A stretch of DNA of 44,702 nucleotides from NCBI GenBank assembly GCA_026988515.1, contig JALSLA010000065.1:1-44702 (forward strand), written 5' to 3'. Both the position numbers and the translations under genes were made by a program. Of the stretch, positions 1 through 44,702 are shown one piece after another. The notes beneath the pieces were generated by a model. The model was not told the DNA's origin, searched no databases, and saw nothing but the letters and a program-made list of their open reading frames with translations. The first letter of the stretch is position 1, and each line of letters begins with the position of its first letter. The stretch is from Helicobacteraceae bacterium (lineage in GTDB: Bacteria > Campylobacterota > Campylobacteria > Campylobacterales > Sulfurimonadaceae).

Positions 1-33
1 TCCTCCGCCGTCGAGTGTTAATACTTTAAACAT
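1..33 (-). CDS. Patatin-like phospholipase, N-terminal fragment (cut by window edge)
   Basis: Only the first 11 codons are present, reading MFKVLTLDGGG from ATG at 33 leftwards. The DGGG tail matches the start of the oxyanion-hole motif DGGGxRG, which in patatin-like acyl hydrolases sits a few residues from the N terminus. A ribosome binding site, AAGGA, lies 7 bases upstream of the ATG on the minus strand, which supports a real start. Patatin proteins use a Ser-Asp dyad to hydrolyse acyl lipids, but the serine lies outside the window. The gene diverges from the one at 95. The short visible part limits confidence. Confidence 0.55.
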   Translation of the reverse strand, partial: MFKVLTLDGGG

Positions 34-61
34 TACGCATCCTTCTGCCAAGCATTTTACC

Positions 62-75
62 ATTTTAAGTATAAT
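62..75. promoter_or_regulatory. Back-to-back -10 boxes between the divergent genes at 33 and 95
   Basis: Plus-strand TATAAT at 70-75 lies 20 bases before the start at 95. Minus-strand TAAAAT (ATTTTA on the plus strand, 62-67) is only 2 bases away. The two RNA polymerase footprints would overlap. No convincing -35 boxes are visible. Confidence 0.5.
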
Positions 76-94
76 AAGTTTTCAAGGAGTCGCT

Positions 95-1351
95 ATGAGC
101 CATAAAACGGTATTGCTCGCTGCCATGTTTCCCCATCTTTTTTTACCGACACCGCATCACCGCCGACACGATCATATACAAGCCAGCACAAAGCAGATTA
201 CCCAATATCTTGTTGATGGCGAAGCAGTTGCCAGCGCATACCACATCAGCAGTACAGTTAAAAAGCGCGAATACCTTTATGAACAGCTCATTGCCTTTGT
301 CAATGCTCAAGAAACGATCACGGCAGAAGATATCATCACTCAATGGCTCGCTTTAAGTAGCGGTATCAATAGATTGTGCACGTCATATATGTTAACGCTC
401 ATAGCACGCCTCGATCAAGAGCGCAACGAAGATATTTTTCCCAATCTGAATCTTGTTTTTACCTCAAATACTGCAACAGCAGCACACCAAACAACCCTGT
501 TGGATTCACTCAGCTATCTCTGTCGCATCAATTTTTCTGCTGAGGTCTATATTGCATTGAGTCAGGACTTTAACATTCTATCAACACAAGAAATTACAAC
601 CCACACGGCTAAAGAGCATGCGTTTAATGTACCCAAAACTTTTGCACCCTATGCGACACTTTTTGACTCTAAAGAATCTGCTCCGTTATTCACACTGCAT
701 TATCAGAGTAACGGCGACCTCTTTGTGTTGGGCAATGAACACTATAGCGGTAACGAAAAATTTACCATGTTGGCATCACGACGCAATCAGCAGTGGCACT
801 GTTATGACATGGATCTGCTTGAGAAACTCTTTTATGCACGCTTTAACAATAACAACATCGGAAAAAGCCTCCTTAAAATTGCTTTTGAACTCAGCCATGA
901 GCATCACGGCGGACTCATTATTTACGATCAATCCAAGCGTATTCATAACCAACACGTTTTAAATCCCAAAAGTTCTCAGGTACACAACAACAGCGATCCG
1001 TTCATTAAAAATCTATCACAAGTGATTCGATCCACACCGAAAAAAGCTCTTTCGGTAGCACCTTCTATGATGCAGATTTTGAAAAACCTGATGACACTAG
1101 ACGGCTGTGTCATTTTCAACGACGAGGGGCTACAATCAGTCGGCTCTTTACTCTCCATCCAGACACGGCATGACAACAAAACCGTTGAACATGAACTGCA
1201 GTCTATCTTTACAACCATTTTAGGCGGTCGCAATGCCGCCTCACTCTATGCCAATGCATTGGGCGGTATTGCACTAAAGATCAGTCAAAACGGAACCATT
1301 ACCTTCTATACCCGTTACTACCAACAGACGGTTACGTTGGAGTTCTTGTAA
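95..1351 (+). CDS. Protein with C-terminal DisA_N/diadenylate-cyclase-like domain, active site degenerate
   Basis: A 418-residue protein with ribosome binding site AAGGAG just before the ATG. The N-terminal ~240 residues are not recognised. The C-terminal third resembles the DAC fold of DisA/CdaA enzymes, which make cyclic di-AMP from two ATP. HGGLIIYD (270-278) fits an early DAC strand, MTLDGCVIF (333-341) fits the conserved MDGA strand, and LGGRNAAS (376-383) followed by GTITFY (400-405) fits the GTRHRAA helix and the final strand. The key motifs are altered: DGA is DGC and RHR is RNA. The protein may therefore bind a nucleotide without making c-di-AMP. The assignment rests on motif pattern only; a divergent active enzyme or a different alpha/beta domain remain possible. 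Confidence 0.45.
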   Translation: MSHKTVLLAAMFPHLFLPTPHHRRHDHIQASTKQITQYLVDGEAVASAYHISSTVKKREYLYEQLIAFVNAQETITAEDIITQWLALSSGINRLCTSYMLTLIARLDQERNEDIFPNLNLVFTSNTATAAHQTTLLDSLSYLCRINFSAEVYIALSQDFNILSTQEITTHTAKEHAFNVPKTFAPYATLFDSKESAPLFTLHYQSNGDLFVLGNEHYSGNEKFTMLASRRNQQWHCYDMDLLEKLFYARFNNNNIGKSLLKIAFELSHEHHGGLIIYDQSKRIHNQHVLNPKSSQVHNNSDPFIKNLSQVIRSTPKKALSVAPSMMQILKNLMTLDGCVIFNDEGLQSVGSLLSIQTRHDNKTVEHELQSIFTTILGGRNAASLYANALGGIALKISQNGTITFYTRYYQQTVTLEFL

Positions 1352-1383
1352 CGCATTAGAAAAAATCTCCCTTTAATTTGTAC

Positions 1384-1389
1384 TATAAT
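1384..1389 (+). promoter_or_regulatory. -10 box of the 1418-2097 gene pair
   Basis: TATAAT, 28 bases before the ATG at 1418. Its position rules out the upstream ATG at 1388, which lies inside the -10 box and so would not be transcribed from this promoter. Confidence 0.55.
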
Positions 1390-1417
1390 GGCACACCATT
1401 TTTATAAGGAGTCCGCT

Positions 1418-1906
1418 ATGTGTGACTTTAACAACTTAGATGATGATGCCAAACAGCGCTACCATCAGCAACTGATCGAGTGTGCTACAGCATTGGGAGG
1501 CAAAAATTTTTTTCTTACTATGCTTGAAGCCGTTCGTAAAACCAAACCGCACCCTCTTGTAGCAAAACAGTGTGCCTTTCACTTTTCTCACGGGAGTATC
1601 CACTGGAACAAAGTCATTTTTCAAGACAAATTCACACTGCTTGCTAGCGTGCGTACTCAAAAAAAGCTTTTGCCGAAACCGAGCCATCTGCATTATAAAA
1701 AAGTTTTTAATCTTATTCGAACACTTCAACCTGTGACATTTACCGTCAAACCCAAACAACGCAAAGACGGTCACGGATTTACCATGAATACCTTTGACAG
1801 AATCAATGAAACGACCACACAACTCAACCCGGTTTTTGATGCCGTCTTTTTTTGTTCGATTGATACGGTCAAAAAAATACTCGCCTACCAACCTCGGGCA
1901 TCCTAA
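1418..1906 (+). CDS. Hypothetical protein, 162 residues
   Basis: I do not recognise the family. The protein is soluble-looking and rich in Lys, His and Phe, with no signal peptide and no membrane segment. The start is set by AAGGAGTCCGCT-ATG, a strong Shine-Dalgarno with good spacing. The stop codon overlaps the ATG of the YwbE-like gene (TAATG), so the two are almost certainly translated from one mRNA. The middle (about residues 50-125) alternates basic and hydrophobic stretches and could bind nucleic acid, but no known motif supports this. Confidence 0.75.
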   Translation: MCDFNNLDDDAKQRYHQQLIECATALGGKNFFLTMLEAVRKTKPHPLVAKQCAFHFSHGSIHWNKVIFQDKFTLLASVRTQKKLLPKPSHLHYKKVFNLIRTLQPVTFTVKPKQRKDGHGFTMNTFDRINETTTQLNPVFDAVFFCSIDTVKKILAYQPRAS

Positions 1907-2097
1907 TGGAAGGAACACTACGTCTTCACATTAAAAGTGGCGCAAATGTAGCTATTGTTCAAAAAAAGGACCAAACGACACAAGCCTTAACGCATGGAGT
2001 GGTTCAAGCAATTCTAACCAGCGCATCACGCCATCCTCACGGCATTAAGGTACGTCTTACCAATGGTCTTATCGGACGGGTTAAAAAAGTTTATTAG
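1906..2097 (+). CDS. YwbE-family small protein (DUF2196)
   Basis: A 63-residue protein that matches the YwbE family almost end to end. It has the N-terminal IKSGANVAIVQKKDQ segment, then LTHGVVQAILT, and the signature HPHGIKVRLTNGLIGRVKKV. The fold is expected to be a small beta-barrel; the function of the family is unknown. It is translationally coupled to the preceding gene by TAATG overlap. Length equals the usual 60-65 residues, so it is complete. Confidence 0.85.
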   Translation: MEGTLRLHIKSGANVAIVQKKDQTTQALTHGVVQAILTSASRHPHGIKVRLTNGLIGRVKKVY

Positions 2098-2117
2098 CTA
2101 TTTTAAAAAAAATACGT

Positions 2118-2158
2118 TACAATACGTGTGATGAAAGATGAGGCTAGAGTTCATCTTT
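2118..2158 (+). promoter_or_regulatory. Promoter and structured leader of the cold-shock gene
   Basis: A -10 box TACAAT (2118-2123) predicts a transcript start near 2130 and a leader of about 120 nt before the ATG at 2252. The leader opens with a perfect 8-bp stem, AAAGATGA (2134-2141) with TCATCTTT (2151-2158), closing a 9-nt loop. Long structured leaders acting as RNA thermosensors are known for cspA in E. coli; a like role here is inference. Confidence 0.45.
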
Positions 2159-2251
2159 GGTGTGTAACGAGAATACTCTGCTAGACCTAAAGACTCCCCG
2201 ATTTTGATTCCACTTTATTATAAAGTGTATTTTCCCTATAAAGGTACAAAC

Positions 2252-2470
2252 ATGGCAGAATTGCTAAATGGAACCGTAAAATGGTTTAACGAAGAAAAAG
2301 GTTTTGGATTTATCCAACAAGAAAACGGTGACAAAGATATTTTTGTTCACTTCCGTCAGGTCAACAATCCGGGTTATGGACGTGTGTCCCTTGCTGAAGG
2401 TCAAAAAGTGACGTTTGAAATCGGTGAAGGTCAAAAAGGCCCTCAGGCGGAAAACGTTACACCACTCTAA
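2252..2470 (+). CDS. cspA: Cold-shock protein (CspA family)
   Basis: A 72-residue single OB-fold protein that binds single-stranded nucleic acid and melts RNA structure. Both RNA-binding motifs are visible: RNP1 as KGFGFIQ and RNP2 as [22 protein letters not shown] is the classic opening. I chose the ATG at 2252, not the in-frame ATG at 2204, because the family begins here and AAAGG lies about 10 bases upstream. Length is normal for bacterial Csp proteins. The gene stands alone between the YwbE gene and the convergent lysine-rich gene. Confidence 0.95.
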
Positions 2471-2487
2471 TAGGTGGTACTTCTTAC

Positions 2488-2509
2488 AGACAGGCAGTTA
2501 TGCCTGTCT
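2488..2509. terminator. Hairpin between the convergent cspA and H1-like genes
   Basis: Perfect 9-bp stem AGACAGGCA / TGCCTGTCT closing loop GTTA. It lies between two converging stop codons (2470 and 2517), where a bidirectional terminator would be expected. Neither strand has a strong T-run after the stem, so termination may be weak. Confidence 0.6.
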
Positions 2510-2516
2510 CACTTCA

Positions 2517-2744
2517 TTACTTCGAAGTTTTTTTAACCGGTTTTTTAGCGGTTAACTTTTTTACCGTCTTCTTGGCAACTTTTTTCGCCGTTTTTTTAGC
2601 ACATTTTTTACTTGTCGGCTTCTTTTTCAACACTACTTTGGCAACTTTTTTGGTCACTTTTTTAAGTGTTTTCTTTTTAGAAACTTTTTTGGCTGCTTTT
2701 GCCGCAATACGTTTCACATTTTTTTTCTTTAATACTTTTGCCAT
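2517..2744 (-). CDS. Lysine-rich histone H1-like nucleoid protein
   Basis: A 75-residue protein of which about 45% is Lys, with most of the rest Ala, Val and Thr in KKVAKK- and KKTLKK-type repeats. This composition is typical of bacterial H1-like proteins (chlamydial Hc1, AlgP-type tails), which bind DNA without sequence specificity. It has a single cysteine (in SKKCAKK). The start is firm: AAGGAGA lies 6 bases upstream on the minus strand, and a near-consensus promoter precedes it. The Phe-rich reading on the plus strand (2500-2784) is its shadow. A basic RNA- or ribosome-binding protein is the main alternative. Confidence 0.75.
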   Translation of the reverse strand: MAKVLKKKNVKRIAAKAAKKVSKKKTLKKVTKKVAKVVLKKKPTSKKCAKKTAKKVAKKTVKKLTAKKPVKKTSK

Positions 2745-2762
2745 AATCTCTCCTTGGTGTTT

Positions 2763-2787
2763 TTATTACCTGACAAATTGGTAATAA
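2763..2787 (-). promoter_or_regulatory. Inverted repeat in the leader of the H1-like gene
   Basis: TTATTACC (2763-2770) and GGTAATAA (2780-2787) form a perfect 8-bp inverted repeat with a 9-base spacer. It falls between the predicted transcript start (near 2790) and the ribosome binding site, so it could be an operator or an mRNA hairpin controlling translation. Confidence 0.4.
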
Positions 2788-2796
2788 TTTATTACT

Positions 2797-2825
2797 ATTA
2801 TATATATATTATGAATTAAAGTCAA
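2797..2825 (-). promoter_or_regulatory. Near-consensus sigma-70 promoter of the H1-like gene
   Basis: On the minus strand, TTGACT (2820-2825) and TATAAT (2797-2802) are separated by exactly 17 bases. This is the best -35/-10 pair I found in the window, which suggests strong expression of the lysine-rich protein. Confidence 0.7.
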
Positions 2826-2866
2826 GAAGTTTATGGTGTTTAGTAATATTTTATAGAGACTCATGC

Positions 2867-2872
2867 TACAAT
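2867..2872 (+). promoter_or_regulatory. Extended -10 box just before the gene at 2880
   Basis: TGCTACAAT, an extended -10 ending at 2872. Transcription would begin at about 2879-2880, which is the A of the ATG at 2880. Confidence 0.4.
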
Positions 2873-2879
2873 GGCGCCT

Positions 2880-3155
2880 ATGACATTTATTGATTTTAAA
2901 AAAGTACTGCTTGATGCCGAAATAACGCTTCCTAAATTTAGTAAACTCATTAAAGTAAGCGATAAAAACATTCAATCTTATAAAAAAAAGGGGGAAGTTC
3001 CCAATACTATTGCCGTCATTGCCACCTGTTTTGCCGCTTTGCATAAAGAGGGGCATGACTATCGTCATCTTATTGAAGCATTGGCGTTGCAGGCCAAAAC
3101 CAAAAAAGGGGCCGGCTTTTCAAAGCATAAAAAGAAAAAAGAGGAAAAATCCTAG
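2880..3155 (+). CDS. Small basic protein with possible helix-turn-helix, hypothetical
   Basis: A protein of about 91 residues (94 if the ATG at 2871 is used). Residues ~15-45 (FSKLIKVSDKNIQSYKKKG) resemble the helix-turn-helix of XRE-type regulators, with the recognition helix at NIQSYKKKG. The C-terminal 20 residues are almost all Lys, Gly and Glu. There is no Shine-Dalgarno before either ATG, and an extended -10 overlaps the first, so translation may be leaderless from 2880. It converges with waaC (stops adjacent at 3155/3156). A DNA-binding role is inference. Confidence 0.6.
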   Translation: MTFIDFKKVLLDAEITLPKFSKLIKVSDKNIQSYKKKGEVPNTIAVIATCFAALHKEGHDYRHLIEALALQAKTKKGAGFSKHKKKKEEKS

Positions 3156-4166
3156 CTATACTTTTGTAAGCAAGGTCTCAGCCAATGCCACAACCGATTC
3201 GGGTGCAATCTGCTTAATCGAGAAATCTTCTTTGTTAAGCCGGTACGGATCCACCGTAGAGGGTGACTTCAGTACTTTGTTGATGGGCGTAACATGCACA
3301 CGCGAGACGGGCGTGGGTCCAAAGAGCGTAATACTGGGTCGGTTCATTGCCCATGCCATGTGTGTGGGACCCGTATCGTTGCCTATTAGCAGATCACACC
3401 GCGCAATCAGTGCTTTTAACGCATTGAGATTGAGCGGAGGCAAGATGGTTGCCTGTTGTGCGTGTGCGGCAATCCACCCTGCACGCTCTTGCTCTTCTTG
3501 ACCGCCCCATGCAATCACAATTTTCGCGTCAGGGTATTTTACATGTAAATCGTCTGCCACGTTGACAAACAGCTCTTTGGGATAGTTACGGCTTGGCCAT
3601 GTTGAACCGATAATAAAAACAATATTCATGGCACCCAAGTAAGGCTCAAAAGCAAAATCGTCCTCATGAAAGAAAAGAAACGGCGCTTTGTTCAATGCCT
3701 CCTCATGAGTCACGTCAATGTGCAGTGCCGAGGCAACAACACCGATATTGCGGTCAATGGTATTGCGGTCGTAAGGAATATCGTACGCCTTACTATAAAA
3801 CAGTGATGCCACTGATTCTCGGGTACTGTTTTTATCAAAGCCATGCGTGTTGTTACCTATAAGGCGCGCCACGATAGCCGACTTTACAAGGCCCTGCATA
3901 TCAATAACAATGTCGTACGTTCCCAAATGCCGAAGTTTACGTACCAGTGCCACAAGATCGGAAATACTCCGACGTTTTTTCATGGCTTTAATTGCCACCG
4001 TATGCAACGTATGAATGTCGCTGTTATCTTCCAAAACTCCGGCAAAAGCCTCTTCACAGATCCAGTCGATGCGCGCGTCGGGATAGTGCTTTTTAATAAA
4101 CTGCAAGACAATGGCGCCATGAACAATATCACCCATGGCACTCAGTTTGACAATCGCAATCTTCAT
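3156..4166 (-). CDS. waaC: Lipopolysaccharide heptosyltransferase I
   Basis: A 336-residue GT9-family glycosyltransferase that adds the first L-glycero-D-manno-heptose from ADP-heptose to Kdo of the inner core, on the cytoplasmic side of the inner membrane. The N-terminal MKIAIVKLSAMGDIVH and the C-terminal GNDTGPTHMAWAMNRPSITL followed by FGPT are family signatures; the latter contacts the ADP part of the donor. Length is typical. The donor pathway genes hldE, gmhA and gmhB lie elsewhere in this window. It diverges from the YejM-like gene at 4236. A copy of TTTACATGTAAA inside the gene encodes Leu-His-Val. Confidence 0.92.
   Translation of the reverse strand: MKIAIVKLSAMGDIVHGAIVLQFIKKHYPDARIDWICEEAFAGVLEDNSDIHTLHTVAIKAMKKRRSISDLVALVRKLRHLGTYDIVIDMQGLVKSAIVARLIGNNTHGFDKNSTRESVASLFYSKAYDIPYDRNTIDRNIGVVASALHIDVTHEEALNKAPFLFFHEDDFAFEPYLGAMNIVFIIGSTWPSRNYPKELFVNVADDLHVKYPDAKIVIAWGGQEEQERAGWIAAHAQQATILPPLNLNALKALIARCDLLIGNDTGPTHMAWAMNRPSITLFGPTPVSRVHVTPINKVLKSPSTVDPYRLNKEDFSIKQIAPESVVALAETLLTKV
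3538..3549. repeat. TTTACATGTAAA palindrome inside waaC
   Basis: Perfect 12-bp palindrome; read on the minus strand it encodes Leu-His-Val (TTA CAT GTA). Confidence 0.85.
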
Positions 4167-4235
4167 ACCCTGCCTTGCGTCAAATTTTCACGCTATTTTA
4201 TCATTTTTTTTAGAAGGAGTCACTACAATACCCCA

Positions 4236-6080
4236 ATGAAACGTTTTTTCCCGAAACCATCACTCATGCCGTCACGACTGTGGCTCTATCTGAAATTCAA
4301 TCTGATTGTCAGCGCCTTGCTCTACATGCTCTTTATGACGCTCAATCCGAGTTATACGGTCGAGACATTTCTTTTTACTGTAGCCGCCTCAATCTCAAGC
4401 ATTGCATTGATCTATCTGATTTTAGCACTCATACTGTTGCCGTTTCTCTACCTGAAACGCACGGCACTCTACCTCGCTTTTATACTCGTTATCACATTGA
4501 ATCTGCTCATTTTAGCCGACTTTTTTATTTTTCGGCTCTATAAAATGCATATTAATCCGATGGTGCTCAACATCATCTTCTCACCGGCAGCACAAGAGAG
4601 TGTTCATATCGGTATGGCTCCCGTACTCGCTACTGTTGCTACCCTAACTATATTAATACTCTTAGAACTGTTACTGCTACAGAACATTGAACATCTTGAG
4701 ACGAAACGCGCTAGAGCACTCAATCGCCGCAGTCGCCTGCTGCTTATACTGCCGTTGCTGCTCATCGGTATTGGTGAAAAGCTTACCTTTGGCATTGCCT
4801 CGCTGCAAAACAATACCGCCATTGTTCAAAAAGCACGTGTCATTCCGCTCTATCAACCGCTGACCTTCAACCAGCTTGCCAAACGCTACGCCGGTTACGT
4901 ACCGCCTCAAAAACTTCCGACACTGGTGAAAGATTCGGCACTGCAATATCCACTCAAGCCACTCCGGTACCACACAGCACAACAGCATCCTCATATCTTT
5001 ATTTTCGGGTCCGATGCCACCCGCGCCGATATGCTTACGCAAGAAATTATGCCCAACATCTACCGGTTTGCCCGTGAATCACTACACTTTACCCGCCACT
5101 ACAGCGGCGGAAACACCACACGTTTTGGTCTCTTTTCGCTCTTTTACGGGCTCAATGCCACCTACTGGTTCGCTTTTTTAAACGAGCAAAAAGGCGCACT
5201 GCTCTTCGATGCCTTAAAACATCAAGGCTATGCCATCAACATTACCAACAGTACCGATCTGCGCTGGCCCGAGTTTCGTCAGACCGCTTTTGTCAATATT
5301 CCCGACACCATTCACGATGCCTTTGCAGGAGAGCCGTGGCAAAAAGATCGCCAAAGTACCGATGCTTTTAAACAATGGCTTGCCGAGCAGAATAGCTCAC
5401 AACCGCTCTTTTCCTTTGTCTTTTTCGATGCGCCGCACGGTCCCTACTCCTACCCCAAAGAGCAGGCACATTTTCTACCCGATAACGACGGTATCATTAA
5501 TTACATGACCCTCTCTCAAAACGATGCTCCCATACTGCTCAATATGTACAAAAATGCCAACCGTTACGTGGACGGACTGTTTCAAGAACTTCTCGACGCA
5601 CTCAAAGCCAAAGGCATTTACGATGATGCCATTATTATTATCACTTCCGATCACGGTGAAGAGTTTTATGAATTTGGAAATTTTGGACATAACAGCTCGT
5701 TTAGCGAGGCACAAACCAACAGTTTTTTAGTAGTCAAAGTTCCCGGTATGCCGCCGCAGCGTATTAATCGGCTCACCAGCCATGTCGATATTGTCCCGTT
5801 TATTATGAAGCGCATCGGAGTCGAGAACCCCGCAACAGACTACTCTAACGGTTTTGACCTGCTTCATGCAGATCGTAAAAGCCTCTCTATTTCCAACTGG
5901 AACAACTACGCTATTAAGACCGACAAGCATGTCGTTGTCTTTTCAAAAAAACCTTCGGCACTCTTGGCACCTGAGATTCGTAACAACAGCGATTATGCTC
6001 TCAACAACGAGGTGTCATTAGATACATTCAGCCCTTATATTTTGCAATCACTTCAAGAGAGTTCGCTCTTTTTTAAATAA
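4236..6080 (+). CDS. yejM: YejM/PbgA-like inner-membrane protein with sulfatase-fold domain
   Basis: A 614-residue protein with about five N-terminal membrane helices (residues ~15-200) and a periplasmic alkaline-phosphatase/sulfatase-fold domain. Visible motifs are FGSDATRADML (metal-binding Asp), SGGNTTRFGLFSLFYGL (candidate Thr nucleophile), and TSDHGEEFYEFGNFGH (Asp/His metal ligands). Topology, size and the MPNIYRFARESLHFTRHYSGG stretch fit E. coli YejM/PbgA, which senses periplasmic LPS and controls LpxC turnover. Whether that pathway exists here is unknown; it could instead be a transferase. I chose the ATG at 4236 after AAGGAG (spacing rather long, 16); the open frame extending to 3843 is antisense to waaC. 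Its 3' end overlaps dgkA by 8 bases, convergently. Confidence 0.75.
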   Translation: MKRFFPKPSLMPSRLWLYLKFNLIVSALLYMLFMTLNPSYTVETFLFTVAASISSIALIYLILALILLPFLYLKRTALYLAFILVITLNLLILADFFIFRLYKMHINPMVLNIIFSPAAQESVHIGMAPVLATVATLTILILLELLLLQNIEHLETKRARALNRRSRLLLILPLLLIGIGEKLTFGIASLQNNTAIVQKARVIPLYQPLTFNQLAKRYAGYVPPQKLPTLVKDSALQYPLKPLRYHTAQQHPHIFIFGSDATRADMLTQEIMPNIYRFARESLHFTRHYSGGNTTRFGLFSLFYGLNATYWFAFLNEQKGALLFDALKHQGYAINITNSTDLRWPEFRQTAFVNIPDTIHDAFAGEPWQKDRQSTDAFKQWLAEQNSSQPLFSFVFFDAPHGPYSYPKEQAHFLPDNDGIINYMTLSQNDAPILLNMYKNANRYVDGLFQELLDALKAKGIYDDAIIIITSDHGEEFYEFGNFGHNSSFSEAQTNSFLVVKVPGMPPQRINRLTSHVDIVPFIMKRIGVENPATDYSNGFDLLHADRKSLSISNWNNYAIKTDKHVVVFSKKPSALLAPEIRNNSDYALNNEVSLDTFSPYILQSLQESSLFFK

Positions 6081-6441
6081 GACCGCCATAATGTGCCAGA
6101 GACGACAGCCAGACAATAACAAAGACCATAATACTCAAAAATACAATAGCGCTGCCGACATCTTTGGCACGTCCCGCCATCTCATGCTGCTCCATCGTAA
6201 CCAGATCAACCACCCGTTCTATAGCGCTGTTAATAACCTCGGCAAGCAACATGCCCATTAAGCTCATAAACATCAGAAGTTTGTAGAGTAGCTCCAAATC
6301 CAACAGCAACAGCAGCGGTAACAATACAAGAGCAATCGCCAGCTCAATCTTAAACGAGGTTTCATGGGCAATGACATCTTTCATACCCTGAAGTGCATAG
6401 GTCGTATTTTTAAAAAAGTGGTATTTGGGTTGATTTCTCAC
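6073..6441 (-). CDS. dgkA: Diacylglycerol kinase, small membrane type
   Basis: A 122-residue integral membrane enzyme that phosphorylates diacylglycerol to phosphatidic acid with ATP. Three hydrophobic helices follow an amphipathic N terminus, and the active-site block LLAEVINSAIERVVDLV is intact, with the catalytic Glu and the AEVINSAIE signature. Length is the usual 120-125. It starts 12 bases after the lpxL stop, in the same orientation, so dgkA is likely the last gene of the LtaS-lpxL-dgkA run. In E. coli DgkA recycles diacylglycerol left by phosphoglycerol transfer to periplasmic glucans. The LtaS-like neighbours would produce the same by-product. Confidence 0.95.
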   Translation of the reverse strand: MRNQPKYHFFKNTTYALQGMKDVIAHETSFKIELAIALVLLPLLLLLDLELLYKLLMFMSLMGMLLAEVINSAIERVVDLVTMEQHEMAGRAKDVGSAIVFLSIMVFVIVWLSSLAHYGGLI

Positions 6442-6453
6442 AATAATCCTTCA

Positions 6454-7338
6454 TTATGTTGTATAAATATTCGGGTACTCCGCTTTCCAGCGCCGATGGC
6501 ACCAAAACCAATGTTCGGGAACACGGCGAATCTCTGCTTCCAGCCACGATGCCTGTGCCTGTGTCGCCTCGTATATGTCAGCTTGGGCATCACTGCTGTG
6601 TGCCACCTCAATGGGTTCGTAAAAGGTGATGACATCACCCTCGGCATCGGGGTGTATCAACAAAGGAATAATTACGGCATTATATTTTCGTGCCAAAAAA
6701 GCGGGAGCCGGAGTCTGGCGTACCTTTTTACCGAAAAATGTCACCACAATACCGTCTTTCTCTTTAACGTTTTGATCAATCATCAATGAGATGCTCTCAT
6801 GATGTTTGACCGCATTATTTAAATGCCGTATGGCCCCGCGTTTTTCAAACAACCGCATACCGAAACGCTCACGTGAGTGCAGCAGGTAACGGTCAAAATA
6901 AGGATTTTTCAAGGCTTTGTAAACCGAACTCGCCGCCGATACTTTACTTGAAATGACTGCTCCCTCAAGCTCCCAGTTGCCGTAATGAGCAGTAACAAAA
7001 ATCACCCCGCGACCCGACGCTACCGCACGATCAAAAACAGCTTTATTGCGTAATGTCACCGCAGCGTCTATACGCGCAACGTTCGCATGGGTATTTTCCA
7101 TCACCTGCAACATATTTCGCGCCAAGTTGCGATAACACCCTTGAGAGATTGCCGCAATACGCTCCTCGTCAAGCGTTCCTTCAAAAGCAAAGTTCACATT
7201 TTGTCGTATGACCCGCTTGTGCTTGGTGTCGAATCTGTAAGCACAGTCGGCCATCAGCATAAACAGCGAACGGCGCCATGAAAACGGCAGACGAAACAGC
7301 AACCACTCAACGACTTTGAAACCGTAAAAGCCAATCAT
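6454..7338 (-). CDS. lpxL: Lipid A acyltransferase, LpxL/HtrB family
   Basis: A 294-residue member of the LpxL/LpxM family, which adds secondary acyl chains from acyl-ACP to Kdo2-lipid A. The catalytic dyad HX4E is visible as H118-YGNW-E123. An N-terminal hydrophobic anchor (residues ~8-30) and the family's later MIDQN block (FGMRLFEKRGAIRHLN then SLMIDQNVKEKDG) are present. Length is close to the usual 290-310. It follows the LtaS-like gene after 8 bases and precedes dgkA by 12 bases, which indicates an operon. Acyl-chain specificity cannot be read from sequence. Confidence 0.9.
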   Translation of the reverse strand: MIGFYGFKVVEWLLFRLPFSWRRSLFMLMADCAYRFDTKHKRVIRQNVNFAFEGTLDEERIAAISQGCYRNLARNMLQVMENTHANVARIDAAVTLRNKAVFDRAVASGRGVIFVTAHYGNWELEGAVISSKVSAASSVYKALKNPYFDRYLLHSRERFGMRLFEKRGAIRHLNNAVKHHESISLMIDQNVKEKDGIVVTFFGKKVRQTPAPAFLARKYNAVIIPLLIHPDAEGDVITFYEPIEVAHSSDAQADIYEATQAQASWLEAEIRRVPEHWFWCHRRWKAEYPNIYTT

Positions 7339-7346
7339 GCCTACAT

Positions 7347-9251
7347 TTACCGGTAAAGCTTGTTTTGATAGAGGTAATCAAGCGTCACAATAAACGCTAA
7401 CAGGTCTTGCTCAAGTTCTGTGTCGGACTCGCGCGCCACCAGATGACCTTCACGGTAGGTAAACGTTTGTGCCGGCATCCCCTCGCGCAGTACGGCAACG
7501 GTATTGTCCACTCTCAGGGCATACGTTGAATTAAACTGCATTAACGAGAGATTCTGCTTGCTGTCGCTAAAGATCGAATGCCCCATAATCGGGTAGGTCA
7601 AATCCAGCCCCATCAGATCCAGTGCCGTCGCCAGAACGTCGGGCTGTGTTGCAATGTTGTCGTAAACCTGCGGTGTCAACCCTTTGCTTAAAATAAGTCC
7701 GGGAATATGAAACATATTGACCGGCACGACATCATCACCGTATACCCGCACGTTATGATCGGCGACAATCACAAAGACCGTATCGTCATAATAGGCTTCT
7801 TGACGCGCCGCTTCAATAAACGCACCAATCGCATGATCGGCATATTTAATGGCATTTTTCACACTCTTTGTCTCGACGCCTTCAACCAACTCAAATTTCC
7901 CTTCAGGAAAGTCAAACGGAGAGTGGTTGGAAGTCGAGAAGATGAGTGCGGCAAATTTCTGATCGGCGGCATGAAGTTTTTTAAACTCCTCATTCGCACG
8001 CATGGCAACCTCTTCGTCACATACGCCCCATGTACCGACAAATTGTGGATTTTTAAACTTCGGTTCATCAATAATTTCATCAAACCCGTTGCCTAAAAAC
8101 CACCCTTTCATATTGTCAAAACGGCTCTCACCGCCGTAAAGGAACAGTGTTTTATAGCCCAACGGTTCCAACAGTGAAGCGAGCGTAAAAAAATCATGCT
8201 GCGATTTATTCCGCTTGAGCACCCCTTTGCCCGGAACGGAAAAGTTCCCCGAAACCACGCCGGCAATACCGCGAATACTGCGCGTACCGTTGGAGTAGAG
8301 GTCTTTAAAAAGCAGCCCTTCACCCGACAAACGGTTTAATTCCGGCGTAATACCTGCTTCGCCGCCGACTGCCTCGACAAACTGCGCCCCCATACTCTCT
8401 TGCAAAAAAATTACTAAATTTTTCGGACGATCGGAAGCAAAATGGCTACGCTCCAGCCGTGAGAGCGGTGAACTCACACTTTCACTTTGAATGTGAAGCC
8501 GTTTTTTCATCCGTTCCAGTGCTTCGGAAACTTCCATTTTACCGTATTTGTCCAGTAGTTGTCCCTGCCCGTACTTTTTATTGGCATAGATGGCATAGGC
8601 AATACTGTACGGCGTATTTTTGGTAATTTCATTGACAATACGGTTGGTCGAGTACATCGCATCGGAAATATTGGCAGGACGGTGACCCAAAGAGGAGCGA
8701 ATACCTAAAAGCAGCAGCAGCGCCAAAGGAATAAACCATATTGCCCGTTTCCAGTACGGTAGGTCAAAAAGTTGTAAAAACCGATCACCCGTCACTTTAA
8801 AATAGAAGAATACAGCTGCTACAATCATGATCAACGCAACGGTAAATTCCGGCAGGTAATCGGCAAAAAGCATGGAGAATACCTCTTTGGGATATTCCAG
8901 ATATTCGACAAACAGATAGTTCGGACGTACATCATATTGCGCAAAAAACGGTAATGTTGCATTTTCCAAGTAGATGACTGCGGCAATCACAACGGCAAAG
9001 TAGTATTTCACCAATGTTGCACTGAACGTTTTCAGTCGTGTTGGCGAGAGCGTCAATACCAAAACCGGGATGACAAAGAGCATGGAGGTAAAGATAATAT
9101 CCATGCGTAACCCGTAAAGAAAGCTGAGCCAGTAGTTGACGTCATCACCGCTAAAACGCTCAAAATAGAGCCCAAAAAGCGTCAGTCGCCCGACAAAAAA
9201 AAGCAGCAATATGGCGATGTAATAGCGCAGCAGCACCGTAATAAGAGTCAT
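7347..9251 (-). CDS. LtaS/OpgB-like phosphoglycerol or phosphoethanolamine transferase
   Basis: A 634-residue inner-membrane enzyme of the COG1368 sulfatase-fold family. Four to five membrane helices occupy residues ~1-195; the rest is periplasmic. Motifs are IFLQESMGAQF (metal-binding Glu), SNGTRSIRGIAG (Thr nucleophile), FLYGGESRFDNMKGW, TSNHSPFDFP, and VADHNVR (Asp-His). Such enzymes move the headgroup of phosphatidylglycerol or phosphatidylethanolamine to a glycan and leave diacylglycerol. I prefer the ATG at 9251 over the one at 9257, because AAAAGG is correctly spaced for 9251 but touches 9257. The acceptor is unknown; LOS core or a periplasmic glucan are plausible. Confidence 0.8.
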   Translation of the reverse strand: MTLITVLLRYYIAILLLFFVGRLTLFGLYFERFSGDDVNYWLSFLYGLRMDIIFTSMLFVIPVLVLTLSPTRLKTFSATLVKYYFAVVIAAVIYLENATLPFFAQYDVRPNYLFVEYLEYPKEVFSMLFADYLPEFTVALIMIVAAVFFYFKVTGDRFLQLFDLPYWKRAIWFIPLALLLLLGIRSSLGHRPANISDAMYSTNRIVNEITKNTPYSIAYAIYANKKYGQGQLLDKYGKMEVSEALERMKKRLHIQSESVSSPLSRLERSHFASDRPKNLVIFLQESMGAQFVEAVGGEAGITPELNRLSGEGLLFKDLYSNGTRSIRGIAGVVSGNFSVPGKGVLKRNKSQHDFFTLASLLEPLGYKTLFLYGGESRFDNMKGWFLGNGFDEIIDEPKFKNPQFVGTWGVCDEEVAMRANEEFKKLHAADQKFAALIFSTSNHSPFDFPEGKFELVEGVETKSVKNAIKYADHAIGAFIEAARQEAYYDDTVFVIVADHNVRVYGDDVVPVNMFHIPGLILSKGLTPQVYDNIATQPDVLATALDLMGLDLTYPIMGHSIFSDSKQNLSLMQFNSTYALRVDNTVAVLREGMPAQTFTYREGHLVARESDTELEQDLLAFIVTLDYLYQNKLYR

Positions 9252-9272
9252 TCCCATCCTTTTAAAGGCGCA

Positions 9273-9285
9273 ATTATACTATAAT
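9273..9285. promoter_or_regulatory. Symmetric bidirectional promoter core between the genes at 9251 and 9309
   Basis: ATTATA-C-TATAAT: a minus-strand TATAAT (9273-9278) and a plus-strand TATAAT (9280-9285) separated by one base. Predicted starts are near 9266 (minus) and 9292 (plus). Polymerase cannot sit on both at once. Confidence 0.6.
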
Positions 9286-9308
9286 GTCATAAACGGTTTG
9301 GACAGTGA

Positions 9309-10580
9309 ATGGATTTTAAAAACATTTTTAGGTGGGATGCGTACTCCGATCAGCCTCATGTTATTCGCGACAACAATATTCGACGTGCCATTTACCGACA
9401 GACCTTCTACGATCAACTCAAACTCATCGCTACCAATCTGCTGATGTTTCCTTGGGTTTTATTACGTTTTGCGCTCTCGTTTTTAGAGACCAAAACTCCC
9501 TCTAGCCAAGGCTTTTTTGGTATGAGCATTACCTACGACAATGCACCCTTACAGACCAAGGCTCTGGTTGAAGAGCTGGGAGTATCCCGTCTGCTGATTC
9601 GCCTGCCTCTACACGATATGGACAACCTCGATGCCTATGTCGCTTTTATAGCGCAGTTTCAAAAGTACGATCTGCTCATTAACATCTTACAAGATCGTGA
9701 ACATGTGGAAGATCTCACCCTTCTACAACACGACCTTAAAAGAATTTTTGACGCACTGCTGCCGTTTACATGTAAATTTCAGATCGGCAATGCGATCAAC
9801 CGTAAAAAATGGGCATTTTTCAGCATGGACGAGTACCTCCGTTTTTATGAAGTGGCGCAGCGGCTCAAGCAAACGCAATACCCCTCACTTGAGCTTATCG
9901 GCTCTGGTGTTATTGATTTTGAGTATCACTACAGTATCCGTACGCTCTTTAATTTCTATCGTGTCCGTTACGATTGTTTCAGCGCACTGCTCTATGTCGA
10001 TCGCCGTGGCGCTCCCGAAAATACCCAAATGGGACTGAACTTACACAAAAAGATTCAACTGCTTTACAGTATTGTACGGCTCAGCCCTCAAAGCGCCAAC
10101 CGTCTCATCATTACTGAAACCAACTGGCCGCGCTCTCATACCGCACCCTACGCACCGACATCGGAACATGAGTGCGTTGACGATGCAACATACACGGCCT
10201 ACATGGTGCGCTACTACCTTATTGCTCTTGCTGCCGGAAGTGTCGAAAGCGTCTACTGGCATCAGCTTGTCGCGCCGGGCTACGGACTGGTTGATCATCG
10301 AAACGGCATTGAGAAATACTCTGCATTCAAAGCATTTCAGACGCTATTACATTTTGTAGAAAACAGCCGTGACATCAAACTGCACGTCTTTCAGGGCATC
10401 TACAAATTTACATGTAAAAAAGCGGCGCAAATCATTACGATACTCTGGTCCCAACAACACCATATACAAACTGTTCCGGATGATGCCGCCGTCTACTCCA
10501 TACTGCATGAACCGCTTCCAAACAAACAGGTCGTTATTGGCGAGCAGCTTGTCTATATTGTACAAAAGGATATCTCCTGA
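9309..10580 (+). CDS. Glycoside-hydrolase-like (clan GH-A/GH39-like) membrane-associated protein
   Basis: A 423-residue protein whose residues ~68-350 read like a (beta/alpha)8 glycosidase barrel. A clan GH-A nucleophile strand is seen as LIITETNWP with E270. The matching acid/base position normally reads NEP; here it is QIGNAINRKKW (N161-A162), so the acid/base Glu seems to be lost. A hydrophobic stretch at 36-60 may anchor it to the membrane; there is no cleavable signal. The last codon directly abuts the ATG of the LtaS-like gene at 10581. It may be a carbohydrate-binding pseudoenzyme or a transglycosylase with altered chemistry. The family call is from motifs only. It contains two TTTACATGTAAA copies. 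Confidence 0.55.
   Translation: MDFKNIFRWDAYSDQPHVIRDNNIRRAIYRQTFYDQLKLIATNLLMFPWVLLRFALSFLETKTPSSQGFFGMSITYDNAPLQTKALVEELGVSRLLIRLPLHDMDNLDAYVAFIAQFQKYDLLINILQDREHVEDLTLLQHDLKRIFDALLPFTCKFQIGNAINRKKWAFFSMDEYLRFYEVAQRLKQTQYPSLELIGSGVIDFEYHYSIRTLFNFYRVRYDCFSALLYVDRRGAPENTQMGLNLHKKIQLLYSIVRLSPQSANRLIITETNWPRSHTAPYAPTSEHECVDDATYTAYMVRYYLIALAAGSVESVYWHQLVAPGYGLVDHRNGIEKYSAFKAFQTLLHFVENSRDIKLHVFQGIYKFTCKKAAQIITILWSQQHHIQTVPDDAAVYSILHEPLPNKQVVIGEQLVYIVQKDIS
9765..9776. repeat. TTTACATGTAAA palindrome in the GH-like gene, copy 1
   Basis: Perfect 12-bp copy, read as Phe-Thr-Cys-Lys. Confidence 0.85.
10407..10418. repeat. TTTACATGTAAA palindrome in the GH-like gene, copy 2
   Basis: Perfect 12-bp copy, read as Phe-Thr-Cys-Lys, as in copy 1. 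Confidence 0.85.
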
Positions 10581-12563
10581 ATGTTAAGCCCAATCTATAA
10601 ACAGACCCTTGTTTTTACCTGCTGTTCTCTGGTGCTATTCGTACTGACACGACTGGGGATTCTGCTCTACTTTGGAGCCGATCAGCACCCCGAATTCTCC
10701 GAACTTTTGAACTTTTGGATTCTGGGACTGCGTTTCGATATGAAACTGATTGCAACCGTACTGCTGCTTGTTCTCTACCTTCCCGCACTGCTTTTTCTGG
10801 TGATGAAAAACGGTCGCTTTTTACATGTAACCCGTCTGCTTCTCTTTAGTGTTTTCCTCATATTTACTCTGTTTAGCGCCATTGAAACGGGTTACTACCT
10901 CTTTTTCGGTAACGGCATTGACCTGCTAATCTTTGGACTGATCGATGACGGTACTTCAGCGGTCATCAGCAGTATCTTGGGGGACCGGCGTCTTCTTGTT
11001 TTAAGCCTGTTGAGTCTGTTTTTTTTGACGCTACTGGCTTATGCCTACACTAAAGCATACCGCAACCGGCCCATTACCGTCCAGCACACCACCCTCAAAA
11101 AAGAGATGGCGCTACTACTGGCAAGCATCGTAATCTTGGCACTTTTGGCACGTGGCAGTCTCGACACGTTCCCTCTTTCACGCAAAGTGATGAATACCAA
11201 TGACAACGCTTTTTTAAACAGTCTTATTTTAAACCCTTTATGGCATTTTTACTATGCGGTACGTGACAAAAATGAAAACGACTTTTCACTCACCAGTGCC
11301 AAAATTCTCTCTATTGCCGGCGTCGATAATCTTGCCGAACTCCTTCAGCGTGCCCAATATGACGGCAACCGACCGCTTCAGCAGACAACACCGCACAACA
11401 CGCTGCTTGCCAAACATCCGCCCCATGTTATTTTTGTACTGCTGGAGGGGTGGTCGACCCATCCCGCACTGGAACACGGCGCGCATAATGACATCTTGGG
11501 CGCATTTGCCAAACATGCCCGTGAGGACTACTTTTTTCCGAGTTTTTTCTCGAATGCCTACGGCACCAACCCGACCATTGAAAACCTGTTGCTTAACAGT
11601 CCCATCAAAGGGATCTCCCAATCGCGGGCAACCAAGACCTCCTTTTCGCTCTCAAGCATTCTGCCGTTTAAGCGACAAGGTTATCATACCCTCTTTTTAA
11701 GCGGAGGCAGCATCTCCTGGCGCAACCATAACCAGTTTTGGCCGCGTCAAGGGTTTGATGCCTACATTGGGCGTTCCAGCATTGAAAAACATTACCATAT
11801 TGCCTGTGACAACCCATGGGGCGTCTACGATACCTACCTGTTTGAATATCTCAAAGAGCAGCTTCTTGAACGTGTTCAAACCAAACAGCCCTCCTTTACG
11901 TTCGTGCTGACAACCAACAACCACAGTCCTATCCGCCTGCCTGCAGACTTTCAATCGCCGCCGTTTGACCTTGAAGCGTTAGGATTTGACGCATCCGACA
12001 CACAGCATTACGATATGTTGCGCGGCTACCATTACCAAATTAACGCGTTTGGCATGTTTTTAGATTGGCTTAAATCATCACCGCTCAAAGATGATGTCAT
12101 TGTCGTGGCGACCGGCGATCATATTTTAAAAGGTTACAGCGACTATTTTGCCCCTACCATGCAGTACCTGAAATATGCCGTGCCGGCCTACTTTTACCTT
12201 CCCAAGCGTTACGACCGACTCTCTAAGGTTTCCAAAGAGATTGTCGGCTCTCACGATGACCTCTTCCCGACACTTTATGAATTGGCACTCTCTGGGGAGC
12301 ACTACTACAACTTCGGACAACCACTGATGTACAAACAACCCCCTACTGCCTTTGGCTGGAATGAACAGCAACGTTACCTGTTTCAAGAGGGTGTCGTCAC
12401 CCCCGACATGAAACTGCACCGCTTTCAGTCGAAAGAACGGAAATATTTACATGTAAATACCCTGCCGCCAACACCGTTTCAGTATGAACGTATTCAACAA
12501 AACCGCTATGAAATAGCACTCAAAAAATACCTGCTTGTTAAAGAGTATGAGCAGGAACACTAG
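10581..12563 (+). CDS. Second LtaS-like sulfatase-fold transferase
   Basis: A 660-residue protein with about five membrane helices (residues ~8-200) and a periplasmic catalytic domain. FVLLEGWST (metal-binding Glu), SNAYGTNPTIENLL (Thr nucleophile), FLSGGSISWRNHNQFW, TTNNHSPIRLP and VATGDHILKGY (Asp-His) follow the COG1368 order. It is clearly a paralogue rather than a copy of the 7347-9251 protein, because little sequence is shared outside the motifs. Its ATG abuts the TGA of the GH-like gene (TGAATG), so the two are co-translated and probably act together. Likely role: transfer of phosphoglycerol or phosphoethanolamine to a surface glycan. Two TACATGTA copies lie inside (10822, 12448). Confidence 0.78.
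   Translation: MLSPIYKQTLVFTCCSLVLFVLTRLGILLYFGADQHPEFSELLNFWILGLRFDMKLIATVLLLVLYLPALLFLVMKNGRFLHVTRLLLFSVFLIFTLFSAIETGYYLFFGNGIDLLIFGLIDDGTSAVISSILGDRRLLVLSLLSLFFLTLLAYAYTKAYRNRPITVQHTTLKKEMALLLASIVILALLARGSLDTFPLSRKVMNTNDNAFLNSLILNPLWHFYYAVRDKNENDFSLTSAKILSIAGVDNLAELLQRAQYDGNRPLQQTTPHNTLLAKHPPHVIFVLLEGWSTHPALEHGAHNDILGAFAKHAREDYFFPSFFSNAYGTNPTIENLLLNSPIKGISQSRATKTSFSLSSILPFKRQGYHTLFLSGGSISWRNHNQFWPRQGFDAYIGRSSIEKHYHIACDNPWGVYDTYLFEYLKEQLLERVQTKQPSFTFVLTTNNHSPIRLPADFQSPPFDLEALGFDASDTQHYDMLRGYHYQINAFGMFLDWLKSSPLKDDVIVVATGDHILKGYSDYFAPTMQYLKYAVPAYFYLPKRYDRLSKVSKEIVGSHDDLFPTLYELALSGEHYYNFGQPLMYKQPPTAFGWNEQQRYLFQEGVVTPDMKLHRFQSKERKYLHVNTLPPTPFQYERIQQNRYEIALKKYLLVKEYEQEH
12446..12457. repeat. TTTACATGTAAA palindrome in the second LtaS-like gene
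   Basis: Perfect 12-bp copy, read as Leu-His-Val-Asn context. A copy ending in C (TTTACATGTAAC, 10820-10831) lies earlier in the same gene, also as Leu-His-Val. Confidence 0.85.
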
Positions 12564-12739
12564 TGCATTACTCACTATCCAACGAAATCGCAATCCTCGT
12601 TGCTTATCAAGACATGTTAAGATCTTTCATAAACACCCATTATAAACAACTGTTAATAATTTACATTAAAATGTTATTTTTTAATTCAATAGAGATAAAT
12701 CATCTTGAAAATTGTTAAGTAAAGTTTAAATAAATTTAG
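12564..12739. other. AT-rich intergenic stretch without recognisable gene
   Basis: This first part of a 440-base gap is markedly richer in A and T than the flanking genes, especially 12630-12740. I see no reading frame longer than a few dozen codons, no RNA gene and no insertion-sequence ends. It leads directly into the gene remnant at 12740. Confidence 0.5.
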
Positions 12740-12940
12740 TATAAGCTTCATAGCTTAGATTTAGATTATGTAAGTAATCTAAATAAAAAAAATAATACCT
12801 CTGGTATCACAGCACGTTTTAAAGATAAGCAATATGGCGAGAAACGACATAGCGCTGTCGATGGTTTTTCGGAACATGTAGCCAAAGGAGGTCGCATTGG
12901 AAAGAAAGTTCTTAGAGTAAGGTTACAAAAACCATTCTAA
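12740..12940 (+). pseudogene. 3' remnant of an unidentified gene
   Basis: A 66-codon open stretch with no ATG, GTG or TTG in frame, bounded upstream by TAG at 12737 and ending in TAA at 12940. It reads ...NNTSGITARFKDKQYGEKRH, then SAVDGFSEHVAKGGRIGKK and VLRVRLQKPF. The composition looks like real protein, and a strong hairpin follows the stop by 6 bases, as for a genuine gene end. I do not recognise the family. The 5' part has apparently been lost in the AT-rich stretch. Chance openness is the alternative. Confidence 0.4.
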
Positions 12941-12946
12941 AATCTA

Positions 12947-12978
12947 AATAGTCTTGACATTAAAAGGTCAAGACTATT
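12947..12978 (+). terminator. Strong hairpin after the gene remnant
   Basis: Perfect 12-bp stem, AATAGTCTTGAC (12947-12958) with GTCAAGACTATT (12967-12978), and an 8-nt loop. The following AATTATTTA is T-rich but not a clean T-run. It is placed 6 bases after the remnant's TAA and 25 bases before the next ATG. Confidence 0.65.
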
Positions 12979-13003
12979 AATTATTTACATACAAGGAATA
13001 CTC

Positions 13004-13759
13004 ATGAAATACGGCATATTTATAGTGTTAATCGCTTCAATCTTCTCATGCATTCATGCCAATGAAGCATTTAAAGTAAACAAAGTTGAAAGAGCTTTAA
13101 TCAATCCAAAAGGCACATTAGAAGCCACGGCTCTGCTCTACTCCACTCTAAACAACAATAGAGAAAATGAGAATGATTCCTATTTAAATATTAGCTATTC
13201 TCTTTCTAAAAACATTGAACTGATTTTTTTAGGCGCCAATTACCTTTTTTATAACAATAAGAGCAGCGACTATTTAGTGGGTGCACGATTCATTGGCGGA
13301 AGCAGAAACAATGCAGGCAAAAACGAAGAGACCGCCTTTGAGCTTAAGTTTAAAGGAAAAAATAGATTTTCAAACAACCGTTATGCATTGGAATATCATG
13401 CTTTGTATACCCATGTTTTTAATAGCGCTTTCAAAGACGGCTACACGGCTGAATTTTTAATAGAACCCATTATGTCTATCAACGACTATCTCTCCGTAAG
13501 TCTTAGTGCACGGTTTATACATGGGGAAAACGAACAAGCTACCACTCTTTTAAATAAATATTCAGATACCGACTATTACGATATTGGCTGTAATGCGTAT
13601 ATCAATATTAACAAATACATCGAGCTTTATGTAAACTACGTACATTTTAATAGTACAAACCCGAGCTTTCCCCCTTATGATCCTTACGGTCACGATTTTT
13701 ACAATAAAAACGGGGACAGAATAGGCTTTGGCGGGTCATTCCGATTCTTTTTTAACTGA
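13004..13759 (+). CDS. Predicted outer-membrane beta-barrel protein, unknown family
   Basis: A 251-residue protein with a clear Sec signal peptide (cleavage near IHA-NEA, residue ~19). The mature part is a run of alternating polar/aromatic strands (SYLNISYSLS, IELIFLGANYLFY, YALEYHALYTHVF, LSVSLSARFIHG, IELYVNYVHF) ending in FGGSFRFFFN, typical of outer-membrane barrels apart from the extra terminal Asn. AAGGA precedes the ATG by 6 bases. Its base and codon use is more A/T-rich (Asn, Lys, AAA, AAT) than its neighbours, and it sits after an AT-rich gap with a gene remnant, which fits acquisition by transfer. Substrate or role unknown. Confidence 0.7.
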   Translation: MKYGIFIVLIASIFSCIHANEAFKVNKVERALINPKGTLEATALLYSTLNNNRENENDSYLNISYSLSKNIELIFLGANYLFYNNKSSDYLVGARFIGGSRNNAGKNEETAFELKFKGKNRFSNNRYALEYHALYTHVFNSAFKDGYTAEFLIEPIMSINDYLSVSLSARFIHGENEQATTLLNKYSDTDYYDIGCNAYININKYIELYVNYVHFNSTNPSFPPYDPYGHDFYNKNGDRIGFGGSFRFFFN

Positions 13760-13878
13760 CAACAATTTTAGAGTTTTGCAGCAACTATGATCTCCTGCAG
13801 TGTTTTCAAAAGGAGCGGTAGCTGTTTTACATACAGTTATTCTATTGAAGCTATACTGTCATTCACACAGGAGAATTA

Positions 13879-14133
13879 ATGAAAACACTATTACTCACTC
13901 TTTTTATTGCACTTCACCTCTACGGCGATACGCCGAAACAACACTCCGAAAACTGCACACAAATAGCACAAACACTGGCATCACTCGAAGAGGAAAAGAG
14001 CAGTGAAACCATTATCACTCGTATCTTGTACGTCATCGGAACTTTCATCGTTCCCAATGACGATAAGACACTCGATGAAAACATTCAGCTCATGAAACTC
14101 AAACTTGCAAAGTGCCGGCGGGAAACACCGTAA
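13879..14133 (+). CDS. Small secreted or periplasmic protein, hypothetical
   Basis: An 84-residue protein with a short signal peptide (MKTLLLTLFIALHLYGDTP, cleavage near Gly16). The mature part has two Cys (ENCTQIAQTL and AKCRRE), which could form a disulfide, and a hydrophobic patch ILYVIGTFIVP. The Shine-Dalgarno CAGGAGAATTAATG is strong. I do not recognise the family. It lies between the beta-barrel gene and the glycosyltransferase; whether it belongs to either unit is unclear. Confidence 0.65.
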   Translation: MKTLLLTLFIALHLYGDTPKQHSENCTQIAQTLASLEEEKSSETIITRILYVIGTFIVPNDDKTLDENIQLMKLKLAKCRRETP

Positions 14134-14243
14134 GAATAATTCTGAAACGCAGCGTCGCTTTTTTGTGAATCTTTCACACGTAAGTGTCTGAGTATTCATA
14201 CTATGCAGGTATGATTCTTCTTGATTTTTTTTAAGGTATGTTA

Positions 14244-15251
14244 ATGGCAGATCTCTTCATTGTACGAACCCCCATGCAGATTATCAGCGCTATTGAAGCA
14301 ATGCACTATTTTCATTCGTCTAACAACACCCTTGTCATTATATACAATAAGAAAAAAAACAACTTCAAGCAGATTCAAAAAATCATTGATATTTTTCATC
14401 TCGCTACTCTTTTTAAAAACATTATTGAGGTAAAAAGCGCTCAGTCATCAAAATTTTTTCTTACTCTGAAGCTGATTAGAAAATTTAAAAAACACTCTTA
14501 TAACAAACTCTTTATCGGTCTTTATGACAGTATGGGAAAACTGTTTCTTGCCAACCTCTCCTATCAGCAAGCTTACCTTATTGACGATGGAACCGCAACT
14601 ATTGTTGCCCATCGGCATATTGTCCGGACAATGCACTCACAAACCGTTGGTTCCAAAGAGCTGCGTGCGCTCTTTTTCGGTCTGCATACCCAACACCGTA
14701 CGCCGTTGCACTTTTTTACGCTTTTTCATTTAACTCCGTATTCCGATGAGACAATTATTACGCACCGCTTCGAGTACCTTAAACAGTGCTTTACACAACA
14801 GTACCGCCATAGCACGACCATCTATCTTTTAGGACAAAACCTTACAGACGTGGCAATAGTTTCCGCAGAAAAATATCTTTGTTATATTCAACAGATTCTT
14901 AAACATTATCCCGATCGCAACATTGTCTATATTCCACACCGCTTAGAGACACTCCACCCTGAACTCTATGCGCTACAGCACAGTAAGTTTACCGTGATGC
15001 ACAATACCATGCCCATCGAGCTCTATTTTTTAACCAACCGTATCTACCCCAATCACATCATCTCTTTCTTTACTTCGGCGTTATATACGCTTAATATTCT
15101 CTTTGATGAGGCGACCATCGAGTCATTTTCTATTGCTTCTGAAGATATTGAACATCATCATGACAGTGTCACTCAGTGCCAGAAGTTTTTAGAGGAAACC
15201 TCCGTCATACAATCTCCTCTTCAATGCTATAATGACTACAAAATGCTATAA
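14244..15251 (+). CDS. Polysialyltransferase/GT52-like glycosyltransferase
   Basis: A 335-residue enzyme resembling bacterial GT52 and alpha-2,8-polysialyltransferase (PF07388-like) proteins. Supporting elements: N-terminal LFIVRTPMQIISAIEA, the acidic turn LIDDGTATIV, then IYLLGQNL, the HP-type motif VYIPHRLE, and the C-terminal MPIELYFLTNRIYP ... HIISFFTSALYTL, which matches the conserved Ser/Thr motif. Such enzymes cap lipooligosaccharide or capsule with sialic-acid-like sugars from a CMP donor. No CMP-nonulosonate synthase is in this window, so the sugar is unknown. I chose the ATG at 14244 because AAGG is 7 bases upstream; the ATG at 14238 is too close to it. The downstream kinase suggests LOS decoration. 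Confidence 0.65.
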   Translation: MADLFIVRTPMQIISAIEAMHYFHSSNNTLVIIYNKKKNNFKQIQKIIDIFHLATLFKNIIEVKSAQSSKFFLTLKLIRKFKKHSYNKLFIGLYDSMGKLFLANLSYQQAYLIDDGTATIVAHRHIVRTMHSQTVGSKELRALFFGLHTQHRTPLHFFTLFHLTPYSDETIITHRFEYLKQCFTQQYRHSTTIYLLGQNLTDVAIVSAEKYLCYIQQILKHYPDRNIVYIPHRLETLHPELYALQHSKFTVMHNTMPIELYFLTNRIYPNHIISFFTSALYTLNILFDEATIESFSIASEDIEHHHDSVTQCQKFLEETSVIQSPLQCYNDYKML

Positions 15252-15252
15252 T
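15223..15252 (+). promoter_or_regulatory. Two tandem extended -10 boxes before the LPS kinase gene
   Basis: The 11-mer AATGCTATAAT occurs at 15223-15233 and again at 15242-15252, 19 bases apart. Each holds an extended -10 (TGCTATAAT). The second also contains the TAA stop of the glycosyltransferase, and it would start a transcript about 23 bases before the TTG start at 15282. Confidence 0.45.
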
Positions 15253-15281
15253 ACCGCTACAAACGACTGTCGGGAGCTCTA

Positions 15282-16028
15282 TTGAATACTGTCTATACCC
15301 TTGATCCGCACTACGCTCATCTGCTTCCTTTTGTTAAGGAGATTGCCGTACGCTTTCACGATGATGCAACAACCATTCATGCGTCACGCAACACACTGAA
15401 AGTGTTTAAACGTGCCACCGGCAATATTGTTGTTAAGTCATTCAAAGTTCCCAATATTATCAATCAGGTGGCATATAGTTTTTTCAGAACGTCCAAAGCC
15501 GAGCGTTCTTATATCCACTCGCAACAGCTGTTGCAATTAGGCATTGCCACACCCCGACCCATTGCTTTTGTTGAACAGCGGAGATGGGGTCTGTTTAAAC
15601 AAAGCTATTATATCTGTGAACATATTGAATACGATTTTGAAATTCGTGCCGTTTTAAATGATGCCGCTTTCAGCGATCGCGAGCAGATTTTTAAAGCGTT
15701 TGCAACATTTTCCTACCAGTTACACGAGGCCGGAGTCTATCATGTTGACTATTCGCCGGGAAATGTATTAATCAACAAAGAGGGCAATACATACAGCTTT
15801 AACATTGTCGATGTCAACCGAATGAAGTTTATCTCTTTTACCGATGAGCTTCGCATGAAAAATCTATCGCGTTTTTCGGCGTCAGTCGAAGATACGACAC
15901 GTATCGCCCGTTACTATGCACACGAAGCCGGACTCGATCCGACATGGGCTACTCAAAAATTATTGTTCTACCATCACAAGCATCAGGCATATCGTCAAAA
16001 CAAGAGACAGCTTAAAAAACTGTCGTAA
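15282..16028 (+). CDS. Lipopolysaccharide core kinase, WaaP/InaA/KdkA-like
   Basis: A 248-residue kinase-fold protein of the LPS kinase family, which phosphorylates sugars of the inner core in the cytoplasm. The ATP-binding Lys is probably K52 (NIVVKSF), a helix-C Glu is E74 (SKAERSYI), the catalytic loop is H154-V-D156 with N161 (VYHVDYSPGNVLI), and the Mg-binding Asp of the DFG position is D177 (IVDVNRM). All core residues are intact. The start codon is TTG at 15282 with GGGAG five bases upstream; no suitable ATG exists in frame nearby. Which sugar is phosphorylated (heptose or Kdo) cannot be told. It follows the glycosyltransferase by 30 bases. Confidence 0.8.
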   Translation: MNTVYTLDPHYAHLLPFVKEIAVRFHDDATTIHASRNTLKVFKRATGNIVVKSFKVPNIINQVAYSFFRTSKAERSYIHSQQLLQLGIATPRPIAFVEQRRWGLFKQSYYICEHIEYDFEIRAVLNDAAFSDREQIFKAFATFSYQLHEAGVYHVDYSPGNVLINKEGNTYSFNIVDVNRMKFISFTDELRMKNLSRFSASVEDTTRIARYYAHEAGLDPTWATQKLLFYHHKHQAYRQNKRQLKKLS

Positions 16029-16039
16029 CCAAGCCGCAT

Positions 16040-16618
16040 CTAAAATACAAACTTAAACCCAACAAATGCCGCACGGTTGAATTTGACATCGGCGGGATTG
16101 TAGTTTGTATCGATATAGCGGTATCCTAACGTAATGAGTCCGCGTTCAATCACCTCAATGTCAACATTGGCTTTCCATTCAAAATAACTGTCCGCATCAC
16201 TAAAACTCAATACCGAAGGTGCATAATAGATTTTTGAAGCGACATAGAGCGGGACAATGGTATTCAAAGGCAGGCGGTAACGCGCCTCCAAACCCAAAGG
16301 CAACGCAACAAAATCATACGCTCCTGCCGAACTGTAGTTGAGTTTAAACCCAATGCCAATCTGTAATTCCGGCATCTTCTGCAACGGTTTTTGCATCAGA
16401 TACGATATCTCGATGAGCTCATCGGCATCACCCGCTTTGTCGGCATAGATATAACGTCCGCCAATAAAGATGCTGTCAACATCGAGCTGGGAGTTAAACT
16501 GTCCCATATCAAACTTTAATTCGGCTTCAATATCTTCGTTGTTGATGTTGATCTCACCGGTATGCATGGCAAACGTAAGCGTGCTCGCCGCCAATAGTAT
16601 GAGTAGTTGTCTTAACAT
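16040..16618 (-). CDS. YfaZ-like outer-membrane protein
   Basis: A 192-residue protein with signal peptide (cleavage near TFA-MHT, residue ~17) and a barrel ending in the canonical terminal Phe (AAFVGFKFVF), recognised by the Bam complex. The opening ININNEDIEAELKFDMGQ, the internal FIGGRYIYADKAGD and the strand pattern match the YfaZ family, small porin-like proteins of unknown substrate. Its ATG overlaps the last 7 bases of hldE, so it is co-translated after hldE. That link to heptose synthesis is positional only. Confidence 0.75.
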   Translation of the reverse strand: MLRQLLILLAASTLTFAMHTGEININNEDIEAELKFDMGQFNSQLDVDSIFIGGRYIYADKAGDADELIEISYLMQKPLQKMPELQIGIGFKLNYSSAGAYDFVALPLGLEARYRLPLNTIVPLYVASKIYYAPSVLSFSDADSYFEWKANVDIEVIERGLITLGYRYIDTNYNPADVKFNRAAFVGFKFVF

Positions 16619-18051
16619 GAAATGTTTCCTTTAATTTTTTCTATGGTTGTCGTGGTGCTTTTTCCTTCAACGAAAGCAACCAGTTTTAGCTCCTGAGCAA
16701 ATTCGGTTCCAACAACCTCTTTTCCGGCATAATCACCCCCCTTGACCAAGGTATGCGGGGCAATCATCTTAATAAGCTCGTATGGTGTCTCTTCGGAAAA
16801 AATAACCACATAATCGACCGCTTCCAACGCTGCAAGCAGGTAGGCACGATCTTCTTGCGGGTTGACAGGACGTCCTGCTCCCTTCAGTGCCCGTACCGAA
16901 CGGTCTGCATTGAGTCCGACAATAAGAAGATCACCAAAGCTCTTTGCCTCTTGCAGATATTTTACATGTCCTACATGTAAAATATCAAAACAGCCGTTGG
17001 TAAATACAATACGTTCCCCGTTGGCTTTGGCACGCTGTACAATATGATGAATCTGTTCAACACTCTTAATATGTGTCTCGGAGTTACTGCGATGCAGACT
17101 TGAAGCATACATCTCTATCTCATCCATACTCGCCGTTGCCGACCCGACCTTGCCGACAACTACCGCCGCGGCATAGTTGGCAAAACTTGCCGCCGTATCA
17201 ATGGATACACCCGAAGCCAGCGCAAATGCCAAGGAGGCAATGACCGTGTCACCGGCGCCGGTAACATCATAAATCTCACGTGCTACGGTCGGAAAACGGC
17301 GCATGTTCGTATCGTAAAGAGCGATGCCCTCCTCTGAAAGCGTTACCATAGAGGTGTGCAGCTTACATGTAGATTTCATCTGCAACAGTGCTGCCTCAAG
17401 AGAGGCGTCATCAACAATATCAATGCCCGTTGCCAGTATCGCCTCTTTTTTATTAGGGGTGAGCAGGTAAGCACCTTCATACTTTCTAAAGTCACTCCCT
17501 TTTGGGTCAACGACCACTTTTTTTTCATGACTCTTGGCCAGTGCCAAGACACGTTGCATCAAGTACGGTGTAACCACCCCTTTGGCATAATCAGATATCA
17601 CAATAATATTGTACAACAAAATATCTGCTTCAATGACATCGCTTATCTGCTCTGCCAACACATCGGAAATAGGCTCCGTACTCTCTTGGTCGTAACGCAA
17701 CACCTGCTGATTCGAAGCAATAATACGACTTTTTTTACTGGTAATACGTCCCTGTTGACGCAACAATGCTTTCGTATCAATACCGGAAGATTGTAGCATT
17801 ACAGCCAGCTCTGCGCCGTTTGCATCGTCTCCAATCACTCCGGCCACACTCACACGCGAGCCTAAAGCAAGCAGGTTGTTTACAACATTGCCAGCACCGC
17901 CGAGAACCGTCGTCTCTTTACGGATGCCCACTACAGGGACCGGTGCTTCGGGTGAAATACGATCGCACCCGCCCCACAGATAATGGTCAATCATTAAATC
18001 ACCGATCACAAGAATATTCGGTTTATTGGCTCCGAAAATTTCAATCATCAT
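16612..18051 (-). CDS. hldE: Bifunctional heptose-7-phosphate kinase / heptose-1-phosphate adenylyltransferase
   Basis: A 479-residue fusion enzyme. Residues ~1-320 are a PfkB-type sugar kinase (GGAGNVVNNLLALG near the N terminus, catalytic DVTGAGDTVIA around 265) that makes heptose-1,7-bisphosphate. Residues ~335-479 are a nucleotidyltransferase (FTNGCFDILHVGHVKYLQ with its HxGH ATP-binding motif) that makes ADP-heptose after GmhB removes the 7-phosphate. Both active sites are intact and length is standard. Two adjacent ATGs (18051, 18048) are possible. The substrate for WaaC is thus made by products of this window, except the epimerase HldD, which is not here. The HxGH codons form a long palindrome. 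Confidence 0.95.
   Translation of the reverse strand: MMIEIFGANKPNILVIGDLMIDHYLWGGCDRISPEAPVPVVGIRKETTVLGGAGNVVNNLLALGSRVSVAGVIGDDANGAELAVMLQSSGIDTKALLRQQGRITSKKSRIIASNQQVLRYDQESTEPISDVLAEQISDVIEADILLYNIIVISDYAKGVVTPYLMQRVLALAKSHEKKVVVDPKGSDFRKYEGAYLLTPNKKEAILATGIDIVDDASLEAALLQMKSTCKLHTSMVTLSEEGIALYDTNMRRFPTVAREIYDVTGAGDTVIASLAFALASGVSIDTAASFANYAAAVVVGKVGSATASMDEIEMYASSLHRSNSETHIKSVEQIHHIVQRAKANGERIVFTNGCFDILHVGHVKYLQEAKSFGDLLIVGLNADRSVRALKGAGRPVNPQEDRAYLLAALEAVDYVVIFSEETPYELIKMIAPHTLVKGGDYAGKEVVGTEFAQELKLVAFVEGKSTTTTIEKIKGNISC
16956..16986. repeat. 31-nt perfect inverted repeat over the hldE HxGH codons
   Basis: Arms GATATTTTACATGT (16956-16969) and ACATGTAAAATATC (16973-16986) are exact reverse complements around CCT. 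It contains one full TACATGTA and one TACATGT. On the coding strand it specifies Asp-Ile-Leu-His-Val-Gly-His-Val-Lys-Tyr, the nucleotidyltransferase active site. Confidence 0.85.
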
Positions 18052-18124
18052 ACATCTTTATATTAATAAGTGTTATTATTGTATCAGGCTACGATTAACG
18101 GAAGGTTACTTCAATTTCCTCATC

Positions 18125-18151
18125 TTGATTTAAGAAATGAACCACTATAAT
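18125..18151 (+). promoter_or_regulatory. Promoter of the cytochrome c gene
   Basis: TTGATT (18125-18130) and TATAAT (18146-18151) with a 15-base spacer, 33 bases before the ATG at 18184. The spacer is short, so the -35 may contribute little. Confidence 0.5.
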
Positions 18152-18183
18152 TTGTGTGAAATTCAATTAAACGGAGAAATCGA

Positions 18184-18468
18184 ATGAAAAAAATCGCTCT
18201 TGCAATGCTAGTAGCTGGTGTATCTTTAATGGCAGCTGACGGTGCAGCTCTTTACAAAAAATGTGCAGCATGTCACGGTGCTAAAGGTGAAAAACATGCT
18301 CTAGGTAAATCTGTGCCTATTCACGGTGTTGATACGCTTCAAATGCTAAAAGATTACAAAGCGGGTACTCGTAATGCTCACGGCATGGGTGCACTTATGA
18401 AAGGTCAAGTAGCTTCTTACTCTGACGCTGATCTTGAGGCTGTTGCTGAATATATCAAAGGTCTTTAA
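18184..18468 (+). CDS. Small class I c-type cytochrome (c553-like)
   Basis: A 94-residue periplasmic monoheme cytochrome. A signal peptide ends near SLMA-ADG (residue ~19). The haem site is C-A-A-C-H in LYKKCAACHGAKG, and the likely distal ligand is a Met of NAHGMGALM. The closing YSDADLEAVAEYIKGL is the usual C-terminal helix. GGAGAAATCG-ATG gives a good ribosome binding site. Such cytochromes carry electrons from the bc1 complex to cbb3 oxidase; the cbb3 maturation genes ccoS and ccoI lie next to it on the other strand, which fits that role. Confidence 0.92.
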   Translation: MKKIALAMLVAGVSLMAADGAALYKKCAACHGAKGEKHALGKSVPIHGVDTLQMLKDYKAGTRNAHGMGALMKGQVASYSDADLEAVAEYIKGL

Positions 18469-18479
18469 TAAGTACCCGA

Positions 18480-18515
18480 TATCATCGCAACCGCGGTGAT
18501 ACCATCACTCTTTTT
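18480..18515 (+). terminator. Terminator-like hairpin after the cytochrome gene
   Basis: TATCATCGC (18480-18488) pairs with GCGGTGATA (18493-18501) with one G-U pair and an AACC loop. A TTTTT tract follows at 18511, but 9 bases from the stem, so efficiency is uncertain. It could also serve ccoS from the other strand. Confidence 0.5.
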
Positions 18516-18531
18516 ACCCACACTTCTTAAT

Positions 18532-18750
18532 CTATTCCGGTCTGTAATTTTTCTCTTTTAGCTTTTTCTTTTTATGTTCACGTTCCGCAGCATCATTGAG
18601 TTCCGATTCATCATCATACAGCGCGGCATTGAGGAATTTCTCTTTATCGTCAAATTGACCGCTCTTAATGCCCCATAAAAATGCAATAAGCGCTACACCG
18701 CCAAGTACTAACGATGCGCCAAGCATCATGGCAATCACCCAACTGTCCAT
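18532..18750 (-). CDS. ccoS: cbb3-type cytochrome oxidase assembly protein CcoS
   Basis: A 72-residue protein with one N-terminal membrane helix (VIAMMLGASLVLGGVALIAFLWGIKSGQFDD), which is the CcoS signature including the WGIKSGQFDD end. The tail is highly charged. CcoS is needed for cofactor insertion into the CcoN subunit of cbb3 oxidase. It lies 27 bases downstream of ccoI on the same strand, the classical CcoI-CcoS arrangement. Its ribosome binding site AAGGA directly follows a TTTACATGTAA motif in the intergenic gap. Confidence 0.92.
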   Translation of the reverse strand: MDSWVIAMMLGASLVLGGVALIAFLWGIKSGQFDDKEKFLNAALYDDESELNDAAEREHKKKKLKEKNYRPE

Positions 18751-18759
18751 TTTGATTCC

Positions 18760-18771
18760 TTTACATGTAAT
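18760..18771. repeat. TTTACATGTAAT motif between ccoI and ccoS
   Basis: Intergenic copy in the 27-base gap. On the minus strand it runs ATTACATGTAAA and then directly into the AAGGA ribosome binding site of ccoS. Confidence 0.8.
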
Positions 18772-18777
18772 TTTGTA

Positions 18778-21168
18778 TTACTTGGTGAGACTCCAACGTA
18801 CCCGCATGGAATTTCCTACCACCAGCAGGGAGCTCAGCGACATGGAAATAGCAGCAATAAGTGGAATAATATAGCCTGCCATTGCTAAAGGGATTGTTAT
18901 GGCATTGTAGAGCAGTGAAATTCCTAAGTTCTGTTTAATAAGTTTAAACGTAGTTTGAGAAATAGCAAGAGCATCACTTAATGCCGTCAAATTATCACCT
19001 AAAAGCACCACGTCACTCACCTCAATAGCAATATCACTGCCGTTACCCATGGCAATGCCGATATTTGCATTGGCAAGTGCTAAAATATCATTGACTCCGT
19101 CACCGGCCATAATCACGACATCGCCGTTCTCTTGACGCTGCTGTACGTATGCTGCTTTAGCTTCGGGTGTCAACGAGTGCTGCAGATGCTCAATACCGAC
19201 AGTATCGGCAATATGTCGTGCATTCTCTTCATGGTCTCCGGTTAGCATGACCACTTCAATACCCCGACGTTTTATACTCTCAATTGCCTGTAACGAGTCC
19301 TCTTTGGTAACATCGCTTAACTCATAGATGGCACAAACCTTACCGTTTACCGCAAAATAGAAGAGTGAATGTTTACTGTGGACACTGGCATCGATACCAT
19401 GTTCTTGCATCAAGCGTGCATTGCCCCCGAGCAGCGTATTCCCTTCTACGCTTGCACCGATACCCCGCGCCTGCCACTGTGTTACCTCATGCAGACTCTG
19501 TGGCGTATCGACATCTAAATAACGACCCACCCCCTGAGCAATCGGGTGGTTGGAACTGCTCACCAAAGCAAACAGAAGCGCTTCGTCAAACGGTGCCAAG
19601 CGTGTGACGCGAATAACTTCGGGAATGCCTTTGGTAATGGTTCCGGTCTTATCCAAAACAATCACATTTGCTTTTGCCATGGTCTCCAGTTGTGCTGCCT
19701 CTTTAAATAAAATACCCCGCCGTGCGCCCAGACCCAAACCCACCAGTGTCGCTACCGGTGTTGCCAGAGCCAATGCACACGGACAGGCAATAATAATGAC
19801 TGAAATGCCCACCATAAACGATGTTTCAAAATCGTGAGGCCAAAACCACCAAAAGAGAAATGTGAACAAAGCAAGCACCAAAATCGTAGTCGAAAAATGT
19901 TCGGAAAGGCGATTTGCCATCTGTTCAATATGCGGTTTTTTACGCATCGCTTTTTCCAAAAGTGTCACCAAATTTGAAATGGTTGAATGGGCAAAATCTT
20001 TGGTAGTGCGGTATTGCAGCAGGGCATCAATAGAGGTGGTACCGCTGACTAGCGTATCACCGACACGCTTATAAACAGGTTCGCTCTCTCCCGTTAGACT
20101 TGATTCGTCAATACCTCCCTCCCCTTCAACGACTTCACCGTCAATAGCAATTTTCTCACCGGCTTTAAGCAGTACAATCGAGCCTACCTCTACATCGTTA
20201 ATATTGAGAGAACGTACGTCACCGTCTTGGATGACATTCACTTCCGAAGGTACCTGTTTGCTCATAATATCGAGCGTATCGGCGGCATTTTTTTTACTTA
20301 GTACTTCAAGAAATTTTCCAAACAGCACAAAGGTAATAATCATGGCTACCGAATCAAAATAGGCCTCACCCTCTTGGTTAAGCGTAATATAAATAGAGTA
20401 TATATACGTCAGCAATGCACCGGTGGCTACCAAAATATCCATATTGACCACACGGTTTTTCATGCCGTAATAGGCTCCTTTAAAAAAGACCCAGCCACTG
20501 TAAAACAGTACCGGTGTCGCCAATACCCACTCTGCAACATTTAAAATGGTCTTGACATCCTGCGTAATTCCGGTGAAATAACCGGCATACTGTGCCACCG
20601 CTACCCACATAATGTTCATGGAGGCAAATGTCGCTACCGCCATGCGAAGGTAGTAATCTTTACGTTGGCGATTTGCACTTAACTCCTGTGCACTGGGATC
20701 ATACGGAAAAGCATTGTAGCCGATAGCACGAATCATCTCAATAATGGCAGAGAGTTTTACGGTATGATCGGCCCAGGTAATGCGGGCTTTGTTATTGGTG
20801 TAATTAATGTGTGCTTCAATAACACCCTCCATTTTATGCAATGCTTTTTCATTTAACCAGACACATGCCGCACAGTGGATCCCCTCAATAATAAGTGAAA
20901 TCTCCTGAAACCCCTCCTCGTTGGTTGTCACATAGCGCTCGTAAAAGCTGGCAGAATTGAAGGTTTCGCTATCGTCATAGTGTGTCGTTTGCGGTGTGAG
21001 TTTGGTATTGGCGGCTTTTTCGTAAAAGCGTTCCAAGCCGCTCTCGTTAAGCAGATGAAAGACACCTTGGCACCCTTTGCAGCAAAAATAGTGCCCCGCA
21101 TCTTCAATCATTACCGATGCATCAAACTCTAAATGACAGTGATCACACTCAATCTTGGACAATTTCAA
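18778..21168 (-). CDS. ccoI: Copper-translocating P1B-type ATPase CcoI/FixI
   Basis: A 796-residue heavy-metal P-type ATPase. An N-terminal Cys-rich zinc-ribbon-like segment (CDHCHLEF, then CCKGCQGVFHLLNESGL) is the mark of the CcoI/FixI branch. It is followed by a metal-binding domain with CAAC (GIHCAACVWL), membrane helices, the transport motif CPCALALATP, phosphorylation site DKTGTITKG and hinge GDGVNDILALANANIG. CcoI exports copper for assembly of the CuB centre of cbb3 oxidase. It pairs with ccoS downstream. Its start overlaps the 3' end of the asparaginase-like gene by 20 bases, which implies translational coupling with the gmhA/gmhB run. Confidence 0.93.
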   Translation of the reverse strand: MKLSKIECDHCHLEFDASVMIEDAGHYFCCKGCQGVFHLLNESGLERFYEKAANTKLTPQTTHYDDSETFNSASFYERYVTTNEEGFQEISLIIEGIHCAACVWLNEKALHKMEGVIEAHINYTNNKARITWADHTVKLSAIIEMIRAIGYNAFPYDPSAQELSANRQRKDYYLRMAVATFASMNIMWVAVAQYAGYFTGITQDVKTILNVAEWVLATPVLFYSGWVFFKGAYYGMKNRVVNMDILVATGALLTYIYSIYITLNQEGEAYFDSVAMIITFVLFGKFLEVLSKKNAADTLDIMSKQVPSEVNVIQDGDVRSLNINDVEVGSIVLLKAGEKIAIDGEVVEGEGGIDESSLTGESEPVYKRVGDTLVSGTTSIDALLQYRTTKDFAHSTISNLVTLLEKAMRKKPHIEQMANRLSEHFSTTILVLALFTFLFWWFWPHDFETSFMVGISVIIIACPCALALATPVATLVGLGLGARRGILFKEAAQLETMAKANVIVLDKTGTITKGIPEVIRVTRLAPFDEALLFALVSSSNHPIAQGVGRYLDVDTPQSLHEVTQWQARGIGASVEGNTLLGGNARLMQEHGIDASVHSKHSLFYFAVNGKVCAIYELSDVTKEDSLQAIESIKRRGIEVVMLTGDHEENARHIADTVGIEHLQHSLTPEAKAAYVQQRQENGDVVIMAGDGVNDILALANANIGIAMGNGSDIAIEVSDVVLLGDNLTALSDALAISQTTFKLIKQNLGISLLYNAITIPLAMAGYIIPLIAAISMSLSSLLVVGNSMRVRWSLTK

Positions 21169-21637
21169 ACCTGCCTGACTCTCGATTTTTCACTACACGA
21201 TCCCACGGCATCGCCAATCCTTGCATGCAGATATAGACACCGCATGTTGGCACGGCTTGGGCAAATCCCAGCGCCATAGCAAAGTTGGCAGTCGCCTCGA
21301 CGGCATCGACCTCGTACGGCACCATGGCACCGGTCAGCACCACGACACGGTCCTCAAGTATTGTGCTTAAATACGCGGCACTCAAATGCATGGTATCGGT
21401 TCCGTGCACAACCACTATCTCTCGTTCAGATGATGCCAATATGATATCGGCAATCATTTTACGATCATCGTGAGTAAACGCTGCACTGTCTTTGTAAAGC
21501 ACTCCGGCAACATTGTATTGGCAGGTAAATCGCGCCGCTATCGATTCAATCGCGGCATTGTCAAAAGGAACCTCCAAAAGTCCGCTAACCGGATTGTAGC
21601 GTTTGTTAAAGGTCCCTCCCGTATTTAATATAAGCAT
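21149..21637 (-). CDS. Short asparaginase-like protein (N-terminal domain only)
   Basis: A 162-residue protein matching only the N-terminal half of L-asparaginase I/II. The two catalytic Thr motifs are present: [11 protein letters not shown] (residues 4-14) and VVVHGTDTMHL around 75. A third conserved strand, VVLTGAMVP, and TANFAMALGFA follow. Full-length enzymes have ~330 residues with a C-terminal domain that completes the active site of the neighbouring subunit. The shortening is not a visible frameshift, because ccoI begins inside the last 20 bases. It may be a stand-alone single-domain form with unknown substrate. It overlaps gmhB by 13 bases. Confidence 0.75.
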   Translation of the reverse strand: MLILNTGGTFNKRYNPVSGLLEVPFDNAAIESIAARFTCQYNVAGVLYKDSAAFTHDDRKMIADIILASSEREIVVVHGTDTMHLSAAYLSTILEDRVVVLTGAMVPYEVDAVEATANFAMALGFAQAVPTCGVYICMQGLAMPWDRVVKNRESGRFEIVQD

Positions 21638-22134
21638 GATAACTCCTTAATGACCCGTGTCGCCTTGCTTGTTGGTATGTCATGCGGTGTCAGCAGAACC
21701 GACTCGCCGATTCCGGCGGCAATAGCCGCTTCTATATCACTTTCGCTGTCGCCGATAAGCACTGAATGCCGCATATCGATATGATACGTTTTTGCGGCAT
21801 CTAGCAACATTTTAGGTTGCGGTTTGCGGCACGCACACGCTCCTGTAATATCGGGATGGTGCGGACAGTGGTAGATGGCCGTAATGACCACACCCTCCTC
21901 TTGAAACTTTTGCTTCATCCATTCACTGAGTCGTAAAAAATCGCTTTGCGTATAGAGTCCCCGAGCAATACCCGATTGGTTTGTCACCACAATAATCAGA
22001 TAGCCTAAAGCCTGATAGTGACGGCACAACTCAAAAATACCTGCTACAAATACTACCTCTTCAATTTTATACAGATAATTCTTATCTACATTAATGACCC
22101 CGTCACGATCAAGAAAGAGCGCTTTAGACGCCAT
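21625..22134 (-). CDS. gmhB: D-glycero-beta-D-manno-heptose-1,7-bisphosphate 7-phosphatase
   Basis: A 169-residue HAD-superfamily phosphatase that removes the 7-phosphate between the kinase and adenylyltransferase steps of HldE. HAD motif I is FLDRDGVIN, motif II is [11 protein letters not shown], and motif III/IV is CRKPQPKML ... [12 protein letters not shown]. The zinc-binding loop [16 protein letters not shown] holds the expected Cys/His ligands. I prefer the ATG at 22134 over 22155, because family members begin close to FLDRDGV; either way it overlaps gmhA. Confidence 0.93.
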
Positions 22135-22708
22135 TGCCAAAGAGCTCTCTTTCAATCATATCGCATAATATATGTCCCATGAGTATATGCGCCTCTTGAA
22201 TACGCGGCGTCTCACAGGAAGGGACAATCAGAGCAATATCGGCCAGCGATGCCATAGCACCGCCGTCACGACCGACCAGAGCAACGGTAGTGATGCCTTT
22301 GCTCCGTGCCGTATGTAACGCATTGAGAACATTTTGCGAGTTCCCCGATGTTGAAATGCCGATAAACAGATCTCCGTGATTGCCCACTCCTTCAATCTGA
22401 CGTGAAAAAATCTTCTCATAGCCGTAGTCGTTTCCTATTGCCGTCAATGCCGATGTATCCGTAGTTAACGCCAGTGCATTGAGTGCAGGTCTCTCAAGCG
22501 CATAACGTCCTACCAACTCCGCGGCAATGTGTTGTGCATCGGCAGCACTGCCGCCGTTTCCGGCTAAAAGAATTTTACCGCCTTGACGGTAACACGCCAT
22601 GCACTGACGTGCTGTCGTTTCAAGCGCATCTAAAAGATCCTTCGCCTCCAAAAGTCGCTGTTTTGTCTGAAGAGAGTCTTGAATCTGTTGTATTATAAAC
22701 TCTTGCAT
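22124..22708 (-). CDS. gmhA: Sedoheptulose-7-phosphate isomerase
   Basis: A 194-residue SIS-domain enzyme, first step of ADP-heptose synthesis. [27 protein letters not shown] is the phospho-sugar loop and [13 protein letters not shown] is the second SIS signature; residues of the zinc site (HIAAE and the late QEAHILMGH) are present. The start at 22708 is chosen because AAGGAG lies 5 bases upstream and the TAATG overlap with the preceding gene fits; the ATG at 22723 lacks this. Length is normal. Confidence 0.95.
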
Positions 22709-23562
22709 TACTGCTCCTTGCATGCATCAATAGCATAGCGATTAATACTTAAATCTTTACCCACCAACACCACACGAACCGTTTTCATCTGCACCAGTGA
22801 TCGCAATGTCGGCTCATCATCGGGTGTATGAAAAATAAAGACGGGAATATCCTTCAGATTCTTTTGAGCCGTCGTATCGTAAATGGGGTCGTTGACTTTT
22901 TTTCCATAAGGCATAGCCAGCGCCGTAATGTTTTTAAAATAATAGGCGATTTTGTACCCGTTAATGACAATAGAAGAGAGCGGATTGCTTCCCGGAAGCG
23001 GATGAATACCCAAAATGGTACGAAATCCGGCGTCGGTGTACATTGGGAGTAACAGCGGATTGGACCCTTCAATATAGAGCCGTTCACGAATATTGTCAAA
23101 GTCGGTAATCTCTAAAAGCCGCGCAATTGCCGCTTGTGTCTGCGCGTTACTAAGATGGTCGAGATTTTTGTAATCAAGCCAAAAATAGTGCCCTGTTCCT
23201 ACTGCTTTTAACAAGGTCTCCAACGTCAAAATACCCTCGCCTTTATCAGGATAGATATAGTTTCCTTCCTTGTCTTTCTTCGGATGATCATGAGAGATTA
23301 TAAACCGGTTCATCTGTATATCGTAGTGAAAATCAACTTCTGCTCCGTGAGCGCCCAAACCAAAAGCCCGCTGCATTGCAGCAATGCTGTTTTGCTCTGC
23401 GCGCGTCTCATACAGACCACGTGCCGCCCAAATTTTATGACACTCGTTGTATGTCGGTCGCTCCTGAAGACGCGCCGCCATGTTGGCATCGACATATGCC
23501 ACCGTAGCGTTATAGGCCAATACCAACACCAAAATAATGAAAACGAAGATTTTTGCAATCAT
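22708..23562 (-). CDS. Glycerophosphodiester phosphodiesterase-like protein, first catalytic His missing
   Basis: A 284-residue protein with one N-terminal membrane anchor or uncleaved signal (residues 4-22). The GDPD pattern is visible: ARG (47-49) where the family has HRG, E56-Q-N-S for the PENT region, G-AEVDFHYD (E75, D77), and SHDHP with H91. The second catalytic His and metal ligands remain, but the first catalytic His is Ala. It may bind rather than cleave glycerophosphodiesters, or have altered chemistry. Its stop overlaps gmhA's start by 1 base, placing it in the heptose operon. This position near phosphoglycerol-transfer enzymes makes a LOS-related role possible. Confidence 0.6.
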
Positions 23563-24528
23563 CTAATATTTAATTCCCGTCACATCACGTACTTTCTCAA
23601 TCACCTCTGTTGCCATCGTACCGGCTTTACGAGCACCGTAATGTAAAATATCGCGTACCTCATCTTGATGTTCAAGATAATAGGTACGCCGCTCCCGATA
23701 CGGTGCATAATAGTCCCACAAAATCTCTGCCAAATAGAGCTTGAAATGTCCATGCCCCTCACCGCCTCGTCGGTAGCGTTCTTGTAGGTCGCGACACTCG
23801 TCATCGTTTAAATAGAGTTTGGCAATATTGTACACGTTGCATTGCGCATACTCTTTAGGCGCTTCCATCGGTACGGCTTCGGTCACAATCTTTTTAATGA
23901 CGTTCTCCTGCGCCTTTTTCTCTCCGAAAATATTAATGGTATTGCCGTAGCTTTTACTCATTTTTGCACCGTCAGTTCCCGGAACGGTTTTGACGTTATC
24001 ATCGACACGATACTCGGGAATCGTAAAAATGTCACCGTAGGCATTATTGAAACGAATCGCAATATCACGTGCCATCTCTACATGCTGAATCTGATCTTTG
24101 CCTACAGGCACCAGTTCGGAATTGAAAAGCAAAATGTCAGCCGCCATCAATACAGGATATGAAAAGAGGTTATGATTTGATGCAATGCCACGTGCCGTTT
24201 TATCTTTGTAGCTGTGTCCACGCTCAAGCAGTCCCATCGGCGTAAATGCCGAAAGTGCCCAATAGAGTTCCAAAACCTCTTTCACATCAGACTGTACCCA
24301 AAAGGTACTTTTTTTAGGATCCATGCCCAATGCCAGAAAATCGGTAGCCGCCTGCATGGTAAGTTCACGCAGACGCTCGCCGTCATGCAGCGTTGTCATG
24401 GCATGATAGTTGGCAATAAATGCAAAAACCTCATGTTCTTCCTGTGCCTCCACCATCGGTCGAATGGAACCGAAATAGTTACCAATATGCAGATCACCCG
24501 AAGGCTGAATTCCTGTTAAGAGTCTCAA
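23563..24528 (-). CDS. trpS: Tryptophanyl-tRNA synthetase
   Basis: A 321-residue class I aminoacyl-tRNA synthetase charging tRNA-Trp. RLLTGIQPSGDLHIGNYFG contains the HIGH-type motif (HIGN) and DGAKMSKSYGNTI is the KMSKS loop. The family starts one residue before RLLTG, which here is a TTG at 24528 preceded by AAGGA; the longer open frame to 24576 has no such signal. The stop is directly next to the GDPD-like gene's ATG. A minus-strand TATAAT at 24554-24559 could be its promoter. Confidence 0.95.
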   Translation of the reverse strand: MRLLTGIQPSGDLHIGNYFGSIRPMVEAQEEHEVFAFIANYHAMTTLHDGERLRELTMQAATDFLALGMDPKKSTFWVQSDVKEVLELYWALSAFTPMGLLERGHSYKDKTARGIASNHNLFSYPVLMAADILLFNSELVPVGKDQIQHVEMARDIAIRFNNAYGDIFTIPEYRVDDNVKTVPGTDGAKMSKSYGNTINIFGEKKAQENVIKKIVTEAVPMEAPKEYAQCNVYNIAKLYLNDDECRDLQERYRRGGEGHGHFKLYLAEILWDYYAPYRERRTYYLEHQDEVRDILHYGARKAGTMATEVIEKVRDVTGIKY

Positions 24529-24553
24529 AAAAATTCCTTCAATAAATTGTATG

Positions 24554-24559
24554 ATTATA
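24554..24559 (-). promoter_or_regulatory. trpS: -10 box of trpS and downstream genes
   Basis: TATAAT on the minus strand, 25 bases before the TTG start. It is probably the promoter for the long overlapping run trpS to ccoS. Confidence 0.45.
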
Positions 24560-24594
24560 GCTAAAAAGCCTCGCATCTTTAAGAATAGCTATGT

Positions 24595-24600
24595 TATATT
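24595..24600 (+). promoter_or_regulatory. hpf: -10 box of hpf
   Basis: TATATT, 29 bases before the ATG at 24630. Confidence 0.35.
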
Positions 24601-24629
24601 TGTACTCAATATATATAAAAGGATTTATA

Positions 24630-24983
24630 ATGAATACGCAAATTCGTACTAAAGATGTTGCACTCACCGATCATACCAAGGCTCATGTTGATCTCGCCAT
24701 TCAAAACTTTACCAAATTCGGACTTGAGCTTACTACTGTAAATACAATGATTGAAAAAGAGAAAAAAGGTATAAAAGTCGAGTTTGATATTCATATTGCC
24801 CATCATGCTCCCGTAATCATTACCCAACACGATGAGAGTCTTGATGCCGCTATTGACCTGGCAATCGACCGCGCTAACAAGGCTCTGCGCCGACTCCATG
24901 ACAAAGCGGTCACTCACCGCGGCAGCGAATCCATTAAAAACCTGGAAATTGACAGTGACGAACCTCTCAAAGTAACGGTGTAA
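24630..24983 (+). CDS. hpf: Ribosome hibernation promoting factor (short HPF/RaiA type)
   Basis: A 117-residue protein with the beta-alpha-beta-beta-beta-alpha fold of HPF/YfiA, which binds the 30S decoding centre and silences ribosomes in stationary phase. The order of elements is clear: NTQIRTKDVALTDHTKAHVDLAIQNF, then VEFDIHIAHHAPVII, then ESLDAAIDLAIDRANKALRRLHDK. It lacks the long C-terminal dimerisation domain, so it is the short form. AAAAGGA lies 7 bases before the ATG. hemJ follows after 4 bases. Confidence 0.88.
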   Translation: MNTQIRTKDVALTDHTKAHVDLAIQNFTKFGLELTTVNTMIEKEKKGIKVEFDIHIAHHAPVIITQHDESLDAAIDLAIDRANKALRRLHDKAVTHRGSESIKNLEIDSDEPLKVTV

Positions 24984-24987
24984 ATTG

Positions 24988-25419
24988 ATGTTTGCATGGG
25001 TACTCTGGTTTCATATTAGTGCCATGGTCTCATGGTTTGCCGTACTGTTCTACCTGCCGCGACTGTTTGTCTACCACAGCGAACAGGCCCAAAAATCGGA
25101 ATTTGTCGAGGTCGTACAGGTGATGGAGTATAAAATCTATACCTACATCGGTGTTCCTGCCTTTTGGGCAACTCTAATTTCAGGACTCGTGCTTATCTAC
25201 CTCTATCCGACCAATATTTTCACTACCGGCGGATGGTTCCACACCAAACTGCTTTTTGTCGTCTTTCTCACTGCCTATTTCTTTTCACTGGGATGGTTGC
25301 GCAAGAAGTTAATCGACAATCCAAGCTATAAAAGCGGCAAGTTTTTTAGAATGTACAACGAAGTTCCGACCCTTCTCATGCTTGTTATTGTCGCTATGGT
25401 CGTTGTCAAACCGTTTTAA
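24988..25419 (+). CDS. hemJ: Protoporphyrinogen IX oxidase, HemJ type
   Basis: A 143-residue inner-membrane protein with four hydrophobic helices. FAWVLWFHISAMVSWFAVLFYLPRLFVYH is the HemJ signature with its conserved His, followed by MEYKIYTYIGVPAFWATLISG and WFHTKLLFVVFL. HemJ oxidises protoporphyrinogen IX in haem synthesis and replaces HemG/HemY in many Campylobacterota. The ATG at 24988 gives the family's start; a TTG one codon earlier is possible. It is likely co-transcribed with hpf and converges with der. Confidence 0.9.
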   Translation: MFAWVLWFHISAMVSWFAVLFYLPRLFVYHSEQAQKSEFVEVVQVMEYKIYTYIGVPAFWATLISGLVLIYLYPTNIFTTGGWFHTKLLFVVFLTAYFFSLGWLRKKLIDNPSYKSGKFFRMYNEVPTLLMLVIVAMVVVKPF

Positions 25420-25430
25420 GCAGGGGTGTT

Positions 25431-26939
25431 TCACGAGCGTTTGCGCTCTTTTTTTGCCTTGGCTTTAAAGAGAATCGGCACCCCTTCAAAATTGAATGCC
25501 TCACGCATTTTGTTGGTCAAATAACGCCGATAGGTAAAGTGTAACCCTTTGGGTTTGTTCATCACCAGTACAATACGCGGCGGTCGCGTCTCATACTGTG
25601 TGGCAAAATAGAGGCGTATCCGCTGACCGTGCATAGAGGGCAAGGTATGACGGCGCATCGCCATCTCAATAACCTCATTAAGTTTGGATGTTGAAATACG
25701 CTGCGAAAAATTCTCATTAATTTCAACAAGTTTTTCAAAAATTTTGTGAATACGCTGTTTTGATGCCGCCGAAACGGTAATGATAGGCGCATAATGTAAA
25801 AATTTAAAGCGGTCACGTACCTCTTGAATAATGGCATCGTAACGCTCACGCGCAGCTATATCCCATTTGTTAAGCACAATCAAACATCCCAGCCGGTTGG
25901 CGTCAATGAGTCCGGCAATCTTTTCATCAAGATCCAGAAACGGTTCACTCGCATCAAGAACCAGCAGAGCAATATCGGCGCTGTCAAGCTGTTTTTTCGT
26001 TCGCATCAGCGCATATTTTTCAATACCGAGTATTTTACCGCGCTTACGAATACCGGCAGTATCAATAAAGGTTATCTTTTTATTATCGTATTCAAAGGCT
26101 TCGTCAATCGGATCAATGGTAGTACCCGCAACCGAACTGACTACGGCACGTTCATCATTGATCAGGGCATTTAACAACGAACTTTTACCCACGTTAACCC
26201 GCCCGATAATGGCTACCTTAAACTCCTTCAAAGTCGTTTCGTCAAAATCAACCAAGGTATCGACACTTTCGTCATAAAACTCTTCTTCGTTTGTCTCTTG
26301 CTGCGCCGCATAATCTTCATAAGGGTAAAAGTAGCCGTCGTCATCCTCTTCGTGAACGTCAGAAACGTCCCACTCCCGATCATCCGGAGCGCCTTCAATA
26401 TCTAAATGCTCTACCTCCTCATGCTCTTCACTCGTGTCTTGAACCATATCGGTATCGGGAAGCTGCTCGGCAATCCATGTAAGTAGCGCATTAACCCCGC
26501 GGTTATGAGCAATGGAAATTCCAAAAATAGCATCCGTACCGAACTCATAATACTCCCAAAGCTTCTCTTTCATTTTGTCATTATCAATTTTATTAACGAC
26601 CAATGCTACTGTTTTTCCCAAATGTTCCAGTTCATAAAAGAATTTTTTGTCATCCATCTCCGGTAAGCTTTTACCATCAACCATATACAGAATAATATCG
26701 GCTTCGTGTGCCGCTTGAATGGATTTTTCTTTAATTTTGTCAAACAGTTCGCACCCTTGATCAAGGCCTCCGGTGTCGAGAATTTCAACTTTTTTGTTAA
26801 TGACGGTTGCGTACCGACGTTTAATATCGCGCGTGGTACCGGCCTGTTCGGAGGTGATGGCATCACGCTCGCGTAAAATGCGATTAAAAAAGGAGCTTTT
26901 CCCTACGTTGGGCTTACCGATAATAGCGAGTTTTTTCAT
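25431..26939 (-). CDS. der: GTPase Der (EngA), with long acidic linker
   Basis: A 502-residue ribosome-assembly GTPase for the 50S subunit with two G domains in tandem. G1 loops are GKPNVGKSSFFNR (residue ~7) and GRVNVGKSSLLNA (~246); NKxD motifs are VNKIDND and LNKWDI; DTGG and DTAG mark G3. The C-terminal KH-like domain ends in basic AKAKKERKRS. The linker between G domains (about 165-240) is very acidic with Asp, Glu and Tyr runs, making this protein some 40 residues longer than typical Der. The stop lies 11 bases from that of hemJ, convergently. Confidence 0.95.
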   Translation of the reverse strand: MKKLAIIGKPNVGKSSFFNRILRERDAITSEQAGTTRDIKRRYATVINKKVEILDTGGLDQGCELFDKIKEKSIQAAHEADIILYMVDGKSLPEMDDKKFFYELEHLGKTVALVVNKIDNDKMKEKLWEYYEFGTDAIFGISIAHNRGVNALLTWIAEQLPDTDMVQDTSEEHEEVEHLDIEGAPDDREWDVSDVHEEDDDGYFYPYEDYAAQQETNEEEFYDESVDTLVDFDETTLKEFKVAIIGRVNVGKSSLLNALINDERAVVSSVAGTTIDPIDEAFEYDNKKITFIDTAGIRKRGKILGIEKYALMRTKKQLDSADIALLVLDASEPFLDLDEKIAGLIDANRLGCLIVLNKWDIAARERYDAIIQEVRDRFKFLHYAPIITVSAASKQRIHKIFEKLVEINENFSQRISTSKLNEVIEMAMRRHTLPSMHGQRIRLYFATQYETRPPRIVLVMNKPKGLHFTYRRYLTNKMREAFNFEGVPILFKAKAKKERKRS

Positions 26940-26962
26940 AATATTCTTTACTGTGAGGTCAA

Positions 26963-26974
26963 TTTACATGTAGA
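26963..26974. repeat. TTTACATGTAGA motif upstream of der
   Basis: Intergenic copy, 24-35 bases before the der ATG, in the gap between the lipoprotein operon's last gene and der. Confidence 0.75.
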
Positions 26975-27013
26975 ATTATAGCAAGATTGTTACGGCAAGA
27001 ATGCTCTCACCGC

Positions 27014-27598
27014 TTATTTGTCAGAAAACTCCCGCTCTAATGCCTCAAGCGCATTTTTTGCTTGAAATTGCTGCCACAGGGCGTCGTCGTTTCGGTAACT
27101 TGAAAGCACGCGATCTTTTACCGCATTATTGAGCGTCTCTTTAGAGATACCGACCAAGAGATAAATATCGTTAGTATTAGGGTTTTCCCAATATTTCTCT
27201 TGTTTGGAACCTTGCAGCGTTACCTTGGCAAGCTGTTTGGACACCTGTGTCGAGACTTTGTCGGCCACCTCGTTACCGCCGATTCCGGTAGATCGGGCAA
27301 ACGTCGTGACTTTATCTTTTACTAACGTCTCAATTTGCTGCGCTAAATTGGAACGTCCGTTTGCCAAGGCCTCACGCCGGGAAAAGCCATGCCCTATTTT
27401 ACTCAACGGTGCTGAGCCCACTGCCGTATAGTACCCCTCAAGTGTACTGTTACCGCATGCCCATGTCGGTGCCAGTGCACCGGCAATACGGCACTCAAAA
27501 CTCTCTTCAAGTGCTTGCGGTTCTTTGTCACTGCACCCGCTAAATGTTACTGTTGCCACTGCCAACACCATAAGCAGATACTGTTGTCCTGTTTTCAT
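27014..27598 (-). CDS. LPP20-family lipoprotein
   Basis: A 194-residue lipoprotein with signal peptide and lipobox FSGC (acylated Cys21). The LPP20 domain, named after Helicobacter Lpp20 and shared with the flagellar protein FlgP, is seen as YYTAVGSAPLSKIGHGFSRREALANGRSNLAQQIETLVKDKV and the later DIYLLVGISKETL. It is the last of three lipoprotein genes on one strand (spacing 21 and 1 bases), which are probably one operon. Outer-membrane location is likely. A flagellar basal-disk role, as for FlgP, is one option; no other flagellar genes are nearby. Confidence 0.8.
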   Translation of the reverse strand: MKTGQQYLLMVLAVATVTFSGCSDKEPQALEESFECRIAGALAPTWACGNSTLEGYYTAVGSAPLSKIGHGFSRREALANGRSNLAQQIETLVKDKVTTFARSTGIGGNEVADKVSTQVSKQLAKVTLQGSKQEKYWENPNTNDIYLLVGISKETLNNAVKDRVLSSYRNDDALWQQFQAKNALEALEREFSDK

Positions 27599-27619
27599 TA
27601 CTCTTCCTTTTTCATCAAT

Positions 27620-28597
27620 TTAATACCAGCTACTGTAACGCTTTTTCATGTAATCACCCAAGCATATGTCATAGCCTGCCTGCATCTCGTCGAGAATAAT
27701 CCATGTACTGTGAGGGTGTACAATCTCACTAACATGCCCTGATGCAATGGTAATTTCCCGCAGTGTCTCCTCATTGCTAATAGGGTTACGAAAACGCTCT
27801 TTTCGAAAAATTGTCACGTCATCACCCTCTTGCAATCCGTCCAATGCTCCAAGACTGACCTCGTAAATGACCGTATCGTCACGAACGCGTTTATATAAAA
27901 TATACCCTTTCGGGGCGAAGAGACGTTTTAACTTCATCTGCACATTATAGATGCCGTTACGACCGGCTTGCTGTACCAACTCGGCATTAAAACGCTCTGG
28001 GTAGCGCGACTCTTTTGTGTAACTGCTGTTACCGTAAAACTCAAAACTTTTAAGCAGTTTCATCGACGGAATCTCATACACACTCAGCACACCGTTAACC
28101 CGTGCGGTATAGACAAAATATGCCGGCGTTCGGTGCACGGTTCCTTTTTTATCGTACCATACTCTGGCTTTAACATAACGCGATGCAAAGGTTGCCGTGG
28201 CAATATCACCTTTAACAGCGTATGACGCAAGACGCAACGCGCTCGTAACATCTTCTTCTTGCCGACTAAACTCATGCAGTTTAATCTCTTCGTTAAGCCG
28301 CGCATCAACACTGCGGTCAATCAGCTCGACACTGCCGTCGGATGCGAGTATGCCAATGAGTGACGTATTTAAAACCTGTGCTAAATCGGCACGCTGCGCC
28401 ACCTTGTTGCCGCCATTATTGAGGCGTACGAGAATCACCTTTGTTTTGGCCTGATGCAGCGCCTCGTTGCTCGGCATAAACTCTGTTTTTCGTAACGGTG
28501 CGGGCATGTACTCTTGTAAATTTCCAATCGTACTGCTGCACCCGCTAAAGAGTAACAACAGTCCCCATACCATTACAGTCGGCAATATGCGTTGCAT
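27620..28597 (-). CDS. Lipoprotein with CsgG/FlgT-like fold
   Basis: A 325-residue lipoprotein, lipobox FSGC (Cys20). Residues ~50-200 follow the CsgG/LpoB pattern: KVILVRLNN, then LNTSLIGILASDGSVELIDRS, RLNEE, ASYAVKGDIA and YEIPSMKLLKSFEFYG. The C-terminal part (YEVSLGALDGLQEGDDVTIFRK ... ASGHVSEIVHPHSTWIIL) resembles the small C-terminal barrel of FlgT. It starts 1 base after the neighbouring LPP20-like gene's stop. In Vibrio, FlgO, FlgP and FlgT surround the flagellar outer ring; this operon could encode a comparable envelope structure. Assignment is by fold pattern. Confidence 0.6.
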   Translation of the reverse strand: MQRILPTVMVWGLLLLFSGCSSTIGNLQEYMPAPLRKTEFMPSNEALHQAKTKVILVRLNNGGNKVAQRADLAQVLNTSLIGILASDGSVELIDRSVDARLNEEIKLHEFSRQEEDVTSALRLASYAVKGDIATATFASRYVKARVWYDKKGTVHRTPAYFVYTARVNGVLSVYEIPSMKLLKSFEFYGNSSYTKESRYPERFNAELVQQAGRNGIYNVQMKLKRLFAPKGYILYKRVRDDTVIYEVSLGALDGLQEGDDVTIFRKERFRNPISNEETLREITIASGHVSEIVHPHSTWIILDEMQAGYDICLGDYMKKRYSSWY

Positions 28598-28598
28598 C

Positions 28599-29564
28599 TT
28601 ACAATCCTAAACTTTTAAAGATACCCTCATTGGTAACTTTCAATGCAAATTGTTGCACACAATCGTGATGGGATTGTGAAAAATCAATGCGTGATTTGCC
28701 TACAAAAATATAATCGCGCGATGCAACCGTCGCCGCATCGCCGTCACGGCAATTTACATGTAAATAACACTGCTCTATATAATACCCTAAGAGTTTCTCT
28801 TTGTTATACTTTGACGTTACAACAATGGTGCCGTCAGCACCTCTTTTGTCTATTGTGATACCGTGTTTCACAAGATTCTGATAGATAATTTCTTGAAACC
28901 CCCGACTTCGTGCATCGGCAACAATCTGTAGCCGTAGTGCGCTCTTGTGTGCCTCGTAACGATCCTCATACGTCTGAATAAAACGGCGGTATTGTGATGT
29001 GTCACGGTGCGCATCAATAGCATGCAACAGCGCAATATGTGCATTCAGGGCATTGGCATCGTCATGAAAACGCTGCAATTGAACAAATTGTTCCAACGAA
29101 CTGCGTGATGCCGCGTGTTCAAAACGGCGACGGTAGGCATCCAAACGCTCTTCAAGCCTTTGTTGTTCTTCTGCATAGAGTCTCTCGCGTTCAATATGCA
29201 CCAGCACATAAAGCCGGCCTTCAACCCACTGCTCTTTGTCAATATACACCGTATTAAAGTGCAATGTTGGGCTCTTTGTCGTGATGCGATGTTCTACTTC
29301 TTGCAGCGTCTGTTCATTCGCATTGAAGCGAATGGATTGATCCCGTTTGTCGTAACGACTCTCCAGCGTTGTGCTGATGGCATGCGCAATCTGAGAAAGC
29401 GCCATTGCTTTTGCCGACGCCAGATCAACACCTTCTCCCACGCCGTAGAGTATTGCAGAAGTATTATGCGGCGGTGTATGGTACCATGAGGCAACAGTGG
29501 GCTTTGAGGTACTGCACCCCGCCAAAAGAAGTAACAACAGAGCCGACAAAAAACGGTGTAGCAT
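28599..29564 (-). CDS. Lipoprotein with N-terminal LPP20-like domain
   Basis: A 321-residue lipoprotein with lipobox LAGC (Cys17). Residues ~27-125 form an LPP20/FlgP-like domain (WYHTPP ... ILYGVGEGVDLASAKAMALSQIAHAIS ... QWVEGRLYVLVHIER). A long charged helical segment (about 130-215, many Arg, Glu, His) looks like a coiled coil. The C-terminal third holds four Cys that could form disulfides in the periplasm (QCYLHVNCRDG and DCVQQF). It is first in the three-lipoprotein operon. The function is not known. Confidence 0.7.
   Translation of the reverse strand: MLHRFLSALLLLLLAGCSTSKPTVASWYHTPPHNTSAILYGVGEGVDLASAKAMALSQIAHAISTTLESRYDKRDQSIRFNANEQTLQEVEHRITTKSPTLHFNTVYIDKEQWVEGRLYVLVHIERERLYAEEQQRLEERLDAYRRRFEHAASRSSLEQFVQLQRFHDDANALNAHIALLHAIDAHRDTSQYRRFIQTYEDRYEAHKSALRLQIVADARSRGFQEIIYQNLVKHGITIDKRGADGTIVVTSKYNKEKLLGYYIEQCYLHVNCRDGDAATVASRDYIFVGKSRIDFSQSHHDCVQQFALKVTNEGIFKSLGL
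28753..28764. repeat. TTTACATGTAAA palindrome in the first lipoprotein gene
   Basis: Perfect 12-bp copy, read on the minus strand as Leu-His-Val within CYLHVNC. Confidence 0.85.
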
Positions 29565-29589
29565 GGCAACCCTTTATTTTCCTACACGA

Positions 29590-29602
29590 ATTCTACTATA
29601 AT
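29590..29602. promoter_or_regulatory. Symmetric bidirectional promoter core between 29564 and 29610
   Basis: ATTCTA-C-TATAAT: minus-strand TAGAAT (29590-29595) for the lipoprotein operon and plus-strand TATAAT (29597-29602) for the phosphoribosyltransferase, one base apart, the same geometry as at 9273-9285. Confidence 0.6.
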
Positions 29603-29609
29603 TTCGCCC

Positions 29610-30053
29610 ATGTACCATTATGACTATACACAATTTCGAAACGATTCGCGTACCCTTGCCCGCCTGTGCCTCCCTTTTCATGCGGACGCCATTGTCGGTA
29701 TTGCACGCGGCGGACTAATGCTCTCCCAGGCATTGGGCTATGCGCTTGATATCCGCAACATTCAAAGCGTACGGGTAGAAAGCTACGACGGTATGCACCA
29801 ACGAGTTCATTACAATTTACATGTAGATTGCGACCTGAGCCATGCAAAAAAAGTACTGATCGTCGATGATATTGTCGATAGCGGCCACACCCTTCGTGCG
29901 GTCTTGAATATTCTCGAAAAGCGCTATCCGGAAAATGTTTTTAAATCGGCGGCGCTCTTTTACAAATCCACGGCATGCCTGCAGAGTGATTTTTACCTTC
30001 ATGAAGCCACCGAGTGGATCGATTTTTTCTGGGAAAGCGATTTCAGCCTGTAG
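29610..30053 (+). CDS. Phosphoribosyltransferase (xanthine/guanine type)
   Basis: A 147-residue type I phosphoribosyltransferase for purine salvage. The PRPP loop KVLIVDDIVDSGHTL is intact, and IVGIARGGLMLSQALGYAL is the pyrophosphate loop. Overall length and the closing WIDFFWE fit Gpt-like xanthine phosphoribosyltransferases. There is no Shine-Dalgarno: the ATG begins only 7 bases after the -10 box TATAAT, so the mRNA probably starts at or next to the A of the ATG (leaderless). A TTTACATGTAGA copy at 29816 encodes Leu-His-Val. Base specificity is uncertain. Confidence 0.82.
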   Translation: MYHYDYTQFRNDSRTLARLCLPFHADAIVGIARGGLMLSQALGYALDIRNIQSVRVESYDGMHQRVHYNLHVDCDLSHAKKVLIVDDIVDSGHTLRAVLNILEKRYPENVFKSAALFYKSTACLQSDFYLHEATEWIDFFWESDFSL

Positions 30054-30072
30054 GTGCATGGGTCGATTAATC

Positions 30073-30099
30073 AACGTGTAACACGTTTTAGAGTAAAAT
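30073..30099 (+). promoter_or_regulatory. plsY: plsY promoter with palindromic operator candidate
   Basis: AACGTGT-A-ACACGTT (30073-30087) is a perfect palindrome with a 1-base centre. A -10-like TAAAAT follows at 30094-30099, 31 bases before the ATG, so the palindrome covers the -35 to spacer region, as a repressor site would. It might instead be a weak terminator of the upstream gene (stop at 30053). Confidence 0.4.
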
Positions 30100-30113
30100 C
30101 GCACTATCAAATT

Positions 30114-30125
30114 ATACATGTAGGA
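30114..30125. repeat. TATACATGTAGG motif overlapping the plsY ribosome binding site
   Basis: Intergenic TACATGTA at 30115-30122; its last base begins the AGGA ribosome binding site (30122-30125) of plsY. Confidence 0.75.
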
Positions 30126-30130
30126 TTCTC

Positions 30131-30745
30131 ATGGATTTTTTATTGAACACCAATGTCCAGTTTTTTATTGCCGCATATCTCATTGGAGGTATTCCTTTCG
30201 GATTGTTGCTGGCAAAATATTTTGCCGGTGTCAACGTACAGGAGAGCGGTTCAAAAAGTATTGGTGCAACCAACGTATTGCGCGTCATTAAAACAAAAGA
30301 TCCCGCGTTAGCTAAAAAACTCGGTGCAGCCACCTTGGCACTCGATGCGCTCAAAGGGGTTCTCATCCTTTTAGCAGCACAGCTTGCGGGGGTCAGCGAG
30401 GCAACATTATGGGGTATCGGCGTACTCGCGGTACTGGGACACTGTTTTAGCCCGTACCTCGGATTTGAGGGAGGCAAAGGTATTGCCACGGGTATGGGAG
30501 TCTTTTTGGTAATGCTTCCGCTTGAAACAGTTATTGGTTTGGCGGTATGGGCAGTGAGCGTGAAGATGCTTAAAATCTCATCCATCGCATCGTTACTGGG
30601 ACTGAGTGCCTTGCTAACTGCCAGTTTTATAATTCACCCGCAGATGGCACATGCTCCTGTTGTTTTTATTGCTTTTATTCTCTTTTATAAGCATATTCCC
30701 AACATCATTCGTCTCATTCGAGGAGAAGAGGCACGTGTGGCATGA
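30131..30745 (+). CDS. plsY: Acyl-phosphate:glycerol-3-phosphate acyltransferase
   Basis: A 204-residue integral membrane enzyme making lysophosphatidic acid from acyl-phosphate, the first step of phospholipid synthesis. The three conserved loops are seen: GGIPFGLLLAKYFAGVNVQESGSKSIGATNVLR, LDALKGVL and LGHCFSPYLGFEGGKGIATGMG. About six to seven hydrophobic helices are present. AGGATTCTC-ATG is the start. The last codons overlap folB (ATGA), so the two are translationally coupled. Confidence 0.95.
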   Translation: MDFLLNTNVQFFIAAYLIGGIPFGLLLAKYFAGVNVQESGSKSIGATNVLRVIKTKDPALAKKLGAATLALDALKGVLILLAAQLAGVSEATLWGIGVLAVLGHCFSPYLGFEGGKGIATGMGVFLVMLPLETVIGLAVWAVSVKMLKISSIASLLGLSALLTASFIIHPQMAHAPVVFIAFILFYKHIPNIIRLIRGEEARVA

Positions 30746-31077
30746 TTATCAGCGTCAACAAGCTCAGCTTTCATGCCATCATCGGTCTATTGGAACATGA
30801 GCGTATTGCCGAACAGCAAGTTGTCATTGATTGTCGCATCGAGTACCCCTATAGCAATCGACATTTTATTGACTATGCCGAGCTTATAACACTCATTGAG
30901 CATACCGTCAAAACGGAACAGTTTGAGCTTCTTGAAGAGGCGCTTTTACATCTTGAACACATTTTATACCGTCATTTTCCAAATATTACCATGTTAGAAC
31001 TCTTTATTACCAAACCTGACATTTTTAACAACGCTACCGTAACCGTCGCGCACAAGGCTTTTTTTAAAGGAAGTTGA
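30742..31077 (+). CDS. folB: Dihydroneopterin aldolase
   Basis: A 111-residue enzyme of folate synthesis converting dihydroneopterin to hydroxymethyl-dihydropterin. LSFHAIIGLLEHERIAEQQVVID is the family opening (with the substrate-binding EH region), DYAELITLIEHTV the middle helix, and a helix LLEEALLHLEHILYRHF follows. The closing VTVAHKAFF contains the catalytic-type Lys but is short, so the protein is a little shorter than the usual 118-125 residues. It overlaps plsY by 4 bases. Confidence 0.85.
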   Translation: MIISVNKLSFHAIIGLLEHERIAEQQVVIDCRIEYPYSNRHFIDYAELITLIEHTVKTEQFELLEEALLHLEHILYRHFPNITMLELFITKPDIFNNATVTVAHKAFFKGS

Positions 31078-31135
31078 AAGAATTTTTAAAGAAAATTGAA
31101 AAATTCTTTAAAATTTCCTAAAACTATGCTACAAT
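31077..31135 (+). promoter_or_regulatory. Inverted repeat and promoter of the response-regulator gene
   Basis: AAAGAATTTTT (31077-31087) and AAAAATTCTTT (31099-31109) form a perfect 11-bp inverted repeat with an 11-base spacer. An extended -10, TGCTACAAT, ends at 31135. The repeat lies about 20 bases before the -10 box, where an autoregulating OmpR-type regulator might bind. Its stem is almost all A-T, so it is a poor terminator for folB. Confidence 0.45.
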
Positions 31136-31165
31136 TTCGCCAAAATTTACCTTATAGGAACGTTA

Positions 31166-31837
31166 ATGCGTATTCTTATTATAGAAGATGAAATTACATT
31201 AAATAAAATGTTGGCTGAAGGTCTTAAAGAGTTTGGCTATCAAAGTGATGTTGTAGAAAATCTTAAAGACGGTGAATACTATCTTGATATTCGCAACTAT
31301 GACCTCGTTTTAACCGACTGGATGCTTCCCGATGGCAATGCGATCGATATTATTCCCGATATTAAAACCAAAACACCTAAAACCATCGTCGTGGTTCTTT
31401 CAGCCCGAGATGATAACGAGAGCGAAATAGAAGCACTCCGCTCCGGTGCCGATGACTACATTCGCAAACCGTTTGATTTTGATGTACTCATTGCCCGCAT
31501 AGAGGCACGACTGCGGTTTGGCGGTAGTAATATCATTGAAATTGAAGATCTGACCATTAATCCTGAAGAAGAAAAAATTATCTACAAAGAGAAAGAGATT
31601 GAACTCAAAGGCAAGCCCTTTGAAGTGCTGACGCACTTGGCACGTCACCGTGATCAGATTGTCTCCAAAGAGCAGCTGCTCGATGCCATCTGGGAAGAAC
31701 CCGAACTCGTTACTCCCAACGTCATTGAAGTTGCCATCAATCAAATTCGACAAAAAATGGACAAACCTCTTAGTATTACCACTATTGAGACCGTACGTCG
31801 CCGCGGATACCGCTTTTGTTTTCCCAAAGAAGTATAA
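31166..31837 (+). CDS. hsrA: OmpR-family response regulator, HsrA/CosR type
   Basis: A 223-residue two-domain regulator. Receiver residues 1-~115 have the acid pair E7-D8, phosphoacceptor D51 (LVLTDWMLPDG) and the KPFD lysine; the winged-helix domain follows from ~120. The stretch from IELKGKPFEVLTHLARH through VSKEQLLDAIWEEPELVTPN and VIEVAINQIRQKMDKPL to TVRRRGYRFCFP is what I recall as characteristic of Helicobacter HsrA (HP1043) and Campylobacter CosR, orphan essential regulators of oxidative-stress and central genes. Unlike those, this gene is followed directly by a histidine kinase overlapping its last 22 bases. AGGAA precedes the ATG. Confidence 0.85.
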   Translation: MRILIIEDEITLNKMLAEGLKEFGYQSDVVENLKDGEYYLDIRNYDLVLTDWMLPDGNAIDIIPDIKTKTPKTIVVVLSARDDNESEIEALRSGADDYIRKPFDFDVLIARIEARLRFGGSNIIEIEDLTINPEEEKIIYKEKEIELKGKPFEVLTHLARHRDQIVSKEQLLDAIWEEPELVTPNVIEVAINQIRQKMDKPLSITTIETVRRRGYRFCFPKEV

Positions 31838-33111
31838 GAAACCGCTTTTTAATTCAGCTCATTGTCGCTTCGGCGGCACTGCTTTCTATCTTCTCTTCCA
31901 TTCTTTTTTTCTACATTCAAAGTTCTATTTATGACGAAAAGCGTCAAGAGCTTATTAATCTGGCACAAAATATCTCGACCTATCAATCCCTTCATGATGC
32001 CAAACGTAACGATGCCGATATTCTCTTGGGCGTCTCGATAGAGTTGGTTGAACGTCACACCAATCAAAACATGCTCTTTGCAGAACATACCGAAAGCGGT
32101 CACACATATCTCAGACTCTTTTACCCGTTTAATTTCCAAAACCATACCTATATTCAGATTACAAAAGACATTTCACCTACCAAAAAACTGTTTAAAAAAA
32201 TACTCAACTCCATCTTTCTTATTAATGCCATCGGATTTATTCTTATTGTTATTTATGCCATTACCCTCTCAAAAATGTTAACCTCACCCATTCGGACACT
32301 CAGTCACAAACTCGCCAATATGAATGAGCATCTGATTCGTCCCATTCGTGTCGATGAACTTCCCGAAGAGTTCGAGCCGCTAGGAGAGACCATTAATCGC
32401 TTGATCAATCGGATTCAGAACTTTGTCAAATATCAAAAAGAGCTCTTCATTGGAACGGCACACGAGCTTAAAACACCGTTGGCGGTTATTAAACTCAAAA
32501 ATCAAGTCACGCTGATTAAGCAGCGTAAGCATCAGGAGTATATTGATGCCATAAAGACTACCAATACAACTATTGATGAGATGGATCAGCTTGTCAGTGC
32601 TATTTTAAACATTGGTCGTCAAGAAGGTGCCCAGCTCGACAGTCCTGAAGATGTTGATGTCATCGCATTTCTCAAAAGCAAGGCCAACGACTTTCAACTC
32701 TTGGCCGAGCATGAAGGCAAAGTGCTTCATATATCACTCTCGCCCGGTGCTTATGCTGCAACACTGCAACTGCAACTTCTCAATCAAATTATTCAAAATT
32801 TTCTGCAAAATGCTCTGAAATTCACACCTAAAAATAAAACAGTGTTTCTCAAAAGCTATCTTGATGATACCGGCTTAATGATTGAGGTCATCGACGAGGG
32901 GTGTGGTATTGACGACAGTGTCGATCTCTTTGCCCCGTTTAAACGCCAAGGACACAAAAGCGGTGCCGGACTGGGTCTCTTTCTGGCTAAAAGTGCCGCC
33001 GATGCCATGGGGGCGGATATTGCGTTAAAGAACAGAGAAGACGGAATAAGCGGAACTGTTGCCTCTTTACACCTCTACTCCAAACTCTGTTGTAATCTTT
33101 ATGCCAAATAA
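31816..33111 (+). CDS. Sensor histidine kinase partner of the upstream regulator
   Basis: A 431-residue membrane kinase. Helices at ~14-34 and ~131-152 flank a small periplasmic sensor of about 95 residues. HAMP-like linker, then the H box GTAHELKTPLAVIKL with H216, N box NQIIQNFLQNALKFT, G1 IDEGCGID and G2 GAGLGLFLAKSAADAMG, all intact. The start is unclear: TTG at 31816 is the only standard start codon before the first helix, lies inside the regulator gene and has no good ribosome binding site. Overlap implies coupled translation. The signal sensed is unknown. Confidence 0.88.
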   Translation: MFSQRSIRNRFLIQLIVASAALLSIFSSILFFYIQSSIYDEKRQELINLAQNISTYQSLHDAKRNDADILLGVSIELVERHTNQNMLFAEHTESGHTYLRLFYPFNFQNHTYIQITKDISPTKKLFKKILNSIFLINAIGFILIVIYAITLSKMLTSPIRTLSHKLANMNEHLIRPIRVDELPEEFEPLGETINRLINRIQNFVKYQKELFIGTAHELKTPLAVIKLKNQVTLIKQRKHQEYIDAIKTTNTTIDEMDQLVSAILNIGRQEGAQLDSPEDVDVIAFLKSKANDFQLLAEHEGKVLHISLSPGAYAATLQLQLLNQIIQNFLQNALKFTPKNKTVFLKSYLDDTGLMIEVIDEGCGIDDSVDLFAPFKRQGHKSGAGLGLFLAKSAADAMGADIALKNREDGISGTVASLHLYSKLCCNLYAK

Positions 33112-33195
33112 CATAACATTTAAAACTAATGCAAGCTTTCTTCTGCTATAAATCGGACATAAAATAAAGTTCGAAACATTGTATAAGGTTTTTTA

Positions 33196-33456
33196 ATGTC
33201 ACTAATGATAAATGATGAATGTATTGCGTGTGATGCCTGCCGGGAAGAGTGCCCTACGGATGCCATTGAAGAGGGAGACCCAATTTATATTATTGATCCG
33301 GATCGCTGCACTGAGTGTGTCGGAATTTATGATGAACCCTCATGCATAGCCGTCTGTCCGGTTGACTGTATTGTATTGGACAGTGACAATGTTGAAAGTA
33401 TTGCCGAACTAAAGTTTAAACATGAACAGCTGATGCTCTCTGAAGAACAAGAGTAG
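33196..33456 (+). CDS. 2[4Fe-4S] ferredoxin, YfhL-like
   Basis: An 86-residue ferredoxin. Cluster I ligands are in CIACDACREECPTDAI (C9, C12, C15, C19). Cluster II has CTEC, then an eight-residue insertion GIYDEPSC before AVCPVDC, as in the Alvin/YfhL subtype, which has unusually low-potential clusters. The C-terminal helix is acidic. It acts in the cytoplasm as an electron carrier; the partner is not evident. ppx/gppA begins 3 bases after the stop. Confidence 0.92.
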   Translation: MSLMINDECIACDACREECPTDAIEEGDPIYIIDPDRCTECVGIYDEPSCIAVCPVDCIVLDSDNVESIAELKFKHEQLMLSEEQE

Positions 33457-33458
33457 TT

Positions 33459-34922
33459 GTGGCAAAACGTACCGCTGTCATTGACATTGGTTCCAATTCG
33501 GTTCGCATGGTTGTTTATGAAAAAACAAGCCGCTTTGCATTTCACCTGCTTCATGAAGAGAAAAGTCGTGTCCGTATCAGTGAAAACGCCTATCAAAACA
33601 ACTCAAACCTCCAAGAAGCTGCGATGCAACGTGCTGTTGATGCCCTTCGTGACTTTCTTACCATTGCCGCTTCTTATAAAGTGCGTAAAATTTTGTGCGT
33701 TGCTACTTCGGCAGTGCGTGACGCCAACAACAAGCAGGTATTTCTGTTACGGGTCAAAAAAGAGCTTGGTCTCAATATTAAAGTAATTGACGGTATAAAA
33801 GAAGCCTACTACGGAGGCATTGCCTGTGCCAATTTGTTGCCAAAACTCAGCGGTGTTGTTGTCGACATTGGAGGCGGTTCCACCGAATGTGCCTGTATTG
33901 AAGCAGGTAAAGTTGTTAACAGCTACTCATTAAACCTCGGCACTGTTCGCCTTAAAGAACTGTTTTTTGACCGCAATGATCTTGACGGCGCAACCGCCTA
34001 TATTGATCAGGCACTGGATGCACTGCCGCTTCAACAGACTCAAAGAATCATTGGTCTTGGCGGTACATTTCGAGCACTGAGTCAGGCAATCATGAAGAAA
34101 AACAGTTACCCCCTCAGCAGAATACATGCCTACCAGTTTCCTGCTAAAGAGCTAAAACATCATGGCAAAAAAATTTTAAAGGCCTCTACCAAAGAGCTGA
34201 AAGAACTTTATATTAAACCCGAACGTTACGATATTATTCGTCCCGGCGTACTCATTTTACTGCGTATTATGAAACGCCTTAAGGTCAATACCATGATGGC
34301 AAGCGGTGTCGGTATCCGTGAAGGCGTCTATTTGTGCGATATATTACGCACCAATCAAGACTATTTTCCGGCAAACTACAATCCTTCAGTCACTTACCTG
34401 CAAGATGTCTACAGTATCGATAAAAAATTTGCGTCGCTCATGGTACATGTCTCACAAACCCTTTTTGACCTGCTCGCTCCGGTGCTACACATTGACATGA
34501 AATACAAACCGTACCTGTTAACGGCCACAAAATTGGCAAAAATCGGCTCATCCATTCACTTCTACTCCTATCACCAGCACAGCTATCATCTCATTCAAAG
34601 TGCTTTGGAATACGGCTATACGCATGATGAAACGCTACTTATTGCAACCTTGGCACGCTACCAAAATAAAAAAGGCCCCAGCAAATCGCACTATAAGCGC
34701 TATCATATGCTGCTTCCTGAAGAGCAAACACTACACCACTTAGCCTTTCTCCTCTCATTGTGCAATATCTTGCTGGCGCATCGGCCGCAAAAAATCGACT
34801 TCACATTAACATTGCAGGAGAATCATTTACACATAACGCCTAAAACTCGAAGCCTGCATATTGCCAAAGAATCATTACAATATCTTCGTGTACCCCAGCC
34901 GCTTCAAATCACCTGCCTCTAA
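33459..34922 (+). CDS. ppx: Exopolyphosphatase / guanosine pentaphosphate phosphatase
   Basis: A 487-residue Ppx/GppA protein of the ASKHA superfamily. Phosphate-binding motifs are AVIDIGSNSVRMVVYE (residues 5-20) and VVVDIGGGSTECACIE (~130-145), with GLGGTFRAL further on. The second half is the HD-like helical domain. It removes phosphate from polyphosphate chains or pppGpp, linking phosphate and stringent responses. The start is GTG at 33459, 3 bases after the ferredoxin stop. The 3' end overlaps the convergent lipoprotein gene by 4 bases. Confidence 0.92.
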   Translation: MAKRTAVIDIGSNSVRMVVYEKTSRFAFHLLHEEKSRVRISENAYQNNSNLQEAAMQRAVDALRDFLTIAASYKVRKILCVATSAVRDANNKQVFLLRVKKELGLNIKVIDGIKEAYYGGIACANLLPKLSGVVVDIGGGSTECACIEAGKVVNSYSLNLGTVRLKELFFDRNDLDGATAYIDQALDALPLQQTQRIIGLGGTFRALSQAIMKKNSYPLSRIHAYQFPAKELKHHGKKILKASTKELKELYIKPERYDIIRPGVLILLRIMKRLKVNTMMASGVGIREGVYLCDILRTNQDYFPANYNPSVTYLQDVYSIDKKFASLMVHVSQTLFDLLAPVLHIDMKYKPYLLTATKLAKIGSSIHFYSYHQHSYHLIQSALEYGYTHDETLLIATLARYQNKKGPSKSHYKRYHMLLPEEQTLHHLAFLLSLCNILLAHRPQKIDFTLTLQENHLHITPKTRSLHIAKESLQYLRVPQPLQITCL

Positions 34923-35497
34923 ATATCTTGCAATGCCTGCAGTGCATCGCATATCTCTTGGGTTAAGTTATTGTCGGCTTGACGATACTCCGGTGCCTTA
35001 AGGGCTGCGGTAGTATCAAAATCAAAATGTTCTTCAATAGATGCGGCAACAGGATACTTCAGTGCCAGAGCCTCTTTTGAAAAACCGCCTTGTACCAAAA
35101 GCGTTGTAAAGGGGTTGATGTTAATGTACTCATACGGTACATGCGCTGCCGGTGCACTGAGTTTGAGTGTCGTAACCGTGGTGTCCAGTGAGGGTAAATA
35201 GTGCTGACACAATGTTGAAACAGCTGACGTGTTGCTCTCATTATTCTCATCGACAATATAGAGACCGCCTGTTGCAACACGCCCGCCGGCAAGCGATTCA
35301 TTAAAATCATAAACACCCCGACTGCGATATACACCATATCGGTTACCAATGCTGACATTGGCATCTTTTATATAGTGCAGTGCCGAAACCTTCAGACTGT
35401 ACTGATTGGTAAAATTATCGCTGCCGACGCCGCATCCGCTCCATAACACGAGAGTGCAGCCTCCCAATAATGCCATGAGTTGTTGTCTGTATTTCAT
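34919..35497 (-). CDS. Hypothetical lipoprotein downstream of bamA
   Basis: A 192-residue lipoprotein with signal peptide and lipobox WSGC (Cys22). The mature domain reads as a small secreted beta-rich unit: SALHYIKDANVSIGN, VATGGLYIVDEN and the closing-type motif YININPFTTLLVQGG, which occurs in repeat-bearing surface proteins of related bacteria. I cannot name the family. Its ATG overlaps the bamA stop (TAATG), so it is co-translated. An accessory role in barrel assembly is possible but only by position. Confidence 0.65.
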   Translation of the reverse strand: MKYRQQLMALLGGCTLVLWSGCGVGSDNFTNQYSLKVSALHYIKDANVSIGNRYGVYRSRGVYDFNESLAGGRVATGGLYIVDENNESNTSAVSTLCQHYLPSLDTTVTTLKLSAPAAHVPYEYININPFTTLLVQGGFSKEALALKYPVAASIEEHFDFDTTAALKAPEYRQADNNLTQEICDALQALQDI

Positions 35498-37773
35498 TAA
35501 AATCTCTGTCCTATGGTAAATTCAAAGCTGGTTGTTTTGTCTCGGGCTTCATCATCCAACGCTTTGGCAAAAATCAGGTTAACCGGGCCTACCGGAGAGA
35601 ACCACTCTATAGCAAAGCCCACCGAACTTCTTGTTAACGACTCCGTTTGAGCAGCGTGCTGAATACTGTATAAGCCGACATATTCGGGAACATCCCCTTC
35701 GATCCACCCCCAGTCATAAAACGTACTTAAACGCATTTTTGCTTTGGGAAGCAGCGGAAAGCTTAATTCCACACTGTTTGAAAATGTCTTGTTACCGCCG
35801 ACACGTTTAACATTGTCTCCCGCATCAATGTAACGTGGTGAAATCGAGTACGATTCATATCCCCTTACGCTACCCATACCGCCCATATAAAACCGTTCTG
35901 CCAGTGGCAGGTAACCCCGCTCTTTCACTATATGGAGGCGCGACTTGTATCGTAAAATCAAATCAAAGTTCACAACATCTTGAAGCCCGTAATAGTAATT
36001 AAAACTGGTACGACTCTTTAAAAATTCAGCATCTCCCCCCAAACCGGCATACTCAAGACTTTGCTTCAATACAATCCCTTCTCGAGGCAGATAATAGTCG
36101 TCGGTGTTATCATACGTCAGTGCCAGTGTCAACGAACTTTTCGAGTAATTTTCAAAAAAGACACGATAATTATAGTTAATGGCGGACGTATTGACATCCT
36201 CATACTCATTGGCAGAGTAACTGTAACCCAAATATGCACTTAAATGACGCGTGAACCGATGACCGCTACCCAGATTCACCCCTTCTGAAGAGACCGTATA
36301 GTCATTATACTCATTACGCGACGTATAAATAGAGAAGTTACCGCTGAAATCACTGTCATTTAGGCGCTTATTGGAGATATTGAATGAATAGTTATCGGTT
36401 CTGTCGGAACGTTCCAGCTTGACGCCGACACTGATACCGCTTCCGAAAATGTTACGGTCTTCAACGCCAACGCTAAATAAAATACCGCCATAACTCCCGT
36501 AACCGCCGCCAATCTGGATGTTACCCGTGGGGGCCTCTTTTACTTTCACAACAAGATCCATCGTATCTTCGCTGATACGCTTCTCTTCTACCGTCGTACT
36601 CTCAAAAAACCCGGTACGTCCCAATGCGTTACGCGAATCTTTAAGATCGGTAAGATTATATAAATCTCCCGGAGCCAGATAGAGCTCTCGGCGTACAATA
36701 CGATCGAGAGTTCGCCCGTTACCGTCAATAATCACATTACGAATCCGCACCTGACTTCCCGGAATCACCCGATAGATGACATGCACGCTCTTTGTTTTGG
36801 TGTCTTTTTGCAGATCGGGTTGCACCTGTGCATAGGCATACCCCAAGTCGGCAATGGCCGTTTTGATGCGCTCGGCATCATCACGAAACGTCTTAATATT
36901 AAAGATCTCATTCTTCTTAAGTTCAACTACTTTAAACAGTGCGGCATCATCAACAACACGATGTTGTTGCACAATAGAGATATTACTTATACGGTAAATA
37001 GCACCCTCGTCAATTTGATAACTCATGGCAGCGCGGTAGGTGTCGAAATTTACCCGAACAAACGGAGCATCTACGTGAGCATCCAGATAACCGTGTTGCA
37101 TGTAGGTATCGCGCAAACGCAATGGATCATACTCCAACTGAGCCAGTTTCATTTCCCCGTCATTGCGACCCCAAAGCCATCCCATGGTTTCAGCCTTTTT
37201 GTTGGCGAGTACCTCATCAAAGTCTTCAGGTTTCAATCCATGCATACCGTTGAAATCAAGGGTCTCAATAATGATTTTTTCACCTTCATTGACCAGAAAA
37301 ACAACTTTGATACTACCGTTTTTCAGTTTCTCGACACGTGTCTCTACCACCGTATCGATCTTTCCTTCCGCCGAAATCGCTTCGATAATACGGCGTTTCG
37401 CCGCTTCGATTTTTTTGACATCATACAAAGAGCCTTTTTGAATCTGCAATAGCGCCTCTTGAGCCTCTTTGTCATTCTCTTTGTAACCCCGCATCTCAAC
37501 ACGAGAAATAACATCTTTCTCTTTCAAATGAAACGTAAGTGTACCGTTATTGTCCTCAACCCATATATCTTTAAAATATCCCTGTTCAAAGAGTAGGCGC
37601 ACTGCACGGTCAATATCACGTGGTGTAATCGCATCACCGACTTTAAACGGCAGTATCTGTGTAGCAACATCTTTGGAAATGTGTACCATCCCTTCAAATA
37701 CAACTGCTTTAAGCGTTAGGGCATGGAGGTGTACTGTTGCAACAAGTACCCAAATGGATAGAATTTTTTTCAT
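35497..37773 (-). CDS. bamA: Outer-membrane protein assembly factor BamA
   Basis: A 758-residue Omp85 protein. A signal peptide ends near LHA (residue ~18), followed by POTRA repeats to about residue 415 and a C-terminal 16-strand barrel. The VRGY motif that marks the L6 loop is present as GSVRGYESYS, and the protein ends in FTIGQRF with the terminal Phe. BamA folds and inserts beta-barrel proteins, including the barrel genes of this window. It is the first gene of the unit with the lipoprotein at 34919. Confidence 0.95.
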   Translation of the reverse strand: MKKILSIWVLVATVHLHALTLKAVVFEGMVHISKDVATQILPFKVGDAITPRDIDRAVRLLFEQGYFKDIWVEDNNGTLTFHLKEKDVISRVEMRGYKENDKEAQEALLQIQKGSLYDVKKIEAAKRRIIEAISAEGKIDTVVETRVEKLKNGSIKVVFLVNEGEKIIIETLDFNGMHGLKPEDFDEVLANKKAETMGWLWGRNDGEMKLAQLEYDPLRLRDTYMQHGYLDAHVDAPFVRVNFDTYRAAMSYQIDEGAIYRISNISIVQQHRVVDDAALFKVVELKKNEIFNIKTFRDDAERIKTAIADLGYAYAQVQPDLQKDTKTKSVHVIYRVIPGSQVRIRNVIIDGNGRTLDRIVRRELYLAPGDLYNLTDLKDSRNALGRTGFFESTTVEEKRISEDTMDLVVKVKEAPTGNIQIGGGYGSYGGILFSVGVEDRNIFGSGISVGVKLERSDRTDNYSFNISNKRLNDSDFSGNFSIYTSRNEYNDYTVSSEGVNLGSGHRFTRHLSAYLGYSYSANEYEDVNTSAINYNYRVFFENYSKSSLTLALTYDNTDDYYLPREGIVLKQSLEYAGLGGDAEFLKSRTSFNYYYGLQDVVNFDLILRYKSRLHIVKERGYLPLAERFYMGGMGSVRGYESYSISPRYIDAGDNVKRVGGNKTFSNSVELSFPLLPKAKMRLSTFYDWGWIEGDVPEYVGLYSIQHAAQTESLTRSSVGFAIEWFSPVGPVNLIFAKALDDEARDKTTSFEFTIGQRF

Positions 37774-37970
37774 TCAAAATCTTCTTAAAATAAAGTAACC
37801 GCTGATTTTATCACTTTGTCGATTAATGTTTCGTAAATCCCTGCATATATATGAATACAGATCATTCTTACAGAAAAAGCAGCAAATAATTATTTTCCTA
37901 TAATTAAACATAAATTAATCTAATAAGTGATAATATTTACAATAAATTTTCACGAAAATAGGAGCTAGAT

Positions 37971-38366
37971 GTGGAAAGATTCTTAACACCGACCCACCTT
38001 CTTGTCTCAGAAACCGATGAGCGCGGTCTCATTAAATATGCCAATAAAGATTTCTGCTATTTTGCAGAATACAGTGTTGATGAACTCGAAGGCAAACCCC
38101 ACAATATTGTCCGACATCCCGATATGCCAAAAGCGGCGTTTAAAGACCTTTGGGAGACCGTAAAACGCGGTGACATCTGGAGAGGTTTTGTCAAAAACGG
38201 TACCAAAAACGGTAATTTCTACTGGGTATATGCCACCGTGTTTCCTTACACCAACTCCAATGGAGAACGCGGCTATCTTTCCGTTAGAAAAATGGCAATC
38301 AAACATGAGACACAAAAATATGACAAACTCTACAGTGAAATGCGTCGCAAAGAAGAAGGAAAATAA
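37971..38366 (+). CDS. PAS-domain redox/energy sensor, CetB/Aer-like
   Basis: A 131-residue cytoplasmic protein that is a single PAS domain. [45 protein letters not shown] matches the FAD-binding PAS of Aer and CetB, including the NxxRHPDMP signature, and [28 protein letters not shown] follows. It starts with GTG at 37971, with AGGAG 6 bases upstream. The chemotaxis transducer begins 2 bases after its stop. In Campylobacter, CetB (PAS) and CetA (transducer) together form a split aerotaxis receptor; this pair looks the same. Confidence 0.85.
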
Positions 38367-38368
38367 CA

Positions 38369-39937
38369 ATGACCACCATACTGCACTCTTTTAAAGGTCG
38401 TTTTATTCTGACACTGGCATTTATGGCACTCTCGCTGTCGGTTGTATTTAACATTAGCTCCTATTACACCTATCAGGAATATCTCAAGGAAGTTGCCAAA
38501 ATCAAAGTTGACCTGTTCAATAAAATCACTGATTTCGGTAGCCATATTGACAAGAATGATTTGAAAAAATTCGGTATTAATATCTTGTATGCTCTCAATA
38601 AAAGCGCTTATGCCGCACGCAGTGCATCGGAACAAAGCTCCTATTTTCTCAAAGAAGGTTACTACCTTAAAGCACACAATAGTACGATCAGTCCCGATCT
38701 CTTTAAAAGCGTTCGCTTAGACAATACGCAACAGATTCAGTTTTACGATTATAACGACAACTATTACGCCTTTTATGTCGAACCGTTGCAACAAAACGGA
38801 GTGGTTTTAGGGAAACTTGTTATTTATGAAGATGTGACTCTGGTTGCCAATGAATTTTTTTCCTCATTTATACAGACCAATCTTATTTTTCTCTTTTTAG
38901 CGCTCTTGTTGGGTTTTGCTGCCTACTTTCCCCTCAACACCTCCTACAAAGAGATTCTAAAAGCCAAAACATTTGTGTCGGAGTTTGCCAAGTATATCTC
39001 GTTTCAATCGAATGAAATCGCACCCTTGGTCGTCAATAAAAAGGCCAATATTATTGTGCATGAAGTGGCGCAAGAGTTAAACCTTGTCTTAAGCACATAC
39101 AAAAACAACATGGACGACGATCTCAAAATTATGGGAGAGCTTCTTCTGATCTCCGGCAAAGTCAGCAGTGGTGACTTTACCTACCGAATTACCAGTGAAT
39201 CCAACAATCACATTACCTCGGCACTTACCCGTTCGTTTAACGAAATGCTCGATAATATACAGCACATCACCTCGCAAACACGCAGCCGACTCGATGAGTA
39301 TCAAAATCACGACTACAGCCACCATATTGAAGTCTCTCATTTAACCGGTGAGATGAAAGCTCTGGTAGAAGGTGTTAACAGTTTGGGTCACAGTCTTCAA
39401 CAATTTGAAGCGGACAACAAAGATCAAAAAGCGCTCTTAGAAGAGAACTCCAAACAGATTCAAAGCACCATTGTAACCCTTAATAATGAGACCATCAAAG
39501 AGCTTGACAGCATCGTCGATCAGACAACACAAAAACTTTTACAGGCCAATGAAAAAGAGAGTGAAATGGCTGCCAATGTTAAAGAGTTGGATACCCAGGC
39601 GCGCGGGGTTAAAGAGGTTCTGAATATTATTCGTGATATTGCCGACCAAACCAATTTACTGGCACTCAATGCCGCGATTGAAGCAGCACGTGCCGGTGAG
39701 CACGGTCGCGGTTTTGCCGTTGTGGCCGATGAAGTACGCAGTTTGGCGGAAAAAACACAAAAATCACTCTCTGAAATTGACATTAGCATTAACTCCGTTG
39801 TCGAAGAGATTGGCAAAAGCTCTCAGCAGATGAACCATAATGCCAAAGAGATTGAAGTACTCGCCTCCGATATATCACTGGTCAAAGAAAAAACCTCGGA
39901 AGTCGTTGTGGCTATTGCGGCATTACATAAAGAATAA
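38369..39937 (+). CDS. Methyl-accepting chemotaxis protein, CetA-like partner
   Basis: A 522-residue transducer with membrane helices at ~12-32 and ~168-188 and a small periplasmic domain. A HAMP-like stretch ([21 protein letters not shown]) follows a longer cytoplasmic insert, then the signalling hairpin [65 protein letters not shown] that contacts CheW and CheA. There is no cytoplasmic PAS domain inside it, consistent with the sensor being the separate PAS protein encoded 2 bases upstream. No CheR-docking tail is visible at the C terminus. Confidence 0.9.
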
Positions 39938-39976
39938 CATGGTAAACTTTCAGCTCATTATATACGGAGCAACGTC

Positions 39977-40807
39977 ATGAAAATAGGTATTGTCGGACTC
40001 GGTCTGATGGGGGGTTCTTTGGCGCTTAGCCTCAAAAAACTTCCGTTTGTCCGCGAAATTGTCGGTTATGACCATAATGCGGAACATCAAAAAATTGCCC
40101 TGGAACGCCAACTGATCCACAACATTGTCGACTTTCAAAGCATTAAAGCGTGTGATGTTATCTTTTTGGCCATTCCGGTTAATGCAATTACTGCCCTCTT
40201 TAAAGATCTCACGGACCTTCCCAAAGAGACGACACTCATTGATCTCGGCGGTACAAAAGAGCGCATTTTAAAAGCCGTTCCGCTATCCATTCGTCGTAAC
40301 TTTGTTGCCGCGCATCCCATGGCGGGAACTGAGTACTACGGACCAAGCGCCGCCATTGAGAATCTGTTTAAAGATAAAATTGTCGTATTGTGTGACTTGG
40401 AGGAGAGTGGCGAGCATCAGCAAGAGGTTGCCGTACGGCTGTTTAGCGGTATTCACATGCAACTGCACTACATGCGATCCCATGACCATGACCGTCATGC
40501 CGCCTATATTAGCCATATGCCGCACATCATCTCCTTCTCTCTTGCCAATACCGTACTGTCGCAAGAAGAAAAAGAGAATATTTTACTGCTTGCCGCCGGT
40601 GGGTTTCGTTCCATGAGTCGTCTGGCAAAAAGTTCACCTCAAATGTGGGAAGATATTTTTCGGCAAAATAAAAACAATGTGCTCCATGCCATTGAACATT
40701 TTGAAAAAGAACTTACCGTACTCAAACGCTCCTTGAAAGATGATGACTGGGATACCCTGCACCAACGCATGAAAGCCGCAAACAAACTTCAAGATATCTT
40801 TTCATAA
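39977..40807 (+). CDS. tyrA: Prephenate dehydrogenase
   Basis: A 276-residue NAD(P)-dependent enzyme converting prephenate to hydroxyphenylpyruvate in tyrosine synthesis. KIGIVGLGLMGGSLALSLKK is the Rossmann loop, AAHPMAGTEYYGP the substrate motif with catalytic His, and YISHMPHIISFSLANT with AAGGFRSMSRLAKSSPQMWEDIF the dimer helices. It is monofunctional: no chorismate mutase domain. CGGAGCAACGTC-ATG gives its start. It converges with batD, with one base between the stop codons. Confidence 0.93.
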   Translation: MKIGIVGLGLMGGSLALSLKKLPFVREIVGYDHNAEHQKIALERQLIHNIVDFQSIKACDVIFLAIPVNAITALFKDLTDLPKETTLIDLGGTKERILKAVPLSIRRNFVAAHPMAGTEYYGPSAAIENLFKDKIVVLCDLEESGEHQQEVAVRLFSGIHMQLHYMRSHDHDRHAAYISHMPHIISFSLANTVLSQEEKENILLLAAGGFRSMSRLAKSSPQMWEDIFRQNKNNVLHAIEHFEKELTVLKRSLKDDDWDTLHQRMKAANKLQDIFS

Positions 40808-40819
40808 TTTACATGTATT
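40808..40819. repeat. TTTACATGTATT motif at the batD stop codon
   Basis: The minus-strand stop codon TAA of batD (40809-40811) is part of this copy, which ends the protein as Tyr-Met-stop. It fills the junction between the convergent tyrA and batD genes. Confidence 0.75.
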
Positions 40820-42284
40820 TTTTATACAGCGCTTTTAACTCTTTCGGATCAATGGAGACCGATCGACCCTCGTAGAGTTTGGCTTCAAGTTTAGAAGCCA
40901 TTGCTGCGGCATCAGGGTCATCTAAATGGTTCAACAAAATACCCAACATATCGCGCTCGTTTTTATAATGCATCGGTACCGCTGCTCTCTTGCGACGACG
41001 CAGCCAGATTCTCCACGGGAGCAACCCGAGCAATACGCCCAAGAACACACCCAAACCCAAACCCCATGTAAACGAACCGCCTGACGCCGTAGCCGGAGCA
41101 TCATGGTCTTGCACTTCTTGTGTTTGAGGCACCGAAGCACGTTGGATTTTTAACGGTTCGGGAGTGTTTTTTGGTGCGCTATTTTTTACATGTATTGTAA
41201 TAGGACGGGTCTGAATGGTCTTGGAGCGGTTGTGTTCCAGATCAAAATAACGTAGCGTAAACGGTGCAATCGTCACGTCGTGTGTGGGTACCAAAGCAAT
41301 ATTTTGGCTCCATACCCCTTTGTATTCACCATGCTCAATATACGCTTTTGTAGTCGGCTCTTCTTCAAAAACTCCCACACCGGTTATCTTTGGCTTGAAC
41401 CCTTGAATATCTTCAAAGTTACCGCTTCCTTTAATAGTCACCGTAACGTTTACAGCATCTGAAGCATTCACCTCTGTAGTATCCACCTCGGCATCAATCG
41501 TAAATGTTCCGACAATAGACAAGTTGTCCGGCAACGGCAACACCTCCATCTCCAGCTCATTGGAGAAATAGGTACGCCATTTCAGTGTGGCAAACCACTG
41601 TCCCCACGTATCTTGACGTTGGCTACGTGCCGCAATCTCGATACGCGCAGGTTTAATGGTATGGTAACCGCTTTTTTGCGGTGCAAGTACGTAACTCAGG
41701 CGCTGTACGGTGTAGCCGTCTTCTTCAAACTTACGCCCTTCAGACTCCTCTTTTATCCAAAAATTTTTCATTGGCGGCAGGGTAAACTTAGAGTCCACGG
41801 CATTGGCGCCGTGTTTCTGCTTAAAGATAACCGTTAACGTAAAGGGTTCGCCGACATAAACCCGTTTTTTATTGCTCTCAAGCTGCAAAATAAACCGACT
41901 GTTTTTCGTCACTTTGACGGGTGATACGGTAATGTCAATAGGCTGGGTCATCTCTTTGACTCCATCGACAAGAACCGCAATGGGTTCAATAGTGCATGAT
42001 TTTGTCGGTACAAACGAATACTCAAACGTCTGTTTTTTAGTAAAAACACCGTTAATGCCCTGTACGCTGGTGCTTGTCGATGTAGCGGTAATCTCTTCAC
42101 CGCAAATACTCGCAATATCAGGAGGAACAACCTTTTCACCTTCTGCGGTGATACCCAGCCGTACCGTTTCACCAATGGTAACCTTGTCGGTATCAACAAA
42201 GACGTTAAGTTTGGCATGCAGCATAGTGCCTGCCATTATACATGTAAAAATTATTTTACCAAGGTTTGTCATTATATGTTTCAT
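40809..42284 (-). CDS. batD: BatD-family periplasmic/membrane protein
   Basis: A 491-residue protein with signal peptide (to about MLHA, residue 24), a long beta-rich periplasmic region typical of BatD (LNVFVDTDKVTIGETVRLGI ... VYVGEPFTLTVIFKQ), and one membrane helix near residue 400 followed by a basic cytoplasmic stretch. Bat proteins are associated with aerotolerance in Bacteroides and with MoxR-type complexes. Its start overlaps the BatB-BatC gene by 29 bases. Two TACATGTA copies lie inside the gene (41187 and 42239), besides the one at its stop. Confidence 0.82.
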   Translation of the reverse strand: MKHIMTNLGKIIFTCIMAGTMLHAKLNVFVDTDKVTIGETVRLGITAEGEKVVPPDIASICGEEITATSTSTSVQGINGVFTKKQTFEYSFVPTKSCTIEPIAVLVDGVKEMTQPIDITVSPVKVTKNSRFILQLESNKKRVYVGEPFTLTVIFKQKHGANAVDSKFTLPPMKNFWIKEESEGRKFEEDGYTVQRLSYVLAPQKSGYHTIKPARIEIAARSQRQDTWGQWFATLKWRTYFSNELEMEVLPLPDNLSIVGTFTIDAEVDTTEVNASDAVNVTVTIKGSGNFEDIQGFKPKITGVGVFEEEPTTKAYIEHGEYKGVWSQNIALVPTHDVTIAPFTLRYFDLEHNRSKTIQTRPITIHVKNSAPKNTPEPLKIQRASVPQTQEVQDHDAPATASGGSFTWGLGLGVFLGVLLGLLPWRIWLRRRKRAAVPMHYKNERDMLGILLNHLDDPDAAAMASKLEAKLYEGRSVSIDPKELKALYKKYM

Positions 42285-44064
42285 CGCTATTCTCTAATTT
42301 TTGAAGTTGATACAGATGCCCTGTACGATTTTTGTTCAGCTCTTTAAGCCATTTTTCCTCTTCGAGACGGCTCATAATTTTATCGTTTTGAGTTGCCGTC
42401 GCTTTGGCGGCTTGTCGCACCTTGCTGTTGTTTGAATCCTCATTATTCGACTTCTGAGATGCCTGTGCATCTCTCTCTTGTGGCGACTGCTCTTCATGTT
42501 GCTTTGTGGTTTCGGAGCGTTGCTCGCTTCTCTCTTCTTGATGAGCATCGTGCTGTTGTGATTTTGGTGCCTGTTTGGAGTTGTTTTGATCGGCTTTGTG
42601 ACTCTTTTGTCTATTTTGAGACTCATGATCATTTTGCTGTTGATTCTGTTGATTGGCTTGCTGCATCTTTTTCAGCGCCTCTTTAACACGCTCTAAATTC
42701 TCACGTGTCTGAACGTCATCACGAAGTTTAAGCGCCTTCTCATAACTCTCTATTGCCTTTTTCAACGCTTGGGGCGTTCCCTCTTTGGCATAACTGTTCC
42801 CCAGATTGTGCAAGGCATTATGTCTGAGCGTCATCTCGGTACCCGTAACCTTTTGGTACATTTTCTGCGCTTGTTCATATTTTCCTTCTTTATAAAGCGC
42901 ATTGGCAGCGTTGTAGTATGCCTCGGCATCATCCGTCTGCTTGGCATACTCCTCATAAAGTTGATAGCTTTTAGCATACTCTTTAGCCTCATAACTGCGC
43001 TTGGCCTCATCCAAACGTTTAAAATCCAATATCCCTGCATAGGTCGGTAATGTCGTTGCTAGCAGCAGTACCGTCAAGAGCACAACAGGAGGCACGCTCA
43101 CCTCTTGACGTTTACTCATCGAACTTGTTGCAATAATAAACAATACCATTGCCAAACCCAAGGGGTAATAAAAGAGTGGAATATACTGCACGATCTGCTC
43201 CTCTTTCAAGGTCTTACGTTCTGTTTTGGCATGCATCTCTTGTAACATTGCATCCACATCATCATTTGAAACAACGGCTTCAATATACGAACCGCCGCTC
43301 TGTAGTGCTAACGTAGCAATATTCTCATTCAGCCGCGTTAAGATAATATTACCGTTGTATTTAACATAACCGCCGTGACGTACATCTACAATAGGAACAC
43401 CTTTGTTTTTACCGATTCCTAAAACAAAAACTTTAATCCTTTTGTCTTTGGCATATGCTATGACCTCAGAAAAATCACTCGCATCACCGCCGTCGCTTAA
43501 AATCAGCAAATTCTTCTTCTCATTCTTTTGCAATAGATTTGCTGCAGAAAAAAGCAGTTGTTTGAAGTCGGTTCCTTTTTCAGTAATAGAGTCGGTGTTC
43601 AGCTGTTTTACCAAAAAGGCTACCGATGCATGGTCAAAACTCAAGGGGCTTACCAAATAGGCATTTTTAGCAAATGCCATGACACCGATACGCTCTTGAG
43701 GCGACTGTTCCAAAAGGTTTAAAATTTTTTGTTTTGCCAAAGCCAGCCGGTTGGGGTAAACATCTTCTGCCAGCATGGAGTCGGAAATATCAAGAGCAAT
43801 CATAATATCGGCACTTTTCGCCTCAACATTCACCTTGGCCCCTTCAATTGCCGGACCCGAAAGTGCAAAAACCACCAGCACCATCATCGCTAAAAAGAGC
43901 ACGTTACGCGCTTTTATAGAGAGTGAGTTGCCGCTCACATAGAGCTTTTTCAACACCGCTTCACTAAAAAAATGTGCCTGCTGCTCTTTTTGCGTTAAAA
44001 TAAAATAAAACAGTAGAAAAATAATCGGCAAAAGCCATAAAAACTGAGGATGCAAAAAGATCAT
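42256..44064 (-). CDS. batB: BatB-BatC fusion: VWA domain plus TPR and Gln-rich tail
   Basis: A 602-residue membrane protein. Two N-terminal helices (~8-25 and ~52-70) precede a von Willebrand A domain with MIDAS motif D92-x-S94-x-S96 (IALDISDSML). Further helices at ~305-355 are followed by TPR repeats (~362-470: AKSYQLYEEYAKQ, AEAYYNAANALYKEGKYEQAQKMYQKV, ALHNLGNSYAKEG), which is the BatC part. From ~470 to 560 the sequence is low-complexity Gln, Asn, Ser, Glu and His. BatB and BatC are separate genes in Bacteroides; here they are one. It overlaps batA by 4 bases and batD by 29. Confidence 0.85.
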   Translation of the reverse strand: MIFLHPQFLWLLPIIFLLFYFILTQKEQQAHFFSEAVLKKLYVSGNSLSIKARNVLFLAMMVLVVFALSGPAIEGAKVNVEAKSADIMIALDISDSMLAEDVYPNRLALAKQKILNLLEQSPQERIGVMAFAKNAYLVSPLSFDHASVAFLVKQLNTDSITEKGTDFKQLLFSAANLLQKNEKKNLLILSDGGDASDFSEVIAYAKDKRIKVFVLGIGKNKGVPIVDVRHGGYVKYNGNIILTRLNENIATLALQSGGSYIEAVVSNDDVDAMLQEMHAKTERKTLKEEQIVQYIPLFYYPLGLAMVLFIIATSSMSKRQEVSVPPVVLLTVLLLATTLPTYAGILDFKRLDEAKRSYEAKEYAKSYQLYEEYAKQTDDAEAYYNAANALYKEGKYEQAQKMYQKVTGTEMTLRHNALHNLGNSYAKEGTPQALKKAIESYEKALKLRDDVQTRENLERVKEALKKMQQANQQNQQQNDHESQNRQKSHKADQNNSKQAPKSQQHDAHQEERSEQRSETTKQHEEQSPQERDAQASQKSNNEDSNNSKVRQAAKATATQNDKIMSRLEEEKWLKELNKNRTGHLYQLQKLENSDETYNDKPW

Positions 44065-44702
44065 TTCCAGCCCCTTTTGTTACGAATGAAAATATAGAGC
44101 AGCAATGCAATAAAAGCAATAAACAGCGGTAAGTAATAGTAATAGCTCTTGTAGCTGTACCGATCGGTTTTAATTTCTGATTTTTCCAGAGTATCAATCT
44201 GTTTGTAAATGGCCTCAAGCTGTGAAATGTTTCGTGCGCCAAATGCCTTGCCTCCGGTTTCATCGGCAATTTTCTTTAAGACGGCACCGTTATACTCTCG
44301 AGGCGATCCGATACCGATGGTATAAATTTTCACGCCCTCTTTTTTGGCCAAATCTATAGCCGTTTGCAGGGTAATTTTAGAGTCGCTCGTATTAAACCCG
44401 TCAGTGAGCACAATAGCAATTTTACTTTTGGCAGTCGAATCTTTGAGCAGATTAACCGACTGCGCCAATGCCTCATACAGTGCGGTAAACTTTCCCGCCA
44501 TACCGATATAGAGCTGCGATACGACACGACGTAAAATGTTATGATCGTATGTTAAGGGTGACGCAATAAAAGAGAAGGCGCCAAAGACGACAACACCCAA
44601 ATTGTCCTCCTTGCGGTGCTTAATAAAATCATTGACAATGTTTTGTACGGCATAAAATCGTGTTGCCATGACATTCTCAGGATCAAATCCCCGAGCACTC
44701 AT
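44061..44702 (-). CDS. batA: BatA-like VWA protein, C-terminal part (cut by window edge)
   Basis: The final 213 residues of a VWA-domain protein. The visible part begins just after the expected MIDAS DxSxS (SARGFDPENVMATRF), includes the second metal-binding loop GKFTALYEALAQ and the VLTDGFNTSD strand, and ends with a membrane helix (YYYYLPLFIAFIALLLYIFI) and basic tail. The Met at 44702 is internal, not the start; the gene runs past the window edge. It is first in the batA-batBC-batD unit here, with 4-base overlaps. Confidence 0.82.
   Translation of the reverse strand: MSARGFDPENVMATRFYAVQNIVNDFIKHRKEDNLGVVVFGAFSFIASPLTYDHNILRRVVSQLYIGMAGKFTALYEALAQSVNLLKDSTAKSKIAIVLTDGFNTSDSKITLQTAIDLAKKEGVKIYTIGIGSPREYNGAVLKKIADETGGKAFGARNISQLEAIYKQIDTLEKSEIKTDRYSYKSYYYYLPLFIAFIALLLYIFIRNKRGWK

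Follow-up and report, generated by a model that had tools for sequence, protein, structure and literature searches.

A strongly over-represented dispersed palindrome in genomes of Sulfurimonadaceae and the Sulfurospirillum family, possibly a maintained self-DNA signal

The window analyzed here, a stretch of 44,702 nucleotides from a member of the Sulfurimonadaceae, holds genes with recognizable domains alongside open reading frames (ORFs) that match no Pfam family, and the palindrome TACATGTA recurs among them as 15 exact copies (Table 1). Counts of the 8-, 10- and 12-base forms are 15, 7 and 5, where a third-order Markov model expects 0.33, 0.03 and 0.005, and dinucleotide shuffles of the window contain the 8-mer 0.60 times on average and at most twice. 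The initial annotation of this DNA had listed the same 15 positions, seven 10-mers and five 12-mers, and every coordinate and both tallies proved exact upon recounting. Its expectation, estimated by hand, was too high, such that the strong excess it reported stands and is in reality larger. Twelve of the 15 copies lie in ORFs, the number previously claimed to be coding, and all three codon phases are represented.

Table 1. Exact copies of the palindrome in the window and their surroundings.
Form	Position	Strand	Context
TTTACATGTAAA	3538..3549	.	inside glycosyltransferase-9 gene (3156-4166, -)
TTTACATGTAAA	9765..9776	.	inside 423-aa ORF, no Pfam match (9309-10580, +)
TTTACATGTAAA	10407..10418	.	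inside 423-aa ORF, no Pfam match (9309-10580, +)
TACATGTA	10822..10829	.	inside sulfatase-domain gene (10581-12563, +)
TTTACATGTAAA	12446..12457	.	inside sulfatase-domain gene (10581-12563, +)
TACATGTA	16972..16979	.	inside PfkB/cytidylyltransferase gene (16612-18051, -)
TACATGTA	17364..17371	.	inside PfkB/cytidylyltransferase gene (16612-18051, -)
TACATGTA	18762..18769	.	intergenic; just past 3' end of P-type ATPase gene (18778-21168, -)
TACATGTA	26965..26972	.	intergenic, between EngA/Der-like GTPase and LPP20-like lipoprotein genes
TTTACATGTAAA	28753..28764	.	inside 321-aa ORF, no Pfam match (28599-29564, -)
TACATGTA	29818..29825	.	inside phosphoribosyltransferase-domain gene (29610-30053, +)
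TACATGTA	30115..30122	.	intergenic, 8 bases ahead of ORF (30131-30745, +)
TACATGTA	40810..40817	.	overlaps 3' end of BatD-domain gene (40809-42284, -)
TACATGTA	41187..41194	.	inside BatD-domain gene (40809-42284, -)
TACATGTA	42239..42246	.	close to 5' end of BatD-domain gene (40809-42284, -)

The entire genome from which the window derives (G000; 1.99 Mb) carries 675 copies of TACATGTA versus 29 of the reversed control word, so a count near the Markov expectation, the outcome that the initial annotation had named as contrary to its claim, is not what the genome holds. This corresponds to about 340 copies per Mb, and densities reach about 630 per Mb in other carriers, with 1,768 copies in the 2.9 Mb of G007 and 1,253 in the 2.0 Mb of G024. 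In samples of G000, G005, G007, G055, G068 and G135, the word scores highest of all palindromic 8-mers. A word present in hundreds to thousands of copies per carrier genome and preserved against mutation, as described below, points to an unrecognized genome-wide DNA signal.

Copies are scattered at random. In pieces of at least 18 kb from G000 and two other genomes, both the number of copies per piece and the gaps between them are as expected from chance placement, and neither regular spacing nor clustering was found, which removes the weight that had been placed on the copy-free stretches of the window. Similarly, the 20-kb bins sampled around the chromosome of G055 hold copies in numbers consistent with a uniform Poisson distribution, with no sign of a preferred chromosomal domain. 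Between 59 and 89% of copies in three genomes fall within ORFs, in all three frames, and intergenic DNA shows a 3-4-fold excess in two of the three. Because 33 of 117 sampled copies lie partly or fully outside ORFs, when non-ORF DNA makes up only 9.5% of the sampled sequence, usage of Leu-His-Val and Phe-Thr-Cys peptides fails as an explanation, and the earlier suggestion that the DNA rather than the protein is selected is upheld.

The 8-base core (25% GC) is constant, whereas its graded flanks, rich in A and T or in C and T, differ genus by genus. In the window's genome, ACATGT is not over-represented once the copies with both TA flanks are set aside (this leaves 49 of 166 copies, with about 77 expected in all), and one-base deviants are not concentrated at the outer bases. 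The 7-base form ACATGTA, with one outer base open, is common in G135.

The trait is patchy across Campylobacterota, with several lineages carrying it and close relatives at background. At least 190 copies, a threshold chosen by the authors, occur in 37 of 228 Sulfurimonadaceae genomes, and nine further family genomes with 90-189 copies were grouped with the non-carriers in the Fisher tests given below. In the phylum sample, the same threshold is reached by 20 of 22 genomes of the Sulfurospirillum family and by 2 of 324 outside both families.

Comparisons between species indicate that the copies are actively maintained against mutation. In three species pairs with 77-81% identity, 15 of 21 aligned sites are identical in the partner (30 of 39 when counted both ways, with five more G005 sites in unaligned DNA), compared to 237 of 1,478 anagram words made of the same letters (16%), and it is this difference that argues for upkeep. 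In Sulfurospirillum (genus g37), all ten genomes with a close homolog of the adenine methyltransferase described below carry 1,223-1,727 copies, and the five genomes lacking one carry 1,201, 671, 657, 342 and 109. The ratio for one-base variants is 0.61-0.68 in the five methyltransferase-bearing genomes that were tested, whereas among genomes without the gene it is 0.71 in G459, 1.05 in G548, 0.97 in G407 and 0.93 in G373. The extra variants in copy-poor genomes look like loss of upkeep, which gives the appearance of stepwise decay.

Variant ratios of 0.61-0.73 were obtained for the tested carriers of genera g3 and g5 and six g37 genomes, 0.63-0.82 for 13 low-count genomes, and 0.69-1.12 for g2 and g16 carriers. 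Thus, an excess of one-mismatch forms is absent from the tested g3, g5 and full g37 carriers, but the argument for a strict reader is limited to some genera, given that several g2 and g16 carriers do show such an excess (ratios up to 1.12). The idea that one-base variants are generally depleted was considered and rejected. The reversed-word control suggested it in G000 and G001 (0.39), but Markov orders 2, 3 and 4 give ratios of 0.53, 0.86 and 1.14 in G000, with no extreme rank among the 256 palindromes, and because the ratio depends on the model order, depletion is not claimed.

One gene family is strongly associated with TACATGTA, although it is neither necessary nor sufficient. An adenine methyltransferase is present in 22 of 37 carriers versus 15 of 191 other Sulfurimonadaceae genomes (Fisher 1e-11) and, within genus g2, in 12 of 22 carriers versus 10 of 113 others (Fisher 4e-6), both tests ignoring phylogeny; presence was scored only at E below 1e-75, a cut-off passed by 37 of the 68 genomes that matched at all. 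The G000 enzyme matches PF02086, and the family matches the MTase_II and orphan-methyltransferase profiles. None of the four ORFs flanking the G000 gene, nor of 18 flanking ORFs from one carrier each of g1, g3, g5, g16 and g37, matches a restriction-enzyme profile. This solo enzyme probably belongs to the CATG family. Two of the flanking ORFs in the five carriers weakly match other defense models, and G066 and G178 have in common a large ORF adjoining the methyltransferase, with an ATPase domain found in G066.

The exceptions to this association are clear. G131, with 737 copies and a variant ratio of 0.72, has no match to PF02086, PF01555 or the methyltransferase family, and no methyltransferase match was found in G459 (1,201 copies) or G391 (1,124 copies). 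Conversely, 15 low-count Sulfurimonadaceae genomes carry the gene, 51 loci outside Campylobacterota that carry the methyltransferase family hold 3 copies of TACATGTA in 905 kb (control word, 15), and 17 of 27 Campylobacterota loci hold none at all. The methyltransferase is therefore ruled out as the sole cause. Homologs with 45-55% identity are present in all 27 sampled genomes of genus g44, taken as Helicobacter, and many sampled genomes of family f11 have distant ones, mostly 32-37% identical among the matches listed and none of them labeled Cj0208 (CtsM). The idea that carriers without the gene share another adenine methyltransferase was rejected. PF02384 is matched in eight genomes; G131 has a single such match, by our reading a PglX-like frame interrupted by a stop, whose relatives in the others are only about 22-23% identical. 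Also rejected was the idea that the methyltransferase gene itself accumulates sites. Its plasmid copy in G055 has 4, four g3/g5 copies have 2-3 and two others have 1, but the remaining 57 of 64 such genes, ten chromosomal ones from Sulfurospirillum among them, have none. In the plasmid piece of G055, one gene holds four of the six copies present, which speaks against the self-DNA reading discussed below.

The closest known parallel is found in cyanobacteria, whose highly iterated palindromes (HIPs) are dispersed, top all 8-mers, extend into their flanks, are linked to methyltransferases, and occur as alternate words sporadically among relatives (PMC4390886). These features are shared by TACATGTA, whose methyltransferase link is statistical and has exceptions, and the likeness to HIP1 perceived in the initial annotation is borne out by excess, distribution, placement, conservation and methyltransferase association. 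There are also differences. HIP cores are 50% GC in the case of TCGATCGA and 75-100% GC in all other cases, with densities around 500-2,500 copies per Mb (PMC4390886), whereas TACATGTA resides in another phylum, is not GC-rich, and in the window's genome falls below that density range, into which G007 and G024 do fit. Furthermore, MutL does not reach its cut-off in any of 55 genomes, and decay appears stepwise within one genus. TACATGTA of these sulfur-metabolizing bacteria is apparently a second HIP case, independent of the cyanobacterial one. Neither its letters nor the phenomenon was found described in the open-licence papers searched, which agrees with the initial annotation, where no description in Campylobacterota was known; in PMC7881616, the 10-mer occurs only within PCR primers. 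HIPs are a long-standing puzzle otherwise reported from cyanobacteria, and the many close carrier and non-carrier species, the intermediate genomes and the lack of detectable MutL make the rival explanations testable.

DNA uptake provides two further comparisons. DUS are known to show genus dialects. Like the DUS/USS of Neisseriaceae and Pasteurellaceae, TACATGTA is dispersed and strongly over-represented, with a fixed core and weaker flanks, but its core is palindromic, and the one-mismatch excess is absent in the tested g3, g5 and full g37 carriers. Classical uptake sequences are accompanied by over-represented one-mismatch forms, and that of H. influenzae has a fixed core with less conserved flanks (PMC1939737). 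Within Campylobacterota, Campylobacter jejuni takes up DNA only if CtsM has methylated it at RAATTY (PMC10046745). That site too is palindromic, and the proposed analogy is that of an adenine methyltransferase writing an uptake self-mark; the G000 enzyme is likened to CtsM by class (solo, D12/alpha). RAATTY differs in being short, degenerate and very frequent, with 27,280 entries in a methylome table (PMC4889913).

By analogy with CtsM/RAATTY, TACATGTA might be a maintained self-DNA signal, a reading that is preferred here only tentatively, and the site is probably adenine-methylated. In its favor are the strong excess, the random placement, the conservation between species, the genus-specific flanks around one core, the extra variants in copy-poor Sulfurospirillum genomes and the methyltransferase association. 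A sequence-strict reader would recognize the word, probably as an adenine-methylated site in genomes that have the solo CATG-family methyltransferase, and uptake or recombination would favor DNA bearing it. This drive would seed new copies at random wherever they are tolerated and mend those that have mutated. ComEC, considered as a competence gene that might act as a discriminator, was found in 55 of 55 genomes and thus does not separate carriers from non-carriers. Rather doubtful is the broader proposition of a self-tag in several environmental lineages across families that would be written by methylation, read exactly, varied in genus-specific flank dialects, favored in uptake or recombination, and lost stepwise without its writer. 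If true, it would bring the HIP, uptake-sequence and CtsM phenomena under a single mechanism and provide a model, accessible to genetics, for the unsolved HIP1. Concrete predictions follow for environmental genera such as Sulfurospirillum: methylation of TACATGTA, an uptake bias, and decay after loss.

The initial annotation had itself offered a methylase target, a nucleoid-protein site and a regulator's operator, none of which is proven. The methylase link holds up statistically (22 of 37 versus 15 of 191), with the exceptions already described. An operator is unlikely given that 59-89% of copies in three genomes lie inside ORFs and that spacing is random. A site for an abundant chromosome-organizing or nucleoid-associated protein with strict recognition, to which the methyltransferase would be linked indirectly or as a modulator, is also unlikely, despite several fitting observations. 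A palindrome suits a dimer, the AT- or C/T-rich flanks are graded around a fixed core, copies are spread evenly across the sampled G055 bins and conserved between species, and TACATGTA persists in G131 without the methyltransferase. Yet graded sites would be expected to vary, and no variant excess is seen in the tested g3, g5 and full g37 carriers. Copy numbers in the hundreds, random gaps and the absence of domain bias also fit this proposal poorly, and the protein is only hypothetical. Sites of the matS/Noc/SlmA type number a few tens and are confined to a chromosome region, in contrast to the 675 copies of the window's genome, the 1,768 found elsewhere, and the uniform spread around the G055 chromosome.

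Harder to credit is a regulatory or cell-cycle mark that the probable CATG-family methyltransferase writes and that is read in regulation or replication. The methyltransferase association, the MTase_II and orphan-methyltransferase profile matches and the solo position of several gene copies agree with such a mark, as does CATG methylation in H. pylori by hp1208 (M.HpyAI), an alpha-class/D12 adenine methyltransferase of probably the same family as the linked enzyme (PMC3936762). Members of that family are widespread without TACATGTA excess. Against such a mark, most copies are inside ORFs in all three frames, and there are exceptions such as G131. CATG methylation alone does not account for an 8-base word, because in G000 no excess of ACATGT remains once the copies with both TA flanks are set aside.

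In the model of Elhai for HIP1, the word would be a by-product of hemimethylated sites that steer strand choice in mismatch repair, with palindrome-creating mutations being kept. HIP1 phenomenology is matched here (the top octamer, a linked methyltransferase, a patchy distribution), and copies are maintained between species. Nevertheless, MutL (TIGR00585) reaches its cut-off in 0 of 55 genomes, compared to 11 of 14 controls. Weak sub-threshold matches, mostly short, are all that 30 of the 55 have, and spacing is random rather than evened out. With no MutL at the cut-off, the MutS/MutL pathway of the published model would be unavailable, so this detailed model does not fit and is improbable for these bacteria.

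A restriction-modification or other defense site, retained thanks to the protection of self DNA at that word, is very improbable. A type II restriction enzyme does adjoin the methyltransferase of the g2 carrier G121 (REase_II profile, E 1.3e-206), and the large ORF of G066 and G178, with its ATPase domain in G066, might be read the same way. However, genomes are expected to avoid restriction sites rather than accumulate them (PMC4687349), and the tested flanking ORFs in g1, g3, g5, g16 and g37 carriers match no restriction-enzyme profile. A compositional or codon artefact is refuted by the counts. Beyond the recurrent Leu-His-Val reading nothing favors it, while the Markov expectation falls short about 30-fold, the reversed word is rare, intergenic DNA shows an excess in two of three genomes, and close relatives are at background.

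Under the preferred reading of TACATGTA as a self-DNA signal, newly arrived mobile DNA would be without copies. The last 16.9 kb of locus L077 have none and include an integrase and a phage-replication-like gene, a point that rests on 1 of 21 bins and concerns a stretch that also holds core metabolic genes. Separately, at least 120 stretches of viral contigs match a 14-mer.

The 8-base palindrome TACATGTA is present in the window in 15 copies, exactly the number given by the initial annotation, and the longer forms it had reported were likewise recovered, with the 10-mer TTACATGTAA in seven of these copies and the 12-mer TTTACATGTAAA in five. Shuffled sequences predict 0.60 copies of the core, and a Markov-3 model predicts 0.33, 0.03 and 0.005 occurrences of the 8-, 10- and 12-mer, respectively. 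The whole-genome count that the annotation had proposed yields 675 copies versus 29 of the reversed word in this assembly of 97 contigs and 1.99 Mb. In a 354-kb sample of the genome (the window and 20 further stretches, L016-L035), there are 117 copies versus 3.9 expected, which makes the word the highest-scoring of all 8-mers, and one-base variants at no position rise above order-2 expectation (highest, 4 versus 3.9). TACATGTA is kept by selection or drive, not by composition. An apparent depletion of one-base variants in this genome was not robust. The same sample also contains an excess of CCAAAGAG and overlapping words (100 versus 25, both strands) and a doubling of TCCGGA (84 versus 38).

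Six of the genomes with at least 190 copies, hereafter carriers, were sampled, and TACATGTA ranks first among palindromic 8-mers in every one. Flanks, written towards the core, are AATT in the window's genome, CCT in genome G007, CCTT in G055 and CT in G068 (only 12 sites), and there is little signal beyond approximately six bases outside the core. In G135 the word takes the form ACATGTA, leaving one of the outer bases free: of 201 ACATGT copies, 168 are followed by A or preceded by T. The 49 copies of ACATGT that lack both TA flanks in the window's genome represent no excess. In the G055 sample (L044, L069-L088), the 9-mers CTGACCCGA and TACTGACCC occur 13-14 times versus less than one expected, and are perhaps a dispersed repeat.

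Gap lengths and counts per piece (at least 18 kb) fit random placement in the window's genome, G055 and G135, and copies occupy all three codon phases. With ORFs called by length only, 33 of 117 copies in the window's genome and 84 of 207 in G055 are not wholly within an ORF, where sequence outside ORFs makes up 9.5% and 12%, respectively; this excess is not seen in G135 (8 of 74 copies; 10% of sequence). The poorest of 21 G055 bins has two copies, both within its first 3.2 kb. The remainder of this bin is copy-free; it encodes core metabolic functions and, beyond about 12 kb, FtsK/SpoIIIE-type, phage-replication-like and integrase proteins. As a single bin, this copy-poor stretch is weak evidence.

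The word is maintained through divergence. In regions around a linked methyltransferase (see below) from three species pairs with 77-81% nucleotide identity, 15 of 21 aligned TACATGTA sites are identical in the partner (4/5, 3/4 and 8/12 per pair), versus 15-20% of random 8-mers in the same pairs and 237 of 1,478 same-letter words. Five further sites of G005 lie in unaligned DNA and are not among the 21. The G055/G428 pair, with 2/2 sites conserved, was not counted either, being 94% identical. Decay would show in the ratio of one-base variants to the reversed word, for which 13 low-count genomes give 0.63-0.82. Within genus g37, five full carriers have ratios of 0.61-0.68 and G459 has 0.71, but the ratio is 1.05 in G548 (671 copies), 0.97 in G407 (342) and 0.93 in G373 (109), the outcome expected from mutational loss of perfect copies. 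Seven other intermediate genomes (91-379 copies) give 0.82-1.14. A 7-base form exists in g2 and g16, whose carriers range over 0.69-1.12, and therefore the variant test is clean only within g37. One g37 genome, G431 (657 copies), lies well above every other genome tested at 1.62, which may reflect a different dialect of the word.

Carriers make up 37 of 228 genomes in the window's family, presumably Sulfurimonadaceae, where 9 more genomes have 90-189 copies and 182 have fewer than 90. They comprise 4/4 genomes of the window's genus, 2/2 each of g3 and g5, 7/8 of g16 and 22/135 of g2, which is probably Sulfurimonas. Across a phylum sample, 30 of 397 genomes have at least 190 copies: 8/51 in the window's family, 20/22 in family f20, and 2/324 in all others, both of the latter in f11 (1,480 and 246 copies). 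The window's family peaks at 1,768 copies and f20, which appears to be the Sulfurospirillum family, at 1,727; the 39,868-base second contig of G055, an f20 genome, has its methyltransferase placed as on a Sulfurospirillum diekertiae plasmid. Family f11 is mostly at background, and apart from G536 (1,480 copies; methyltransferase relative divergent at 39%) only its genus g75 is raised (91 and 246 copies).

PF02086 is present in nine and PF01555 in five of ten carriers searched for these two methyltransferase families, and most of the PF02086 proteins fall in one group. The member of this group in the window's genome matches the PADLOC model MTase_II, and a sequence search gave no relative of solved structure for it. 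Counting members at E below 1e-75 across the window's family, the group is present in 22/37 carriers versus 15/191 other genomes (Fisher 1e-11); for g2 alone the figures are 12/22 versus 10/113 (Fisher 4e-6). These tests ignore phylogeny. In g37 (f20), a close version (62-100% identity) is found in 10 of 15 genomes, which are the ten with most copies. A midpoint-rooted tree of the 63 sequences with loci returned (a 64th, very divergent, was omitted; long branches flagged) places only high-count genomes, 16/16, in the lineages of g3 plus g5, g37 and the window's genus. These lie outside a group of 47 that mixes carriers with all 25 low-count rows, and the branch splitting the window's genus from that group has support of only 91/70.

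Despite this association, the methyltransferase is neither necessary nor sufficient for TACATGTA abundance. The single-contig genome G131 carries 737 copies at a variant ratio of 0.72, yet it lacks the family and matches neither PF01555 nor PF02086; G459 (1,201 copies) and G391 (1,124) likewise yielded no match. The 80 best named loci that carry the family, grouped by title, include 51 from outside Campylobacterota (905 kb), with 3 copies versus 15 for the control word, and 27 from Campylobacterota, of which 17 have none. The sole PF02384 match of G131 (L293) is a PglX-like methyltransferase with an internal stop, which suggests to us an interrupted PglX-type protein in a broken defence locus.

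On contig C24 of the window's genome, the methyltransferase gene has an exonuclease VII large-subunit gene on one side and a cytochrome-like gene on the other. In g2 and g16 its location is recurrently between dxr and tsaD, as seen in 9 of the 11 neighbourhoods drawn that contain it (L165-L167, L169-L171, L175, L177, L178). Restriction-enzyme profiles matched none of 18 flanking ORFs from one carrier each of g1, g3, g5, g16 and g37, two of which weakly match other defence models; in G121 (g2), a type II restriction enzyme is encoded near the methyltransferase between dxr and tsaD. The enzymes of L134 (G164) and L193 (G418) are nearly identical and mark a recent transfer, their hosts belonging to different families and both being rich in TACATGTA (247 and 1,110 copies, respectively). 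Homologues at 45-55% identity occur in 27/27 sampled genomes of g44, taken for Helicobacter, whose alpha-class enzyme hp1208 methylates CATG according to a passage in PMC3936762. Because it is drawn from these homologues, CATG specificity of the carriers' enzymes counts as a lead rather than a result. No TACATGTA copies occur in ten chromosomal Sulfurospirillum relatives of the plasmid-borne G055 gene (table).

Coordinates of two features
Sequence	Positions	Feature	Remarks
Window	2488-2772	118-residue open frame	Weak ComEC-like match (E 1.1e-4, under cut-off); main ComEC of this genome on contig C67
L045 (G055 second contig, plasmid)	1692-2600	Methyltransferase gene	Contains 4 of the 6 TACATGTA copies found in 20 kb of the plasmid

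The word fits the broad notion of a highly iterated palindrome (HIP), but HIPs are GC-rich and TACATGTA is not, and it does not reach HIP density in the window's genome. The published HIP model, as outlined in section 3.4 of PMC4390886, requires MutS/MutL-directed repair; of 55 genomes, none has a MutL above the cut-off. A graded binding protein fits less well with the exact core and with the lack of near-miss excess in g3, g5 and g37 full carriers, and so does a classical uptake sequence, for which one-mismatch forms are over-represented (passage in PMC1939737). These features point to a reader that is exact and enzyme-like; several carriers in g2 and g16 point in the opposite direction. There is also a precedent in the same phylum for a methylated palindrome as a self-mark: in Campylobacter jejuni, uptake is described as limited to DNA that CtsM has methylated at RAATTY (passages in PMC10046745). 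Together, such a reader and this precedent lead us to favour TACATGTA as a maintained self-DNA signal, which would be recognised exactly, often methylated to mark DNA as self, and driven through the genome via uptake or recombination.

The initial annotation knew of no description of this motif in Campylobacterota, and the matches listed from the open-licence literature agree, as none presents the word as a genome-wide signal of bacteria. In the portion of a Listeria paper that was matched, the 10-mer is present only inside PCR primers, and the 8-mer appears, among the matches listed, in excerpts of papers on the oomycete Phytophthora.
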